Shown piece after piece: positions 1 through 64,000 of a stretch of DNA of 64,000 bases. The stretch is from Ignavibacteriota bacterium. GTDB taxonomy: Bacteria > Bacteroidota > Ignavibacteria > UBA10030 > BY39. A program made the position numbers and the translations under genes. The notes under the pieces are model-generated. The model made no database searches. It saw nothing but the letters and a program-made list of their open reading frames with translations, and had not been told where the DNA came from. The stretch covers positions 186,001 through 250,000 of the forward strand of contig QOQV01000001.1 of NCBI GenBank assembly GCA_003327435.1, given 5' to 3'. Position 1 is the stretch's first letter. Each line of letters opens with the position of its first letter.

Positions 1-1006
1 GGAATATTGTATAAAACACCTTTAATAAAAACTGATTATTGCCTGTAACAACTCTATTAATATCAACAGTTTCTTTAATCTTTTCTTCACAGAATTGTTT
101 TACATCACGATCATAAATAGCCCTTGCAAGTATCATTCGTAATATTAAATCCTCATTCCAAACTAATTCAATACTATTGGATATAAGATGCGACTTGTTG
201 ACAATCTTAAGTTCTTTGTAAATATCGGTTCTTAAAAAAATCTTAAAATTTATATTCGTGAATCTATTGCTATACTCTATCATCAATTGAATCAAAGCTG
301 TTATTGCTTTGTTTCGTTTATCTAAATTATCTAAATACAATAAATCAATTTGATCAACCAGTATCCAGACAAATGAATTTGTTTCTTTAAGGATTTTATC
401 AATTTTTTCAAGTATTAGATTTACATTTAAATTGGTTTTGGATGAATAATTAACAGTTGATGGTATTTTATATGTTTGCAGGATATTTTTAATTTTTTCA
501 AGGATGTTTTTAGATTTCTGTTCCTGTTTTTTCAACAAGCCTATATCACTTAATAAATCTCGGAGAAACTGATGATTTGACTTTAAATTTAACGAACCCG
601 ATTTATTAATAAATGAATTTAAGTAATTAGAATTTACAATAGAGTAGGATGTTTTAAGACAAAAATACAATTGCCAGAAGTATTTAAAATCATCTATAGT
701 TTGAGGATTTAAATCTTTTATCTCAGCATAAGTTAAATATTCATCACTGTTTAATCCATACGCAGGTATACGAAATAATTCTCTAAAAGAGATGTTGATT
801 ATAGGACTCAAACGTTCTGCTTCTTGACTCAAGATTCTAAAGATAGCACTTTTCCCTGAACCTTTACCTCCGAGCAATAAAGTATGTTGCGGGGCGAGGG
901 CATATTTTAACAAATCAGTACCAATAAAACAATTTATTAATTTATCATCAGTTTCAGCATCAACCCTCCCAAATGAAAAATTTGATAGTATTTTCAAGTA
1001 ATCCAT
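1..1006 (-). CDS. P-loop ATPase, Sll1717-like (partial, C-terminus beyond window)
   Basis: An open frame runs from the ATG at 1006 off the left edge, giving about 335 residues. A Walker A motif GGKGSGKS is at residues 46-53, and a Walker B-like stretch (FVWILVDQIDLL) lies near residue 220. The N-terminal FGRVDAETD followed by an early P-loop resembles the Sll1717 family of P-loop ATPases, whose function is poorly known and which sometimes occur among defence genes; that assignment is from memory of the family pattern. There is no signal peptide or membrane segment, so it is probably cytoplasmic. It starts 27 bases after the HIT gene and could be the last member of that operon. The missing C-terminus prevents a firmer call. 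Confidence 0.75.
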   Translation of the reverse strand, partial: MDYLKILSNFSFGRVDAETDDKLINCFIGTDLLKYALAPQHTLLLGGKGSGKSAIFRILSQEAERLSPIINISFRELFRIPAYGLNSDEYLTYAEIKDLNPQTIDDFKYFWQLYFCLKTSYSIVNSNYLNSFINKSGSLNLKSNHQFLRDLLSDIGLLKKQEQKSKNILEKIKNILQTYKIPSTVNYSSKTNLNVNLILEKIDKILKETNSFVWILVDQIDLLYLDNLDKRNKAITALIQLMIEYSNRFTNINFKIFLRTDIYKELKIVNKSHLISNSIELVWNEDLILRMILARAIYDRDVKQFCEEKIKETVDINRVVTGNNQFLLKVFYTIF

Positions 1007-1033
1007 TTAATTACAAATAATTACTAATTAAAA

Positions 1034-1519
1034 TCAGACAAGGGCATTACGAAGTTTATTGTAAGTATCTCTCATATCTTCTGAAATAAGTTTGGTATCA
1101 GCCAATACAGGCATAAAATTAGTATCTCCATTCCATCTTGGGACTATATGGAAGTGTATATGTTCATCAATACCTGCTCCTGCGCTCCTTCCAATGTTGC
1201 TTCCGATATTAAAACCATCTGGTTTCATTGTCTTATACAAAATTTCAGTTGTAAGTTTTAAATATTTAAATATTTCTAAGATTTCTTCGTTTGATAAATC
1301 TGTAAGATTACCGGTATGTCGGAAAGGAACAACCATAAGATGACCGCTATTATATGGATAGAGATTCATTATTATATAAGAGTATGTACCTCTTAATAAA
1401 ATCAGATTTTTTTCATCGTCATTCTCAGCCGGAGCTTTGCAAAGAATGCACTCACCACTTGAAGGTTCTGAAAATGAGTTGATATACTTTGAGCGCCAGG
1501 GTGAATACATTCTTTGCAT
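1034..1519 (-). CDS. HIT family (histidine triad) nucleotide hydrolase/transferase
   Basis: This 161-residue protein carries the histidine triad HIHFHIVP at residues 120-127, whose middle histidine is the nucleophile in this family. An N-terminal CILC pair could contribute to a zinc site, as in many bacterial HIT proteins. HIT proteins act on nucleoside phosphates such as Ap4A or AMP-lysine adducts; the length and the C-terminal WNGD stretch suit the Fhit/Ap4A-phosphorylase-like group, but the substrate cannot be read from sequence. The start lies 6 bases after the EF-G2 stop, and the purine-rich end of that gene probably supplies the ribosome-binding site, so the two are very likely cotranscribed. 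Confidence 0.93.
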   Translation of the reverse strand: MQRMYSPWRSKYINSFSEPSSGECILCKAPAENDDEKNLILLRGTYSYIIMNLYPYNSGHLMVVPFRHTGNLTDLSNEEILEIFKYLKLTTEILYKTMKPDGFNIGSNIGRSAGAGIDEHIHFHIVPRWNGDTNFMPVLADTKLISEDMRDTYNKLRNALV

Positions 1520-1525
1520 AAGTAT

Positions 1526-3622
1526 TTACTCTTCCTCTTCAGTTTTGCTTTTTTCGTAATCAGCTATAATCTTATCCATTATTTCTTTAGGAACTTCTTC
1601 ATAATAAGCGAATTTTTGCTTATGAATTCCTCTTCCCTGCGTCATAGAACGAAGTGTGGTAGAATAACGATATAATTCTTTAAGTGGTACAAGTGCTTTT
1701 ATTACCTGATTATGAGAATGTGCTTCCATACCAAGAATTTTACCCCTCCTACTTGAAATATCCCCCATTACATCACCCATATATTCTTCTGGTACGGTAA
1801 CTTCAATTTCGTATATAGGTTCAAGGATTATAGGTTTGGCTTCCTTGAAACCTTTCTTGAATCCCATTCTACCAGCAATCTTAAACGAATTTTCATCAGA
1901 ATCTACCGGATGAGCTGATCCATCAAACAAAGTAACTTTCACATCTACAACCTTGTATCCAGCAATAACACCACCTTCCATAGCTTCAATAATTCCTTTT
2001 TCAACGGCAGGCACAAATCTTCCTGGTACTACACCGCCTACAATTGCATCAACAAACTCAAAACCTTCACCTCTTGGTTTAGGTTCAATCTTAAGAAATA
2101 CGTGTCCATATTGCCCACGACCACCACTTTGCTTTTTATGTTTATACTCAGCTTCCTTGCAGACACCTTTGATTGTTTCCCTGTATGGTATCTTCGGTTC
2201 TACAAGCTCAACATCTACACCAAATCGTGATTTTAATTTGTTTGCGATGATTGTTAAATGTAATTCACCCTGACCACTAACAACCGTCTGCCTTAATTCT
2301 GGATCAACTTTTACAATAAAAGTCTGATCTTCTGCATGCAATGTATGTAAACCATTAGCAACCTTATCTTCATCACCTTTAGATTTTGAAACTATTGCCA
2401 TACTAATTACTGGTTCGGGAAAAACAATTTCTGGTATTATAACTGATAATGCTTTGGAACTTAATGTATTGTTCGTGTGACTGTCTTTTAATTTTACTGC
2501 AGCTCCTAAATCACCAGCCATTATTTTTCCGATCTCCTTCCTCTCCCTTCCATTGAGAAGGTATATCTGGCTTAACCTTTCTGACTTGCTATTGAACTGA
2601 TTGATTAAGTCAAGTCCAGATGTTATAGTACCCGAATAAACCTTAAAGAAAGATAATTCACCAAGATGAGATTCTGCAAGTGTTTTAAAAATAAACATTA
2701 CTGGTTGCTCATTGGGATCGAATTTAAGTTGAACATTATTCGTAGAATTTGCTAATTTTACTGTTGTCTCCCCAATATCAGCAGGACTTGGACAATAGTC
2801 AGTAATAAAATCCAAAACAGAACTGATGCCAATCAAATGAGTTGCTGAGGCACATAAAATAGGAAAAATCTTCCTTTGTTTTAATGCAGTTTTCAAACCA
2901 ATCTGAATTTCTGATTCACTTAATGTACCATTTTCAAAAAATTTGTTAATTAAATTTTCATCTGACTCAGCAATTTTTTCAATCAATTGTGTGTGAAGTT
3001 CTTCAGCTTTTGATTTCAGTTCTGAAGGGATATCAGCTTCTATGTATTTACCCCTACTTTCTGGTGAAAATTTTAGTACTTTCATTTTTAAAACATCCAC
3101 TATCGAATCAAATCCAATACCTTCTTTCACAGGAAATTGAATCGGCATAACATCATAACCAAATCTTTCTTTAGCTGAATTAACGGTTTTTTCAAAATCA
3201 GAATTTTCATTATCTAATTTATTAATAATGAAAAAAACTGCGTTATTGTATTCCTTTGTATACTCCCAGACTATTTCAGTACCGACTTCCACACCTTCAG
3301 CAGCTTTTAAAAAAATAACACCAGTTTCAGATACCTTTAATGCACATTTAACTTCACCTGTAAAATCTGAATAACCAGGTGTATCCAAAATATTGACTTT
3401 ATTACCTTTCCATTCGCAATGAAGTAAGGATGTACTTATTGATATTTTTCTTTCAATTTCATCAGGTTGAAAATCAGATATTGTATTTGAATCTTCAACC
3501 CTTCCAAGTCGATTTGTAGTACCAGTGGTATAAAGTAATGCTTCAGCAAAAGAGGTTTTGCCGGAATTACCGTGACCTATCAAAGAAATATTTCGAATAT
3601 TTTCCGGGCTAAATTCTTTCAT
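1526..3622 (-). CDS. Elongation factor G-like GTPase (EF-G2 paralogue)
   Basis: A 698-residue translational GTPase with the full EF-G domain layout. G1 is GHGNSGKT at residues 16-23, which differs from the AHIDAGKT of the canonical EF-G encoded at 49129-51225. G3 is DTPGYSDF and G4 is NKLD. The later part keeps EF-G motifs such as GRGQYGHV and SRRGKILGMEA. The divergent G1 and the phrase TTGTTNRLGRVED are typical of the EF-G2 branch, which is ribosome-associated in some bacteria but of uncertain cellular role. It is downstream of YtxH and DUF948 genes and directly upstream of a HIT gene. It should not be named fusA, since the str-operon copy is the housekeeping factor. Confidence 0.93.
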   Translation of the reverse strand: MKEFSPENIRNISLIGHGNSGKTSFAEALLYTTGTTNRLGRVEDSNTISDFQPDEIERKISISTSLLHCEWKGNKVNILDTPGYSDFTGEVKCALKVSETGVIFLKAAEGVEVGTEIVWEYTKEYNNAVFFIINKLDNENSDFEKTVNSAKERFGYDVMPIQFPVKEGIGFDSIVDVLKMKVLKFSPESRGKYIEADIPSELKSKAEELHTQLIEKIAESDENLINKFFENGTLSESEIQIGLKTALKQRKIFPILCASATHLIGISSVLDFITDYCPSPADIGETTVKLANSTNNVQLKFDPNEQPVMFIFKTLAESHLGELSFFKVYSGTITSGLDLINQFNSKSERLSQIYLLNGRERKEIGKIMAGDLGAAVKLKDSHTNNTLSSKALSVIIPEIVFPEPVISMAIVSKSKGDEDKVANGLHTLHAEDQTFIVKVDPELRQTVVSGQGELHLTIIANKLKSRFGVDVELVEPKIPYRETIKGVCKEAEYKHKKQSGGRGQYGHVFLKIEPKPRGEGFEFVDAIVGGVVPGRFVPAVEKGIIEAMEGGVIAGYKVVDVKVTLFDGSAHPVDSDENSFKIAGRMGFKKGFKEAKPIILEPIYEIEVTVPEEYMGDVMGDISSRRGKILGMEAHSHNQVIKALVPLKELYRYSTTLRSMTQGRGIHKQKFAYYEEVPKEIMDKIIADYEKSKTEEEE

Positions 3623-3659
3623 AATTTATTTTGTTTCTCCTTTTTATTTTTTAATTATT

Positions 3660-4046
3660 TTAAGATTTCATTTTCATGATAAATGTTTTAATACCTTTTA
3701 TAATACCACTAAAGAATGATATAGAATCCAATAAAGGTTCCTCAACTTTTTGTTTTATCTTTGTCTCTAACTCGACTACATCATCAGCTATTTTCTTTAG
3801 TGAACGAATAGAATACATTATACCATCAATTTCTCTCTGAATATTTTCAGAAAGCTCATCAACTCTGCGCATTGTATTAGAGGCATTTTCTAAGACGGGT
3901 ATCGTTTTTTGTGTAATTAGGTTAATATCCTGTTGAATATTATTGATAGATTTCAGCAGTCGGTTTATAGCAGTCATTAAATAAATTGCTAATACTGATA
4001 AACACAAAAAAAATACTATCTGCACCAATGTCAGTATCGTATCCAC
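3660..4046 (-). CDS. DUF948-type membrane-anchored coiled-coil protein
   Basis: The 128-residue product starts with one hydrophobic segment at about residues 6-28, followed by a long heptad-rich helical region of alternating charged and aliphatic residues. This is the pattern of the DUF948 family. No enzymatic motif is visible. The start codon is GTG at 4046, preceded by AAGGAG at a good distance. It sits between the YtxH gene (31 bases) and EF-G2 (38 bases). DUF948 and YtxH genes are often neighbours, and both are thought to be cell-envelope or stress-related, but their functions are not established. Confidence 0.85.
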   Translation of the reverse strand: MDTILTLVQIVFFLCLSVLAIYLMTAINRLLKSINNIQQDINLITQKTIPVLENASNTMRRVDELSENIQREIDGIMYSIRSLKKIADDVVELETKIKQKVEEPLLDSISFFSGIIKGIKTFIMKMKS

Positions 4047-4076
4047 TTTTGAATCTCCTTATTTAATTTTAATTAT

Positions 4077-4466
4077 TTATGAGGAGCGTTCTTGTTTATA
4101 TGCATCAATACCCGCCTGTACTGCTTCCTTTACTTTCTTTCCTTCTTCGATGGTTTTTTCTTTTACCTGTGTTATAATTTTTTCAGCGTCTCCAAGAATT
4201 TCTTCAGCTTTCTTTTTTGCATCAGTCAAAATTTCCTCAGATTGTTTTTTGCCCTCTTGAATAATTTGAACAGCTTTATCTTTTGCATATTTTAGGTATT
4301 CTTCCGCATCTTTCTTTAAATTTGCTGCTTTCTGTTTAATATCAGAGCGAAGTTCTTTTCCAGGTTTTGGAGCGTATAGCAGAGCTATTACTGCTCCGAT
4401 CAAACTTCCTGCTAAAAAGCCCATAAGAAAGCCTTTTGCCATTTTGTTGTCTTCATTATTTGCCAT
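4077..4466 (-). CDS. YtxH domain-containing protein
   Basis: A 129-residue protein with a glycine-rich hydrophobic segment at residues 11-30 followed by the YtxH signature LLYAPKPGKELR. The rest is a long lysine/glutamate-rich amphipathic helix (about residues 40-125). YtxH proteins are small membrane-anchored proteins linked to general stress in Bacillus; the molecular role is unknown. The ATG follows TAGGAG. It is the first gene of the leftward operon, which continues through DUF948, EF-G2, HIT and probably the ATPase. The 190-base divergent region to its right holds its promoter, but no convincing -35/-10 pair stands out on this strand. Confidence 0.9.
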   Translation of the reverse strand: MANNEDNKMAKGFLMGFLAGSLIGAVIALLYAPKPGKELRSDIKQKAANLKKDAEEYLKYAKDKAVQIIQEGKKQSEEILTDAKKKAEEILGDAEKIITQVKEKTIEEGKKVKEAVQAGIDAYKQERSS

Positions 4467-4593
4467 AATTTCTCCTATATTTTAATTATTGTTAAATTTA
4501 TTTAAAATTACGAACTAAATGCTAAAAAAGCAAAATTTTTAACTATTTATTTCAAATAGAAAAAGCTTATTTATTTTATTCTAATTGAACAAT

Positions 4594-4622
4594 TTGATTA
4601 TTATGAAAATTTGATGTATAAT
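4594..4622 (+). promoter_or_regulatory. Sigma-70-like promoter of the plus-strand membrane protein
   Basis: The hexamer TTGATT at 4594-4599 is separated by exactly 17 bases from TATAAT at 4617-4622. Transcription would begin near 4629, about 30 bases before the ATG at 4659. The spacing and the perfect -10 box support it, although such boxes occur easily in AT-rich DNA. Confidence 0.6.
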
Positions 4623-4658
4623 TATTGAAATTTTTAAGAACAAATTATTACTTTGAAT

Positions 4659-5762
4659 ATGTGGAAAACTGAAGATGGTTCAACAGGTCGTTTAATCCAA
4701 CTCTGCATTGGATATTTTTTCTTCTATTTAATTTTTGGTGTCGCTGTAAAGTATTTCACTGAATATCTTGTAAATCAGATTGCAACACCAGAGCTATTTA
4801 AGAGTATGCAAATTAAAATGAATATGGAATTTTTAATTTACAGTACCATCGGAGGAAATCTTCTCGCTTTATCAATTGCAATTGGCCTTAAGTGGTATAA
4901 ATTAAAATCAAATCTTTATAAGAATGTTTTAGGTTTAAATATTCCAACAGAGTTGATTTATATCATACCATCAGGTATATGTACAGCTGTGGTAATTCCA
5001 ACCACAACTTTGATGTACACATTACCGATATCTGTTATGGTAGCAATGGTTATTATGCGTGGTAGCATAATTGTAATATCCAGGCTGGTAGATGCAATCC
5101 AGATTAAACAGAAGATATTGAAGAAAAGAGTTTACAAAGAAGAAGAGTTTGCTGTAATTTTTGCAATTGCAGCAGTCAGTGTTCATCTATTTTTTGATAA
5201 AGGCGGAGGTTTTGAATTTTTAAAAAACACAACTGCAGTGATTATTTTAACAAGCTATATAACCGCCTATGCTTTAAGATTATATATAATGAATTATTTT
5301 AAAAACACTAGAGGTAAAGGGGTTCCTCAAGATAACAAGGGATTCTTTGCAATTGAACAAATTTCGGCGACACTCACCATTTTAACAGTGGGAATAGTAC
5401 TTTTCTCGATAGATAATCCAAAATCATATCAGGTCATTTTATTTCAAGAAGTATTGAAGCAACCATCAGAATATTGGAAATGGGAAATAATTGCCGGGAT
5501 AAGTTTTGGAGTTGTCGCATTCTTTTCTGTATTCCTTTTTATGTTTAAAGGTCGAACAGCAACTTTTGCAGGTCTGGTAAATAGATTAACATCATTAATT
5601 GCAGGAACTGCTGCAACTCTTACATCCTTCTTCTTATTCGGTGGGAAATTCCCTAAACTATCAGATTGGATCTCATTAGGATTTATCCTGATTGCTGTTA
5701 TGTTTCTTTCTGTCGCTGAAAAGAAAAGAACTGCAGAAATGAAATTAGAAAAAGCAATGTAA
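4659..5762 (+). CDS. Multi-pass inner-membrane protein, possibly EamA/DMT-like
   Basis: This is the only convincing plus-strand protein gene in the window, about 367 residues from the ATG at 4659; a TTG two codons upstream is also in frame, and neither start has a strong Shine-Dalgarno sequence. Roughly nine or ten hydrophobic segments alternate with short charged loops, including a basic loop KQKILKKRVYKEEE near residue 160. The C-terminal block, with a run of small residues and two closing helices, recalls drug/metabolite (EamA-like) transporters, but I cannot confirm this by eye. It has its own promoter and shares a terminator with the convergent gene at 5814-6527. Substrate and direction of transport are unknown. 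Confidence 0.8.
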   Translation: MWKTEDGSTGRLIQLCIGYFFFYLIFGVAVKYFTEYLVNQIATPELFKSMQIKMNMEFLIYSTIGGNLLALSIAIGLKWYKLKSNLYKNVLGLNIPTELIYIIPSGICTAVVIPTTTLMYTLPISVMVAMVIMRGSIIVISRLVDAIQIKQKILKKRVYKEEEFAVIFAIAAVSVHLFFDKGGGFEFLKNTTAVIILTSYITAYALRLYIMNYFKNTRGKGVPQDNKGFFAIEQISATLTILTVGIVLFSIDNPKSYQVILFQEVLKQPSEYWKWEIIAGISFGVVAFFSVFLFMFKGRTATFAGLVNRLTSLIAGTAATLTSFFLFGGKFPKLSDWISLGFILIAVMFLSVAEKKRTAEMKLEKAM

Positions 5763-5773
5763 AATTATTAATT

Positions 5774-5802
5774 AGCCACTGTTTCTAATAAAAACAGTGG
5801 CT
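5774..5802. terminator. Bidirectional terminator between convergent genes
   Basis: An 11-bp perfect stem, AGCCACTGTTT at 5774-5784 and its complement at 5792-5802, encloses a 7-base loop. It lies between two convergent stops (5762 and 5814) and is flanked on both sides by AT-rich sequence, though neither tail is a long pure U-tract. It probably serves both genes. Confidence 0.75.
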
Positions 5803-5813
5803 TAATTATAATA

Positions 5814-6527
5814 TCATTTTGCTATTGTTTTCCAGAGTTTGTTGGTTACACGTTCGAGTTCTTCTCCAATCAATTTTGGATCTAAAGTTTTTTCAGGCTC
5901 ATTCTCAAAAACTGCATAAGGGATCTTATAACCTTTTACATCAATATACGTTGGGTCTTTAGCTTCAAGTTTATCCCAATCATTAATTTTATAGTAATAC
6001 TCCATTTTTTCATCAGGTAAAGAATGGTATAATATTGAATCCTCCATTCCCTTTCTCGCACGCCTTCTATTCTTACGCACCGATTCCTCATAGGAAACTC
6101 TTATATACATTAATACTGCTTTCTTTAAAATATCTTCGTGCAGATAACTTAGAGCTTCATAAATTCCGTTTTCTCCACCACGAGCAAATTCAATCAACAC
6201 GGTTTTGTTCTTGTGATAATCTGGATTGCGAGCAATTTTTTTTCTGTATTCTAAGTTCATTCGCTCTATATACAAATTCCATATAAAATGTTCCTTAAAC
6301 CAGTATTTCTCATCAGTCCAAATTCTTGGATGTCCATGTTTAGTCAATATATCATCGATTTCAAATGTTTCCCATACATAAACAAAATCATCAATTTCCT
6401 CGAAATCAGCAATGTGAAACCGATTTAACCTTTCTGTAGGATCACAATTTTTTAAAAAATCTATTACTTCTGATTTACCTGCAGCTGGCCTACCAGTAAT
6501 TATTAAAATAGGAAAATGCTTATCCAT
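5814..6527 (-). CDS. P-loop NTPase, nucleotide-kinase-like, function unknown
   Basis: The 237-residue product opens with a beta strand and Walker A motif GRPAAGKS at residues 12-19. A basic, LID-like stretch (RKNRRRARKGM) occurs in the second half, as in nucleoside and nucleotide kinases, where arginines contact phosphates. An acidic and aromatic segment (DEKMEYYYKINDW) follows. No signal peptide or membrane helix is present, so it is presumably cytoplasmic. I do not recognise the exact family and do not assign a substrate. It is a stand-alone gene, convergent with the membrane protein to its left and 63 bases from the phosphoesterase stop to its right. Confidence 0.8.
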   Translation of the reverse strand: MDKHFPILIITGRPAAGKSEVIDFLKNCDPTERLNRFHIADFEEIDDFVYVWETFEIDDILTKHGHPRIWTDEKYWFKEHFIWNLYIERMNLEYRKKIARNPDYHKNKTVLIEFARGGENGIYEALSYLHEDILKKAVLMYIRVSYEESVRKNRRRARKGMEDSILYHSLPDEKMEYYYKINDWDKLEAKDPTYIDVKGYKIPYAVFENEPEKTLDPKLIGEELERVTNKLWKTIAK

Positions 6528-6590
6528 AAATATTACCTCTTTTTAATTGTTAATAATTCTTATTTCAAATATTGATTACAAATAAAAAAC

Positions 6591-8078
6591 TTAAAATACC
6601 TCTTCTAACCTGTTTTCTTTTTGTGAATTTACTTTTTTTACTTTCTTTAAATATTTTTCTACTTCTTCATATAATGTCATATTTAAATAATTAGCAACTG
6701 GAATTTCTATACCCAGATATCTTTTAGCTTCTCCGAGCATGTAATCGTTAACTGTACATATGTACGATTTTTCCTCATCTAAAGGTTTTCCTTGAATTTC
6801 AAATTTTATAAACTCTATTCTTTCACCTTGTTTCTTATATTGGCATTTTATACCCGAGGTTTGAACAGGACTTTTTGTTGAAATTATATACTCAACTATC
6901 GATTTAATTTGCTTACCAGTCAATTGAAAAGTAGTTAAAACATTCCTAAACGGCAGTACATTAAACAAATCCATTCTGGTAACAGGTCCGCGAGAAAGAT
7001 CTTTTCTGATACCATGATTATTCATAAATGCGACATCAGCATGTACAGCTATCCTCTGAGCATCTGTAATAAAGTTTCCGATATTACTTTCTCCATTCTC
7101 CCTTTTCCAATCAGTTTCAAGTTCTGCAATCACCTTATTATAATCTTTATCAACTACTCGTTTAATAGAATCGACAAACTTAGCTAATTTTATATTTTTT
7201 ACTTTCCTATCAGGTCTGTGCCATAACTGAATTAGTTTACCATTAAAATTGATGACTTTATCATTCTCAACTTCTATATAAAGTTCACCAAGATTTTCAC
7301 AATCAGAACCAGCTTGTGCAACGATTACACCATTAATTAACTTTGGATTTCTAATGCGTGTATGGGAATGACTACCAATAATTATATCCAAACCTGTAAT
7401 ATTTGTTGCCAAAATAGAGTCCTCTACAAATCCTTGATGTGTTAGAGCTATAATTAAATCTGTTTTATCATCAATTTTATTTATAATATTTTGAAGTGTT
7501 TCAAGCGGAGATAATACTTTAATTCCCTTCAAATTATTTTGATTAACAAGGCTATATAATTGTTGCGATATAATGCCAATAATGCCAATCTTTATACCTG
7601 CTCTTTCGATGATAACATAATCTTTATTATTCAGATGGCGTTTATTTTTCTTATTAACTAAATTAGCACTTATTGTAGGGAACTTTGCGACTTTAGTGAG
7701 TTTAACAAAGTTATCCTGCGAAATATCAAAATCATGATTACCAGGACACCAGGCATCGTAACCTATCATATTCATCATCTCAAACAAAGCTCCACCGTAA
7801 GCACCTTTGTATTTATATTCAGTTATTGGATTACCTGTCATTACATCACCGGCATCAAGTAACAAAACATTCTTAACATTTTTGATACTATCGACTGTAG
7901 CACTTAATTCAATAAAACCTCCAACCAGTGGTTTAACAGAATCTCGAACCCAAAAAGCTTCATGTGGAATAAAAGCAGCATGCATATCGTTGGTATGCAA
8001 TATAGTCAAAGATTTTGGTTGACTGTAGGTAGAAGAATATAGTATGATTAGTAATAAAAATTTAAATAATCTTTTCAT
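6591..8078 (-). CDS. Exported 5'-nucleotidase/UshA-like metallophosphoesterase
   Basis: A 495-residue protein with an N-terminal signal peptide (about residues 1-19). The two-domain layout of the 5'-nucleotidase family follows. The metallophosphoesterase core shows HTNDMH at residues 28-33, DAGD at 75-78, GNHDFD at 113-118 and a later GSHSHTR, which together bind the two metal ions. The C-terminal half resembles the 5'-nucleotidase substrate domain, with NNHGIR and LPFRNVL. Such enzymes remove phosphate from nucleotides or sugar nucleotides outside the cytoplasmic membrane; exact specificity is open. There is no lipobox, so it is probably periplasmic or secreted. A strong hairpin separates it from the upstream 31-residue gene. 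Confidence 0.92.
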   Translation of the reverse strand: MKRLFKFLLLIILYSSTYSQPKSLTILHTNDMHAAFIPHEAFWVRDSVKPLVGGFIELSATVDSIKNVKNVLLLDAGDVMTGNPITEYKYKGAYGGALFEMMNMIGYDAWCPGNHDFDISQDNFVKLTKVAKFPTISANLVNKKNKRHLNNKDYVIIERAGIKIGIIGIISQQLYSLVNQNNLKGIKVLSPLETLQNIINKIDDKTDLIIALTHQGFVEDSILATNITGLDIIIGSHSHTRIRNPKLINGVIVAQAGSDCENLGELYIEVENDKVINFNGKLIQLWHRPDRKVKNIKLAKFVDSIKRVVDKDYNKVIAELETDWKRENGESNIGNFITDAQRIAVHADVAFMNNHGIRKDLSRGPVTRMDLFNVLPFRNVLTTFQLTGKQIKSIVEYIISTKSPVQTSGIKCQYKKQGERIEFIKFEIQGKPLDEEKSYICTVNDYMLGEAKRYLGIEIPVANYLNMTLYEEVEKYLKKVKKVNSQKENRLEEVF

Positions 8079-8108
8079 AATTAATTAACTTTTAAAAATT
8101 TAGGAATA

Positions 8109-8137
8109 CTATGCCTCGTTTCAATAACGAGGCATAG
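8109..8137 (-). terminator. Hairpin terminator after the small basic protein gene
   Basis: A perfect 12-bp stem, CTATGCCTCGTT at 8109-8120 with its complement at 8126-8137, closes a 5-base loop. It starts 11 bases beyond the stop of the minus-strand gene at 8148-8243. The tail on the minus strand is mixed (TATTCC, then a T-run a little later), so termination may be partial. Confidence 0.7.
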
Positions 8138-8147
8138 ATTTTAGATA

Positions 8148-8243
8148 TTATCTGATCTTCTTTTTGTGACGCATTTTTCGTAAGCGTTTCTTACGCTTAT
8201 GAGTTGCCATCTTATGGCGTTTTCTCTTTCTACCACAAGGCAT
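8148..8243 (-). CDS. 31-residue basic AURKAIP1/COX24 (mS38-like) ribosomal protein
   Basis: Translating the minus strand from the ATG at 8243 gives a 31-residue, extremely basic peptide beginning MPCGRKRKRHKMATHKRKK and ending KKKIR. More than half of the residues are lysine, arginine or histidine. The MPCGxKRKRHKMATHKRKKRLRK pattern is familiar from Bacteroidota genomes, where it is annotated as an AURKAIP1/COX24 domain protein, related to mitochondrial small-subunit protein mS38. A ribosomal role is therefore likely. A purine-rich AAGGAAG precedes the start. It follows the TPR gene (15 bases) and is closed by a hairpin. It is too short for ordinary gene callers. Confidence 0.88.
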   Translation of the reverse strand: MPCGRKRKRHKMATHKRKKRLRKMRHKKKIR

Positions 8244-8258
8244 TTTTTCTTCCTTTTT

Positions 8259-8852
8259 TTATTTTACTGGACTTGTAATATGTTGTTGTAATATTTCCAT
8301 TGCTTTTTGCGCAATTTGACTGTTTGGGTTTATAGATATACATTCTTTGAACCACTTTCGAGCTTTTTCCATATTTCCATTCTGAAGATTCACAATTCCC
8401 AAATTAAAATGTCCTAATTGATGCTTTGGTTCGTATTTTAATGCAGTCTCCATTTCAGTTATAGCATCTGTAAATAATTGGTTTTTTCTTGATTCATCTT
8501 CAAAAGCTAATTGGTAATAACTAACACCCAAATCAATCCTGGCATCCGCATTATCAGGAAATTTTTCAAGATATTGTTTATATTTTACAATTGATTCTTC
8601 CAATTGTCCTGTATCTTGATAAAGATGAGCCAACTTTAAAATAGATTCATAATCCTGTGGATTTTCCTTTACAAGTTTTTCAAGATTTTCAATTTCTTTT
8701 AATTCATTAGAAAAATCCATTTGTTGAGTTGTTGCATCAGCATGTTGATGCTGTTCAACCTTATTATTTTTTCTTACTAAAAGTACAATTATTATTACAA
8801 TGAGAATTAGAATGAGAACATATAAAAAGTGATTTGATTTTTTTGGTTCCAT
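8259..8852 (-). CDS. Membrane-anchored TPR-repeat protein
   Basis: The 197-residue protein has one strong transmembrane segment at residues 9-26 just after a short basic N-terminus, giving an N-in topology with the rest in the periplasm. From about residue 55 onward there are three or four tetratricopeptide repeats, recognisable by phrases such as DARIDLGVSYYQLAF and HQLGHFNLGIVNLQNGNMEKARKWF. TPR domains mediate protein binding; the partner is unknown. It is in a run with HU upstream (9 bases) and the 31-residue basic protein downstream, driven most likely from the promoter ahead of sppA. Confidence 0.88.
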   Translation of the reverse strand: MEPKKSNHFLYVLILILIVIIIVLLVRKNNKVEQHQHADATTQQMDFSNELKEIENLEKLVKENPQDYESILKLAHLYQDTGQLEESIVKYKQYLEKFPDNADARIDLGVSYYQLAFEDESRKNQLFTDAITEMETALKYEPKHQLGHFNLGIVNLQNGNMEKARKWFKECISINPNSQIAQKAMEILQQHITSPVK

Positions 8853-8861
8853 AAAATTATT

Positions 8862-9191
8862 TTAATTATTTTCGGTAAGATTTGAACTTTCAATATCGAA
8901 TTGAGTTCTTTTCAAATTTTCATTTACAATGTTTTTCAATTCCCTTGATGCTTTAAATAAAGGAACAAAGTGATCATCAACTTTCACCTGTTCACCTGTT
9001 CGAGGATTCCTGGCAATTCTGGATTTTCGTTTTTTTACTTTAAAGCTTCCAAATCCCCGAATTTCGATATATTTTCCTTCTTTTAATGCGTTAATTACAG
9101 TGGATATAAATCCATCCACCACAGCTTCGGTTTCGACTTTTGTTAAACCTGTAGCGGTCGCAATTACATCAACAATATCTGACTTTCTCAA
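8862..9191 (-). CDS. HU/IHF family DNA-binding protein
   Basis: A 109-residue histone-like protein with the family signature spanning residues 45-75: a GFGSFKVKKRKSR beta-arm entry and the conserved RNPRTGEQV arm tip, whose proline intercalates between base pairs in HU and IHF. The N-terminal helices (residues 1-40) form the dimer body. The last 15 or so residues are a non-conserved tail. The start is TTG at 9191, with GGAG seven bases upstream. It is 27 bases downstream of sppA. Whether it acts as HU or IHF cannot be told from sequence alone. Confidence 0.95.
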   Translation of the reverse strand: MRKSDIVDVIATATGLTKVETEAVVDGFISTVINALKEGKYIEIRGFGSFKVKKRKSRIARNPRTGEQVKVDDHFVPLFKASRELKNIVNENLKRTQFDIESSNLTENN

Positions 9192-9218
9192 CTTGATTCT
9201 CCTTCCATTTAATTTAAC

Positions 9219-10133
9219 TTATGGATTATATAATTTATATTGTAAAATAGGATGGCTAAATATTTCATCTTTCAAGCCAATGATACTATCAAACTTTGTT
9301 TCCCCTAACAACCTTTCAATAAAGGTTTTTCTTTTCACTTCTCGAACTATCGATGGCTCACCTTTGATATTTGCAAGCTCTGCTGTAATCCTAACCGCAT
9401 CCTCAAAGGTCCCTAATGTATCAACAAGTTTTAACTTATATGCTTCTTCACCAGTAAATACTCTTCCATCAGCAATTTTGATAATTTCATTATGTTCAAT
9501 ATTCCTTTCCTTAGATACAATATCAATGAACTGTTTATGAACATCATCCATTAAATTTTGAAAATACTTCTTATCTTCTTCCGTCATCCCTCTGAATGGT
9601 GTTCCAGCATCTTTGAATTTTCCACTTTTTATTGTATTCATTTCGATTCCAACTTTGGCAAGCATAGGATCAAGTCGTAAAAACTGTGAGATTACCCCGA
9701 TACTTCCTGTTAGTGTGCCAGGATTTGCAACAATTTTATTTGCGCCACAGGAAACATAATAACCACCGCTTGCAGCAACAGAAGCCATTGAAACCACAAC
9801 AGGTTTACCAAACTCACGTGTCTTCCTAACTTCATCATATATTTCATGGCTTGCCACAACACCACCACCAGGTGAATCGATCCTGAATAATATAGCTTTT
9901 ATAGAACGATCATTTCTATATTTTTTAAATTGTTTAACAATTTTTTCTGACTCCAGTATTACCCCTTTTAATTCAATAACCGCAATCTTTTCACCTTTTC
10001 CGGTTATGGTCTCTACATCATCATCGTCGCCCGATACGATAATCATCGTAAAAAATAAAAATATACCAAGCGCAAAAATAACCAACAACGAAATAATCAA
10101 AATAAACACTTTTGTAGACGACTTCATGTTCAT
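9219..10133 (-). CDS. sppA: Signal peptide peptidase SppA (short form)
   Basis: A 304-residue serine protease of family S49 in its single-domain form. One N-terminal membrane helix (about residues 8-33) anchors it, with the catalytic domain outside the cytoplasm. The nucleophile is the serine of AASGGYY at residue 122, and the general-base lysine is predicted at residue 174 in GKFKDAG. The 52-residue spacing matches the short SppA of Bacillus. The enzyme degrades signal peptides left after secretion, which suits a genome region rich in exported proteins. A second in-frame ATG two codons downstream is an alternative start. A near-consensus promoter lies directly upstream. Confidence 0.95.
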   Translation of the reverse strand: MNMKSSTKVFILIISLLVIFALGIFLFFTMIIVSGDDDDVETITGKGEKIAVIELKGVILESEKIVKQFKKYRNDRSIKAILFRIDSPGGGVVASHEIYDEVRKTREFGKPVVVSMASVAASGGYYVSCGANKIVANPGTLTGSIGVISQFLRLDPMLAKVGIEMNTIKSGKFKDAGTPFRGMTEEDKKYFQNLMDDVHKQFIDIVSKERNIEHNEIIKIADGRVFTGEEAYKLKLVDTLGTFEDAVRITAELANIKGEPSIVREVKRKTFIERLLGETKFDSIIGLKDEIFSHPILQYKLYNP

Positions 10134-10154
10134 AACCTATTGATTTTTTATATA

Positions 10155-10183
10155 ATTATACGAAAATTATCATCGAAAGTCAA
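10155..10183 (-). promoter_or_regulatory. Sigma-70-like promoter of the sppA-HU-TPR operon
   Basis: Read on the minus strand, TTGACT (10183-10178) is followed after exactly 17 bases by TATAAT (10160-10155). Transcription would start near 10148, about 15 bases before the sppA ATG. This is one of the closest matches to the sigma-70 consensus in the window. Confidence 0.72.
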
Positions 10184-10221
10184 TTATTCCATTTTTGTAT
10201 GCTTCAAACTATCTTATAGAC

Positions 10222-11211
10222 TCACAGGAATATTTTTAATATATCTTCCTCAGTGAGCATACCTGATACACCACCATGTTCATCTATAACTACTGCAACT
10301 GGTACTGATGACTTTTTCATTTCTGATAAAACATCCTGCACCTTTTTCGTTTCCGGGATGTAGAGTGGTTTCTCTAAAAGTTCTTCTAATAAAGTAGAAG
10401 CATCCTTTTTTACTTTAATATAAGTATTCAGATATCTTTTAAGCGATATTACTCCTACGATATTATCCATATTTTTTTCATAAACCGGTATATATAGTGA
10501 TTTTGTTTTTTTAAATAGAGAATGTAGGATACTTAACGAAGAATTAATTTCAATAGCGTTAAGCTTAACCCTTGGAGTTTGGATATCCTTAGCGATTAAA
10601 TTTGCAAACTCGTTTATCCTTTTTAAAAAATATTTAGTGTGTAAATCTATATCACTCTTGCTGTCGATTAGATCAATTATGTATTTTAGCTCTGTCTGTG
10701 GTATTTTGTTTTTATTGGTATCTTTAAAAATAAAATTCACTGATGAAGTAATAAATTCAAATAATTTAGATATTGGGAGGAAAATTACATACAATAAAAA
10801 AATAGGAAAAGCTGCATATTGAGAAAACTGTAATGGATATTTCCTTGCAAGTATTTTTGGTGAAATCTCACCAAACAATAAAAGTATAACTGTCACCAGT
10901 ATTATTTCGATAAATACCGATAAAATTTCGTTAGCAGAGGTAAATTGGATAATATCAATTGTGATAAATACAGCAACTATTGCGATAGAAACATTAACAA
11001 TTGTATTACAAATAAGAATAGTAACCAGAAGTTTTGAAGGATTTTTGAGTAAATAAGAAATAATTTTATGTGTTAACTTATATTTGTTCGCTATTATATT
11101 TAGATAATTATCTTTTAAAGAAAAGAAAGCTATCTCACTTCCAGAAAAAAAAGCGGATAAAAATAATAAGAATGTAAAAGTGATAAAATATGTTAGTATG
11201 CTTGCATCCAA
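10222..11211 (-). CDS. CNNM/DUF21-CBS membrane protein lacking the CorC_HlyC domain
   Basis: The 329-residue protein has a DUF21 (CNNM) membrane domain at about residues 5-170, with the FFSGSEIAFFS signature near residue 20. A tandem CBS pair follows from about residue 200 to the end, closing with DEHGGVSGMLTEEDIL. Members such as CorB/CorC, HlyC and GldE are implicated in magnesium transport or, in gliding bacteria, in motility. Typical homologues run past 400 residues and end with a CorC_HlyC domain; here the frame stops just after the second CBS motif. It starts 3 bases after the stop of the T9SS cargo gene upstream. Confidence 0.88.
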   Translation of the reverse strand: MDASILTYFITFTFLLFLSAFFSGSEIAFFSLKDNYLNIIANKYKLTHKIISYLLKNPSKLLVTILICNTIVNVSIAIVAVFITIDIIQFTSANEILSVFIEIILVTVILLLFGEISPKILARKYPLQFSQYAAFPIFLLYVIFLPISKLFEFITSSVNFIFKDTNKNKIPQTELKYIIDLIDSKSDIDLHTKYFLKRINEFANLIAKDIQTPRVKLNAIEINSSLSILHSLFKKTKSLYIPVYEKNMDNIVGVISLKRYLNTYIKVKKDASTLLEELLEKPLYIPETKKVQDVLSEMKKSSVPVAVVIDEHGGVSGMLTEEDILKIFL

Positions 11212-11214
11212 CTA

Positions 11215-14200
11215 TTAGAATGGGTTATAACCCTGATCTGGTTGAATAATAACTATTTTAAGAATTTTGTTGCCTACATCAGGAATTTCGATATGTGCAA
11301 TATAAATGCCGCTGGCTACATAGATTCCTAAATCGTTTTTAAGATCCCACTTTACAAAAGGATTGTTCAAATTATATCCTTCGTTTGAAATTGTTCTAAT
11401 TAAATCACCTGCAAGAGAAAAAATACGAATTTTGAAATCGGATGGCAAATTCGAAAATGAAATAAATCTTTCAGTATTAGATTTTTCCGCTTTATTATAC
11501 CCAAAATATGGATTTGGAAAAACCTTTATACGATTTAGTTGGGATTGCATTAATAATTTATCATCAAATATTTGTTTTTTTGCCACAAATTCATAGACTC
11601 TTCTGGTACTTAATGGATAGTTTGGATAAATTGTTAATACATCACCCTCGTTCCATCGGACTGTATCAAGTCCTGCTTTTCTAAGCCATAGGACATACAT
11701 AACATCTGCATATTCATAAAAAGAAAGATTCAAATTTTTGTAAAATTCTTGTGCAGTATCAGAATATGTACTTTTGAATATGAAGAGTAATTCTGAACCA
11801 CCAAGTGTTGCAACAGTTGGATCCCATTTCCCATCTACCCTACCCCTACCTCGATAAAAAACCTCCCCACCTAATCTTTGTTTTGACCATAAAGAGTCAT
11901 TCTTTTCAACAATTGCAACATTCAACTGTCGTGGTATATAATCACCATCAGTTGAATCAACTTCCCATACTGTAAATGGTACTACAGGTCCCAAATCTGG
12001 ATTTTCAAATGTTGTATCAGGTTTCGGAGCTGGATATTTATTATAATCTTGATAAATCCAACCACCGCCACGATATTTTATATAAGGTTCGAAACTTGAA
12101 TCTGCTAAATAATTTGGTGGAAAAATTGGAACATTGGCTATGTAACGATAAGCCCTCTGGGTATTTTTATTGCTAAACCTGATTTCGACTTTTAATAATG
12201 AATCTGGTGGTACTTTAGACGGTCTTAACATAAAATTAGTTTCAGTTGGGTATGTTAATCCAGCAGCATCAATTGCGTCCATTTGTATTGTTGTATTACC
12301 CTGTCCCTTAAACCATGTCAAATTTGTTGCAGTGGAAGTTGTGACTTTGCCAGCAACAGCATTATAATATGACCAGCCGGGTGGTATCTGTGTATCTTTT
12401 CGAACTCCAGATCTGGGTTTAACAACTTTTACCTGAAATCCATTATGTATGGGTGAATTATCATCCCCACTAAAATTTGTACAAGATCTTATTATTGTAT
12501 CGCCACTTTCCTTCTGAATTAAATTCCACGAAGTAACATTCATACCGTCTCCATTAAAGGTCACCTGATAGGTTTTTCCATCAAGTAAAGTAGGTAGAAG
12601 AACAATAGGTTGAACAGCATCATCACCGGTTCTATTGTGTGGTAATATACTTTTATATTCAGTAGGTATTAAAGACCCAACTGGAGTTGAATGTGGAATT
12701 ACTTTTATCGCTTGTTTATAATTTTCAAGCATAGCTGGTTTGATTCCGATTGAAGAACTATCTTTATTATATGCGTAAGATGTTACTGCAAAAAAATATT
12801 CCTTTCCATTTACTAATTTTGTATCGGTAAAATAATCACTCGTAATTTTTAGATTTCTTTTTAGCCCGGAGTCTGTTCCTATGATTATTGGTGCCCAGAT
12901 TTTTAAGCCAGTTTCCGGGTCAATTTGCCAATCATAAATTTCTCTTATTCCGTCTTTGACATCATAGGTTGAGATTTTTTTCCAAGGTCCATATTCTGAT
13001 TGCCCCTGATAAACATTATATCCTTGAAATTTGTAACCAAATTGTTCATATTGTTCCGTTGAATCATTATTAGACCAATCAAGAATAACCTCATTTGAAA
13101 GTTCTGAAAATTTTACATTCGGTTGTGGCGGAGGGCCTGGAATTTTAAAATTCATACGATAAGCTTCTTCTACTATTTCATCATATGCTCTTAAGAGCTT
13201 GATACTATTTATTCTATCCGTACCCTGTGCTATCAAAAAGGCACAAATAACTTCTTGAGTATCATTAGCGGCAAACTCAAATGGACCTGAAGAAAGTAAT
13301 ATTTTTATATTCTGAGGATTTAATACTGGTCGATTATTTCGTGGTAACCATCCTTTATCTGAAATTGGATCTCCACTTAATGGAAATTTTGAAGGTAATC
13401 GGGTTAACGGATTTATATATGCTGTATCAAACCAACCTCTCATTCCACTGAGATATCCATAAGCAACTTTGGCATAATTCGATTTACTTAACGGTGGCTC
13501 AGGATCAACTCCTGTTTGTGTCCCAAAATAAGCAAACGATGTTAAAGTAAGATTCTTTCTACCTTTCCTCCATATATCGTTAATAAGTGCGCTATCTTTT
13601 TCTGATTCTGTTCTAACAATTGCCCCCTGTAATAAATCAATTCCTACTGCCGGTGGTAAATTACCATAACCATTAAGTCCAACATCTTCCGGGCTACCAT
13701 TATATACATAACCCATTTTGAGAACTGTATCGCATGCAGGAAAATCATCTTTGGCAAAACCAAGATCCACATCAGAATAAATTGCCAGATATGCACTGGA
13801 GAGAGTTGTATCACTTTTGTTAATTATTTGCCATTTACAAAAGATTGTATTACCAAGTGCCCCTTGTTGATTATAACCCCAAAGAAGAACCCTCACCTCA
13901 ATACCAATTGGTAAAGTTTGGCTATTATTTATATGTCCTGAATAATTGACATCATTGAATACCCAAAAAAGTTGTTGATCCCCATAAAATTTCGGTTTAT
14001 CACCTTTCTTCAAATTATATTTACCATCTCCATCGACATCAATCCAGGGTGCACCTTGTGTAACTGGCCATGCACTCCAGGCATCATAAGATCCATCTTT
14101 TGCCGCAGAAGAATCGGATTTAATAATTTTATAAATTCGGAATTGCTCACTCATAGGATTTGCTGCAACTGATACATTGTCAATCTTCGTGTCATATACG

Positions 14201-14523
14201 CCCTGAATATTACCCGGTTGATATTCAGTTTGATTGCTTTGAACAACTGATAGCCTAATTCTACCATTTCGATCCTTACCGCCAATCCAGAGTCCGGTAC
14301 TGTTGATTGCTGTTTTTAACGAATTCCTTGGATAAATAAATGCAGCACTCTTATTTCCCCGATCATAAAATAGTTCACCATCATTATTTATAAACGCTTT
14401 AATCTGGTTTCCATCGAATTCCCTCGTATCAAGGTTATTAAGTTTAATTAGTTGCTGTGCACAAAGGTTTAATGTTAAAAAAAATAATATTATTATACTT
14501 ATCAATAAAATGAAAAAACGCAT
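11215..14523 (-). CDS. Large secreted protein with T9SS type A sorting domain (cargo 1)
   Basis: A roughly 1102-residue exported protein with an N-terminal signal peptide ending near LCAQ. The N-terminal module shares a NNDGELFYD-like segment and a LWIGGK motif with the products of 18073-21561 and 26079-29135. Near residue 162 is DVDGDGKYN, a calcium-loop-like motif. A fibronectin-III-like stretch (FKFQGYNVYQG) lies in the middle. The last 90 or so residues contain NPYFGYN, IRIFSLAGDLIRTI and SGIYIAHIEIP, typical of T9SS C-terminal sorting domains. I chose the ATG at 14523, which has GGAG nine bases upstream, over an upstream in-frame TTG. It lies downstream of ssb and 3 bases from the CNNM gene. 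Function unknown; a surface or secreted structural role is inferred. Confidence 0.85.
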   Translation of the reverse strand: MRFFILLISIIILFFLTLNLCAQQLIKLNNLDTREFDGNQIKAFINNDGELFYDRGNKSAAFIYPRNSLKTAINSTGLWIGGKDRNGRIRLSVVQSNQTEYQPGNIQGVYDTKIDNVSVAANPMSEQFRIYKIIKSDSSAAKDGSYDAWSAWPVTQGAPWIDVDGDGKYNLKKGDKPKFYGDQQLFWVFNDVNYSGHINNSQTLPIGIEVRVLLWGYNQQGALGNTIFCKWQIINKSDTTLSSAYLAIYSDVDLGFAKDDFPACDTVLKMGYVYNGSPEDVGLNGYGNLPPAVGIDLLQGAIVRTESEKDSALINDIWRKGRKNLTLTSFAYFGTQTGVDPEPPLSKSNYAKVAYGYLSGMRGWFDTAYINPLTRLPSKFPLSGDPISDKGWLPRNNRPVLNPQNIKILLSSGPFEFAANDTQEVICAFLIAQGTDRINSIKLLRAYDEIVEEAYRMNFKIPGPPPQPNVKFSELSNEVILDWSNNDSTEQYEQFGYKFQGYNVYQGQSEYGPWKKISTYDVKDGIREIYDWQIDPETGLKIWAPIIIGTDSGLKRNLKITSDYFTDTKLVNGKEYFFAVTSYAYNKDSSSIGIKPAMLENYKQAIKVIPHSTPVGSLIPTEYKSILPHNRTGDDAVQPIVLLPTLLDGKTYQVTFNGDGMNVTSWNLIQKESGDTIIRSCTNFSGDDNSPIHNGFQVKVVKPRSGVRKDTQIPPGWSYYNAVAGKVTTSTATNLTWFKGQGNTTIQMDAIDAAGLTYPTETNFMLRPSKVPPDSLLKVEIRFSNKNTQRAYRYIANVPIFPPNYLADSSFEPYIKYRGGGWIYQDYNKYPAPKPDTTFENPDLGPVVPFTVWEVDSTDGDYIPRQLNVAIVEKNDSLWSKQRLGGEVFYRGRGRVDGKWDPTVATLGGSELLFIFKSTYSDTAQEFYKNLNLSFYEYADVMYVLWLRKAGLDTVRWNEGDVLTIYPNYPLSTRRVYEFVAKKQIFDDKLLMQSQLNRIKVFPNPYFGYNKAEKSNTERFISFSNLPSDFKIRIFSLAGDLIRTISNEGYNLNNPFVKWDLKNDLGIYVASGIYIAHIEIPDVGNKILKIVIIQPDQGYNPF

Positions 14524-14578
14524 TATTACTAACTCCAAAGTAATTAATTTGATTAAATGTAAAATTTATAAGTGGAAC

Positions 14579-15007
14579 TCAAAACGGAAGATCATCCTCA
14601 GGTTGAGTATCAATTTCTGGCTTTGGTTCAGAAACAACATTTGTATCGGTTGCGCTTTCTTCCACTCCTTTACCAGCACTTAGCATTATTAAATCATTAG
14701 CAAAGATTTCTGTAACATATCTCTTAATTCCGTTTTTATCATCGTAACTGCGAGTCCTAATACTGCCTTCAATGTAAACTTTCTGTCCTTTTTTTAAATA
14801 ATCATTACATATTTGTGCAAGCTTTCCAAACGCTATCACATTGTGCCATTCAGTTCTTTCCTGTAAATTACCATCCACATCCTTAGTTGATTCGTTTGTC
14901 GCTATAGAAAATGATGCAACTGCCAGACCATTAGCACTGTATCTTAATTCCGGATCTTTACCAAGATTTCCGATTAACATGACTTTATTTAAACTTTTGC
15001 CTGCCAT
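14579..15007 (-). CDS. ssb: Single-stranded DNA-binding protein SSB
   Basis: A 142-residue SSB with the OB fold at about residues 1-110 ([42 protein letters not shown]). A short acidic linker and the conserved C-terminal tip DDLPF, which recruits replication and repair partners, follow. Two ATGs lie two codons apart; the one at 15007 has AAAGGAG nine bases upstream and is preferred. It protects single-stranded DNA during replication and repair in the cytoplasm. Its position between a PorV-like gene and a secreted cargo gene is unexpected, and it lies only about 20 bases downstream of the former. Confidence 0.96.
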
Positions 15008-15025
15008 AAACATTAACTCCTTTCG

Positions 15026-16051
15026 TTAAAAATTTATTTGAACATTTATAATTGAATTAGAACCAAAATATTTGATTGGACGATAAGCATAGTCAATCGC
15101 AAATTCAATTCCACTTATACTATACTTAAGGCCAAAACCGTATGTGTACTGATAAATGTATACCAATTCTTCTGGAACAAGGATATAACCGACTCTCAAA
15201 AATAGATTATCGTTATAAGAATATTCCAATCCTGCTTTATACAAATCATTGCCATAATTATTATTTTCAAAAGCACCACTTAAAATAATATTATTCGAAT
15301 TTGTGATACTCTTTTGATATGCAAATCCAAGTTCCAAAGATGAGGGTAAATCAAAAGGATTAGATTTCACAACTACAGTTCTTGTTGTCGGATGTATTGT
15401 AGATATTTGAATCTCTCTTTCTAAATCAGTACCTTCAAATTTCATTGCTGGACCGATGTTTTTCAGTACTATACCGAATATTAGTCCAGTGTTACCAGCA
15501 AAATATTGTATACCAGCATCGAACCCAATCCCATAAGCGGAAGTTCTAAAAATTTTTTCTTGTATAAATTTTACAGTAAAACCAGTATTCAATCTATCCG
15601 TAATTCTACGAGCATATGATAAACCTACATTAAAAAACACTGGAGAGAAATAATTTCCTGTTCCTTCAGGATAATCTTCAGTTGTTTCTTCGATACTTCC
15701 TAAATCTAATGATCTTATATTTAATGCGATGCTACCAAACCCGTTAATATTAGCAGAGATTGCAGCATTATTTAATGATATATCTGCAATGTAATTGTTT
15801 CTTGCGAAGTATAACTCTATATTGTTTTGAGTATTAACAATTCCAGAAGGATTCCAACTTACCGCTTCAATACCTTTTGCATAGGAAATTGTGGAATTTC
15901 CGAGTGCTGCACCTCGAGCACCAACAGGAATTAGTAATTCAAGAGCGCCCGCTGTTCCTTTTTTACTCTCTTTCCCGGCAAAAGCAATATTGGTTAATCC
16001 TAATAATAATATTAATATAAAATATATCTTGTGTTTGACTATGTAAATCAT
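15026..16051 (-). CDS. PorV/PorQ-family outer-membrane beta-barrel (copy 1)
   Basis: A 341-residue protein with a signal peptide ending near IAFAG. It then shows the family pattern GTAGALELLIPVGARGAALG, a WNPSGI motif, and alternating amphipathic strands finishing in VQINF, an aromatic C-terminus typical of outer-membrane barrels. In Bacteroidota, PorV is the shuttle that delivers T9SS cargo to the PorU sortase. The family also includes FadL-like proteins, so a transport role cannot be excluded. It is closely similar in layout to the products of 17003-18043 and 24957-25988. It follows the NHL gene by 34 bases and precedes ssb and cargo 1. Confidence 0.88.
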   Translation of the reverse strand: MIYIVKHKIYFILILLLGLTNIAFAGKESKKGTAGALELLIPVGARGAALGNSTISYAKGIEAVSWNPSGIVNTQNNIELYFARNNYIADISLNNAAISANINGFGSIALNIRSLDLGSIEETTEDYPEGTGNYFSPVFFNVGLSYARRITDRLNTGFTVKFIQEKIFRTSAYGIGFDAGIQYFAGNTGLIFGIVLKNIGPAMKFEGTDLEREIQISTIHPTTRTVVVKSNPFDLPSSLELGFAYQKSITNSNNIILSGAFENNNYGNDLYKAGLEYSYNDNLFLRVGYILVPEELVYIYQYTYGFGLKYSISGIEFAIDYAYRPIKYFGSNSIINVQINF

Positions 16052-16085
16052 TCTTGATGATACTTTCTATTTATAATACAACATT

Positions 16086-16967
16086 TTAATTTTCTTTCCA
16101 ATTTAAAATATCTTCCATTTTGATTTTTAGTATAAATTTGGAAGATAAAATATAAATATTTCTATTATGATAAACCAGATCCACTATTTTATATTGTGTG
16201 ATATCAGGAATTATTGATGATAATTTAAAGTGATTCAACAATTTTCCATTCGTATCGCAGTGGTTGAGATCAGTTCCTGATAAAACAAACAAATCATTAT
16301 CATACAGCGTAAAATTAGTTATATCAATATCAAATTTCAACTCTTTCAATAAAAAACCCCAATTGGAGTAGATAAGAATTCTTTTTCTATCTGAAGTAAT
16401 AATATTATTTTTTGAATCGAATAATATTTTAAATGGTAAACCAGAAGATGATAACTCTAATTCTCCAAATGTTCGTTCAAGTTTTTTATCATTAGTATAT
16501 TTAAAGAATCTTTTTGTTTCAAGATCATAAACAATTACATTATAAAATTTATCTACTCCGATGAGATAAGGGTACTTAATTTTTATTTCATCATAGGATA
16601 AGCTTCCTAAATATTCTAAATTCCTATTAAATCTTTGAATTCTATTGTTATAACAATCTGTTATATAAAAATTTAAATCGTCTGGAGAGTAAAAAGAAGT
16701 GGGATTATCAAAATTTAAATTTCCCCATCCTTTTCCTCCAATCATTTTATTTACTGAACCATCAGGATTAAATTTTACGAAAAGATTATCGCTACTACTT
16801 AATAAATAAATAAATCCGTCCTTTGAGAGTAAAATATTGTCTGGATTATTTGTTATTGAATCTATCCTTATCGAGCTATAAATGGTTTGAGAGATGGTTA
16901 TATTTAGAGTTAAACCAAAATTAAGTACACCGTATAAGAAGATAAGAAAAACAAAAGGGTTGCCCAT
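16086..16967 (-). CDS. Exported NHL-like beta-propeller protein
   Basis: A protein of about 293 residues from the ATG at 16967. A hydrophobic N-terminus (PFVFLIFLYGVLNFGLTL) acts as a signal peptide or anchor. The rest holds repeated units with FYITDCYNNRIQRFNRN and related lines, typical of NHL or six-bladed propeller proteins. An upstream ATG at 17030 keeps the same frame but would add residues overlapping the preceding PorV gene, with no signal-like character, so I prefer 16967. No clear ribosome-binding site precedes it. The start codon lies inside the loop of a terminator hairpin. It sits between two PorV-like genes; function unknown. Confidence 0.72.
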   Translation of the reverse strand: MGNPFVFLIFLYGVLNFGLTLNITISQTIYSSIRIDSITNNPDNILLSKDGFIYLLSSSDNLFVKFNPDGSVNKMIGGKGWGNLNFDNPTSFYSPDDLNFYITDCYNNRIQRFNRNLEYLGSLSYDEIKIKYPYLIGVDKFYNVIVYDLETKRFFKYTNDKKLERTFGELELSSSGLPFKILFDSKNNIITSDRKRILIYSNWGFLLKELKFDIDITNFTLYDNDLFVLSGTDLNHCDTNGKLLNHFKLSSIIPDITQYKIVDLVYHNRNIYILSSKFILKIKMEDILNWKEN

Positions 16968-16983
16968 AATATTTGGGCAACCC
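16957..16983 (-). terminator. Intrinsic terminator of the TonB-cargo-PorV operon, overlapping a start codon
   Basis: A 9-bp GC-rich stem (GGGTTGCCC at 16957-16965 and GGGCAACCC at 16975-16983) encloses a 9-base loop. On the minus strand it is followed at once by TTTTGTTTTTC. It lies 19 bases after the PorV stop at 17003. The ATG at 16967 of the next gene falls in the loop and its first codons form the second arm. Confidence 0.8.
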
Positions 16984-17002
16984 AGACACATTGATGAAAA
17001 TT

Positions 17003-18043
17003 TTAAAATCCTAAGCGAACGGTGAACCATTGATTTGCATTGAAGAATTTAGCAGGTCGGTAGGCATAGTCCACAGCCATTTCGATACCGCTTATATGAT
17101 ATTGTATACCTGCGCCAAAAGTGAAATCAAAAATACCCTCTAAAGTCCCCGGGATATCGGGTGAAACAAGGTATCCACCTCGTAAAAAGATAATATTATT
17201 ATAGGAATATTCTACACCGAATCTATACTGGTCGTTTGAATAGTTGTTATTAACGAAAGTAGTATTTAGCGATAATAAGTGTTCAGTTGCCAAAGCATAA
17301 TTATATGATAATCCCAATTCAAGGGTAGTTGGAAGATCAAATGCTGCTGTACGGATCACATATGGTTGAGGTGGAAATCCAATGGGTTGATTTGGATCAT
17401 TAACAAATCTCTCAAAATCCGGCCCATCGAATCTAATTTTGGTACCGAGGTTTTTAAGTGCAATACCAAAATTGAAACCTGTTTCACCTGCTTTGTATTG
17501 TAGCCCAAAATCAAAAGCAAATGCAGACGCTTCTACTCTTTGTATAGATTCATACACCAATTTAACATTTGTACCAAAGAATATTCTATCAGTCATTCTT
17601 CTGGCATAAGTTAAACCGATAGTCATATATGTTGGTGAGTATGTTACACCGGTACCTTCAGGTTTATCGATTGTTGTCACTTCGATATCACCGAATGAAA
17701 GCGTTTTTAAACTTGCAGCAATATAACCAAAGTCTCCTAAATTCCCAGAAACCGCAAAGTAATTTACACCGATATCTGCGATGTACTGCAAGTTAGAAAA
17801 CATTACTTCTGAAGTCAAAGTACTTCGAGCTAAACCTGCAGGATTCCAGAATAGAGCATCTAATCCATGCGCTTTTGCGAGCGTTGAACCATTCAATCCG
17901 ACACCGGCAGAACCGATTGGAATGAGTAACTCAGTTGCAGCGGCAGTTCCTCTTCTATTTGGTGAACCCGCATGTAAATCAAAATATAAACCGAGTATAA
18001 GTATTATGATTAATCCTATGTTTATAATTTTCCAGTTTTTCAT
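17003..18043 (-). CDS. PorV/PorQ-family outer-membrane beta-barrel (copy 2)
   Basis: A 346-residue protein with a signal peptide ending near DLHAG. The conserved opening GTAAATELLIPIGSAGVGL, the WNPAGLAR motif, and a C-terminal strand ending VRLGF place it in the same PorV-like family as the products of 15026-16051 and 24957-25988. The ATG follows GAAGGAGAAAG. It is the third gene of a receptor/cargo/PorV cassette, 29 bases after cargo 2. Its likely role is to escort the neighbouring sorting-domain protein at the outer membrane, which is an inference from gene order and from what PorV does in T9SS. Confidence 0.9.
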   Translation of the reverse strand: MKNWKIINIGLIIILILGLYFDLHAGSPNRRGTAAATELLIPIGSAGVGLNGSTLAKAHGLDALFWNPAGLARSTLTSEVMFSNLQYIADIGVNYFAVSGNLGDFGYIAASLKTLSFGDIEVTTIDKPEGTGVTYSPTYMTIGLTYARRMTDRIFFGTNVKLVYESIQRVEASAFAFDFGLQYKAGETGFNFGIALKNLGTKIRFDGPDFERFVNDPNQPIGFPPQPYVIRTAAFDLPTTLELGLSYNYALATEHLLSLNTTFVNNNYSNDQYRFGVEYSYNNIIFLRGGYLVSPDIPGTLEGIFDFTFGAGIQYHISGIEMAVDYAYRPAKFFNANQWFTVRLGF

Positions 18044-18072
18044 ATTCTTTCTCCTTCAATAAATTTTCATTA

Positions 18073-21000
18073 TTAGAATGTATCTAATCGTTCTTCTTGA
18101 ATGAAGATAGCGAATTTGACTACTTTCTCGCCTATACCTTCAGCTTCGATATGTGCTATATACATACCACTGGCAACAGGAATTCCTGCATGGTTTTTCA
18201 AATCCCACCTCGTTGAGCTATTGTCAATAATTCCGTTGTTATCATGTTCGATTGTCCTGATCATATCACCAGCAAGGTTGAAAATTCTGATTTTACATTT
18301 TGCTGGAAGATTAGTAAATGTTACATAACTATCAAATGGATCTTGTTGAAGCTGATGTGAGGCATAGTAGGGATTCGGTACTACTTTGATTTTATTCATT
18401 TCATTACGCATACGGGCAAGATCCAAGTTACCCAAGACTGGTGCTTTTACTTCGAATTCAAAGACTTTATCAGCAGATAAATAATAATTTGGTCTAATGT
18501 AGAATATATCACCATTACGGAATGTAGTATCCGGAGTTAGTCGTTTCATCCATACAACATACATTACTGGTAAATTTTCAAAATCGTTCAATAAATTAAA
18601 ATGGGGCCTATAACTATCTGTAGTTCCACCGGTGTACATTGCTTTTGGTGTATCTGAATAGGTGGTACCAAAAATTATTAACACTTCATCACCCGATTTT
18701 TGAGCATTCGGGGTTGTTGGTAAAGCTGGATTGGGATAATAGAAATGTGTTGGAGACCATCTTCCATCAACTTTTCCATAATTCACATAAATAGTGGTAT
18801 CTACAAGTGTTGAATCAGGTCGCATAACTTTCACTGACTTATAGAGTGTATCATTTCTTTCAACGATAGCAACATCAAGCTGGCGCTCAGTCCCATGAAT
18901 TGTATCAACTTCCCAAACTGTGAATGGAACAACATATCCACTATCTGGAATTCCAAGTCGGTATAATTCATAATCCTGATAAAGGAAACCACTACCAATA
19001 CTATCTTTAACAAACGGCCTAAATTCTGGATGTTTTACTCTCCTCAATACAGGTGGGAATGGGGCAAAACCTGAAATATATCGATATGCTTTTTGTGTAT
19101 TTGTTGCACTAAATCTTATTTCAACCCTTCTCAAACTATCAGGTCGCAATTTACTAGGTTTACCCTCAAAATTATCCAACCTTGGATAGGCTACTAAGCC
19201 ATATCGAGTTGATGTACCATAATCGTCCATTGTACTATTATATGCACCATTAAACCAACGGCGACCTTTATAAGACCATCCACGAGGGTTTTGTGTAGCT
19301 CGTCGTACTCCAACAGGATGCTTTATAACCTTTGGCATTACATTAGAAACAATTGGATAATCATCGTCACCAGAAAAGTTGGTACTGACATAAACCAAGC
19401 TATCAGTAGTTTGGTTTATCACTTTCCACAGTTTCCAAGCTGTAACATTCGTGTCGACCCCATCAAAAGTAATTTTATATTTAGCGTTTTCAGTACGCCA
19501 TGGATCAATAACTGAAATTTGAACAGCATCATCATAGTGATTTTTTGATACCCATCTATTATGTGCTACCAGGTCACCATAATTAGCGCCAGATGGAAAT
19601 TCCGAACCCTGAACCGGATTTTTAGGAACAATTGTTATTGGGATCTTGGGAGATTCAAGCACTAATAATCCGCTAATTGTTTTTAATTTAGCAGTATCAG
19701 TATCTTCGTATTGAGCCAGTGCTGTGGCGGTTAGCATGAAATAATAAGGTTTGCCTGGGACAAATGGTTTGAGAGTAATTCTATCTTCTGTTAACAAAAT
19801 ATTATTAACAATTCCTTCAGTTCCTCCTTCCCAGATTTTCATTCGGACTGGATCATCAACATTAGGTACTGAAACCCAGTCGTACACTTTATTTCTTCCA
19901 CCCTTAATATACCAATTCCCAATTTTTTCAATTTTTGCACCTGGTCGAAGTAAAGGGTCGTTGGTTTGGTATAAATCATATGCGTGGAATTTCCAGGTTG
20001 TTGAATCAAATTTAGGATCAAAATTTACAAAACTTTCGGCTCTTTTATCCCAGGTTAATAACAAATTTCCGTTTACAAAACTATATTCAAGCTTGGGCAT
20101 TGGTGGCGGAGGAGGCAAGCGGAAATTGTTATTGAACAGAGTTTGTGAGAGATCTGCATAATTTCGTAAAACCGTTATACTGTTCAACTCACTTGAACCT
20201 CTGGCTACAATTACACCTACAACAACCTGTTGCGTGTCCCCGGGCATCATTCTAAATGGTCCAGCAGGCATAGTAAATCTTATATCTGAAGGGGCAACAT
20301 AATCTTTATTTAAAAATCCAACACCAGCTACTGGATCACCGGCAAAAACAAAATTTACTGTGTCACCGGTGTGCGGATCTACCCAGGGTTTATCGGTCCG
20401 TGTCCTTCCTTTCATTATATTGTAGGCTTGTTCATATAGACTTGGATCATACCAATCCGGGTTAGTACAACCTCCTTGACCTGGATTACAATAAAAATTA
20501 AATCCTGATTGGTTTAAATTAATATAATTAGGGATTCTTAAGCCAGACCATTTTGCAGTATCTTCGATGTTACCAGTAAATATTCTTGGACCTTGGAAAT
20601 ATTTATAGCCAACAGCCGGTGGAGCAGAACCATAACCAGGTGGTCCATCATTATTATCTCCATTATAGCAGAAGCCCAAATTCCTCTTTTCATATACCAC
20701 ACCTCGAGAAGTAACAGTTGAATCAAATATTGTAGTATCGACACCGCAATAATCATCAAAAGCATCACCCAAATCAGGGTCAGACCAAACTACAAGATAG
20801 GTTGAATCCCAAATATTGCTACTTTTATTTATAATTTCAAATCTCATAAATATCATCTGACCAAAAGGACCTGATCTATTATAAGCCCAACTTAATTGGC
20901 GTACTTCTGCACCTAAAGGTAGACTTCTACCCCAAATCCAGCTATGATATGCAGGATCAGCATCATTGTAAACAGCAAACATCATCATATCTGGATAAAC

Positions 21001-21561
21001 AACTTGATCACCCCATACTAACGCAGGCTTATCAACATATGGATTGTATACACCATCCCCATCGATATCGTGAAAAGTTGCACCTTGATCTACAGGCCAT
21101 TCTAACCAATCGGGATTCATAGGAGAATCTTCATTGGGTCTGACTTTATAATATCGATATTTTGACTTTGTGAAATCATCTGGGGTTCCATCTGGAAGAA
21201 TTATTCCTGGTCTCAATTCAGAACCAAAGTGACCGACAGTTGCAACTCTAATCGTTTTCTTATTAGTATCAGTTGCTGCTGTATCACGTACTTTTGCACC
21301 TATCCACATTGATGATGAAAAAATAGCATAGACACCACCACCTTTGGGCCACTCAAATCCAGGACCTGTTGTACTATGATCACTAAAAAACTCACCGTCG
21401 TTACGATACCAGGCACTGATACTATTCACATCCATTAATTTTCTTTCAATGATTGTGGGTTTAAAACTTGGTAGAACATTTTTAAAATCACGGTCAACAG
21501 CAAATAAAGCTGATGAACAAATAAAACTTATTGCAACCAATAAAATGATAATTTTCTTCAT
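18073..21561 (-). CDS. Large secreted protein with T9SS type A sorting domain (cargo 2)
   Basis: At 1162 residues this is the longest of the three paralogous cargo proteins. A signal peptide spans residues 1-21. The N-terminal module has YRNDGEFFSD and MWIGAK, and a calcium-loop-like DIDGDGVYN lies at about residue 165. A PGDTQQVVVG segment precedes a proline-rich PPPPPMPK linker and a domain with AYDLYQTN. The last 90 or so residues carry NPYYASHQ, CKIRIFNLAGDMIRTI and PVASGMYIAHIE, the sorting-domain pattern, and end EERLDTF. It is 27 bases downstream of the TonB receptor gene and 29 bases upstream of PorV copy 2. No catalytic site is recognisable. The predicted location is the cell surface or outside the cell. 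Confidence 0.9.
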   Translation of the reverse strand: MKKIIILLVAISFICSSALFAVDRDFKNVLPSFKPTIIERKLMDVNSISAWYRNDGEFFSDHSTTGPGFEWPKGGGVYAIFSSSMWIGAKVRDTAATDTNKKTIRVATVGHFGSELRPGIILPDGTPDDFTKSKYRYYKVRPNEDSPMNPDWLEWPVDQGATFHDIDGDGVYNPYVDKPALVWGDQVVYPDMMMFAVYNDADPAYHSWIWGRSLPLGAEVRQLSWAYNRSGPFGQMIFMRFEIINKSSNIWDSTYLVVWSDPDLGDAFDDYCGVDTTIFDSTVTSRGVVYEKRNLGFCYNGDNNDGPPGYGSAPPAVGYKYFQGPRIFTGNIEDTAKWSGLRIPNYINLNQSGFNFYCNPGQGGCTNPDWYDPSLYEQAYNIMKGRTRTDKPWVDPHTGDTVNFVFAGDPVAGVGFLNKDYVAPSDIRFTMPAGPFRMMPGDTQQVVVGVIVARGSSELNSITVLRNYADLSQTLFNNNFRLPPPPPMPKLEYSFVNGNLLLTWDKRAESFVNFDPKFDSTTWKFHAYDLYQTNDPLLRPGAKIEKIGNWYIKGGRNKVYDWVSVPNVDDPVRMKIWEGGTEGIVNNILLTEDRITLKPFVPGKPYYFMLTATALAQYEDTDTAKLKTISGLLVLESPKIPITIVPKNPVQGSEFPSGANYGDLVAHNRWVSKNHYDDAVQISVIDPWRTENAKYKITFDGVDTNVTAWKLWKVINQTTDSLVYVSTNFSGDDDYPIVSNVMPKVIKHPVGVRRATQNPRGWSYKGRRWFNGAYNSTMDDYGTSTRYGLVAYPRLDNFEGKPSKLRPDSLRRVEIRFSATNTQKAYRYISGFAPFPPVLRRVKHPEFRPFVKDSIGSGFLYQDYELYRLGIPDSGYVVPFTVWEVDTIHGTERQLDVAIVERNDTLYKSVKVMRPDSTLVDTTIYVNYGKVDGRWSPTHFYYPNPALPTTPNAQKSGDEVLIIFGTTYSDTPKAMYTGGTTDSYRPHFNLLNDFENLPVMYVVWMKRLTPDTTFRNGDIFYIRPNYYLSADKVFEFEVKAPVLGNLDLARMRNEMNKIKVVPNPYYASHQLQQDPFDSYVTFTNLPAKCKIRIFNLAGDMIRTIEHDNNGIIDNSSTRWDLKNHAGIPVASGMYIAHIEAEGIGEKVVKFAIFIQEERLDTF

Positions 21562-21588
21562 ATTTTTATGCTCCTGATGAATTTGTTT

Positions 21589-24500
21589 TTAAAATTCTAA
21601 CATTAAACCAAACCTGATTTGGCGTGGTGGACCTACATAACCGGGTTGTGCTTCGAACATATTGTATAATCCAACAAAAACCGGTATTTCATCAGCACGT
21701 CCCTGCTGTACCAATCTGTTAAATGTTTCTTTTGCATCGTCAGAGGATAAGTATCCAGTCGCATCTGGTAATCCAGAACCAGACCATACATAAGCTGTAT
21801 TTTTACGATTCAGCAAATTCAAAATAAGTACATAAGCATTTAATCTTAGATTATAAGGGAGATCAAAAGTTTTATCCACTCTGAAGTCAAATCTGAAATT
21901 CCAACCACTATAGTTCTCGTTTATACCTGATTGAGGACGAATTCGAGAATCCGTCGGTGGTATATTTGGATCATTTAGTGTATAAGGTCTTCCACTATTA
22001 GCTCTGAATAATAAATTCATACCAAACTGATCCAACCATGGATTATCAATCTTACCGAATCTATAATCAAGATTAGCAGATATTGTATGTCTTTGATCAA
22101 AATCTAACGGATTTTCAAATTTAGGTGCTCGAGCATTTAACCAAACAATTACACCCAAGGTGCCTGGATCAGATCCTGTACCAGTCGCATATGATAGTGT
22201 ATAATTTACTGATGCTGCGAAATTATTCCATCTCCTCAAATCGAAAGTTACATCAAGTCCACGTATTGTCGAATAATCACCATTTTGATAAGTCGAAAAT
22301 GTGGTTTTGTTAAAATTAGAATTAATAAATCCTAATTGAATTAATCCAGTTACTTCTTTGTAATATGCTGACAAATTAATACTTGCTAAATCACCAATTT
22401 GTTGGCGAATTCCAACTTCATATTGTGTAGTCTTCTCTGGTTTAAGTCGAGGATTGTTAATTGTTATATATCCTGGTTGTTTATACCATTCTATTAACCT
22501 ATCCTGACTACTGTATAGCAAGGACAATCTTGGCATTTGTGCAAATGTACCATATTGAGCAAAAAATACTGTTCTATCAGAAACAGGGAAAGAAAATCCT
22601 AATCTTGGACTTAAAACTACATATGGTTTAGATTTTTCAAAACTATCATCATCAAGTGTATTGGGATTGCCCCAGCCATCACTTGGAACAGGTTTACCTG
22701 GATTCTTCAATATAAAGTTTTCCTTAGTTCCCCATAATTGAGTGTTCATACTATTCGATACATCATACAAATTTTTTAATACATTTGTATTGGCATCCCA
22801 ATAATCTAAGCGCAATCCAGCATTCAAAACAAAATCTTCGAGCTCCATTTTATCCTGCAAATACCAGGCAGCAAAAATTGGTTCTTTTGGACCTTCTGCT
22901 CTTTTAGCTTTATTGTACCCATCATAATTTACTTCCCTTCCAAAATAATCGTAACCATAGGTGTTAACGCCCCTCGAAGCATATTCTTTGTATACATAAG
23001 CTAATTGTGCGCTATCCAGTAAATCAGGATTGACTTTGATAATATTTTTTATTGAATCAGGCAATAGGGCTAAGCTGAGTGGACCGATTGCATAATTTCT
23101 TAGCTGATGTAATTTATATTCACCACCTGTTTTGATTTCGTGATTTCCAATTTGATGTGTTAAGTTTGCATTGAATTGCCAAAACGTTGTCTTATCATAA
23201 CCATAGTAGTTATATACTCTGCCCGGGAAAGCAAATTGTCCTAAATAACTGTCCATTGGAATTCTTTGACCCATTTGAGGTGGTTGTTGATAATTTCTGA
23301 ATAATGGATTTTTCGCGGTGTCTCCATAATCAAAAACACGATCTCTATGAACTGGGTCCATCAAATTGTTGTATGTATACAAATAACTTGCCTGTACTTC
23401 AAGGAAGGTTTTTGGTTGTGGTGTCCATGTACCTCTAAATGTAAATTGATGATTCTTTGAAACTCCAATTGGGTTATGAAAGGCATTCATTAATGCATAG
23501 CTTGCAACTCTACTTCTTGCTTCAGTCCATGACGAAATACCACTTATGTTAAGTCTGAAATCACCTAAATTAAAAGTAAGTTTTTCATTCCAGGCATAAC
23601 GTAATCTTGCACCATCAGGAAGCTGACCGGGCCGTGCCTTATTCCAGCTTGGTTGGTCTAGCAACAATTCTTTCACCCTCTCTTGATATGCAGGACTTCC
23701 TATTTCTTCTGGAGTAAATGTTGGACGTCTGGATATTAATTGAATATAATTTAATGAGACAAATTGAAATTTTGGCCAGATATTATTTGCAATATCCCGT
23801 AATCTTTCTGATACATAACTTGGGTTAGGATCACGATCGAATTGATACTCAAAAGAACCAAAGAATTGCAATAAATTTCTATTTGATGGTATCACAGGTC
23901 CACCCAATGAAAAATTCATTAACTCATGACCAGTACTACGCAATCCCTTAAAGCCATCACCTATTATATTGTCAGTTACATATTCCAAACTACCAAAGTA
24001 ATTTGGCTTACCGGATCTTGTAGAGACATTCACGATACCACTCATAACATTACCATACTCAGCACTATATCCACCAGTCATAACGATCATTTCTTGTATT
24101 GCACGCTGACTTACAAATGCTGTAGAACCTCCAGTAAGTGGATTGTTTGTCCAAACTCCATCTATGATATATCCTGTTTCCTCATCCCGTCCACCTCGGA
24201 CATTTAGGGCACCACCTCTTTCATCTTGAACAACACCAGCGCTTGTAGCTGCAATTTCACGGAAACCTCTAACTGGCATTAGTTGAATTTGTTCGTTTGT
24301 AACAACTCTAACCGTACCAGTTTGGTCTTTTGGAATAATTGGACGTTCAGCTGAAATTACAACTTCCTGTAATTCCACTGCCTCCTGACTCATTTCCACA
24401 TTTTGAGTTGTAGTAAATCCAACAAGAACCTTTAAATTTTTAACCATTACTTCTCTGTAACCAACATGTCGCACAATGAGATTGTATGTTCCAACTGGAA

Positions 24501-24708
24501 CATTTAATATTAGATAATTACCTTCTAAATCCGTTGTAGTACCAATCGTTGTGCCCTCCAACAATATGTTAGCACCAATTAATGGTTCTCGTGTTTCCTT
24601 ATCAATTACTCGTCCACTAATTTTACCAGTAGTTGATTGAGCCAAAACGATTGATACAGATATAACAAAAAGAATAAAAACAGCAAAAAACTTTTTAAAG
24701 ATGTTCAT
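21589..24708 (-). CDS. TonB-dependent receptor with CarboxypepD-like N-terminal domain (copy 1)
   Basis: A 1039-residue outer-membrane protein. After a signal peptide (residues 1-23) comes a carboxypeptidase-regulatory-like beta-sandwich at about residues 27-112 (GKISGRVIDKETREPLIGAN, GYREV). A plug domain (about 125-240) with LNVRGGRDEETGY and IIDGVWTNNPLTGG follows, then a long barrel ending FGLMLEF. AAAGGAGG lies five bases before the ATG. Such receptors import large ligands with TonB energy. No SusD-like gene is nearby, so it is not a standard SusCD pair; its immediate downstream partner is instead a T9SS cargo gene. The ligand is unknown. Confidence 0.94.
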   Translation of the reverse strand: MNIFKKFFAVFILFVISVSIVLAQSTTGKISGRVIDKETREPLIGANILLEGTTIGTTTDLEGNYLILNVPVGTYNLIVRHVGYREVMVKNLKVLVGFTTTQNVEMSQEAVELQEVVISAERPIIPKDQTGTVRVVTNEQIQLMPVRGFREIAATSAGVVQDERGGALNVRGGRDEETGYIIDGVWTNNPLTGGSTAFVSQRAIQEMIVMTGGYSAEYGNVMSGIVNVSTRSGKPNYFGSLEYVTDNIIGDGFKGLRSTGHELMNFSLGGPVIPSNRNLLQFFGSFEYQFDRDPNPSYVSERLRDIANNIWPKFQFVSLNYIQLISRRPTFTPEEIGSPAYQERVKELLLDQPSWNKARPGQLPDGARLRYAWNEKLTFNLGDFRLNISGISSWTEARSRVASYALMNAFHNPIGVSKNHQFTFRGTWTPQPKTFLEVQASYLYTYNNLMDPVHRDRVFDYGDTAKNPLFRNYQQPPQMGQRIPMDSYLGQFAFPGRVYNYYGYDKTTFWQFNANLTHQIGNHEIKTGGEYKLHQLRNYAIGPLSLALLPDSIKNIIKVNPDLLDSAQLAYVYKEYASRGVNTYGYDYFGREVNYDGYNKAKRAEGPKEPIFAAWYLQDKMELEDFVLNAGLRLDYWDANTNVLKNLYDVSNSMNTQLWGTKENFILKNPGKPVPSDGWGNPNTLDDDSFEKSKPYVVLSPRLGFSFPVSDRTVFFAQYGTFAQMPRLSLLYSSQDRLIEWYKQPGYITINNPRLKPEKTTQYEVGIRQQIGDLASINLSAYYKEVTGLIQLGFINSNFNKTTFSTYQNGDYSTIRGLDVTFDLRRWNNFAASVNYTLSYATGTGSDPGTLGVIVWLNARAPKFENPLDFDQRHTISANLDYRFGKIDNPWLDQFGMNLLFRANSGRPYTLNDPNIPPTDSRIRPQSGINENYSGWNFRFDFRVDKTFDLPYNLRLNAYVLILNLLNRKNTAYVWSGSGLPDATGYLSSDDAKETFNRLVQQGRADEIPVFVGLYNMFEAQPGYVGPPRQIRFGLMLEF

Positions 24709-24837
24709 AACTCCTCCTTTGCAAGGAAATATTAGACATATTATTAAATAAATTTATGCTTGTTAAATGATTTGATAATTACGATACTAATTCTTAGATA
24801 ACGGCTGACAAAAATAGAACATTATATATTTCAATTT

Positions 24838-24866
24838 AATATATGAAATTGAAAATAATAAAACAA
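24838..24866 (-). promoter_or_regulatory. Possible promoter of the first receptor/cargo/PorV cassette
   Basis: On the minus strand TTGTTT (24866-24861) and TATATT (24843-24838) are 17 bases apart. Initiation would be near 24831, leaving a leader of about 120 bases to the receptor ATG. The -35 box matches poorly and the region is very AT-rich, so this is tentative. Confidence 0.4.
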
Positions 24867-24892
24867 ATCAATTTGTTTTTAAGATAAAAAAA

Positions 24893-24929
24893 ACGGCACA
24901 ATTTAGCAAATATTGCTAAATTGTGCCGT
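24893..24929 (-). terminator. Strong intrinsic terminator after the second cassette
   Basis: A perfect 17-bp stem (ACGGCACAATTTAGCAA at 24893-24909, complement at 24913-24929) has a 3-base loop. On the minus strand it is followed by a run of seven T residues. It begins 27 bases after the PorV copy 3 stop at 24957 and cleanly separates the two cassettes. Confidence 0.95.
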
Positions 24930-24956
24930 AATAGTCCACATCACTAAACATTCAAC

Positions 24957-25988
24957 TTAGAACGAAAACTGAATTGTAAACCACTGATTGGCATCAAATA
25001 GGTCTGTTACACGGTAGGCATAATCGAAAGCTAACCGGAAGTCACCAAATGGAATGTTTAAGCCCAAACCAAATGTAGGACCAAAAATATAATCGGTTTT
25101 AAACTGCGACATCGCGTATCCACCCCTCAAATAGAGCATATTATCATAATCATATTCCAAACCAAACCTATATTCATCTGCATCGAAATTAGCATTCTGG
25201 AAATTAGCCATCACAGAAACCTTGTTTCTATCATTTATTACATAAGGATATGCTATGCCAATTTCCAATGTAGTTGGGAATTCGAAACCAGCAGATACTA
25301 TTCTTAAAGGTCTTTGACGACTACCTGGTTCAACATTTGGTAAATTCACAAATCTTTCCAGGTCTGGACCATCATATTTCATTCCACCACCGATATTTTT
25401 TAAGGTGACACCAAGATTGATACCAGTTTCTCCGGACCGATATTGAACACCAAAATCAAATGCTAAACCTGATGCAGTTGATCTCATTATCTTTTCAGAT
25501 ACCAATTTGACTGTTGCACCACCATATATACGGTCAGTAAATGCTCTTGAATATGTTAAACCAAAAGTGAGGTAAGTTGGTGTGAATGTACCGCCTGTAC
25601 CTTCGGGTTGAAATACAGTAGTTATTGGAATATCGCCAAAGCTGAGATTTCTTAACGATACTGCAAATGTTCCAACATCACCAAAGTTTGAGCTAACAGC
25701 AAAGTATTGGACACCGATATCAGCAATATAAGAAAGATGTGAGAACATTGCTTCTACCCCAGTTCTTCTTGCGACACCAGCAGGATTCCAATAAATTGCG
25801 TCTACTCCAGTCGCATATGCATTCATTGCACCGCTTAATGCTGTGCCTCTTGAACCGACTGGTATAAGAAGTTCAGTGGCACCAGCAGTTCCCATTCTAT
25901 TTTTTGATCCAGCGTACAATTGATCAACACCAGCAGCAAATATTAAGGCTGCTATTATTACTATTAAAACTGATTTTTTCGTCATCAT
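24957..25988 (-). CDS. PorV/PorQ-family outer-membrane beta-barrel (copy 3)
   Basis: A 343-residue protein with a signal peptide ending near QLYAG, then GTAGATELLIPVGSRGTALS and the WNPAGVAR motif. The closing strand ends IQFSF, an aromatic terminus suited to outer-membrane assembly. Among the three copies it looks closest to the product of 17003-18043, sharing long stretches such as the DGPDLERFV-like segment. Two tandem ATGs (25988 and 25985) follow GGAGAG. It is the last gene of the cassette and ends in a very strong terminator. A hairpin lies between it and its cargo gene, which may lower its expression relative to the cargo. Confidence 0.9.
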   Translation of the reverse strand: MMTKKSVLIVIIAALIFAAGVDQLYAGSKNRMGTAGATELLIPVGSRGTALSGAMNAYATGVDAIYWNPAGVARRTGVEAMFSHLSYIADIGVQYFAVSSNFGDVGTFAVSLRNLSFGDIPITTVFQPEGTGGTFTPTYLTFGLTYSRAFTDRIYGGATVKLVSEKIMRSTASGLAFDFGVQYRSGETGINLGVTLKNIGGGMKYDGPDLERFVNLPNVEPGSRQRPLRIVSAGFEFPTTLEIGIAYPYVINDRNKVSVMANFQNANFDADEYRFGLEYDYDNMLYLRGGYAMSQFKTDYIFGPTFGLGLNIPFGDFRLAFDYAYRVTDLFDANQWFTIQFSF

Positions 25989-26042
25989 ATTTGTCTCTCC
26001 TAAATTTATTTTAGAGAATTTTTTAAACTTTATTAATTCATA

Positions 26043-26068
26043 GGTTCGGCCTTTTTAAAGACCGAACC
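26043..26068 (-). terminator. Weak terminator or attenuator between cargo 3 and PorV copy 3
   Basis: GGTTCGG at 26043-26049 pairs with 26062-26068, and an inner CTTT/AAAG extends the stem past one mismatch. It lies 11 bases after the cargo 3 stop. The minus-strand tail TATGAATTAATAAAG lacks a U-tract, so it may be an attenuator or an mRNA-stabilising hairpin rather than a full stop. Confidence 0.5.
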
Positions 26069-26078
26069 ATATTTTATA

Positions 26079-29000
26079 TTAGAAGTTATCAAGTCGTTCT
26101 TCAGCCATTATAACAGCAACTTTTAGAATCTTTGTACCGATATCAGGCATATCAATATGAACTATGTACATACCACTGGCAACTGGTAAGCCGTTATTAT
26201 TTTGTAAGTCCCAATCAGTTGTAGTACTTTGATCATCCTTATCAATTCTTCTAATCATAGTACCCTGTAAATTGAAAATCCTGATTGTACATTTTGGAGG
26301 TAAATTAGTAAATCTCATTATCCTACCAAATTGATTCCTTTCATATTCACTAGCTCCAAAATATGGATTGGGGACTGCCATAATCTTATCTATATCCTGT
26401 TTTGCAATTTCAACTGAAGATGTCGGTACATAGTTAGCGCTATTAAAGAAGAATGTGTCTTTTGGAGCGTTAACAAAATTTGGTGTAATGGTTAATTTAC
26501 CTACTGATTCGTTTAATGAGTGACCTGATCTCAGTTGTGGCCATAACACAAACAATACATCAAATTCATCAGCATTGTTTAGTAAATCTCTCGAAGTATA
26601 ATAAGGATCCGGAGTTTCAGAATAATCACTCTTCAAAATAAATGTATATTCCCTACCGCCAGCAGATGAATTATCTGGATCCCAGATACCATTTCCAGCT
26701 GCAGGATTTCTATCAGACCAAGCAATATTTAACTGTCGAGGTGGATCTGATGTAATATCCCAAGCAGTAAAAGGAACATTAACATAGTCCTGATACAGAT
26801 ATCTTGTTGGAGAAGTTAACCTAATATACCTATATGCTTTTTGAGGATTAGCAGCATCGAATCGTAATTCCACCTTTACTAAATCACCGGCACCTAAGTT
26901 TGAATCAAAGAAGTGGTTACCAACAAAAATTCCATCACCATCATTATCACCACCTGCTCCTGGTAAATCCCTTAACCAGAAATCTGTTTCAGGTGTCCAA
27001 TAAGTTTCATCAACATTTATACCAGCTGGAGGGCTAATCACTTTAACAAGTATACCGTCTACAATTGGATATAAATCATTCCCTGACTGATTAGTCATAT
27101 TAGAAACCTTTGGTTGGCCGGTTGTTGTATTTATTAAGCTCCAGACGAAGTCGTGTGTAACGGCATCAATTGAAAACACAACCTTATAAGAATCACCAGT
27201 TATTTTTCTTGGATCAATAACGATTGGGATTACTTTACCATCACTTAAAAATGTTTCAGAGCGATGTTCAACACCTTTAATCGTATCTCCATAGCTCGCT
27301 GCATATCGTGTTCCTGGTTGTTTAGTTGGTCGAATTCTAATTATATTTTTAGAACTTTCAAGGGTTTTGGGGACACTTTCCTTATTATAAGTATAAGCTG
27401 TAACCGCAAAATAGTAGTCTTTACCGTTAACTATAGGATTATTTGTCAGAAAATCTTTAGTTATCGATATGCTTCTTTTTAATCCATTATCACTTCCAAA
27501 TTTTACGGGTCTATTAACAAAGGCACCTAAATTTGGATCAAAGACATCGTCATATATTATCATCACATTATTTTTAATGTCATAGGTTGCAACAATTTTT
27601 TCATCACTTCCAGAAATGTTTGAATATTGATAAACCACATAACCTTCAAAAACATAATACGGGTCAGGATCTCCAGCAGCATCAGCAAGTGGATCAAAAG
27701 TTCTGGTTTCTTCTATTGTAGACGCATACTCGTGATCAATCCCCCAATTTAATACAATTTGATTATCGAGGGCTATTGCTTCAACTTTAGGAGATGCTGG
27801 TGGAGCTGCAAGTTTGAAATTTAAATCATACGCAGTTTGTGCAACTAAATCAGCCTGTTTAAGTGCATTGACACTTTGCAAATAATCTGAACCGAGGGCA
27901 ATTAGATTTCCTGCAACAATTTCTTGTGTATCTCCAGGTGCCATTGTAAATGGACCTGAACTCATTAAAAATCTTCTGTCACCACCAGGTCCCTGTTCTA
28001 ACCAGTTAGTTGCTGGATCATATGGTTTTGTTGGATCACCTGGGAACATAAAATTAGCGGGATTACCGAGTGGATCTGTGATTCTGACACCATTTCTATC
28101 ATATGCGCGCATATAATTATACACTTCTGCACCAGTCTGTGGATTTCCAAGTGGCGAAGTGTCATTATTGTACTTCACAAATGATGTCATCTTTAAATTT
28201 TTATAATCAGGTATTAATTTACCAGACACATATGCTGTATCTCCAGGAGATGGTACAATTGGTCCCTGGAAGAAATCGAAACCTGTTGCAGGTGGTACTC
28301 CGTACACTCCATCAACAGCATCGTAGTTATATGTATAACCCAATCCTAATGTCGTATCGCAACCATCATAATCATCACCTGAATCACCAAGATCAATATC
28401 TGTCCAAATTGTTATATATGCATCTTTCAGTGTTTTACCACCTTTGTTTATAATCTTCCACTTATAGAAGATAGTATTTCCAAGAGCATCTGAGCGAGCA
28501 TATGCAAATGCAGTTAATTGTACCTCAATTCCAAGCGGAGGAGTTAACATATTTGTATGAACAGCTGGATCATTATCATTAAAAACGCACCAAACGGTTT
28601 GATCTCCAAGAAGTTCAGGAGTATCTATACCAGGATCCCAAACTCCATTACCATTTACATCAACCCAGGGTGCTCCATCTTCAACAGGCCAGTTAGCATA
28701 ATCTGGATTATTTTCGGCGTTATCACCTCTGGATATTTTATACATTTTCCATCTATCATCGGCTGGGTTAATGCCTACACCAATTGGACCAGCAATATAT
28801 TCATAGGAATATTCTGCAACGGCAACACAGACCTGTCCAGTAGCATTGTCAATAGCACCAACCCATATTCCTGAAGCATAATTTGCGGTATTTCCGCTTC
28901 CCTTTGGCCATTCAAAACCGGCATTTCCTGTGCCGGGATCGCGATTAAATGAACCGTTGTTACGAATAAATGTGGATATATTATTAATATCCATTTTGAT

Positions 29001-29135
29001 ATAATCGCCAACAACACCAGGTTTCTGTTGTTTCTGACCTGATTTATCAGCAGAGGCAAGGTTGTTATTTACGATGAATAACAAAATTGCCAGGCTTAAA
29101 AATATTGTTGTTAGATAATTAATTTTCTTTCTCAT
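26079..29135 (-). CDS. Large secreted protein with T9SS type A sorting domain (cargo 3)
   Basis: A 1018-residue exported protein with an N-terminal hydrophobic signal segment (about residues 7-28). The N-terminal module has IRNNGSFNRD, GFEWPKGSG and GIWVGA, followed at about residue 159 by DVNGNGVWD, where the related cargo proteins have DxDGDG. A PGDTQEIVAG segment and a fibronectin-III-like domain (FEGYVVYQYSN) come next. The C-terminal 90 or so residues hold NPYFGASEY, CTIRIFNLQGTMIRRI and PVASGMYIVHIDMP, a T9SS sorting domain, and the protein ends EERLDNF. GAAGGAG precedes the ATG. It is the middle gene of the second cassette, between a TonB receptor and PorV copy 3. Confidence 0.9.
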   Translation of the reverse strand: MRKKINYLTTIFLSLAILLFIVNNNLASADKSGQKQQKPGVVGDYIKMDINNISTFIRNNGSFNRDPGTGNAGFEWPKGSGNTANYASGIWVGAIDNATGQVCVAVAEYSYEYIAGPIGVGINPADDRWKMYKISRGDNAENNPDYANWPVEDGAPWVDVNGNGVWDPGIDTPELLGDQTVWCVFNDNDPAVHTNMLTPPLGIEVQLTAFAYARSDALGNTIFYKWKIINKGGKTLKDAYITIWTDIDLGDSGDDYDGCDTTLGLGYTYNYDAVDGVYGVPPATGFDFFQGPIVPSPGDTAYVSGKLIPDYKNLKMTSFVKYNNDTSPLGNPQTGAEVYNYMRAYDRNGVRITDPLGNPANFMFPGDPTKPYDPATNWLEQGPGGDRRFLMSSGPFTMAPGDTQEIVAGNLIALGSDYLQSVNALKQADLVAQTAYDLNFKLAAPPASPKVEAIALDNQIVLNWGIDHEYASTIEETRTFDPLADAAGDPDPYYVFEGYVVYQYSNISGSDEKIVATYDIKNNVMIIYDDVFDPNLGAFVNRPVKFGSDNGLKRSISITKDFLTNNPIVNGKDYYFAVTAYTYNKESVPKTLESSKNIIRIRPTKQPGTRYAASYGDTIKGVEHRSETFLSDGKVIPIVIDPRKITGDSYKVVFSIDAVTHDFVWSLINTTTGQPKVSNMTNQSGNDLYPIVDGILVKVISPPAGINVDETYWTPETDFWLRDLPGAGGDNDGDGIFVGNHFFDSNLGAGDLVKVELRFDAANPQKAYRYIRLTSPTRYLYQDYVNVPFTAWDITSDPPRQLNIAWSDRNPAAGNGIWDPDNSSAGGREYTFILKSDYSETPDPYYTSRDLLNNADEFDVLFVLWPQLRSGHSLNESVGKLTITPNFVNAPKDTFFFNSANYVPTSSVEIAKQDIDKIMAVPNPYFGASEYERNQFGRIMRFTNLPPKCTIRIFNLQGTMIRRIDKDDQSTTTDWDLQNNNGLPVASGMYIVHIDMPDIGTKILKVAVIMAEERLDNF

Positions 29136-29176
29136 ATTTTTTCTCCTTCAAGAAATTTTTATCTTGATTCATTTAT

Positions 29177-31996
29177 TTAGTAATACAATCTTATTCCAAA
29201 TCTCATTTGTGCTGGTAAACCATAATTTGCAGGATTATTTTCTCTTGCTCTGAATATATCCACAGCTTCCTGTCCATATAATTGCGCCCACTCTTGGCCT
29301 TCACGAGTAGAGAGCCATCCTGAGTTATTTGGTTCACCAGTTCCTCTATAAACACTAAACACATTCTTTGCATCCAATACATTTATCCACCATAAGTATA
29401 TATTTGCTGAAACATTTTTGAAATTAAATGTTCTATCTATTTTTAAATCCAAACGGAAATTCCATGGTGTATAAGCTTGATTAATTGCACCTGTTGGACG
29501 AATTTCAGTTACACCACCAAAGAATGGGTTGTAAATTATAGATTGTGTATATGGAACACCGCTGTTGAATGCAAATAGTGCATTGATTCCAAATTTTTCG
29601 AGTGGATAGATATCTCCAACTTTGGGTCCTTCATTTGCTCCTAATCTATAATCTAAGTTAATACTACCATTATGCCTACGATCAAAATCAAGTGGTGCAA
29701 TTAATTTTGGATTTTCAGTCTGTATCCATGCTATCCTTGATTGGGTAAGCGGATCTGATCCAGTACCCATTGCATAAGAGAGTGTGTAATTAACTGTAGC
29801 TGCAAAATTTTTAGTTCTCCTTAATTCAAAAATTATATCAAAACCTTTTATTGTTCCATAATCAGTATTGATATAGGATTCATATCCATTAGGATAGCCT
29901 GGTTGAATATTACGAGATTGAATAAGATCTTTTACTTCTTTATAAAAAGCAGTTATACTTATTGCTGCTTGATCAGTTATCATTTGACGGAATCCGAATT
30001 CATACGCAACTGTCTTTTCAGGTTTTAAATTCGGATTTGGAATTTTTGTTGAAAATGGTGCATCTACGATCATGCGATTTAACCAGGTTTTGCTTGCCAG
30101 CACGTATTGCAATGGTGGTTGTGCGAGGAATATACCATATTGTGCATGGAAAACGGCTCTATCTGTGATCGGGAATGAAAATCCTAATCTTGGACTTACT
30201 GTAACAGTAGCTTTTGAATCTTCAATATCACCAGGATCGAAAACACCACCGCCTGGAGTTCCTCTTTCACCGTATGGATTATAAGGATCCTTAAAAACTT
30301 TTTCATTAGCATCGAAATAGTCCAAACGTGCACCTAAATTTAGCACAAGATCACTATATTCAATTTTATCCTGTACATAGAATGCACCATACACTGGATG
30401 TTTTGGACCTTCTTTTTTATCATTACCATCCACAAAGAAATTATCATCACCAGAAACCTCATAAGATCCATCATAAGTATAACCATAATATTCCACATTA
30501 TTTGCTCTATACAATCTCCATAGAGCATCAGGTGCTGTTGAAGTTGTTCCAATTGCTAATCCCATTGGATTTACTGTAAATCTCCTTATAATATAATATC
30601 TATATTCACCACCAAGTTTGAGGAGATGATTTCCTTGCTGACTAGTTATATCTCCATTAAATCCAATGTACTCTGATTTGGATTTTGTGAAGCGATCAAG
30701 TACATGACCTTTTGGGGCTATAGTACTATAAACAGCACCAGGATTTGTTGCCTGTGATGTTAAGAATGGATTGATTGCCGTGTCACCATAAGCCAGCAAA
30801 TTATCGAACCACCTTCCATCACCAGATTTAAGATCCTCTCTGAAATAAGAAACTTGTGCTGTGTAGAATGTTTTTGGATCAATATTTTGTGTGAATTTAA
30901 AATATCCTGAATATGTAGTGTTATCAAATCTTTGATGATTTTCCCAGGCACGGAATCTTCTGAAATTATCCCAGTTATTACCTTCACGCCCATAATAATA
31001 TCCACCTAACAACATTTGAATCTCAGGGATAGGTTTAGCGCTTAGCTTACCATTAACATTCCAGCTTGAAAGGGAGCTATTTGGTTTTATCCCGCCAATA
31101 GCACGGGGATCATTATCTCTTAAAAACTGTCTCTCCACAGCGAGGAATATCGTCAGCATATCTTTGCCGGGGATAATTGGACCACCAAATGTGGCATTAT
31201 AAACATTATAACCAAATGAGGTGTAGGGTCCGAAGAATTTATCGCCAGGTTTTATGAGATTATCGGTAATAGCTTCAACAGATCCAAAATAATTTGCTCT
31301 TGCTTGTCGTGTGGTTAAACTAACTAAACCTGACATAGCAGAACCATATTCAGCATTAAATCCACCAGTTTGAACCTGTAATTCTTCGATTGAATTTGTA
31401 TTTAAATTTGCAAAAGACGCGCTACCTGTACCAGCAAGTGGATTGTTAACGGCAACACCGTCAACAAAATATGCAACTTCATTTGGTCTGCCACCTCTAA
31501 TATACAAATTGTTTGAACCTTCATCCTGAACCACAGATGCTTGAACACCAACCACATTAACTGCACCTCTTATTGGAAGATTTGCAATTTCCTCATAGGT
31601 TTGTGTTCTAACGGTATTAGTATAGTCCTTCTGGATAAGTGGTCTTTCTGCAATTATTTGTACTTCTCTGAGTTCAATAGATTCCTCAATCAGAGCAAAA
31701 TTAATTTCTGTTGTAAAATCTGCTGATACCTTTACATTAGAAATGGTTACTTCTCGATAACCAACATAGGATGCTCTCAGCGTATAAGTTCCCGGAGGAA
31801 CATTCAATATGAAATAGCTTCCATCAACGCCCGAAGCTGCACCCATCGAAGTACCGACAATTAGTATATTAACTCCAACAAGTGGCTCTCCACTTGTCTT
31901 ATCTGTCACTTTACCTGCAATCTTACCGGGACCAGCAAAAACTAGGCTTGAAAGCGTAAATAAGAGCAGACTAAATAATAACAATTTACGTATCAT
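29177..31996 (-). CDS. TonB-dependent receptor with CarboxypepD-like N-terminal domain (copy 2)
   Basis: A receptor of about 939 residues. A signal peptide (residues 1-21) is followed by a carboxypeptidase-regulatory-like sandwich (GKIAGKVTDKTSGEPLVG, GYREV). A plug with LYIRGGRPNEVAYFVDG and VNNPLAGTGS comes next, then a barrel that ends MRFGIRLYY. GGAGG lies five bases before the ATG at 31996; an in-frame ATG at 32008 overlaps that Shine-Dalgarno sequence and is rejected. It is a paralogue of the product of 21589-24708 and, like it, is followed by a cargo gene and a PorV gene. No SusD partner is seen. A near-consensus promoter lies about 180 bases upstream. Confidence 0.94.
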   Translation of the reverse strand: MIRKLLLFSLLLFTLSSLVFAGPGKIAGKVTDKTSGEPLVGVNILIVGTSMGAASGVDGSYFILNVPPGTYTLRASYVGYREVTISNVKVSADFTTEINFALIEESIELREVQIIAERPLIQKDYTNTVRTQTYEEIANLPIRGAVNVVGVQASVVQDEGSNNLYIRGGRPNEVAYFVDGVAVNNPLAGTGSASFANLNTNSIEELQVQTGGFNAEYGSAMSGLVSLTTRQARANYFGSVEAITDNLIKPGDKFFGPYTSFGYNVYNATFGGPIIPGKDMLTIFLAVERQFLRDNDPRAIGGIKPNSSLSSWNVNGKLSAKPIPEIQMLLGGYYYGREGNNWDNFRRFRAWENHQRFDNTTYSGYFKFTQNIDPKTFYTAQVSYFREDLKSGDGRWFDNLLAYGDTAINPFLTSQATNPGAVYSTIAPKGHVLDRFTKSKSEYIGFNGDITSQQGNHLLKLGGEYRYYIIRRFTVNPMGLAIGTTSTAPDALWRLYRANNVEYYGYTYDGSYEVSGDDNFFVDGNDKKEGPKHPVYGAFYVQDKIEYSDLVLNLGARLDYFDANEKVFKDPYNPYGERGTPGGGVFDPGDIEDSKATVTVSPRLGFSFPITDRAVFHAQYGIFLAQPPLQYVLASKTWLNRMIVDAPFSTKIPNPNLKPEKTVAYEFGFRQMITDQAAISITAFYKEVKDLIQSRNIQPGYPNGYESYINTDYGTIKGFDIIFELRRTKNFAATVNYTLSYAMGTGSDPLTQSRIAWIQTENPKLIAPLDFDRRHNGSINLDYRLGANEGPKVGDIYPLEKFGINALFAFNSGVPYTQSIIYNPFFGGVTEIRPTGAINQAYTPWNFRLDLKIDRTFNFKNVSANIYLWWINVLDAKNVFSVYRGTGEPNNSGWLSTREGQEWAQLYGQEAVDIFRARENNPANYGLPAQMRFGIRLYY

Positions 31997-32303
31997 ATAA
32001 ACCTCCATTGATTTGTTAAAAGGTTAATTTTATTTTGATTAGAAAAATTGTGTTTGCTGAAATCGTTTTTACCTCCAACGATTTTAGCATGTTTTTTGTA
32101 AGAGTGTATAATTAATAACTGTATCAAAATACTATATCTATATCCTGTATTGTTTCACTATTTATTTCAATGAAAATATAATAAATAATTTTGACTATGT
32201 CAAGTGTTTCATTAAAAAAAAGTTAGATTTGATTGTATTTTAATAGATATAATAACATTTTAACCACTTAAAATTTTTAAAAATTTGCTTATTTTATGAG
32301 GAT
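31997..32303 (-). other. Intergenic region: promoter and long 5' leader of the second cassette
   Basis: No credible coding sequence lies here. On the minus strand it holds a near-consensus promoter (32175-32203) and a leader of about 170 bases. Within the leader, AAATCGTT (32060-32067) and its complement (32077-32084) form a hairpin whose loop displays GGAGGTAAA on the RNA, about 70 bases before the true start. The remainder is very AT-rich. Confidence 0.6.
32175..32203 (-). promoter_or_regulatory. Sigma-70-like promoter of the second receptor/cargo/PorV cassette
   Basis: TTGACA (32203-32198), a perfect -35 box, is 17 bases from TATATT (32180-32175) on the minus strand. Initiation near 32168 would produce the long leader described for the intergenic region, ahead of the receptor at 31996. 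Confidence 0.72.
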
Positions 32304-32918
32304 TTATGGATTTTTCGTATTTTTTAGCAATTTTATAAAAAATGAAGACAAATCTTTTTTCCCAACCCCCGTCCTTGCTGAAAATGGTAAAATTTTACAA
32401 CTTTCTATACCTAATGCTTGTATATATCCCTTAATTTGCTGATTTATTTCTTGATTATTAATTGTATCACATTTATTTAATAAGATGTAAAATTCCCTAT
32501 TTATCTGCTTAATATATTCAAACATCATCATATCCAAATCAACCCACTTTCTCCTTATATCAAATATCAGAACAACAAGTTTGATATTATTATGATTGGT
32601 AAAAAATCTTTCGATGAGATATTTCCATTTAGCAATTAACTGTTTACTGACTTTTGCATACCCATAACCTGGTAGGTCAACAAAATAAAACTTTGAATTT
32701 ACCAGATAATAATTTATTTGTTTTGTTTTGCCTGGCTTTTTACTTACGAAAGCTATTTTTTTCCCAACAAGAGAATTTATAACAGATGATTTACCGACAT
32801 TAGAACGACCAGCAAATACGATCATTGGTTGATAAATTTCTGGAAATTTATAATTAAGAGTTGAATCAGTTAATGCAATTGAGTATTGTAATTTTATATC
32901 TTGAATTTTCTCGATCAT
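32304..32918 (-). CDS. engB: Ribosome biogenesis GTPase EngB (YihA/YsxC)
   Basis: A 204-residue single-domain GTPase. G1 is GRSNVGKS at residues 37-44, G3 is DLPGYGYA, and G4 is NKCD. The switch phrase KKPGKTKQINYY is typical of this family. EngB/YsxC assists late assembly of the large ribosomal subunit in the cytoplasm, which fits its place just downstream of the ribosomal alpha operon. A strong terminator stands between rplQ and its start, leaving little room for its own promoter, so it may depend on read-through. The ATG at 32918 has no strong Shine-Dalgarno sequence. Confidence 0.96.
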   Translation of the reverse strand: MIEKIQDIKLQYSIALTDSTLNYKFPEIYQPMIVFAGRSNVGKSSVINSLVGKKIAFVSKKPGKTKQINYYLVNSKFYFVDLPGYGYAKVSKQLIAKWKYLIERFFTNHNNIKLVVLIFDIRRKWVDLDMMMFEYIKQINREFYILLNKCDTINNQEINQQIKGYIQALGIESCKILPFSARTGVGKKDLSSFFIKLLKNTKNP

Positions 32919-32931
32919 TGTACAAATAAAA

Positions 32932-32959
32932 AAGGCACAAAGAAAATTCTTTGTGCCTT
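32932..32959 (-). terminator. Terminator of the ribosomal protein alpha operon
   Basis: A 12-13-bp perfect stem (AAGGCACAAAGA at 32932-32943 with its complement at 32948-32959) closes a tight loop. On the minus strand it is followed by TTTTTT. It lies 16 bases after the rplQ stop and ends the long ribosomal gene run, with engB starting 13 bases further on. Confidence 0.88.
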
Positions 32960-32975
32960 AATTTTAAAATAAAAT

Positions 32976-33470
32976 TTATTCTTTTATTTCAGCTTCGCTC
33001 TTTTCAGAAACTTTCTCTTTTTTTTGCCAGCCCTTCTTTTCCTTTTTTGTTTTTGTTTCTGATTTAGCTTTTTCCTTTACAACATTAAAATCAACAAGCT
33101 CAAGAATTGCCAGAGGGGCTGCATCACCGAGTCGTTGTCCAAGTTTTATAATTCTTGTATATCCACCTGGACGCTGTGCAACTTTGGGTGCAATTTCCGT
33201 GAATAATTCTTGAACCACCTCTCTATCCTTTATATATCTTGAAATTAATCTACGTGCATGTACATCTTTTTGACCATTTTCATTTTCTTTTGTAAGAGCA
33301 TTTTTTGCACGGGTTATGAGTTTTTCGACAAAAGGTCTTGTTTCTTTTGCTTTTGCCAGTGTAGTTTGAATTTTCTTATGTCTGAGTAACTCAGTTGCAA
33401 GTGTATTTAAGAGTGCTTTACGATGACTGGCTGTTCTTTTAAGTTTTCTACCGGATTTCCTATGTCGCAT
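32976..33470 (-). CDS. rplQ: 50S ribosomal protein L17
   Basis: A 164-residue L17. The conserved core occupies about residues 1-118 (MRHRKSGRKLKRTASHRKAL; VEKLITRAK; GYTRIIKLG). The remaining 45 or so residues are a lysine/glutamate-rich extension (KKEKKGWQKKEK), longer than the about 125-residue E. coli protein and common in Bacteroidota-type L17. It lines the large subunit near the peptide exit. It starts 23 bases after rpoA and is the last gene of the alpha operon, followed by a terminator. Confidence 0.98.
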   Translation of the reverse strand: MRHRKSGRKLKRTASHRKALLNTLATELLRHKKIQTTLAKAKETRPFVEKLITRAKNALTKENENGQKDVHARRLISRYIKDREVVQELFTEIAPKVAQRPGGYTRIIKLGQRLGDAAPLAILELVDFNVVKEKAKSETKTKKEKKGWQKKEKVSEKSEAEIKE

Positions 33471-33492
33471 AATTTATCCTGTTTTTATTGCT

Positions 33493-34467
33493 TTATTCGT
33501 TTAAATATTTATCTACATCCATTCCGAATGTTAGTCCATATTCTTCGACTATTTCGGTAAGTTCTGATAATGATTTTCTACCAAAGTTTTTAAATTTCAT
33601 CAGTTCAGATATATCTAATCTTACAAGATCCCCAAGTGTTTGTATATTACCAGAACGTAATACATTGTGCGAACGAACTGAAAGTTCCAACTCTTCGATT
33701 GGAGTTTTTAAGATTGCCCTAATTCTTGCTATATCAGCATCACTTTCACCTAGAACAGATTCACTCTGCAAACGGGTAAAATAATCGATATGGCTTTTAA
33801 GTATTTGCGCTGCTTGCACTACTGCATCATCTGGAGTTATTGAACCATCTGTTTGAACCTCAAGAATTAATTTTTCAAAGTCAGTTTGCTGACCTACTCT
33901 TGTTGGTTCGATTGTAAATTTCACATTTACAATTGGCGAATATATCGCGTCTATTGGAATAAGACCGACAGTTTGCTCAGGTTGAGGATACTCTTCTGCC
34001 GGCACAAATCCTCTGCCATGTCCAATATATAAATCCATTTTTAATGTTGCATCTTCTTCTAAAGTAGCAAAATGTTGTTCTGGATTTAAAATTTCAATAT
34101 CATCTGTGAATTTCTGTAAATCGCCTGCTGTATAGCTCTTTGGCCCTTCAAGCGATATTGATATCTTATTGGTTTTCCTGTTGATTACTTTTATTCTAAT
34201 TGCTTTAATATTTAGAATCAATTCAGTAACATCTTCCTTAACTCCTGAGACAGTAGAAAATTCGTGAAGAACACCTTTAATGTGTATGGCATTGAATGCT
34301 GAACCTGATAGCGACGACAGTAATACCCTACGCAAAGAGTTTCCTATTGTAACCCCAAAGCCTTTTTCGAGTGGTTGTAAAATAAATTTTCCATACTTAT
34401 TTGTGTAAGTATTTGTATCAATCTCCAACTTATCTGGCATATGCAAATTAATTGTAGTCTTATCCAT
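33493..34467 (-). CDS. rpoA: RNA polymerase alpha subunit
   Basis: A 324-residue alpha subunit. The N-terminal dimerisation domain (about 1-235) shows KGFGVTIGNSLRRVLLSSL and the GRGFVPAEEY segment. After a linker, the C-terminal domain (about 255-324) has LELSVRSHNVLR and GRKSLSEL, the helix-hairpin-helix region that touches promoter UP elements and activators. It nucleates assembly of the polymerase whose beta and beta' subunits are encoded at 52192-60299. TAGGAG lies six bases before the ATG. It sits between rpsD and rplQ in the usual alpha-operon order. Confidence 0.98.
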   Translation of the reverse strand: MDKTTINLHMPDKLEIDTNTYTNKYGKFILQPLEKGFGVTIGNSLRRVLLSSLSGSAFNAIHIKGVLHEFSTVSGVKEDVTELILNIKAIRIKVINRKTNKISISLEGPKSYTAGDLQKFTDDIEILNPEQHFATLEEDATLKMDLYIGHGRGFVPAEEYPQPEQTVGLIPIDAIYSPIVNVKFTIEPTRVGQQTDFEKLILEVQTDGSITPDDAVVQAAQILKSHIDYFTRLQSESVLGESDADIARIRAILKTPIEELELSVRSHNVLRSGNIQTLGDLVRLDISELMKFKNFGRKSLSELTEIVEEYGLTFGMDVDKYLNE

Positions 34468-34487
34468 ATCAATCTCCTAATTTTATA

Positions 34488-35117
34488 TTATTTTGAATAC
34501 AATTCAACAATGAGTTGAGGATTTGCATTCAATGGAACATCAGCAAGTTCTGGTATATTCAAGAAGGTACCACTCATATTTGCCTTATCAAGGCTTAGCC
34601 AGGGTAAAATTGCATTATCACGCATTCTTTTCAATGAAGAATGAATGATATCGAGTTGTTTACTTTTTTCTCTAACCTGAATAACATCCCCCGGATTCAG
34701 TAAATAAGATGGGATGTTAACTACTTTGTTATTAATCATAAAATGACGATGAGCTATTAACTGTCGTGCAGTTTTTCGAGATGGTGCAAATCCCAACCTG
34801 TATACAACATTGTCAAAACGCCTTTCTAACAACTTAATTAATGTTTCACTTGTTCTTCCAGTTTGTTTTAATGCTTTTAAGAAGTAATTATGGAACTGAG
34901 TTTCCATCAATCCATACATTCTTCTAACTTTTTGTTTTTCTCTTAATTGAATTCCGTACTCGGAAATTTTCAATCTCCTTGATTGTCCATGTTGACCAGG
35001 TGGATAATTACGTTTTTCAACTGGACATTTTTCAGTGAAACATTTTGTTCCTTTTAAGAACAATTTTTGACGTTCTCTTCTACATAATCTACAGCTTGAT
35101 TCAATATATCTTGCCAT
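34488..35117 (-). CDS. rpsD: 30S ribosomal protein S4 (zinc-binding form)
   Basis: A 209-residue S4 with the N-terminal cysteine pattern CRLCRRER and KCFTEKC, a C+ form that should bind zinc. The S4 RNA-binding domain follows at about residues 98-160 (RRFDNVVYRLGFA; SRKTARQLIAHRH). S4 is a primary 16S rRNA binder, and in many bacteria it represses its own alpha operon by binding the mRNA. It lies between rpsK and rpoA. No strong Shine-Dalgarno sequence precedes the ATG, which suggests translational coupling to rpsK. Confidence 0.98.
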   Translation of the reverse strand: MARYIESSCRLCRRERQKLFLKGTKCFTEKCPVEKRNYPPGQHGQSRRLKISEYGIQLREKQKVRRMYGLMETQFHNYFLKALKQTGRTSETLIKLLERRFDNVVYRLGFAPSRKTARQLIAHRHFMINNKVVNIPSYLLNPGDVIQVREKSKQLDIIHSSLKRMRDNAILPWLSLDKANMSGTFLNIPELADVPLNANPQLIVELYSK

Positions 35118-35143
35118 TCTTTTTTATACCTTTTTAATTTTTA

Positions 35144-35536
35144 TTAAACTCTTCTTCTTTTTGGTGGACGACATCCATTATGAGGAATTGGAGTAATATC
35201 TCTAATAGATGTTATTTCCAGTCCAACTGTTTGTAGTGATCTTATTGCTGCTTCTCTTCCCGCCCCAGGTCCTTTTACATAAACATCAACTTTTCTTAGA
35301 CCAAGATCGTAAGCTTCTTTTGCAGCAGCTTCAGCTGTTACCTGAGCCGCAAATGGTGTATTCTTTCGAGAACCTTTGAAACCATTTTTACCAGCAGAAG
35401 ACCAGCTTATTGTATTACCATAAACATCTGTGATTGTGACTATCACATTATTGAAAGTCGCTTTGATATACACTTTTCCACTAACATCGACCTGAATACG
35501 TTTTTTCTTTTTTCCAGTTTGTTGGGTATTAGCCAT
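35144..35536 (-). CDS. rpsK: 30S ribosomal protein S11
   Basis: A 130-residue S11, with the typical [12 protein letters not shown] strand, [11 protein letters not shown] and the basic C-terminal [13 protein letters not shown]. It forms part of the platform of the small subunit near the E-site mRNA path. TGGAG lies a few bases before the ATG. It follows rpsM by 28 bases in the alpha operon. Confidence 0.98.
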
Positions 35537-35564
35537 TTATAACTCCAGTTATTATTTTCATTGT

Positions 35565-35948
35565 TTATTTCTTTGCAGTAGCTTTCTTCTTGCCAGCAAC
35601 TGTCTTACGTTTACCTTTTCGGGTTCTGGCATTTGTACGAGTTCTCTGGCCACGAACAGGTAATCCTTTGCGATGTCTTATTCCTCGATAACATCCAATA
35701 TCCATCAGGCGTTTAATATTCATCTGGACTTCACTTCGGAGGGCGCCTTCTACTTTATAATCCGATGTAATAATTGAACGTATCTTGGCAATTTCTTCAT
35801 CAGTGAGTTCACCTATACGTTTGTTGAAATCAACACCAGCTGCTGAAAGAATTTTTTGAGCACTTGTTCTACCTATACCATAAATATAAGTCAAGCCGAT
35901 TTCGGCTCTCTTATTTTTTGGTAAATCAATTCCAGCTATTCTTGCCAC
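35565..35948 (-). CDS. rpsM: 30S ribosomal protein S13
   Basis: A 127-residue S13 with the opening [20 protein letters not shown] and the conserved [18 protein letters not shown] segment that contacts tRNA and 16S rRNA in the head. The lysine-rich tail (GKKKATAKK) is normal. The start is GTG at 35948; the following codons give the canonical ARIAG, so the GTG is secure. It is the first ribosomal gene after rpmJ. Confidence 0.98.
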
Positions 35949-35974
35949 TTATTATTCCTTTCTATTTTAATTAA

Positions 35975-36091
35975 TTATCCTTGACGTTGTTTGTGTTTTG
36001 GATTTTTCTTACAAATTACATAAACCGTACCTTTACGTCTTACGATTTTGCAATTTTCACAAATTTTCTTGACCGATGAACGAACTTTCAT
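35975..36091 (-). CDS. rpmJ: 50S ribosomal protein L36 (zinc-binding form)
   Basis: A 38-residue protein read from the ATG at 36091: it opens [17 protein letters not shown] and ends KHKQRQG. Cysteines 11, 14 and 27 with histidine 33 form the zinc ribbon of the C+ L36. This is the usual length and place for L36, between infA (11 bases) and rpsM. It is easily missed because of its size. Confidence 0.98.
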
Positions 36092-36102
36092 ATTCTTCTC
36101 CG

Positions 36103-36321
36103 TTATTTATACCTATATGTTATTCTCCCCTTTGTTAAGTCATAAGGGGAGAGTTCAACTGTGACTTTATCACCAACTAATATTTTAATATAATTCATTC
36201 TCATTTTACCAGATACGTGGGCAATTATCTCGTGTCCATTTTCCAGACGGACTCTAAACATAGCATTTGGCAATGTTTCAATAATTGTTCCGTCAATTTT
36301 TATTGGACCTTGTTTTGCCAT
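36103..36321 (-). CDS. infA: Translation initiation factor IF-1
   Basis: A 72-residue IF-1 in its standard length, an OB-fold protein with [21 protein letters not shown]-like [12 protein letters not shown] and a closing [11 protein letters not shown]. It binds the ribosomal A site during initiation with IF-2 and IF-3. It starts 2 bases after the map stop with no clear Shine-Dalgarno sequence, so translation is probably coupled. The map-infA-rpmJ order is typical of this locus. Confidence 0.98.
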
Positions 36322-36323
36322 AT

Positions 36324-37082
36324 TTACTTAGTTAATATTTCAGGTTCCGATTCTGTTATACATATTGTATGTTCAAAATGTGCAGATGGTTTTCCATCAG
36401 CTGTTGTAACAGTCCAACCATCTGAATAAAATTTTACCTTGTATGAACCCATATTGACCATTGGTTCAATTGCCAGAGTCATTCCAGGCTTTAATAATAT
36501 TCCTGTTCCTGTTTCTCCATAATTTGGTATCTGTGGATCTTCGTGAAGGTTTCTTCCAATACCATGTCCAACTAAATCACGAACGACTGAAAATCCAGCA
36601 TTTTCAACATGCTTCTGAACTGCTGCTGAGATATCGTGAACCCGATTTCCTGCACGAGCTTTTTCTATACCTTTATATAGCGATTCTTCAGTAACTTTTA
36701 ACAATCTCATCTTCTCTTCTGAAACTTTTCCTACGGGAAAAGATTTTGCTGCATCACCATAAAAATTATTTTTTTTTACACCTACATCAATAGATATTAT
36801 TTGTCCTTCTTCCAGTCGTCGGTTATCTGGAATTCCATGAACAACTTCATCATCTATTGAAGTACACAGAGTTGCCGGATACAAGTTTTTCTTATCATTT
36901 CCATATCCTTTAAAGGCTGGTTCAGCATTTTGTGATCTGATATAATTCTCAGCTAACTCGTCCAGCTCCTTTGTTGTTATTCCAGGTTTAATATATGTTA
37001 CAAGCAATTTCAACACTTCAGCAACAATCCTACAACTTTCCTTCATCAATATTATTTCTTCCCTGGTCTTAATATTAATCAT
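36324..37082 (-). CDS. map: Methionine aminopeptidase, type I
   Basis: A 252-residue metallopeptidase. Family landmarks are HGIPD near residue 78, [14 protein letters not shown] with the first metal aspartates, the [12 protein letters not shown] motif, and EPMVNMG followed by the late EHTICITE glutamate. It removes initiator methionine from new proteins on the ribosome. A longer frame could begin at a TTG overlapping the secY stop, but the ATG at 37082 gives the usual length and start (INIKTREEI). The common secY-adk-map arrangement lacks adk here. Confidence 0.97.
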
Positions 37083-37102
37083 CTCGTCCAAGAATCGGGA
37101 AA

Positions 37103-38440
37103 TCAATATCTTCTACCTTTTAGATGACCACTTTTCAGGAAGCCATCATAATGACGCATTACAAGATGCGACTCTATTTGTTGTAGTGTATCCAGACCAA
37201 CACCAACAACAATAAGTAGACTTGTTCCACCGAAGAAACTTGCGAATGAACCAGTCACACCTAACTTCATCATAAATGTGGGTAATATTGCAATTATTGC
37301 AAGGAATATCGAACCTGGTAAAGTTATTTTTGTAAGAATGTTATCAATAAAATCTGAAGTATTTTTACCGGGGCGAATTCCAGGTATAAATCCACCTTGT
37401 TTTTGCATTGTTTCTGCAACATCTTTTGGATTAAAAGCTATTGCAGTATAAAAATATGTAAAGAACACGATCATAATTCCATAAATAAAGGAATAAACAA
37501 ACGAAGTATGATCAAAATATTTTGATATACTTGCCATAAATTCGCTTTCAGGAAAGAATGTAAGAATTGTGCTCGGAATAAACATTATCGACTGAGCGAA
37601 TATAATTGGCATAACACCCGCTGTATTCACACGCATTGGGATATATTGCGTAACGCCACCATATACTTTGCGGCCAATTACTCTCTTAGCATATTGGACC
37701 GGTATTCTTCTTGTACCTTGAGTAACCATAATCACACCAGCAACAATAAGAACCATCGCAGCAATTATCACCAATTCTATTATAATACTTCTTGCGCCCG
37801 AACTAACAAGCTGGAATTCATCCAATACTGCATGAGGAAAACGGGCAATAATGCCTATAAAAATAATCAAAGAAATTCCGTTCCCGATACCTCGTTCAGT
37901 TATTTGTTCACCAAGCCACATCATAAAAATTGTTCCGCTTGTAAGTACAATTATAGTACTTATGAAGAACCCAATTCCTTGAACCTCAGCTGGAACAATA
38001 GAAACACCAGCAGCTTGCATATTCACCAGGCGGACACTTACGCCCCAAGCCTGCAGAGCCGAAACCAGAACAGTTCCGTACCTCGTAAGTTGAGTAATTT
38101 TTTTTCTGCCTTCTTCACCTTCTTTTGAAAGTTTCTGAAAATAAGGTACAACCGCACCCAACAGCTGAATAATAATGGATGCACTGATATAAGGCATTAT
38201 GCCCAATGCAAATATTGCTGCGTTGTGAAATGCACCACCAACGAATAAGTCGTAAAGACCAAACAAAGTGTTAGATGCCTGGCTTCTAACTGCTTCAGCA
38301 AGAGCTGACGCATCCACACCTGGTAGAGTAATATGGGCACCGATACGCACAACAATTAAAAGAGCGGCAGTGAAGATAATTCGCTGCCTGAGCTCTTGAA
38401 TTTTTAGGATATTTCTAAAACTTTCACTTAATTTTGCCAT
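37103..38440 (-). CDS. secY: Preprotein translocase subunit SecY
   Basis: A 445-residue protein with ten expected transmembrane helices. SecY landmarks are visible: the plug and first-helix region after RIGAHITLPGVD, ISASIIIQLL, and the cytoplasmic loops KEGEEGRKKITQ and QGTRRIPVQYAKR that face the ribosome and SecA. It forms the Sec channel with SecE (63263-63445). All signal-peptide proteins described here would cross the inner membrane through it. It begins 10 bases after rplO and ends just before map. Confidence 0.98.
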   Translation of the reverse strand: MAKLSESFRNILKIQELRQRIIFTAALLIVVRIGAHITLPGVDASALAEAVRSQASNTLFGLYDLFVGGAFHNAAIFALGIMPYISASIIIQLLGAVVPYFQKLSKEGEEGRKKITQLTRYGTVLVSALQAWGVSVRLVNMQAAGVSIVPAEVQGIGFFISTIIVLTSGTIFMMWLGEQITERGIGNGISLIIFIGIIARFPHAVLDEFQLVSSGARSIIIELVIIAAMVLIVAGVIMVTQGTRRIPVQYAKRVIGRKVYGGVTQYIPMRVNTAGVMPIIFAQSIMFIPSTILTFFPESEFMASISKYFDHTSFVYSFIYGIMIVFFTYFYTAIAFNPKDVAETMQKQGGFIPGIRPGKNTSDFIDNILTKITLPGSIFLAIIAILPTFMMKLGVTGSFASFFGGTSLLIVVGVGLDTLQQIESHLVMRHYDGFLKSGHLKGRRY

Positions 38441-38450
38441 TTTAATTCAT

Positions 38451-38918
38451 TTAAGATATAATTTTTGTTTTACCGCCAACAGCTTCAATTTTTTGTATTG
38501 CAGAGTTACTGAATGCATGAGCTGTGACTTCAAGTTTTGTTTTTAATTCACCGTTTCCTAAAATTTTTACAGGAACTGATTTTTTTGAAACGGCACCAAT
38601 TTGATATAAAATTTCCGGATTTACGATACCATCAGGAAACTTTCCTGAATTAGCTAGATTTTCTAATCTATTTACATTTACTACTTGATATTCAGTTTTA
38701 AAAATATTATTAAATCCAAATTTTGGAACTCTCCGAACAAGAGGCATCTGTCCACCCTCAAACCAAGGTCTATAACTCACACCAGATCGAGAACCCTGTC
38801 CTTTGTGTCCGCGTGTGGCTGTACCACCGTGGCCAGAGCCCTGACCTCTACCGATTCTTTTCCTTTTTTTCTTTGAACCTTCTTTATATTTTAAATTTGA
38901 TAATAATGCTTTTTCCAT
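38451..38918 (-). CDS. rplO: 50S ribosomal protein L15
   Basis: A 155-residue L15. The glycine- and lysine-rich N-terminus (RIGRGQGSGHGGTATRGHKG) and the conserved FEGGQMPLVRRVPKFGF segment are diagnostic. I chose the ATG at 38918, six bases after GAAGG, rather than a TTG two codons upstream. It follows rpmD in the spc operon and precedes secY, the standard order. Confidence 0.97.
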   Translation of the reverse strand: MEKALLSNLKYKEGSKKKRKRIGRGQGSGHGGTATRGHKGQGSRSGVSYRPWFEGGQMPLVRRVPKFGFNNIFKTEYQVVNVNRLENLANSGKFPDGIVNPEILYQIGAVSKKSVPVKILGNGELKTKLEVTAHAFSNSAIQKIEAVGGKTKIIS

Positions 38919-38937
38919 TTTCAACCTTCTAATAAAA

Positions 38938-39129
38938 TTATTCTTCTATTTCTTCGACCTTAACCAGGTGTTTAACTTTTTCAATCATTCCACGAATTTG
39001 TGGAGTATCTTTCTTTATTACCGAATAATTAGGTCTTCCAAGTCCTAAAGCCTTAATTGTTCTTTTGTGTTTTTCAAGTGTATCAATGATACTGTAAATT
39101 TGAGTTATTTTTAATTTTTTTTCAGCCAT
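38938..39129 (-). CDS. rpmD: 50S ribosomal protein L30
   Basis: A 63-residue L30, with KITQIYSIIDTLEKHKRTIKALGLGRP near the start, the hallmark GLGRPN and a second helix ending in VEEIEE. The length is normal. It sits between rpsE (8 bases) and rplO in the spc operon, as in most bacteria. Confidence 0.97.
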   Translation of the reverse strand: MAEKKLKITQIYSIIDTLEKHKRTIKALGLGRPNYSVIKKDTPQIRGMIEKVKHLVKVEEIEE

Positions 39130-39137
39130 TTTTTTCC

Positions 39138-39662
39138 CTAACTAACTTTAATATCATTTTTCTTTTCAAAAAGTTCGTTAAGAGACATACCACGACGCAT
39201 AGCGATTTCTTTTGGATCACTCATACTTAACAATCCACGCAAAGTAGCTTTTACAACATTATGTGGATTTGTAGAACCAAGTGATTTAGTTAATACATCC
39301 TTAACGCCAGCAAGTTCCAGAACTGCACGAACACCACCACCGGCAATCAAACCTGTACCTGGAGAAGCTGGTTTTAATAAAACCTTGGCAGCACCGTATT
39401 TTGAAATTACCGGATGTGGAATTGTACCTTTATAAATACTAACTTCCACGATGTTCTTTTTTGCGTCATCGATGCCTTTAGCAATCGCATCACTTACTTC
39501 GTTGGCTTTACCCAATCCAACACCAACATGACCGTTTAAGTCGCCAACAACCACAATTGTATTAAAGCTAAATCTTCTTCCACCTTTTACGACTTTAGCA
39601 ACGCGATTGATATGAACAATTTTTTCTTTTAATTCTAATTCACTTGCTTTAACTTTTGTCAA
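39138..39662 (-). CDS. rpsE: 30S ribosomal protein S5
   Basis: A 174-residue S5, with the double-stranded RNA-binding-like domain at the N-terminus ([32 protein letters not shown]) and the C-terminal domain with [22 protein letters not shown]. It shapes the mRNA entry site and affects fidelity. The start is TTG at 39662 with GGAG seven bases upstream; the overlapping ATG in another frame stops after six codons. It is the first gene after the embedded tRNA-Gln. Confidence 0.97.
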
Positions 39663-39701
39663 ATTTCATCTCCATAAATTTTTAATAAACAAAACTGACT
39701 G

Positions 39702-39772
39702 CTGCCGGGGGAGGATTCGAACCTCCTCATACGGCTCCAAAGGCCGCTGTCCTGCCATTAGACGACCCGGCA
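39702..39772 (-). tRNA. tRNA-Gln (anticodon TTG)
   Basis: The minus strand folds into a full cloverleaf of 71 bases. The acceptor stem is TGCCGGG/CCCGGCA with discriminator G, the anticodon stem GCGGC/GCCGT holds the loop CTTTGGA (anticodon TTG), and the T arm is GAGG TTCGAAT CCTC. A uridine at position 1 is usual for tRNA-Gln. CCA is not encoded. It lies 8 bases after the rplR stop and about 40 bases before rpsE, inside the spc operon and in the same orientation, so it must be cut out of the ribosomal mRNA. Confidence 0.95.
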
Positions 39773-39780
39773 AAATATTT

Positions 39781-40149
39781 TTAAAATTGCAGACCACCTT
39801 CTCGTGCACCCTCTGCAATTGCTTTTACTTTGCCGTGGTATCTATATCCACTTCTGTCAAACACAACTTTTGTAATATTTTTCTTAAGTGCCAATTCTGC
39901 CAGATGTTTACCAACAATTTTAGCTTTTTCTATCTTAGATTTTACACCCGACAATTCATCCTTTAAATCTTTAGACTTTGTGGATGCAAAAGCTAATGTG
40001 TGACCCTTGGTATCATCAATAATTTGTGCATATATGTGTTTCAGGCTTCTGTACACTGAAAGCCTTGGCCTTTCAGGCGTACCGAAAATCTTTTTTCTTA
40101 TGTGCTTTTTTATTCGATCTCTTTTTTTAAATTTGGATTTATTAATCAT
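39781..40149 (-). CDS. rplR: 50S ribosomal protein L18
   Basis: A 122-residue L18. The basic N-terminus and [21 protein letters not shown] lead to the typical close [26 protein letters not shown]18 binds 5S rRNA together with L5. It starts 18 bases after rplF. Its stop is followed within 8 bases by a tRNA-Gln gene, an arrangement not seen in the standard spc operon. Confidence 0.98.
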
Positions 40150-40167
40150 TTTTAATTCCAGTTGTTT

Positions 40168-40719
40168 TTATTTTGCTCCAGCTGATGCAGCAGCTTTTCC
40201 TGCTTTACGTCTAACATATTCACCTTCATATCTAATTCCTTTACCTTTATATGGCTCGGGAGGTCTGAAGGATCTTATTTTCGCTGCAACTAATCCAACT
40301 AAATGTTTATCAATTCCAGAAATACTTATGCTTGTTGGAGAAGGTACTTCAATTTTTATTCCTTCCGGTGGAGAGAAATAAATAGGATGCGAATATCCTA
40401 ATGCAAGCTGAATTCCTTTGCCTTTAGCTTCAGCTTTATATCCCACTCCAACAATCTCTAATTTTTTCTGAAATCCTTGTGAAACACCAGTAATCATATT
40501 TGCAATTAGTGCTCTCCATAATCCGTGCAGTGCTTTCACACGTTTTTCATCCGATGCACGTTTCAGAACGATTTCCTGACCGTTTATTTCGATATCAATT
40601 TCATTCACTTTTTCAGCTTTCAATGTTCCTTTCGGTCCATTTACAGTTATTATATTTCCCTGGATGTTGACTTTAACATCCTTTGGAATTGGTATTGGTT
40701 TTCTTCCTATTCTTGACAC
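40168..40719 (-). CDS. rplF: 50S ribosomal protein L6
   Basis: A 183-residue L6 with two repeated domains; SRIGRKPIPIPKDVKV opens it, VNGPKGTL and the late PEPYKGKGIRYEGEYVRRKAGK are diagnostic. It sits at the GTPase-associated side of the large subunit. The start is GTG at 40719, with GGAG upstream, and the following codons give the canonical SRIG. It is between rpsH and rplR. Confidence 0.98.
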   Translation of the reverse strand: MSRIGRKPIPIPKDVKVNIQGNIITVNGPKGTLKAEKVNEIDIEINGQEIVLKRASDEKRVKALHGLWRALIANMITGVSQGFQKKLEIVGVGYKAEAKGKGIQLALGYSHPIYFSPPEGIKIEVPSPTSISISGIDKHLVGLVAAKIRSFRPPEPYKGKGIRYEGEYVRRKAGKAAASAGAK

Positions 40720-40736
40720 TTTTAATACTCCTTATA

Positions 40737-41132
40737 TTACCATATATGACAGATTACTTCACCACCGACTTTTTCCTGGCGAGCTTGCTGGTCGGTCATA
40801 ATTCCTTTTGGTGTGGAAATAATTGCAATACCCAGACCGCCCAATACTCTTGGCAATTCGTCTGCACCGACATATACTCTAAGACCAGGTTTGCTAATTC
40901 TTTTCAAACCGCTAATTACACTTTTTCCTGAATTATATTTTAAGAGAATCACCAGGACTCCTGATTTGTTATCAGGTTTCTCAATATAATCGGTTATATA
41001 TTTTTTTTCTTTTAATATTCGAGTTATTTCCCTTTTCAGATGTGAGGAGGGAATTTCAACTCTTTTTTGATTTGCTCTTATTGCATTTCTAATTCTTGTT
41101 AGATAGTCTGCTATTGGATCTGTTACGCTCAT
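40737..41132 (-). CDS. rpsH: 30S ribosomal protein S8
   Basis: A 131-residue S8, beginning [19 protein letters not shown] and ending with the conserved [22 protein letters not shown]. In E. coli S8 represses the spc operon by binding mRNA near rplE; I could not identify an equivalent site here by eye. It lies between rpsZ and rplF. Confidence 0.98.
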
Positions 41133-41172
41133 AATTTTCCAATTATTAATTTATTTTTGACATTTTGGAATA

Positions 41173-41358
41173 CTACCAACTTGCTTTTCGAACACCGGGA
41201 ATTTTCCCGTCGAGTGCCATTTGACGGAAACACAATCTACATATTCCGTATTTCCTGATATATGCTCTTGGTCGTCCACATATGTTACACCTATTATGTT
41301 TACGAACCGGATATTTGGGTGTTTTCTTTGCTTTCACCCGCATTGCTAATCTTGCCAA
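41173..41358 (-). CDS. rpsZ: 30S ribosomal protein S14, type Z (zinc form)
   Basis: A 61-residue S14 of the short zinc-binding type. Cysteines in [12 protein letters not shown] and [11 protein letters not shown] form the zinc knuckle. The start is TTG at 41358 with GGAG six bases upstream; an ATG five codons downstream would remove the conserved ARLA beginning. No zinc-independent S14 paralogue is present in the window. It lies between rplE and rpsH. Confidence 0.97.
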
Positions 41359-41371
41359 GTAATACTCCTTT

Positions 41372-42004
41372 TTAAGTTTGTGGTTTTACAAAAGGCATTC
41401 CAAATGCTTTTAATAATTCGTATGCCTCTTGATCTGTTTTAGCTGTTGTTACGAATGTAATATCCATTCCAAAAATTTTTGTTACTTTATCAACATCAAT
41501 TTCTGGAAATATTATTTGTTCTTTAATACCAACTGTATAATTGCCCCTACCGTCAAATGATTTATCAGATAAACCTCTGAAATCGCGTATTCGGGGCATC
41601 GCAATGTTAATTAACCTATCAAAAAACTCATACATCCTTTGCTTGCGCAGAGTAACACGAATTCCTATTGGCATTCCAGCTCTGAGTTTAAAATTTGAGA
41701 TTGCCTGCTTAGATCTGGTGACTACTACTTTTTGACCGACTATCATTTCAAGATCCTTTGCGATAACTTCAATTATTTTTGGATCTTGTGTTGCCTGTCC
41801 AACTCCAACATTAATACAGATTTTTTCAAGTTTTGGTACCTGTGCTGGACTTTTATAATTAAATTTTTCTTTTAATTTAGGTACAATCTCATTTTTGTAT
41901 AACTCGAACAATCGAGGTGGAACACCTTTTTCTACGATTGTTTCGGCTACAGCAGTAGTTTTTTGTTCTTTTACAGTTTTTTCAGATTTCTCTTTTTTTG
42001 CCAT
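41372..42004 (-). CDS. rplE: 50S ribosomal protein L5
   Basis: A 210-residue L5. The core from about residue 30 ([46 protein letters not shown]) binds 5S rRNA. The first 25 or so residues, rich in lysine, glutamate and threonine, are an extension beyond the usual length of about 180. The ATG at 42004 has no strong Shine-Dalgarno sequence. It is between rplX and rpsZ in the spc operon. Confidence 0.97.
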
Positions 42005-42020
42005 AATATTTTCTTAGTTA

Positions 42021-42344
42021 TTAGAACATTTCGTTACAACTTTTGCAGATGCGCATAAATTGCTTTTTATTTGTCATTGCATCTTTAATTCTTTTTCTGC
42101 CAATACGTGAGGGTTCATTACATTTTGGGCAAATGACCATTACATTAGAAACATGTATTGGAGCTTCTTTTTGCACAATTCCACCTTGTGGATTTTTTTG
42201 TGAAGGACGAGTATGCCTTTTGGTTATATTTACGCCTTCAACAATAACTCTGGATTTTTCTGGAAATACTTTTAAAACTTTTCCAGTTTTACCTTTTGCG
42301 TTGCCGCTAATTACTAATACATTGTCGTTTTTGTGAACTTTCAT
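42021..42344 (-). CDS. rplX: 50S ribosomal protein L24 (zinc-ribbon form)
   Basis: A 107-residue L24. The KOW motif ([21 protein letters not shown]) occupies the N-terminus. The second half has CPKC and, near the end, CKSC, four cysteines suited to a zinc ribbon as in many bacterial L24 proteins. L24 starts assembly of the large subunit. AAGGAAG precedes the ATG. It lies between rplN and rplE. Confidence 0.98.
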
Positions 42345-42354
42345 TTTTCTTCCT

Positions 42355-42723
42355 TTATAACACTTCTGGAGCTAATGAGATAATTTTCATAAAATTCTTT
42401 TCACGTAATTCACGTGCAACAGGTCCAAAAATTCTTGTGCCTCGGGGTTCACCCTGTGCATTAAGTAATACTGCCGCATTTTCATCGAATCTTATATACG
42501 AGCCATCATTTCTTCGAATCTCTTTTGTAGTTCGGACGATAACTGCACGGGATACTTCACCTTTTTTTACTGCTGCACCGGGTATAGCACTTTTAATAGA
42601 TACAACAATCAGATCTCCAACTGTTGCATAGCGTTTATCATGTCCGCCTAACACACGGATACAGCGGACTTTCTTTGCGCCTGAATTATCTGCTACAACC
42701 AGATTTGTTTCTTCCTGAATCAT
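42355..42723 (-). CDS. rplN: 50S ribosomal protein L14
   Basis: A 122-residue L14 with the family start [19 protein letters not shown], the VVIRTTKE-like [11 protein letters not shown] segment and [13 protein letters not shown]. It forms an inter-subunit bridge and contacts the ribosome silencing factor site. AAAGGAA precedes the ATG. It follows rpsQ and precedes rplX, the usual first genes of the spc operon. Confidence 0.98.
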
Positions 42724-42743
42724 GACTATATTTCCTTTTTCAA

Positions 42744-43004
42744 TTACTTAGCTTTTTCAATAATTTCAACCAATCGCCAGCATTTGTTTTTACTTAATGG
42801 TCTTGTTTCCATTATTTTTACGACATCACCAATATTAGCTTCCTGTTTTTCATCGTGAGCCATCAATTTTGTAGTTCTTGTGAAATATTTTTTATATAAC
42901 GGATGAGGTACTTTCCTTTCGATTGCAACTACAATACTTTTTTGCATTTTATTACTGACAACTTTTCCAATTCTTACTTTTCTCATAGTTTTTCTTTGAG
43001 TCAT
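42744..43004 (-). CDS. rpsQ: 30S ribosomal protein S17
   Basis: An 86-residue OB-fold S17, with [35 protein letters not shown] and the late [16 protein letters not shown]. It is a primary 16S rRNA binder. It starts 4 bases after rpmC and is the last gene of the S10 cluster in the classical division. Confidence 0.98.
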
Positions 43005-43008
43005 ATCT

Positions 43009-43224
43009 TTATACCTTTGAATTTTGTGCTTGTTTCTGTTTTTCGACCAATATAGTTTTTAACCTTGCAATATTACGACGCACGAGTCTGACCTGTATAG
43101 GGCTTGATAATTGTCGTGTTGCAAGTTGAAACTTAAGATGACTCAAATTAATTTCCTCATCTTGAATTCGCTTTTTAATTTCCTCAATAGATAATTGTCT
43201 TATTTCGTGTGCTTTCATTTTCAT
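43009..43224 (-). CDS. rpmC: 50S ribosomal protein L29
   Basis: A 71-residue two-helix L29, with [14 protein letters not shown] and the family signature [18 protein letters not shown]. It is located at the peptide exit and helps bind trigger factor and SRP. Two ATGs two codons apart are possible; the first gives the usual length. It starts 3 bases after rplP. Confidence 0.97.
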
Positions 43225-43227
43225 ATT

Positions 43228-43650
43228 TTATCCACCTTCATAACCTGGTCTGATTACCATTTTACTTTTAATTGGAAGTTTTCGACTTGCTATATACATT
43301 GCTTCTTCAGCCAATTCTTTTTTTATACCACCAAGTTCGAACATGATAGTGCCTGGTTTCACAACTGCGACCCAGAATTCAGGTGCGCCTTTTCCGCTTC
43401 CCATTCTGGTTTCAGCAGGTTTTTTGGTAACGGATTTATCAGGGAATATACGTATCCATACTTTCCCCTCACGTTTCATAAGTCGTGTTAATGCAACGCG
43501 AGCAGCTTCGATTTGTCTTTGTGTAATCCAACCTGGTTGAAGAGCTTTCAAGCCAAAATCTCCAAAAGCAATTGTTGCACCACGAGTAGCTTTACCTTTC
43601 ATTCTACCACGTTGCGATTTTCTATATTTGACTCTCTTTGGTATTAACAT
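43228..43650 (-). CDS. rplP: 50S ribosomal protein L16
   Basis: A 140-residue L16, opening [20 protein letters not shown], with [16 protein letters not shown] and the [17 protein letters not shown] loop that reaches toward the A-site tRNA. It lies between rpsC (17 bases) and rpmC. The length and start are standard. Confidence 0.98.
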
Positions 43651-43667
43651 TTTACTATCACCATTAT

Positions 43668-44306
43668 TTAGATTTCCATACCACTTAAAATTTCACCTTT
43701 ACAAACCCATACTTTTACACCAATTGCGCCATAGATAGTTTGTGCAGTTGCAGTAGCATAATCAATATCTGCACGGAGAGTGTGTAAAGGAATTCTTCCT
43801 TCTTTATATTGTTCCGTTCTTGCAATTTCTGCACCACCGAGGCGACCTGAACACATTACACGAACCCCTTCTGCACCCATACGCATTGCTGCAGTGATTG
43901 CACTTTTCATTGCACGGCGGAACGAAATTCTTCCTTCTATTTGTGTTGCAATTGTTTCAGCAAGTAAATATGCATCTAACTCAGGTCGTTTAATTTCACT
44001 AATTAGCAATTTTACATCTTTATTTGTAATTGTTTTTAATTCTTCTTCAAGCTTAGTTATTTCCTGACCACTTCTACCGATAACAACACCAGGTCGAGAT
44101 GTATGTATTGTAATTTTTGCCTGTTTTGCAGTTCTTTCAATAAATATTTTTGATATTCCAGCTTTCTTCAATCTTGTCCGAATATAGTTACGGATTTTGA
44201 TATCTTCTAATAATTTTGTACTGCTGTTCTTTGGTTCAAACCAATTAGAATCCCAGCTTTTGTTAATTCCTAATCTAAGTCCTATTGGATTTGTTTTTTG
44301 ACCCAT
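43668..44306 (-). CDS. rpsC: 30S ribosomal protein S3
   Basis: A 212-residue S3. It begins [20 protein letters not shown], contains the KH-domain GxxG equivalent VIGRSGQEI at about residue 75, and the C-terminal domain [17 protein letters not shown]. It helps unwind mRNA at the entry channel. AAAGGAG precedes the ATG. It starts 1 base after rplV, so translation is likely coupled. Confidence 0.98.
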
Positions 44307-44307
44307 A

Positions 44308-44700
44308 TTACTCCTTTTCAGCTTTCTCGGTCTTTTGAGTTATCGGTTTAGTTTCCTGTTCACGTTCGGCTACAACTATTGTAAGATGATTTGATCTTTT
44401 TAGAATTCGATAAGCTCGCCCCATTGGTGCAGGTAAAATTCGTTTCATTGAGGGACCACCATCTACAAAAGCACTTTTAACATAAATATTTTGTGTTTCG
44501 ATGCGCTTACCTTCAGCTTTATTCTGTAAATTCGAAATTGCTGAACGCAATACCTTTTCAACCACTTTTGATGCATGTTTGGGAGAAAAATGTAATATCG
44601 AAAGGGCTTCTTCCACATTTTTCCCTCTAATTAAATCTACAACCAGACGCATCTTCCTGGGTGAAGAAGGAATATATCTATTTATTGCTTTAGCTTCCAT
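44308..44700 (-). CDS. rplV: 50S ribosomal protein L22
   Basis: A 130-residue L22 starting [20 protein letters not shown] and carrying the conserved extended loop with [20 protein letters not shown], which lines the exit tunnel. The last 15 residues are a charged tail. An ATG four codons upstream overlaps the GGAG sequence; the ATG at 44700, seven bases after it, is the better start. It lies between rpsS and rpsC. Confidence 0.97.
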
Positions 44701-44724
44701 GAAATTCTCCATTTTTTAATCTGC

Positions 44725-45006
44725 TTATCCTGTTGTAGCCTCTGTTTTCAGACCAGGATGACCACGGAAAATACGAGTAGGTGCAAATTCTCCTAATTTA
44801 TGTCCTACCATTCCTTCATGTACATATACCGGAATAAATTTATTGCCGTTGTGAACTGTAAAAGTTAGACCGACAAATTCCGGAGTAATCGTAGATGAAC
44901 GTGCATAAGTTTTAATAACGGATTTTTTACCGGATTTCTGCATTTCCTGGACTTTTTTTAGAAGCTTAGGATCTACATATGGACCTTTTTTGATTGAACG
45001 ACTCAT
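44725..45006 (-). CDS. rpsS: 30S ribosomal protein S19
   Basis: A 93-residue S19, with [17 protein letters not shown], the [12 protein letters not shown] segment and [17 protein letters not shown]. It is in the head of the small subunit, paired with S13. It follows rplB by 13 bases and precedes rplV. No strong Shine-Dalgarno sequence is seen before the ATG. Confidence 0.98.
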
Positions 45007-45019
45007 AAGTTTAACTTAA

Positions 45020-45853
45020 TTATTTTTTTGATCTTCTTTTTATTATATATTTGTTAGATAGCTTTCTGACTTTACGAGTTTTCTTTCCTTTTGTATGCCA
45101 GCCCCAAGGTGATACAGGATGAGGATTACCTTGAGGAGCTTTTCCTTCACCACCACCGTGTGGATGATCAACGGGATTTTGAACAACACCACGCGATTGC
45201 GGGCGAATGCCTAACCAGCGTGAGCGACCTGCTTTTCCAATGCTAATATTCTCATGCTCGAGATTACTTACAAAACCAATGGTAGCATAACATTTAGCAT
45301 GAATTTTTCGGATCTCACCCGAGGGCATTCTAACTGTAACAAAATCACCCTCTTTCGCCATAATTTGAATCGACACTCCTGCACTTCTTGCAAGTTGTCC
45401 ACCTTTTCCTGGTTTCAACTCTACATTATGGACAAATTCACCAACTGGAACATTTGCCAGAGGCATTGAATTTCCAACTTTTATTTCAGCTTCTGGACCA
45501 GACATCAGTGTTTCACCCACCTTCAAACCATTGGGTGCCAGGATATAACGTTTTTCGCCGTCTTTATAAGTTAAAAGTGCGATACGGGCAGATCTATTTG
45601 GGTCGTATTCGATGGCAGTCACTTTTGCTTCGATACCAATTTTATCTCTTTTGAAATCAATAATTCGGTATAGGCGCTTATGACCACCGCCTCTATGACG
45701 CGAAGTAATACGACCTGTATTGTTTCGACCGCCGGATTTCTTTAAAGGTTCGATTAAAGATTTTTCTGGAGTTGTTTTTGTAATCTCTTCGAACCCTGGG
45801 ACTGTCATCCAGCGAGTTCCAGGTGTAATCGGTTTTAATTTTCTTATAGCCAT
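45020..45853 (-). CDS. rplB: 50S ribosomal protein L2
   Basis: A 277-residue L2 of normal length. It shows [36 protein letters not shown] and the C-terminal [16 protein letters not shown], which contains the conserved histidine near the peptidyl transferase centre. AAGGAA precedes the ATG. A 68-base gap with a possible hairpin separates it from rplW, longer than other gaps in this operon. Confidence 0.98.
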
Positions 45854-45868
45854 ATCTATTTATTCCTT

Positions 45869-45908
45869 GGTCAGATAATATGAGTATTTAGTTACTCTTC
45901 TCCTGACC
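45869..45908 (-). promoter_or_regulatory. Possible RNA hairpin in the rplW-rplB gap
   Basis: GGTCAG (45869-45874) pairs with CTGACC (45903-45908), and inside it GAGTA (45882-45886) pairs with TACTC (45893-45897). The two helices are separated by asymmetric loops of seven and five bases. There is no U-tract, so it is not a terminator. It may protect the mRNA or regulate rplB. Confidence 0.35.
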
Positions 45909-45921
45909 CGCTAAGAATGGA

Positions 45922-46215
45922 TTATATATTTTCGAAGAATTCTATCTTATCACCTTCTTTTAGTGTTACGATAGCTTTTTTCCATTGTGCGGTCCTGCCT
46001 GTAAAGCGGCCGCGGCGGGTCAATTGAGTTTTCTGTTTTCCTTTATAATTAATTGTTCTAACACTTAATACTTTTACATTAAACTTTTTTTCAATCGCTT
46101 TCTGTATCTCAATCTTGTTAGCTTTCCTATCAACCTCAAAAGCATATTGCCTTTTTGATTCAAGCTCAGTCATCTTCTCAGTAACAATTGGTCTGAATAT
46201 TATCGTCGTATTCAT
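45922..46215 (-). CDS. rplW: 50S ribosomal protein L23
   Basis: A 97-residue L23, with [16 protein letters not shown], the [18 protein letters not shown] helix and a basic loop [15 protein letters not shown]. It is the main docking site for trigger factor and the signal recognition particle at the tunnel exit. It follows rplD by 15 bases. Confidence 0.97.
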
Positions 46216-46230
46216 AAAATTCTCTTTAGA

Positions 46231-46854
46231 TTAAAAAGTTTTTTGCAATTCTTCTACTGCACTTTTTTGAAATAACAATACTTTATTATTCATAACATCA
46301 TATGTCGACACTTTATTTGCTTCAATTATCTGCAAGTTAGGAATATTCCTCGATGCCAGATATAGATGTCTATCTGTTCGTGGAACCACAAATAAAGTTT
46401 TAGTACTTTCAAGCTTTAAAGCTTTTAATACTGTAAACATACTTTTTGTTTTTGGTTCTTCAAAAGTAAAATCTTCAACAATTTTTATATCAGATTCCTT
46501 TGCTCTATAACTAAGAGCAGATTTTCTGGCTAATTTTTTAACTTTTTCTGGTAGAGACATTGAATAATCTCGGGGAACAGGTCCAAAGATTGTTCCTCCA
46601 CCTTTCCAGAGTGGAGACCTAAAACTACCCACACGAGCTCTACCGGTGTGTTTTTGCCGCCATGGTTTTTTTCCGGTACCACTTACTTCTGCTCTGGTTT
46701 TTGTTTTATGCGTACCCTGTCTCTGATTTGCAAGATAAGCACGCACAGCTAAATAAATAGCATGATCATTCGGTTCAATCCCAAAGATATCTGGGTTGAG
46801 TGTGATTTTCTCACCGCTTGGTGTACCGTCTTTTTTATAAACTTCGAGTTCCAT
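46231..46854 (-). CDS. rplD: 50S ribosomal protein L4
   Basis: A 207-residue L4. The extended tunnel loop is visible in RQGTHKTKTRAEVSGTGKKP and GRARVGSFRSPLWKGGG. The globular part carries SALSYRAKESDIKIVEDF. In gammaproteobacteria L4 represses the S10 operon; no such leader was recognised here. It starts 2 bases after the rplC stop, with no Shine-Dalgarno sequence, which suggests coupled translation. Confidence 0.98.
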   Translation of the reverse strand: MELEVYKKDGTPSGEKITLNPDIFGIEPNDHAIYLAVRAYLANQRQGTHKTKTRAEVSGTGKKPWRQKHTGRARVGSFRSPLWKGGGTIFGPVPRDYSMSLPEKVKKLARKSALSYRAKESDIKIVEDFTFEEPKTKSMFTVLKALKLESTKTLFVVPRTDRHLYLASRNIPNLQIIEANKVSTYDVMNNKVLLFQKSAVEELQKTF

Positions 46855-46856
46855 TT

Positions 46857-47486
46857 TTATTTTGATTCTTTATGAATTTCTAAGTAACAGTTAATATGAC
46901 CGGGAACAGAACCTTTAACAAGCAATAGATTAGATTCTGGGATTATCTGGACCACCTTTAAATTTTTGATGGTTGTTCTTTTATTACCCATTCGTCCAGC
47001 CATGCGTTGACCTTTAAATACTCTTGAAGGATAAGAGCTTCCACCAATTGAACCCGGTGCTCTAACGCGATCGCTTTGACCATGAGTAACTGAACCGCCA
47101 CCAAAATGATGTCTTTTTACAACACCTTGAAAACCACGCCCTTTGGAATTGCCTGAAACCGAGACGATATCTCCCTTGGAGAAAATATTTTCCACTTTAA
47201 TAACATCACCCAATTTAAAGTTGGAGACATCAAAACCCTTAAATTCACGCAAAACCTTCTTTGGTGGTATTCCGGCTCTTTCAAAATGTCCCAATAAAGG
47301 TTTTGTAACTCGTGTTGGTTTTTTATCTTCGAATCCTAATTGAATTGCATCGTATCCGTCGTTTTCTTTTGTTTTAATCTGAGTTACAAAACAAGGTCCA
47401 GCTTCGATGATAGTGCATGGAATAACTTCACCATGTTCATCGAAGATACTTGTCATTCCTATTTTTTTTCCTAATATTCCAGTCAT
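46857..47486 (-). CDS. rplC: 50S ribosomal protein L3
   Basis: A 209-residue L3. It starts [21 protein letters not shown] and holds the long loop [21 protein letters not shown], which approaches the peptidyl transferase centre, followed by [18 protein letters not shown]. It is the second gene of the S10 cluster, 43 bases after rpsJ. Confidence 0.98.
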
Positions 47487-47529
47487 TTTTCGTTAAGCAA
47501 ATTAATTTATGAATTTTAAATCTTAAGAA

Positions 47530-47838
47530 TTACACTTTTATTTCTACATCAACTCCAGCTGGTAGTTCAAGCTTCATCAGGGATTCAACTGTTCTTGAAG
47601 TCGAACTCAAGATATCGATTAAACGTTTATGAACGCGAGTTTCGAATTGCTCACGGGATTTTTTATCCACATGAGGCGACCGTAGTACGGTTATTACGGT
47701 CCTTTTAGTTGGTAAAGGAATCGGACCTGAAACAATTGCTCCAGTCTGTTTAACCGTCTTGATTATCTTTTCAGCTGATTTATCAATCAGATTATGATCG
47801 TAAGATTTTAATTTTATTCTAATTTTTTCACCAGGCAC
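47530..47838 (-). CDS. rpsJ: 30S ribosomal protein S10
   Basis: A 102-residue S10, containing [40 protein letters not shown] and the [19 protein letters not shown] end. Besides its ribosomal role, S10 (NusE) joins antitermination complexes with NusG, encoded at 62699-63259. The start is GTG at 47838 with GGAG nearby. It directly follows tuf. Confidence 0.97.
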
Positions 47839-47864
47839 GTGTAACTCCTAAAACATTAATTAGT

Positions 47865-49076
47865 TTATTCAATAATTTTTGTTACAACACCAGCACCTAC
47901 AGTCCTGCCACCTTCACGGATAGCGAAACGTAATCCTTCTTCCATTGCAATTGTAGTAATCAATTCTATCTCAAGATTGTCTACATTATCACCAGGCATA
48001 ATCATTTCAACTCCTGCTGGAAGGTGTGCTATACCTGTAACATCGGTTGTTCTGAAATAGAATTGTGGCCTGTAACCTGAGAAGAATGGTGTATGTCTGC
48101 CGCCTTCTTCTTTCTTGAGAACATAAACCTGTGCATTGAATTTTTTGTGTGGTGTAATTGAGCCAGGTTTAGCAAGTACCATTCCACGTTCCAATTCGTT
48201 TTTTTCAACACCACGTAGCAATACACCGATATTATCACCGGCGATACCTTCGTCGAGTTCTTTTCGGAACATTTCGACACCGGTTACAACTGCTTTCTTA
48301 TGCTGGTTCAATCCAATGATTTCTATTTCGTCACCAACACGAACACGTCCGCGTTCTACTCTTCCGGTACCGACAGTTCCGCGACCAGTAATCGAAAATA
48401 CATCTTCTACGGGCATTAAGAATGGTTTATCAACATCTCTTTGTGGAACTGGAATGTAACTATCAACTGCATCCATTAATTTGTAGATGCATTCAAAAGC
48501 TGGATCATCAACTTTTGAGTCTGGTTTCATTGCCTGTTCCATTGCTTTAAGTGCAGAACCACGAATGATTGGTATTTCATCTCCAGGAAACTCATATTGT
48601 TTTAACAAGTCGCGTAGTTCAAGTTCCACAAGCTCAAGAAGTTCCGGATCATCTACCATATCAACTTTATTAAGAAATACAACTATTCTTGGAACACCAA
48701 CCTGTCGAGCAAGTAGAATATGTTCACGTGTTTGTGGCATTGGACCATCATTTGCTGCAACAACAAGTATTGCACCATCCATCTGAGCTGCGCCAGTGAT
48801 CATATTTTTAATGTAGTCAGCATGACCTGGGCAGTCGACATGCGCATAGTGTCGCTTTTCAGTTGAATATTCCACGTGCGCTGTTGCAATTGTAATACCG
48901 CGTTCTCGCTCTTCTGGTGCATTATCGATAGAATCAAAGGTTCTAACTTGAGCAAGACCGCGTTTATTCAATACCATCGTGATCGCGGCTGTAAGAGTGG
49001 TTTTACCATGATCAATATGACCGATTGTACCGACATTAACATGGGGTTTGTCGCGTGTAAATTTTTCTTTTGCCAT
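47865..49076 (-). CDS. tuf: Translation elongation factor Tu
   Basis: A 403-residue EF-Tu. The GTPase motifs are GHIDHGKTT at about residues 19-27, DCPGHAD and NKVDMV. Domain 2 has [13 protein letters not shown], and the C-terminal barrel includes [14 protein letters not shown]. It delivers aminoacyl-tRNA to the ribosome. AGGAG precedes the ATG. It lies between fusA and rpsJ. This is the only tuf in the window; the copy often found between tRNA-Thr and tRNA-Trp is absent. Confidence 0.99.
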
Positions 49077-49128
49077 ATTTTTTCTCCTATTTAAATTGGG
49101 TGATTTAAATTTATTTTATTTAACATAA

Positions 49129-51225
49129 TTAAGCTACTAATGTTTTTTTTCCAGTCAAATTTTCAATGATCTGATCAGAGATATTTACCGGGACCAGATC
49201 ATAATGTGAAAACTGCATAGTATAAAGCGCTCTACCCTGTGTAAGTGAGCGTAATCTGGTTGCATATCCAAACATTTCTGATAGTGGTACAAATCCTTTT
49301 ATTACCTGAGCATCTTTACGAGACGACATACCTTCTATCTTACCTCTTCTGGAAGTCAGGTCACCTAAAACATCTCCTATGTAATCTTCAGGACATACAA
49401 CTTCTACATTCATTATTGGTTCAAGTATTACAGGTTTTGCTTTTCTTGCAGCTTCTCTGAATGCTAAAGAACCTGCAATCTTAAAGGACATTTCATCTGA
49501 GTCTACTTCATGATACGAACCATAGAAGAGACGGACTTTTACATCTACAACCGGATATCCTGCTATGACACCATTTTTCATCTGCTCAATTATTCCAGCT
49601 TCTACAGCAGGAATGTATTCTTTTGGAATAACACCGCCTTTGATATCATCAATAAACTCGAATCCTTTACCCTTCTCATTGGGTGAAACTTCAATTTCCA
49701 CATGAGCATATTGACCACGACCACCGGTCTGTTTTACATGTTTATATACTTGAGTTACGGTATCGGTGATTGTTTCTTTATACGCCACCTGTGGTTTTCC
49801 AATATTAGCTTCGACGCGGAATTCTCTCTTCATTCGATCAACAATAATTTCAAGATGCAATTCGCCCATTCCACTTATAATCGTCTGACCAGTTTCCTCA
49901 TTTGTTGAAACCCTGAATGTTGGATCTTCTTCCGACAATTTCGCCAGGGATTCACTTAAACGATCAGAATCCGCTTTTGTCTTAGGTTCGATGGCAATTG
50001 ATATCACAGGTTCTGGGAATTCCATTCTTTCAAGTATTATTGGATCTTTCTCATCTGTGAGTGTATCACCTGTACGTGTAAATTTTAAACCGACTGCAGC
50101 TACAATATCGCCAGCAAATGCCTCATCAATATCCTCGCGATGATTAGCATGCATTCTCAAAATTCGGGCTATTCTTTCTTTTCTATCACTAACAGAGTTA
50201 TATATATATGAACCCGATTTCAAAGTACCTGAATAAATCCTAAAATATGTTAACTTACCTACATAAGGATCTGTCATAATTTTAAATGCTAATGCAGTAA
50301 ATTTTTCATTATCAGATACTTTTCTTATAACTTTATCATTTTTGTTAGGATGATGCCCTACTACATCACCGATATCAAGTGGTGATGGAAGAAAATCTAT
50401 AACTGCATCAAGTAGATTTTGAACACCTTTGTTTTTGAATGAAGAACCACAGAGTACAGGGACAATGCTAACTTTCAAACAAGCTCTTCGTAAAACAGCT
50501 TTAATTTCATCCGGTGATATTTCTTTTCCATCTATATATTTTTCAAGTAATGTATCATCTTCATCAGAAATCGCTTCCAGCATTTTTGTACGATATAGTT
50601 GAGCTTTCTTTTTTAAATCTGCTGGTATATCAATGTCCTCATAAGTTGTGCCCAGCGTAGTCTCATTAAATATACGCGCTTTCATTGTTATCAAATCGAC
50701 AATTCCAGCAAACATTTCCCCTTCGCCTACTGGAATTTGTATTGGAACTGCATTAGCGCCCAAACGTTCGTGCATCATTTTTATAACATTCTGGAAATCA
50801 GCACCTACACGATCCATTTTGTTCACTAAAGCTATTCTTGGCACACCATATTTATCTGCCTGTCGCCACACTGTTTCTGACTGTGGTTCAACTCCACCTA
50901 CTGCACAAAACAAAGCTATAGCACCATCCAGAACTCTTAATGAACGCTCTACTTCCACTGTAAAATCAACATGACCGGGTGTATCGATTATGTTAATTCT
51001 GTGGTCTTTCCAGAAACAGGTTGTGGCTGCACTGGTAATTGTTATACCACGTTCTTTTTCCTGTTCCATCCAGTCCATAGTTGCGGCACCTTCGTGTACT
51101 TCACCCATACGATGCACGCGGCCAGTATAGAAGAGAATTCTCTCCGTGGTAGTTGTTTTACCGGCATCTATATGTGCCATTATACCGATATTTCTGGTTT
51201 TATTTAATGGATATTGTCTGGGCAT
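49129..51225 (-). CDS. fusA: Translation elongation factor G
   Basis: A 698-residue EF-G with canonical G motifs: AHIDAGKTT near residue 17, DTPGHVDF and NKMDR. The later domains have [12 protein letters not shown] and SRRGKIEGM. It drives translocation and, with ribosome recycling factor, subunit splitting. I chose the ATG at 51225 ([13 protein letters not shown]) over a TTG inside the rpsG end. It starts 4 bases after the rpsG stop. The divergent paralogue at 1526-3622 is a separate EF-G2. Confidence 0.99.
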
Positions 51226-51229
51226 TTTA

Positions 51230-51697
51230 TTACCATTTAAAATGTGCAAAAGCTTTATTGGCTTCAGCCATTTTATGTGTGTCTTCTTTCTTTTTTATTG
51301 ACGCCCCTTCATTATTTGCAGCCGCTATTAGTTCTGCCGCAAGTTTCTGGGACATTGATTTATCTTTTCTTTCATGAGCATAATTGATTAACCATCTGAT
51401 TGCAAGAGCGATACTACGATCTTCACGCACCTCAGTTGGGACTTGATATGTTGCACCACCAACACGGCGGGCTCGAATTTCTAACAGAGGTTTTACATTA
51501 TTGATTGCCTTATGGAATATTTCCAAGCCATTCGACTTTGTCTTGTTTTCAATAATTTCAATAGCATCATACACAATTTTCCGAGCAAGATGCTTTTTTC
51601 CTTTTTTCAAAACAGAATTTATAAATCTTGACACCAAAACATCATTATATTTTGGATCAGGAGTAATTGGTCTTTTTTCAGCTCTTCTTTTTCTCAT
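51230..51697 (-). CDS. rpsG: 30S ribosomal protein S7
   Basis: A 155-residue S7, with [24 protein letters not shown] at its start and [15 protein letters not shown] plus [18 protein letters not shown] later. It nucleates assembly of the small-subunit head. It follows rpsL by 10 bases and precedes fusA. In E. coli S7 regulates the str operon, which cannot be judged here. Confidence 0.98.
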
Positions 51698-51707
51698 TTT
51701 TTACTAC

Positions 51708-52091
51708 TCAAGCTTGTTGAGGTTTAGGTTTTTTTGCACCATATTTTGAACGACCCTGCTTTCTATCAGCTACACCAGCAGTGTCTAATGTACCTCTGAT
51801 AATGTGGTATCTAACGCCTGGAAGATCTTTAACTCTACCACCTCGAATCATAACTATCGAGTGTTCCTGCAAATTATGACCTTCACCAGGAATATATGCA
51901 GTTACTTCAATTCCGTTTGTTAAACGGACACGAGCCACCTTTCTCAATGCTGAATTTGGTTTTTTGGGTGTAGTAGTATAAACACGAGTACACACACCCC
52001 TGCGCTGAGGACATCTCTGAAGCGCTGGAGCTTTGCTTTTCCATGTTACTTTTTCGCGACTTTTTCTAACAAGCTGATTAATAGTCGGCAA
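51708..52091 (-). CDS. rpsL: 30S ribosomal protein S12
   Basis: A 127-residue S12. The decoding-centre loops are intact: [16 protein letters not shown] and [13 protein letters not shown] both keep the lysines whose change usually causes streptomycin resistance, so the wild-type state is predicted. The start is TTG at 52091 ([11 protein letters not shown] follows) with GGAG seven bases upstream and an in-frame stop before it, so no ATG start is possible. It is the first gene of the str operon, with its own promoter. Confidence 0.98.
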
Positions 52092-52156
52092 TCTTTATCT
52101 CCAATTATTTGAATTAATACTTAAATTTGATTGAATTAATTATATTTAAGAGCACT

Positions 52157-52185
52157 AATATAAGAAAAATTTTTATTATAGTCAA
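52157..52185 (-). promoter_or_regulatory. Sigma-70-like promoter of the str/S10/spc operon
   Basis: On the minus strand TTGACT (52185-52180) and TATATT (52162-52157) are separated by 17 bases. Initiation near 52150 leaves a leader of about 60 bases to the rpsL TTG. It lies a few bases after the rpoC stop, so rpsL and later genes can be transcribed independently of rpoBC. No terminator was seen between rpoC and rpsL. Confidence 0.7.
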
Positions 52186-52191
52186 GAATTA

Positions 52192-55100
52192 TCATTTTGA
52201 GGTTTTTTTAACTCTTTTACGCGTCTTCTTCTTTACCTCTTTTTCTGGTTCTGGCTGTTCAACTACTTCCTGTGGAGTTTCGATAATTGGTTCAGGTATC
52301 TTAAATGGCTCCTTAGGAGTAACAAGTATATTTTGGAATTTCTTTAAGCCGGTTCCAGCTGGTATTAAATGACCAACAATAACATTTTCTTTTAAACCTA
52401 ACAAATAATCAACTTTTGCTGCAATTGCGGCATCAGTTAAAACTTTAGTTGTTTCTTGGAATGAAGCCGCTGAAATGAAACTCTCAGTTGAAAGCGACGC
52501 CTGTGTAATTCCGAGCAATATTGGTTCAGAAGTTGCTGGTTCGGCATCTCGATATTCAATGAGCTTCTTACCCTTCTTTTTCAATTCGTTATTTATTTCA
52601 CGAACTTTTTTCTTAGGTACTAACTGTCCATTCTTAAACTTCGAATCACCTTTACTTATAATATATAAAAGATCTTTCAAGGATTCGTTTTCTTTTGCTA
52701 GGGATAATTTATCAACGATATCACCTTCGATAAATCGAGTATCTCCAGAGTCGATAACTCTGACCTTTTGCATCATTTGTCTGACAATTATCTCAATATG
52801 TTTGTCGTTAATCCTTACACCCTGCATTCTATAAACTTCTTGGATCTCATTTACAAGATATGCTTGAACATCCTTTGGCCCTTTTATTCGTAGAATATCA
52901 TGTGGATCAATTGCACCATCAGTTAATCTTTCACCTGCTTTAATATGATCTCCATCCTGCACCAGAATATGCTTGCCAAGTGGAATCAAGTATTCTCTTC
53001 GGTCTTTGCCATCGTGCGTTTCGATTATTACCTCTCTCGATCCACGTTTCTGTGCACCAAATTTTACCACACCATCCAAATCTGCAACAAGAGCAGGGTT
53101 CGATGGTGTACGGGCTTCAAAGAGTTCTGTTACTCGAGGTAACCCACCAGTAATATCTCGAGTTTTACCAATTGCTCTTGGTATTTTTGCAATAATTGTA
53201 CCAGCACTTATTATTTCCCCATTATCAACCACAATATGCGAGCGAGTCGGAAGGTTATAAACTCCAACTTTTTCACCAGCTTCATTCTTTATGATAATCA
53301 TCGGGTTAATTTTTTTATCTTTGGATTCAATCACAACAGTTTGAATATGACCGGTTTGCTCATCTGGTTCCTGTCGATATGTTACATTTTCCTTCAGTCC
53401 AGCATATTCTACTTTACCTGAAGTTTCAGAAATAATTACAGCATTATAAGGATCCCATTCATACAACATATCACCTTTTTGTATGAAAGTACCTTCTTTA
53501 ACCTGCAATATCGCACCATATGGTACATCATACTTTGTCAACAACCTGTTTTCGTCATCATAGATCATTACACTACCACTTCTGCCTGTTACAATATGTT
53601 TATCTGATTCTTCATCAAGTTTTATAGATTTAATACCTTCGTATCTAACAATTCCACTGAACTTTGAAACAATCTGGCTTTGCGCTGCAATTAAACTTGC
53701 AGTACCACCAGTGTGGAAAGTACGGAGTGTAAGCTGTGTACCGGGTTCACCTATTGATTGAGCAGCTATAATTCCTACCGCTTCACCAACTTGAACTAAT
53801 TTACCAGTTGTTAAATTACGGCCATAGCATTTAGCACAAACACCACGTGGTGCTTCACAGGTCAATACCGAACGAATATTGACTTCTTCAATTGAAGTTT
53901 CAGAAATTCTTTGTGCAATTTCTTCAGTTATTTCTTCACCTGCACTAACGATTAATTCTTCAGTTAACGGATCATAAATATCATCCACCGCTACCCGTCC
54001 GAGTATTCTTTCATAAAGAGGTTCTTTAATATCTTCACCTTCTTTGAGAGCACCAATAGGTAACCCTAAAATTGTACCACAATCTTCCATAGTAATTATG
54101 GCATCTTGTGCGACATCCACCAATCTCCTTGTCAAATAGCCAGCATCTGCTGTTTTTAGTGCAGTATCAGCAAGACCTTTTCGAGCTCCATGGGTAGATA
54201 TAAAGTACTCGAGAACTGACAAGCCTTCACGGAAATTGGCAATTATTGGGTTTTCAATCAATTCGCCAGTGGAGCCAGACAAACTTTTTTGCGGTTTTGC
54301 CATCAAACCGCGCATACCGGCTAATTGTCGAATTTGCTCTTTTGAACCTCTCGCTCCCGAATCTACCATCATAAACAATGAATTAAATCCATCATTGGAG
54401 TGTTGTAGAGCTTCAAATAATCTATCAGCTACACGTGTTGTAGCACGTGTCCAGGTATCGATCACTTTATTGTATCTTTCACCTTGAGTTATGAATCCAT
54501 TGTAATATTGATTTTCAATATTATCAACATCTCTCTGAGCTTTTGCAATGATTTCTTCCTTTTCCTTTGGAATAATAACATCACCGACACTAACCGATAA
54601 TCCACCCTGCGTTGCATACTTAAATCCTATTGATTTTAATTCATCCAAAAACTCAGCAGTTTTCAGGTTACCGAATTTTCTATAAACCTGACCCACAAGT
54701 TGAGTTAACCGATTTTTATTTAGCAATTCATTAATAAATCCCATTCCTTTGGGAATAATCTGATTAAACAAAACCCTTCCAGTTGTTGTATCATACATCT
54801 GTCCATCAACTCTAACTTTAATTTTTGCATGAAGTCCCAACTTTCCAGAGTTGTATGCAACAATAACTTCTTCAGGTGAGGAGAACACCTTACCTTCGCC
54901 TTTATCTCCAGGTTTTGATTTTGTAAGATAATAACATCCCAAGACCTGATCCTGTGTAGGATGTACTATTGGCGAGCCATTGGCTGGCGATAATATATTA
55001 TGACTTGAGAGCATCAAAATTCTCGCTTCAAGTTGTGCATGATAGGATAATGGAACATGAACAGCCATCTGGTCTCCATCGAAATCAGCATTAAAAGCTG

Positions 55101-56493
55101 TACAAACCATAGGATGTATTCTAATGGCTCTACCTTCAACTAATACGGGCTGGAATGCCTGAATACCAAGACGATGTAAAGTAGGTGCACGATTTAATAA
55201 CACTGGATGCCCATCGATAATATTTTCAAGTACTTCCCATACTTCTGGAACTTTTTTCTCAACTTGTTTCTTGGCACTTTTTACTGTCTTTACAAGACCT
55301 CTTTCGATAAGTTTTCTTATGATAAACGGTTTGAAAAGTTCTACAGCCATTTCTTTTGGCAAGCCACATTCGTGTAATTTCAATTCAGGACCGACTACAA
55401 TTACTGATCGACCTGAATAATCTACTCTTTTTCCCAATAAGTTTTGGCGAAATCTCCCCTGCTTACCTTTTAACATATCGGCAAGGGATTTTAATGCACG
55501 ATTATTTTCTGATTTTACTGCTGTAGATTTTCTTGAATTATCCAGAAGAGAATCAACTGCTTCCTGAAGCATTCTTTTTTCATTTCTTAATATAACTTCA
55601 GGTGCTTTGATATCAATTAATCTTCTCAATCTATTGTTTCTGATGATTACGCGACGATATAAATCGTTCAAATCAGAAGTTGCAAATCGCCCACCATCGA
55701 GTGGTACAAGTGGTCTTAATTCTGGAGGAATAACTGGAATAACATCTAATATCATCCATTCAGGTTTATTAACTACTCCATCACCGCGGTCACGGAATGC
55801 ATCAAGTACGCGCAGGCGTTTAAGCATTTCCATCTTCTTTTGAGAAGCAGTTTCCTCTTTGAGTGCTACTCTAAGCTGTGCTATTTCAGCTTCCACATCT
55901 ATTTTCTTTAATAATGTTTTAAGAGCTGGGGCACCTATATCCGCAATAAATTTTCTTTCATCATTATCATCCAGCTCCTGATTATCTTCAGGTAAATTGG
56001 AGAGAATTTCAAGATATTGATCTTCAGAAATTAAATCAAGTGGTTTTAGTCCAGTAGGACCCGGTTGTATCACAATATAAGATTCATAATAGACCACCTT
56101 TTCAACATCTTTCATCGATAAACCAAGGACATAACCAATTTTAGACGGGGCAGATTTTACATACCATATGTGTGCGACCGGAACTGCAAGATATATATGT
56201 CCCATCCTTTCGCGACGAACACTCTTTTGTGTAACTTCAACACCACAACGATCACAGACTATTCCTTTATACCTTATTCTTTTATATTTTCCACAATGGC
56301 ATTCCCAATCGCGTACAGGTCCAAAGATTTTTTCACAGAATAGACCATCCTTCTCAGGTCTGAACGAACGATAATTTATTGTCTCTGGCTTTGTTACTTC
56401 ACCTCTGGATCGCTCAAGAATTAAATCAGGTGATGCCAGACTTATTCTTATTTTTGAAAATGTTTTTCTTGTTTGTGTTTCTGATTGTATCAT
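52192..56493 (-). CDS. rpoC: RNA polymerase beta' subunit
   Basis: A subunit of about 1433 residues. The N-terminal zinc site is seen in [20 protein letters not shown]. The catalytic [12 protein letters not shown] motif, which holds three aspartates for magnesium, lies at about residue 465. The second zinc site is in [13 protein letters not shown] near residue 880, and trigger-loop residues follow in the [19 protein letters not shown] segment. The C-terminus has a basic, lysine-rich tail. The ATG at 56493 is preferred to a TTG overlapping its GGAG. It starts 29 bases after rpoB. Confidence 0.99.
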
Positions 56494-56522
56494 ATTTATA
56501 TGCTCCAAATTCTTTTTTTCAA

Positions 56523-59500
56523 CTATTCAATTTTAACATCTAAACCAAGCCCCATAAGTTCTCTCACGAGAACATTGAACGATTCGGGAATACTGGATTC
56601 TGGAAGGTTTTCTCCTTTAACAATTGCTTCATAAACTTTAGCTCTTCCAGGAACATCATCGCTTTTCACAGTTAGAATTTCCTGTAAAACATGGGCAGCG
56701 CCGTATGCTTCAAGAGCCCATACTTCCATTTCACCAAATCTTTGACCACCAAACTGGGCTTTACCACCTAAAGGTTGTTGTGTAATAAGTGAGTATGGAC
56801 CGATAGATCTTGCATGCATTTTATCATCCACCAGATGAGAAAGTTTCATCATATACAGATAGCCGACGGTTACTTTTTGGTCAAACGGTTCGCCTGTGGT
56901 TCCATCAATTAGTATCGATTTGGAATTTTCATCCAGACCTGCTTTGCGCAATTCTTCCTGTACCTGTTCCCAGCTGGCACCGTCAAATATTGGTGACGCA
57001 TATTTTTTATTCAAAGTGTAACCAGCCCATCCAAGTGCTGTTTCAAAAAGCTGACCTAAATTCATTCTTGAAGGCACACCCAAAGGATTCAACACTATAT
57101 CCACTGGAGTACCATCAGGGAGAAATGGCATATCTTCAACTGGCACAACTTTCGAGACAACACCCTTGTTGCCATGCCTGCCTGCCATTTTATCACCAAC
57201 TGAAAGCTTCCTTTTTTTGGCAACATACACTTTGGCAAGCTGAACTATACCTGGTTGTAATTCGTCACCAGTTTGAAGTTTGTTTTTCTCATGCTTATAA
57301 TAATTTTCAATATCGTCAAGTTTTTCGAAATAAGCTTCATAAAGTTTAGTAACACACGAGTTCTTCTTTTTATTTTCAACCCATTCTTTTTCATAATCAA
57401 GATTTTCAACATCATCAATAGATTCAAATGTGTTTTCTTTTATTGTAAATCCACTTTTTAGAACAAGATTACCGTTTTTATCATATATTCCAACACTGGT
57501 TTCATCTTTAAGTAATAAACCTAACTTTTGTATGAGTTTCTGTTTTGTTTCTTTTATAGCTTTATTTTTTTCTCTATCGAGCTGTTCTGATCTTTTTTTG
57601 TCAGCTTTCTTAACTTCAGAATCTTTTTTCTTTCGACTGAAAAGTTTTGTAGCAACAACCACCCCTTTCATACCTGGCGGGGCTTTCAAAGATGCATCCT
57701 TAACATCACCTGCTTTTTCACCGAATATTGCTTTTAATAATTTTTCCTCAGGAGTTGGATCTGTTTCACCTTTAGGAGTTATCTTACCTATCAGGATATC
57801 TCCTTCTTTAACAATTGCACCAACGCGGATAACACCATTTTCATCCAGATCCTTAACTGCTTCTTCACTTACATTAGGAATTTCGCGAGTTAATTCTTCA
57901 TCTCCTCGCTTAGTATCCCTAACCTGTAACTCAAATTCTTCGATATGAATTGATGTATATACATCATCAGAAACCAGACGTTCACTAACAATAATAGCAT
58001 CCTCAAAATTGTATCCTTTCCAGGGCATAAATGCTACAAGTACATTTCGTCCAAGTGCTAACTCTCCGTTTTGAGTTGCACTACCATCTGCCAGAACCTG
58101 TCCCTTTTTAAATCTCTGTCCCTTCGATACAATCGGGATTTGATTAATACAGGTATCCTGGTTTGTTCGGAAAAATTTTGTCAATTGATATTCAACACGA
58201 CTTTTATCATCAAACGAAAGTATGGACTCAATGCTATTTTCGTCTATGTCGTATTTAACAATAATTTTATCAGCATCCACATACTCAACAACTCCGGATC
58301 TTTCAGCAATAATCATTGTTCTTGAGTCATAAGCAATTTTCTTTTCAAAACCTGTACCAACAATCGGAGCTTCCGGTTTGAGAAGCGGGACTGCCTGGCG
58401 TTGCATATTTGAACCCATCAATGCACGATTAGCATCATCATGTTCCAAGAATGGAATCAATGCTGCTGCTGCACTTACTATTTGACTTGGTGCCACATCC
58501 ATATATTGAACTTCATCAGGCTTAACTACTGGATAATCACTCTGAAATCTGGCTTTCACTCTTTGATCAATAAAATTACCCTTTTCATCTACTTTTACAT
58601 TTGCCTGAGCAATTGTATAAATATCTTCTTTTTCCGCTGTTAGGAATTCTATCTCATCTGTAATTTTTCCATTTTTTACTTTACGATATGGTGTTTCGAT
58701 AAATCCAAAATCGTTAACGCGAGAATATATACAGAGAGAAGAGATCAATCCGATGTTCGGACCTTCGGGTGTTTCAATCGGGCATAACCTTCCATAATGT
58801 GTATAGTGCACATCACGCACTTCAAATCCTGCTCTTTCTCTGGTCAATCCACCTGGACCTAAAGCAGACATTCTTCTTTTGTGTGTTATTTCAGCAAGTG
58901 GGTTAGTTTGATCCATAAACTGTGAAAGCTGATTAGTGCCAAAGAAGGAATTAATTACGCTTGTTATCGTGCGTGCATTGATCAGATCCTGTGGAGTTAG
59001 GTTTTCGTTATCGCGTAAATTCATACGCTCGCGAATTGTGCGAGCCATTCGTGCCATACCTATATTAAATTGTTGAGCGATTTGCTCTCCAACCGTACGA
59101 ACTCTTCTGTTCCCTAAATGATCAATATCATCAACTGTTCGTTTTCCCTGTTGTAAATCAAGTAAATAATTTATAATTGCCAGAATATCTTCGCGGGTTA
59201 ATGTTGTTGTAGTAAGTGGAATGTCAAGGCCAAGTTTGGCGTTCATTCTGTTTCTTCCAACATCGCCCAGATCATATCGCTTTTCATTGAAGAACAATCT
59301 ATCAATCAAATTTTTTGCCGTGTCCAGATCAGGAGCCTCGCCAGAGCGGAGTTGTCTGTAAATTGCTTCGAGTGCATCCTGTTCTGTTCGTGCTGCATCC
59401 TTCTGAATTGTATTTGCAATAATTGAACGTTCCTCTGAACCTTCTATTTTTAGAAATTTAATATTTTTAATATCTAATTTCTTTATCTTCTTAATTAAAT

Positions 59501-60299
59501 CTTCGGTTAGAGGCGAATCTTTATTTACTATTATCTCTCCCGTTTTCTTATCTATAACATCACTACAAACTATTCTTCCAACATATTCTTTTAAATTGCC
59601 ATCTTTAATTTCTACAGTTTCAACCAAGTTAAATAATTTTAGTATTTCATCATCTGAGGAATAACCAATCGCGCGGAGCAAGGTTGTTACAGGAAATTTT
59701 TTCTTTCTATCGATATATACATACATTACATTACTTATATCCGTGGAAAATTCGATCCAGGAACCTCTGAAGGGAATAATTCGTGCTGAATAAATTGGTG
59801 TTCCATTTGGATGAACTGATTCGCTAAAAAATACTCCTGGTGAACGATGTAATTGACTTACTACCACTCGTTCTGCACCATTAATAATAAAAGTCCCTCT
59901 ATCGGTCATAGTTGGTAGATTCCCGAGGTATACTTCCTGTTCTATTGTATCTACAAATTTTTCTCCATCTTCGCTTTTCTTAGAAAGCTTTAATTTTGCT
60001 TTAAGTGGAACAGCATATGTTAATCCTCTTTCCTGACACTCTCTTACAGTATATTTTGGTTTTTCAATTGAGTACTCAACAAATTCCAATAAAAAGTTTT
60101 CTCTTGTATCACTAATTGGAAAATTTATCAAGAATATTTGTTGGAGTCCTTTAGGCTTTCTTTTATGTGGTGGAATATTCGCCTGCAAGAAATTTTCCCA
60201 GGACTCTTTTTGGACATTCAGTAAATCTGGTTGTTCGAGAACAGGTGGAATTTTTGAAAAAGAAATTCTTTCACTCGGGTTATTTATTGGGCGTTTCAC
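56523..60299 (-). CDS. rpoB: RNA polymerase beta subunit
   Basis: A subunit of about 1258 residues. The rifampicin pocket region reads [20 protein letters not shown] and then [14 protein letters not shown], with the usual sensitivity aspartate, histidine and serine unchanged. Near residue 1050 is [16 protein letters not shown], which lines the active site with RpoC. The start is GTG at 60299, nine bases after AAGGAG; a TTG at 60308 touches that site and is less likely. A hairpin lies between rplL and this gene and may act as an attenuator. Confidence 0.98.
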
Positions 60300-60351
60300 T
60301 TTAATCAACTCCTTAAGTTATATAAAATCATTTAAAAAGATAAAAGTATCA

Positions 60352-60395
60352 AGCCGATAATTTTAATCTATCACATGGATAGCAAATTATCGGCT
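60352..60395 (-). terminator. Hairpin attenuator between rplL and rpoB
   Basis: AGCCGATAATTT (60352-60363) pairs with 60384-60395, and CTATC (60368-60372) pairs with GATAG (60378-60382) inside it. It lies 52 bases after rplL and about 50 bases before rpoB. The minus-strand tail (TGATACTTTTATCTTTTT) is only partly U-rich, so partial termination, as in other rplL-rpoB gaps, is more likely than a full stop. Confidence 0.65.
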
Positions 60396-60446
60396 GATTT
60401 TTTCGAATCTGATGATAGAAATAATTCAAATTTGTAGAAAAATATC

Positions 60447-60827
60447 TTACTTTAATTCTACAGTAGCGCCGGCTTCTTCCAGTTCTTTTTTTAGTTTTTC
60501 GGCTTCTTCCTTACTGAGAGCTTCTTTAACTACTTTTGGGGCTCCATCAACTAAATCTTTAGCTTCTTTTAAACCAAGACCAGTTGCAGCGCGAACAACT
60601 TTAATTACATTAATTTTTTGTGCACCAGCATTCACAAGAACAACATTAAATTCTGTTTTCTCTTCTGCTGCTGGAGCTGCTGCTCCTGCTGCTGGCATTG
60701 GTCCTGCCATCATAACTGGTGCTGCAGCTGTTACTCCAAATTTTTCTTCTAAAGCTTTCTTAAGTTCTGCAGCTTCAAGTAATGTTAATTTTTCTATTTT
60801 TTCGACTATTTCTTGTACTACTGACAT
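60447..60827 (-). CDS. rplL: 50S ribosomal protein L7/L12
   Basis: A 126-residue stalk protein. An N-terminal dimer helix, an alanine/proline hinge ([16 protein letters not shown] at about residues 45-60) and the C-terminal domain with [23 protein letters not shown] are all present. It recruits translation GTPases, among them both EF-G proteins encoded here. AAAGGAG precedes the ATG. It is 38 bases after rplJ. Confidence 0.99.
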
Positions 60828-60864
60828 TATTATTCTCCTTTTTTAATTTTCGTTTTTGTTAATT

Positions 60865-61386
60865 TTATGCTGCTTTTTTCTTTTCAATTGCATCCAGGAC
60901 ATTTACAAGATCTCTCATAACTGCATTAATAGCACCAACAAGTCCAGAAATCGGGGCTTGTATACTACCTATAATTGAAGATATCATTTCAGGTCTTGAT
61001 GGCATATTTGCAATATTACTTAACTCTGAACCATCGTATACTTGATTTTCAATTACACAAGCTTTTACCTTTAACACATTATTCTTTTCGCTAAATTTCT
61101 TTAGCATTTTTGCAGCTATGATAGGATCATCATATCCAAATGCAATTGCTGTAGGTCCGACTAATTTGTCGTACATCTTTTCGTATCCGGATAAGGATTC
61201 AAGAGCTTTCTTCAGAAGGGTATTTTTAACCACACGGTATTCTATCCCAGCCTTGTAGAGTTCTTTTCTTAGCTCATTCACTTGCTGAACAGTAATACCA
61301 GTGAAGTCGGCAAGATACATACCACTTGCTTTCGAAACCTTCTCCTTCAACTCTTCGATTATTTTACTTTTTTCGTTTCTTTGCAT
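60865..61386 (-). CDS. rplJ: 50S ribosomal protein L10
   Basis: A 173-residue L10, with SKASGMYLADFTGITVQQVN, YRVVKNTLLKKAL and a C-terminal helix that binds L7/L12 dimers. It forms the base of the stalk. In many bacteria the L10-L12 complex represses its own operon by binding the leader; a candidate leader hairpin lies at 61408-61450. AGAGGA precedes the ATG. Confidence 0.98.
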   Translation of the reverse strand: MQRNEKSKIIEELKEKVSKASGMYLADFTGITVQQVNELRKELYKAGIEYRVVKNTLLKKALESLSGYEKMYDKLVGPTAIAFGYDDPIIAAKMLKKFSEKNNVLKVKACVIENQVYDGSELSNIANMPSRPEMISSIIGSIQAPISGLVGAINAVMRDLVNVLDAIEKKKAA

Positions 61387-61407
61387 TTGTTCCTCTTGAT
61401 AATTTAT

Positions 61408-61450
61408 TTTTTACTGAGAAGCCCGGATTTGTTATATCCGGCAGTAAAAA
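61408..61450 (-). promoter_or_regulatory. Candidate L10-leader autoregulatory RNA
   Basis: A 9-bp outer helix (TTTTTACTG at 61408-61416 with 61442-61450) and a 6-bp inner helix (CCGGAT at 61423-61428 with 61436-61441) are separated by a 6-base bulge on one side only. The structure ends about 20 bases before the rplJ start, where the L10(L12) binding leader is expected. The one-sided bulge resembles the bent leader, but the match is structural only. Confidence 0.5.
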
Positions 61451-61482
61451 TATTTTATATGTTTTTAAAGAGTGCGTAATTT

Positions 61483-62181
61483 CTATTTTAAATTCAATAC
61501 TACATTTTTATCAATCGCAATTCCAGGACCCATTGTGCTTGATAAAGATATACCTTTTATGTATTGACCTTTAGCAGTTGCTGGTCTTAATCTCAATACT
61601 GTTGATAAAAATGCATTAATGTTATCAATTAATTTTTGATTTTCGAAGTTTGCTTTTCCAATAGATGCGTGAACGATTCCAGCTTTATCCACTCTAAATT
61701 CTATTTTACCTGCTTTAACTTCTTTTACTGCCTTGGCTATTTCGTTTGTTACAGTTCCACTTTTTGGATTTGGCATCAAACCTCTTGGTCCAAGAATCTT
61801 TCCTAATTTACCAAGTTCACCCATTACATCTGGAGTTGCAATAATCACATCCACATCAGCCCAGCCTTGTTGAATCTTTTGGATATAATCCATATATCCT
61901 GCGTGATCTGCTCCTGCTGCTTTTGCTTCTTCATCTCTTGGGGGTTTTGCAATCACAAGGACTCTAACTTCTTTTCCAGTTCCGTGAGGTAAGGAAACAG
62001 TTCCTCTAACCGCCTGATCAGCTTTTTTGGGGTCAACTCCTAATTTAACAGCAATATCTACCGACTCGGTGAACTTTGCTGTTGCGGTTTGCTTCACTAA
62101 TTCAACAGCTTCTTCAATTGAATAAAATTTTTTCGGATCGACTTTTTGCGCAATTGTTTTATATCTCTTACTAACCTTCAT
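61483..62181 (-). CDS. rplA: 50S ribosomal protein L1
   Basis: A 232-residue L1, with KFTESVDIAVKLGVDPKKADQ, RGTVSLPHGTGKEVRV and LGPRGLMPNPKSGTVT. It forms the mobile L1 stalk that helps release deacylated tRNA, and in E. coli it represses the rplKA operon. AAAGGAA precedes the ATG. It starts 81 bases after rplK, a gap with a small hairpin. Confidence 0.98.
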   Translation of the reverse strand: MKVSKRYKTIAQKVDPKKFYSIEEAVELVKQTATAKFTESVDIAVKLGVDPKKADQAVRGTVSLPHGTGKEVRVLVIAKPPRDEEAKAAGADHAGYMDYIQKIQQGWADVDVIIATPDVMGELGKLGKILGPRGLMPNPKSGTVTNEIAKAVKEVKAGKIEFRVDKAGIVHASIGKANFENQKLIDNINAFLSTVLRLRPATAKGQYIKGISLSSTMGPGIAIDKNVVLNLK

Positions 62182-62212
62182 TTTTTAATTCCTTTATATT
62201 TGTGGTTTTAGC

Positions 62213-62243
62213 GTTTCAGTTAAAGAGATTAAACTCTTGAAAC
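62213..62243 (-). promoter_or_regulatory. Possible structured RNA between rplK and rplA
   Basis: GTTTCA (62213-62218) pairs with TGAAAC (62238-62243), and AGAG (62224-62227) with CTCT (62234-62237), leaving a 5-base bulge on one side. It lies 19 bases after the rplK stop. It might be an L1 mRNA site, since L1 sites contain an asymmetric loop, but the conserved bases were not verified. Confidence 0.3.
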
Positions 62244-62262
62244 TTCCACTGTTAATTAATTT

Positions 62263-62685
62263 CTATCTTTCTATTGTAATACCCATACTACGGGCTGTAC
62301 CAGCAATCATCCTCATTGCAGCTTCAATGTCGTTAGCATTTAAATCAGGCATTTTCATCTCTGCAATTTCTCGAATTTGCTTGAGAGTAACTTTACCGAC
62401 TTTGTTGCGATTGGGTTCACCAGAACCCTTTTCAATTTTTGCTGCTTTTAATAAAAGAACTGAAGCTGGTGGTGTTTTGGTGATAAATGTAAATGATTTA
62501 TCCGAATAAACAGTGATCACGACAGGAATAATCAGACCCGACTGGTCTTTTGTTCTGGCGTTAAACTGTTTACAGAACTCCATTATATTGACACCTTTTT
62601 GGCCAAGTGCTGGGCCAACAGGTGGAGCTGGGTTTGCTTGGCCAGCTGGTATCTGTAGTTTAATATATCCTGCAATTTTTTTCAT
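62263..62685 (-). CDS. rplK: 50S ribosomal protein L11
   Basis: A 140-residue L11. The proline-rich N-terminus ([20 protein letters not shown]) is the thiostrepton and GTPase-centre region, and the C-terminal RNA-binding domain has [21 protein letters not shown]. It follows nusG by 13 bases and precedes rplA in the classical order. Confidence 0.98.
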
Positions 62686-62698
62686 AATAATACCTTAT

Positions 62699-63259
62699 TT
62701 ATTTTTCAACTTCTACTTGACTAAAGTCTAATTCAATTGGTGTTTTTCTACCAAAAATGCTTATCATTACTTTTAGTTTCATTCGCTCTTTGTTAACTTC
62801 CTGAACAAAACCAGTGAAATTATAAAAAGGACCCTCAACAACTCTTACAGGCGCTCCAATAGCGAATGGAACTTCTAAGATGCCTTCTTCGCCTTTTTCC
62901 TCAAGGCTACCAACTATTCTTCTGACTTCTTCCGCCTGTAGAGGAGCTGGTTTGCCTCTTGGACCAACAAAGCTAATTACATATGGAGCATTTAAAATCA
63001 GATGTTTTGTTTCTTTATCAAGAATTGCTTCTACAAGTATGTAGCCCGGGAAAAAAGTTTTTGTTTTACTTTTTTTCTTTCCATCTTTCATTTCATACAC
63101 TTTTTCTGAGGGCACAACAACTCGTGTAATCCGATCCTCGAGCTTCTGTTGTTTTGCTTCCTCTTCGATAAAGACTTTAACTTTATTCTCTTGCCCTGAG
63201 TAGGTTTTAACTACATACCATTTTTTTTGATTAGTTTGATTTTCCAATTTTAAATCCAT
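62699..63259 (-). CDS. nusG: Transcription termination/antitermination factor NusG
   Basis: A 186-residue NusG. The N-terminal NGN domain (about 12-115) has KWYVVKTYSGQENKVK and FFPGYILVEAILDK and binds the polymerase clamp. The C-terminal KOW domain (about 130-186) has VRVVEGPFYNFTGFV and contacts Rho or ribosomal protein S10. It starts 3 bases after secE. Confidence 0.98.
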   Translation of the reverse strand: MDLKLENQTNQKKWYVVKTYSGQENKVKVFIEEEAKQQKLEDRITRVVVPSEKVYEMKDGKKKSKTKTFFPGYILVEAILDKETKHLILNAPYVISFVGPRGKPAPLQAEEVRRIVGSLEEKGEEGILEVPFAIGAPVRVVEGPFYNFTGFVQEVNKERMKLKVMISIFGRKTPIELDFSQVEVEK

Positions 63260-63262
63260 TAA

Positions 63263-63445
63263 TTATAATATAGCTTTCATAGTTTGGCTAATGATGGTAT
63301 CAACAAGATAAACAAACACTGCAATAATGCCGCACACTGCGAGCACTACGACTGTGGTTTCACGTAATTCTTCTTTTTTAGGCCAGGTGACCTTTTTCAT
63401 TTCTTTAACCACATCGGTAAAGAAGTTTATTATTTTTTCTTTCAT
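63263..63445 (-). CDS. secE: Preprotein translocase subunit SecE
   Basis: A 60-residue SecE from the ATG at 63445. The amphipathic segment VVKEMKKVTWPKKEELRETT leads into a single transmembrane helix ending in the last residues. SecE clamps the two halves of SecY. A longer in-frame reading would run into the tRNA-Trp gene and is rejected. It precedes nusG by 3 bases and follows tRNA-Trp by 30 bases. Confidence 0.96.
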   Translation of the reverse strand: MKEKIINFFTDVVKEMKKVTWPKKEELRETTVVVLAVCGIIAVFVYLVDTIISQTMKAIL

Positions 63446-63475
63446 AATTTTATAACTGATTTTGATATTGATATG

Positions 63476-63548
63476 CACGTGCGGAGGGACTCGAACCCCC
63501 AACCTGCGGTTTTGGAGACCGCTGCTCTACCAATTGAGCTACACACGT
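63476..63548 (-). tRNA. tRNA-Trp (anticodon CCA)
   Basis: The minus strand gives a 73-base cloverleaf: acceptor ACGTGTG/CGCACGT (one G-U pair) with discriminator G, D arm TAGCTCAATTGGTAGAGC, anticodon stem GCGGT/ACCGC around CTCCAAA (anticodon CCA), and T arm GGGGG TTCGAGT CCCTC. CCA is not encoded. It lies between rpmG and secE, the usual place of tRNA-Trp in this locus. Confidence 0.97.
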
Positions 63549-63558
63549 GTTGAGTTAG

Positions 63559-63708
63559 CTACTTTGTTTCTTTATGAATAGTTCTTTTATTACACCAGCG
63601 GCAATATTTTTTGTATTCTACTCTACCGCTTTGCTTCTTCTTATTTTTTGTTGTAGTGTAATTTCTTCTTTTACACTCAGTGCATTCAAGAGTAATAATT
63701 TCTCGCAA
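63559..63708 (-). CDS. rpmG: 50S ribosomal protein L33 (zinc-binding form)
   Basis: A 49-residue L33 from the TTG at 63708, with GGAG seven bases upstream and no in-frame ATG nearby. [16 protein letters not shown] and [15 protein letters not shown] provide two CxxC pairs, the zinc-binding C+ form. It sits between tRNA-Thr and tRNA-Trp, where a tuf gene is found in many bacteria. It is too short for the usual cut-off of gene callers. Confidence 0.96.
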
Positions 63709-63746
63709 TTTAAAACTCCAATATGTTAATAGATCTTTTGTTTATG

Positions 63747-63819
<73 letters not shown>

Positions 63820-63841
63820 TTCATAGTATCGTAACTCATAG

Positions 63842-63914
63842 AGCGGGAGACGGGACTCGAACCCGCGACCAACAGCTTGGAAGGCTGTGACTCTACCAAC
63901 TGAGTTACTCCCGC
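63842..63914 (-). tRNA. tRNA-Gly (anticodon TCC)
   Basis: A 73-base cloverleaf on the minus strand: acceptor GCGGGAG/CTCCCGC, discriminator T, anticodon stem ACAGC/GCTGT around CTTCCAA (anticodon TCC), and T arm GCGGG TTCGAGT CCCGT. CCA is not encoded. It is 22 bases upstream of tRNA-Thr in the same orientation. Confidence 0.96.
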
Positions 63915-63926
63915 GCTCTTTTATAG

Positions 63927-64000
63927 TGGGCAGGGGAGGAATCGAACCTCCGAAGGCCGAAGCCGACAGATTTACAGTCTGTTGCGTTTGACCACTTCGC
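63927..64000 (-). tRNA. tRNA-Tyr (anticodon GTA), partial at the window edge
   Basis: The minus strand shows the 3' part of a class II tRNA: anticodon stem CAGA/TCTG around CTGTAAA (anticodon GTA), a long variable arm (CGGCTTCGGCCTTC), T arm GGAGG TTCGATT CCTCC and acceptor CCTGCCC with discriminator A. The 5' acceptor strand and part of the D arm lie beyond base 64000. Tyr-Gly-Thr-Trp order matches this locus in related bacteria. Confidence 0.93.

Follow-up and report, generated by a model that had tools for sequence, protein, structure and literature searches.

A conserved TonB receptor, T9SS cargo and PorV-family cassette in Ignavibacteriota and other phyla: a possible secretion-built substitute for SusCD

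SusCD, regarded as the glycan importer typical of Bacteroidota, pairs a TonB-dependent receptor with a surface partner of the SusD family. Type A cargos of the type IX secretion system (T9SS) are reported to have one PorV in common (PMC12618676). What purpose might be served by a locus in which a PorV paralogue is placed directly behind one particular cargo gene, with the gene for a TonB receptor ahead of both? Two such runs lie in the window analysed here, a stretch of 64,000 nucleotides from the genome of an Ignavibacteriota bacterium (the host). The features of the locus are collected in Table 1, in which, as throughout, T denotes the TonB receptor, C the T9SS cargo and P the PorV-family barrel.

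Table 1. Features of the two T-C-P cassettes and of the genes that follow them, in window coordinates.
Feature	Position	Strand	Remarks
T1, TonB-dependent receptor with CarboxypepD_reg-type N terminus	29177..32008	-	Alternative start 31996
C1, cargo, 1018 aa	26079..29135	-	N-terminal signal, type A-like T9SS CTD, tail MAEERLDNF
P1, PorV/PorQ-family 14-strand barrel	24957..25988	-	Presumed cognate of C1
Terminator-like hairpin 3′ of P1	24893..24929	-	17 bp stem, T tail
T2, TonB-dependent receptor, cassette 2	21589..24708	-	
C2, cargo, 1162 aa	18073..21561	-	Tail IQEERLDTF
P2, PorV/PorQ-family barrel	17003..18043	-	Presumed partner of C2
Terminator-like hairpin 3′ of P2	16957..16983	-	10 bp stem
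NHL-repeat protein, between P2 and P3	16086..17030	-	
P3, third PorV-family barrel	15026..16051	-	Groups in the long-cargo P clade
SSB, between P3 and C3	14579..15013	-	
C3, third member of the cargo family, 1102-1107 aa	11215..14538	-	Tail QPDQGYNPF
Promoter-like site TTGACA-17-TATATT, 5′ of T1	32175..32203	-	Consensus match only, 11/12

The two co-oriented runs described in the first-pass annotation are present, with all six ORFs intact and with intergenic gaps of 41/90 bp in cassette 1 and 27/29 bp in cassette 2. Both belong to a long-cargo type, as distinct from a short-cargo type found at other loci. The series had been taken to consist of these two cassettes, but it continues past P2 on the same strand with the NHL, P3, SSB and C3 genes; C3 is without a receptor of its own and is separated from P3 by SSB. 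Where a strong terminator had been claimed for each cassette, terminator-like hairpins were found after both P1 and P2. The hairpin after P2 lies inside the beginning of the NHL ORF in its longest form, and the true start of that gene is probably further downstream. A near-consensus promoter had also been claimed, and the match 5′ of T1 exists, but such matches are overall no better than chance (95 found versus 84 expected).

The cassettes are paralogues, as had been proposed (identity of 43% for T, 37% for C and 53% for P), but the duplication is older than the first reading implied. A recent tandem duplication was rejected, as cassette 1 groups with L055 and not with cassette 2. A later duplication of one whole T-C-P unit was observed at L082.

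Both P1 and P2 pass the PorV/PorQ model NF033709 (176 and 177 bits, respectively; cut-off 90). Neither passes the canonical-PorV equivalog NF033710 (65 and 71.6 bits; cut-off 250), and P2 does not pass the BamG model NF053685 (21.6 bits; cut-off 250). The barrels fixed beside the cargos are PorV paralogues, as claimed, distinct from the canonical PorV of the genome, which adjoins PorU elsewhere (257.9 bits; cut-off 250), and from its PorQ, also located elsewhere (242.7 bits; cut-off 220). The structure model of P1 has the 14-strand PorV fold, and the nearest solved structure is PorV of the SprA complex (6h3i_F). As P is a member of the wider FadL-like barrel group, with fold matches to FadL and TodX, it could instead be a FadL-type channel for hydrophobic molecules; C would then use the shared PorV, and the adjacency would reflect uptake of a lipid-like substrate. 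This we consider highly improbable, as the fold of P is clearly closest to PorV (E value of 3e-15 and TM-score of 0.69 versus 5e-9 and 0.54 for the FadL/TodX type) and PorV is also its only strong sequence match in the PDB (1.4e-20). Moreover, the P tree follows cargo class, with one clade for the long type (SH-aLRT 96) and one for the short type (SH-aLRT 99); canonical PorV falls in neither.

The sorting domain of the cargo is type A-like, scoring below the threshold of TIGR04183 (21.3 bits for C1 and 18.5 bits for C2; cut-off 23), and a lysine near the C-terminus (Lys1005, K1005) is invariant across 50 sequences. An NCBIfam search gave no match of C1 or C2 to the type B domain (TIGR04131) at an E value of 0.01, and by domain search C is not SusD-like. 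The top Foldseek hit of C1 is PorZ, with PorU also among the fold matches. Its N-terminal domain weakly resembles a glycosidase/phosphorylase β-supersandwich (TM-score of about 0.18 over the whole protein), and a sequence search of the PDB with the cargo profile gave no match.

Long-type cargos with a P gene next to them end in a nine-residue tail, mostly with a terminal Phe or Tyr, in 80 of 80 cases. The same tail is found in 11 of the 29 long-type cargos without a following P (Fisher test, p = 2e-13, for sequences that within one clade are not independent), and the rule linking tail and P holds in six of nine same-locus paralogue sets. Pairing with P does not require the tail, nor is the tail confined to paired cargos: it is missing from short-type cargos and from the L130 cassette of the host, and 11 tailed cargos have no P beside them. 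On the side of the barrel, 26 class-specific residues, candidates for binding the acidic tail, are scattered and form no clear basic pocket.

The receptors T1 and T2 comprise CarboxypepD_reg, plug and TonB-dependent barrel domains and have TonB-box-like sequences (EVQIIAERP and EVVISAERP, respectively); TonB genes are present. Against TIGR04056, the model for SusC/RagA, they score 88 and 77.6 bits and so remain below its cut-off of 368. The description of the receptors as lacking SusD holds for the whole host genome, in which PF07980 has no match. This genome of 2.6 Mb encodes SprA (1114 bits, with its neighbours) and PorU (963 bits), together with roughly twelve TonB receptors, and yields 16 hits to the PorV family. 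That four T-C-P runs (two in the window and two elsewhere) and one T-P pair occur among these receptors and PorV hits is not due to chance.

Conserved gene order and matching trees had been proposed as checks on the unit, and both were found. One sample gave 53 triads in T-C-P order (median gaps of 27 and 29 bp), and in a second sample 23 of 28 regions kept it. The order spans at least seven phyla (Ignavibacteriota, Kryptonia, Calditrichota, KSB1, Neomarinimicrobiota, Latescibacterota, Gemmatimonadota and other Bacteroidota). No PF07980 SusD was found in 24 of 45 triad genomes, while SprA is present in 49 of 49 genomes tested and PorU is above the cut-off in 42 of the 49. A missing T9SS in Latescibacterota and Gemmatimonadota was considered as an objection to the cargo reading and was set aside, as SprA was found there. 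The trees of T, C and P have 30 of 45 splits in common, and the mirrortree correlations among them are high (r = 0.88-0.90; permutation maximum 0.36). With SprA distance as the control the partial correlations remain at 0.81-0.86 (permutation maximum 0.17), which rules out shared descent as the sole source of the co-evolution.

Co-transcription alone would be enough to explain order and co-inheritance, and PorU is encoded in nearly all of these genomes. The association could be one of export only, in which P is a cognate carrier, C is subsequently released or attached to lipopolysaccharide, and T is co-transcribed without contact, the three having substrate and regulation in common rather than forming a complex. 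We regard this as unlikely. The partial correlation between T and C (0.864) is as strong as that between P and C (0.811) across the two cargo types, the whole unit has relocated independently with T included, and a tail beside P fits retention better than release.

The genomic context differs between the two cargo types. Short-cargo cassettes adjoin Hepar_II_III, chondroitinase B, alginate lyase and GH88 genes and lie in alginate and pectin loci; those of the host itself are near GH28, GH88 and LacI genes, and no SusD was found beside short-type cassettes. Long-type triads adjoin ribosomal, ClpP/trigger factor and dehydrogenase genes, and a search for a CAZyme context around them found only housekeeping neighbours. 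An uptake role for the long type, which lies among housekeeping genes and outside CAZyme loci, is thus an extrapolation from the short type. This setting, together with wide conservation (the cargo family is present in 115 of 248 genomes of the phylum), would also suit a structural or biogenesis role, with C as an abundant protein of the surface layer or the envelope, P as its anchor and T as a non-transporting sensor or assembly factor. Such a role seems decidedly unlikely, given that T retains a plug and a TonB-box-like sequence, that the short-type relatives lie in degradative loci and that the several divergent copies per genome look more like substrate diversification.

Taken together, the data make it reasonably probable that T, C and P form an uptake complex in the outer membrane, one that would replace SusCD by means of a surface partner exported through the T9SS and served by a cognate PorV. 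After export to the periplasm, C would pass through the outer membrane via SprA, the channel of the T9SS. The PorV paralogue P, and not the shared PorV, would take the type A-like CTD and the additional tail of its cognate C, and P may stay attached as a surface anchor, shielding the CTD from the sortase PorU; this role is modelled on proposals for PorQ with PorZ and for PorP/SprF with type B cargos. At the surface C, with its supersandwich-like N-terminal domain and further β-domains, would lie over T and bind substrate, standing to T as SusD does to SusC, and T would import the substrate with TonB energy. The earlier interpretation of a three-part export or uptake system is supported, with uptake suggested by the relatives near alginate and pectin enzymes; for the joint function we infer binding of the CTD and tail by P, retention, complex formation with T and substrate import. 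It is probable that bacteria with the unit use it instead of SusC/SusD to capture and import nutrients. Whether type A T9SS cargos also have cognate shuttles appears evenly balanced.

A unit of this kind, spread over phyla and including genomes without PF07980 SusD, would tie protein secretion to nutrient import. It would account for the many PorV paralogues per genome, as in the host, and would yield predictable cargo-shuttle-receptor trios with which to probe T9SS specificity and surface retention. No account of it was found in the literature searched, which covered T9SS/PorV and SusD-less loci.

Several known systems resemble the unit in part. Like SusC/SusD, RagA/RagB and BtuB/BtuG, it combines a TonB receptor with a co-encoded, probably surface-exposed partner; as in SusC/SusD the receptor has an N-terminal carboxypeptidase-regulatory-like domain, and short-type cassettes are found in polysaccharide loci. 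Unlike SusD, to which it is unrelated, C has a T9SS-type CTD in place of a surface lipoprotein anchor and its own PorV barrel, and T lies far under the SusC model cut-off. A dedicated barrel gene directly 3′ of the cargo gene is also seen for type B cargos, whose PorP/SprF barrel serves both secretion and anchoring (PMC12618676, PMC9143113), whereas T-C-P has a type A-like CTD, a PorV-family barrel and a TonB receptor ahead. In the PorZ/PorQ and PorU/PorV pairs of the attachment complex the CTD proteins are reported to escape cleavage and to remain attached to a barrel of the PorV family (PMC10202324). PorZ is also the top Foldseek match of C1, as noted above. Those pairs are without a TonB receptor, however, and in the host the genes for PorQ and canonical PorV lie elsewhere, apart from the cassettes. 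Finally, the alginate locus tonB-hypA-hypB of Rhodothermus marinus encodes a TonB receptor, a T9SS type A protein and a member of the PorV/PorQ family (PMC9530828). There the annotation is confined to a figure legend and the genes are not read as a unit, and the cargo is of the short type (about 727 aa; PMC9530828), but the order is that of T-C-P, and cassette L132 of the host is arranged in the same way.

The six open reading frames of the two receptor–cargo–PorV runs proposed in the first-pass annotation are present and intact, all on the minus strand. Both TonB receptors (T1 and T2) combine a carboxypeptidase-regulatory-like domain with a plug and a TonB-dependent barrel. The barrels P1 and P2 belong to the PorV/PorQ family, scoring well over its cut-off and far under the canonical PorV and PorQ models. 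The cargos C1 and C2 have no Pfam family match above cut-off, their type A sorting domain being sub-threshold. Between the cassettes, identity is 43% for T, 37% for C and 53% for P. A hairpin terminator follows each of P1 and P2, and a near-consensus promoter precedes T1. Just downstream of cassette 2 the run continues with a third barrel (P3) and a third cargo (C3) of the same family as C1 and C2.

Coordinates of features in the window and in fetched loci (L, locus; G, genome)
Feature	Location	Remarks
T1	window 29177-32008	
C1	window 26079-29135	1018 aa
P1	window 24957-25988	
T2	window 21589-24708	
C2	window 18073-21561	1162 aa
P2	window 17003-18043	
Run beyond P2	window 11215-17030	NHL-repeat protein gene adjoining, then P3, SSB, C3
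P3	window 15026-16051	
C3	window 11215-14538	
CNNM/CBS protein	window 10222-11211	GldE-like (199.8 bits, below 376 cut-off); adjoins C3
Gene after P, host short-type cassette	L132:12807-14297	
CTD protein, two adjacent PorV-family genes (host)	L138:5137-8535	without TonB receptor
GWxTD gene	L056:14438-15838	directly after PorV
TPR protein, two oligopeptide-permease-like subunits	L057:14226-17588	after triad
SprA, Kryptonia genome of L121	G045 C10:17110-23460	seven in-frame stops

A cargo-relative scan gave 76 loci from Ignavibacteriota, Kryptonia, Calditrichota, KSB1, Neomarinimicrobiota, Latescibacterota, Gemmatimonadota and unplaced Bacteroidota. When the neighbours were scored with profiles, this sample yielded 53 T-C-P triads sharing order and strand, their median gaps being 27 and 29 bp; the count takes in the window and two extra host runs. 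Because a CTD motif formed part of the scan's seed, the 248 genomes of the phylum served as the source of a second sample; the cargo occurs in 115 of them. T-C-P was found in 23 of the 28 regions fetched; a few regions belong to genomes that the first sample also covers. Gene calls were simple ORFs, and among the other five regions several are cut off by the end of a contig or had genes called wrongly. The order is conserved beyond this strain, which the first-pass annotation had set as a check. The flanks vary by group (ribosomal genes in the window, trigger factor/ClpP/ClpX in Neomarinimicrobiota, peptide permeases in Latescibacterota, acyl-CoA dehydrogenase in Melioribacteraceae), and the triad itself is therefore the conserved unit. 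The literature searched gave no description of it, a search that cannot prove the unit undescribed.

The expectation of matching topologies was borne out in trees built for 48 triads: the T, C and P trees have 30 of 45 splits in common, and their pairwise distances correlate at 0.88-0.90 (permutation maximum 0.36). SprA from 40 of the same genomes, the control for vertical descent, correlates with the triad genes at only 0.54-0.62, and within-triad partial correlations given SprA are 0.81-0.86 (permutation maximum 0.17). Melioribacteraceae triads occupy separate positions in all three trees alike, which means whole-unit transfer or old paralogy. Locus L082 holds two whole units that pair as sisters in each tree.

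In a PorV-family tree of 102 rows, the barrels beside long-type (window-type) cargos, P3 among them, form one clade (support 96) and those beside short-type cargos (about 727 aa) another (support 99), with canonical PorV, PorQ and PorV2-like proteins outside both. PorV type tracks cargo type. In short-type cassettes (L222-L240) P is followed by another gene, of about 470-560 aa, which matches the PorV profile in many loci and forms its own clade.

The 2.63 Mb host assembly contains 16 PorV-family hits and about a dozen TonB receptors, including two further T-C-P runs (L130 and L132) and one receptor–PorV pair (L131). Its canonical PorV adjoins PorU (L134) and PorQ is separate (L135). SprA and TonB are both found in this genome, and SusD (PF07980) is not. 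SusD is also missing from 24 of the 45 triad genomes tested; where present, its listed positions fall outside the fetched cassette regions.

Triad genomes, Latescibacterota included, encode SprA (49/49) and PorU above cut-off (42/49). The stops in the Kryptonia SprA could be sequencing errors, decay or a joined match. The cargo CTD has an invariant lysine near its end, matching that described for type A CTDs (PMC10994853). Long-type cargos that P follows extend about nine residues past the last CTD strand (for example EERLDNF and EQQFLENF). This tail is present in 80/80 such cargos versus 11/29 without a P neighbour (Fisher p = 2e-13, a value inflated by relatedness, the pattern nonetheless recurring across phyla), and ends in F or Y in 71 of the 80. 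Among loci holding paralogues with and without P, the rule is exact in 6/9. No tail occurs in short-type cargos or in that of L130.

P1 is modelled (pLDDT 87) as a barrel of 14 strands whose nearest structural match is PorV in the SprA complex. The top Foldseek match of the C1 model (pLDDT 84) is PorZ, presumably through the CTD, and the N-terminal part apparently matches GH116, GH94 and GH161 enzymes on their supersandwich side; the domain boundaries are putative. The secondary structure predicted for C1 shows no catalytic (alpha/alpha)6 barrel.

The host short-cargo locus, flanked by GH28 and GH88 with a LacI regulator, is pectin-type. Most of its relatives, sampled in 20 fetched regions, retain T-C-P; the 82 genes neighbouring 15 of these loci belong most often to the families heparinase II/III (9), chondroitinase B (6) and alginate lyase (5). 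The Rhodothermus marinus alginate locus reads tonB, T9SS type A protein, PorV/PorQ protein and hypothetical, listed without comment on any unit (PMC9530828); in a xylan locus of this organism a TonB receptor precedes a sorting-domain hypothetical and another hypothetical (PMC6987092). Beside long-type triads, GWxTD-domain proteins are the commonest family (11/100 neighbours scanned), similarly placed genes of ~460 aa occur in other long-type loci, and a GWxTD protein is a possible fourth member. The TPR and permease-like genes that come after the triad in Latescibacterota/Gemmatimonadota may hint at a peptide substrate there.

We favour a model, the whole case for which is comparative, in which P and C would stay paired, with C retained, and would work with T as importer. 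In F. johnsoniae, type A cargos reportedly share a single PorV, while type B cargos have cognate PorP/SprF barrels from genes immediately downstream that also determine where the cargo ends up (PMC12618676, PMC9143113). Cognate PorV-like barrels have been proposed to shield CTDs from PorU (PMC10202324). Compared with the type B/PorP-SprF scheme, the triads look like a type A counterpart with an importer added, and it is for this resemblance that the retained pair acting with T is preferred.
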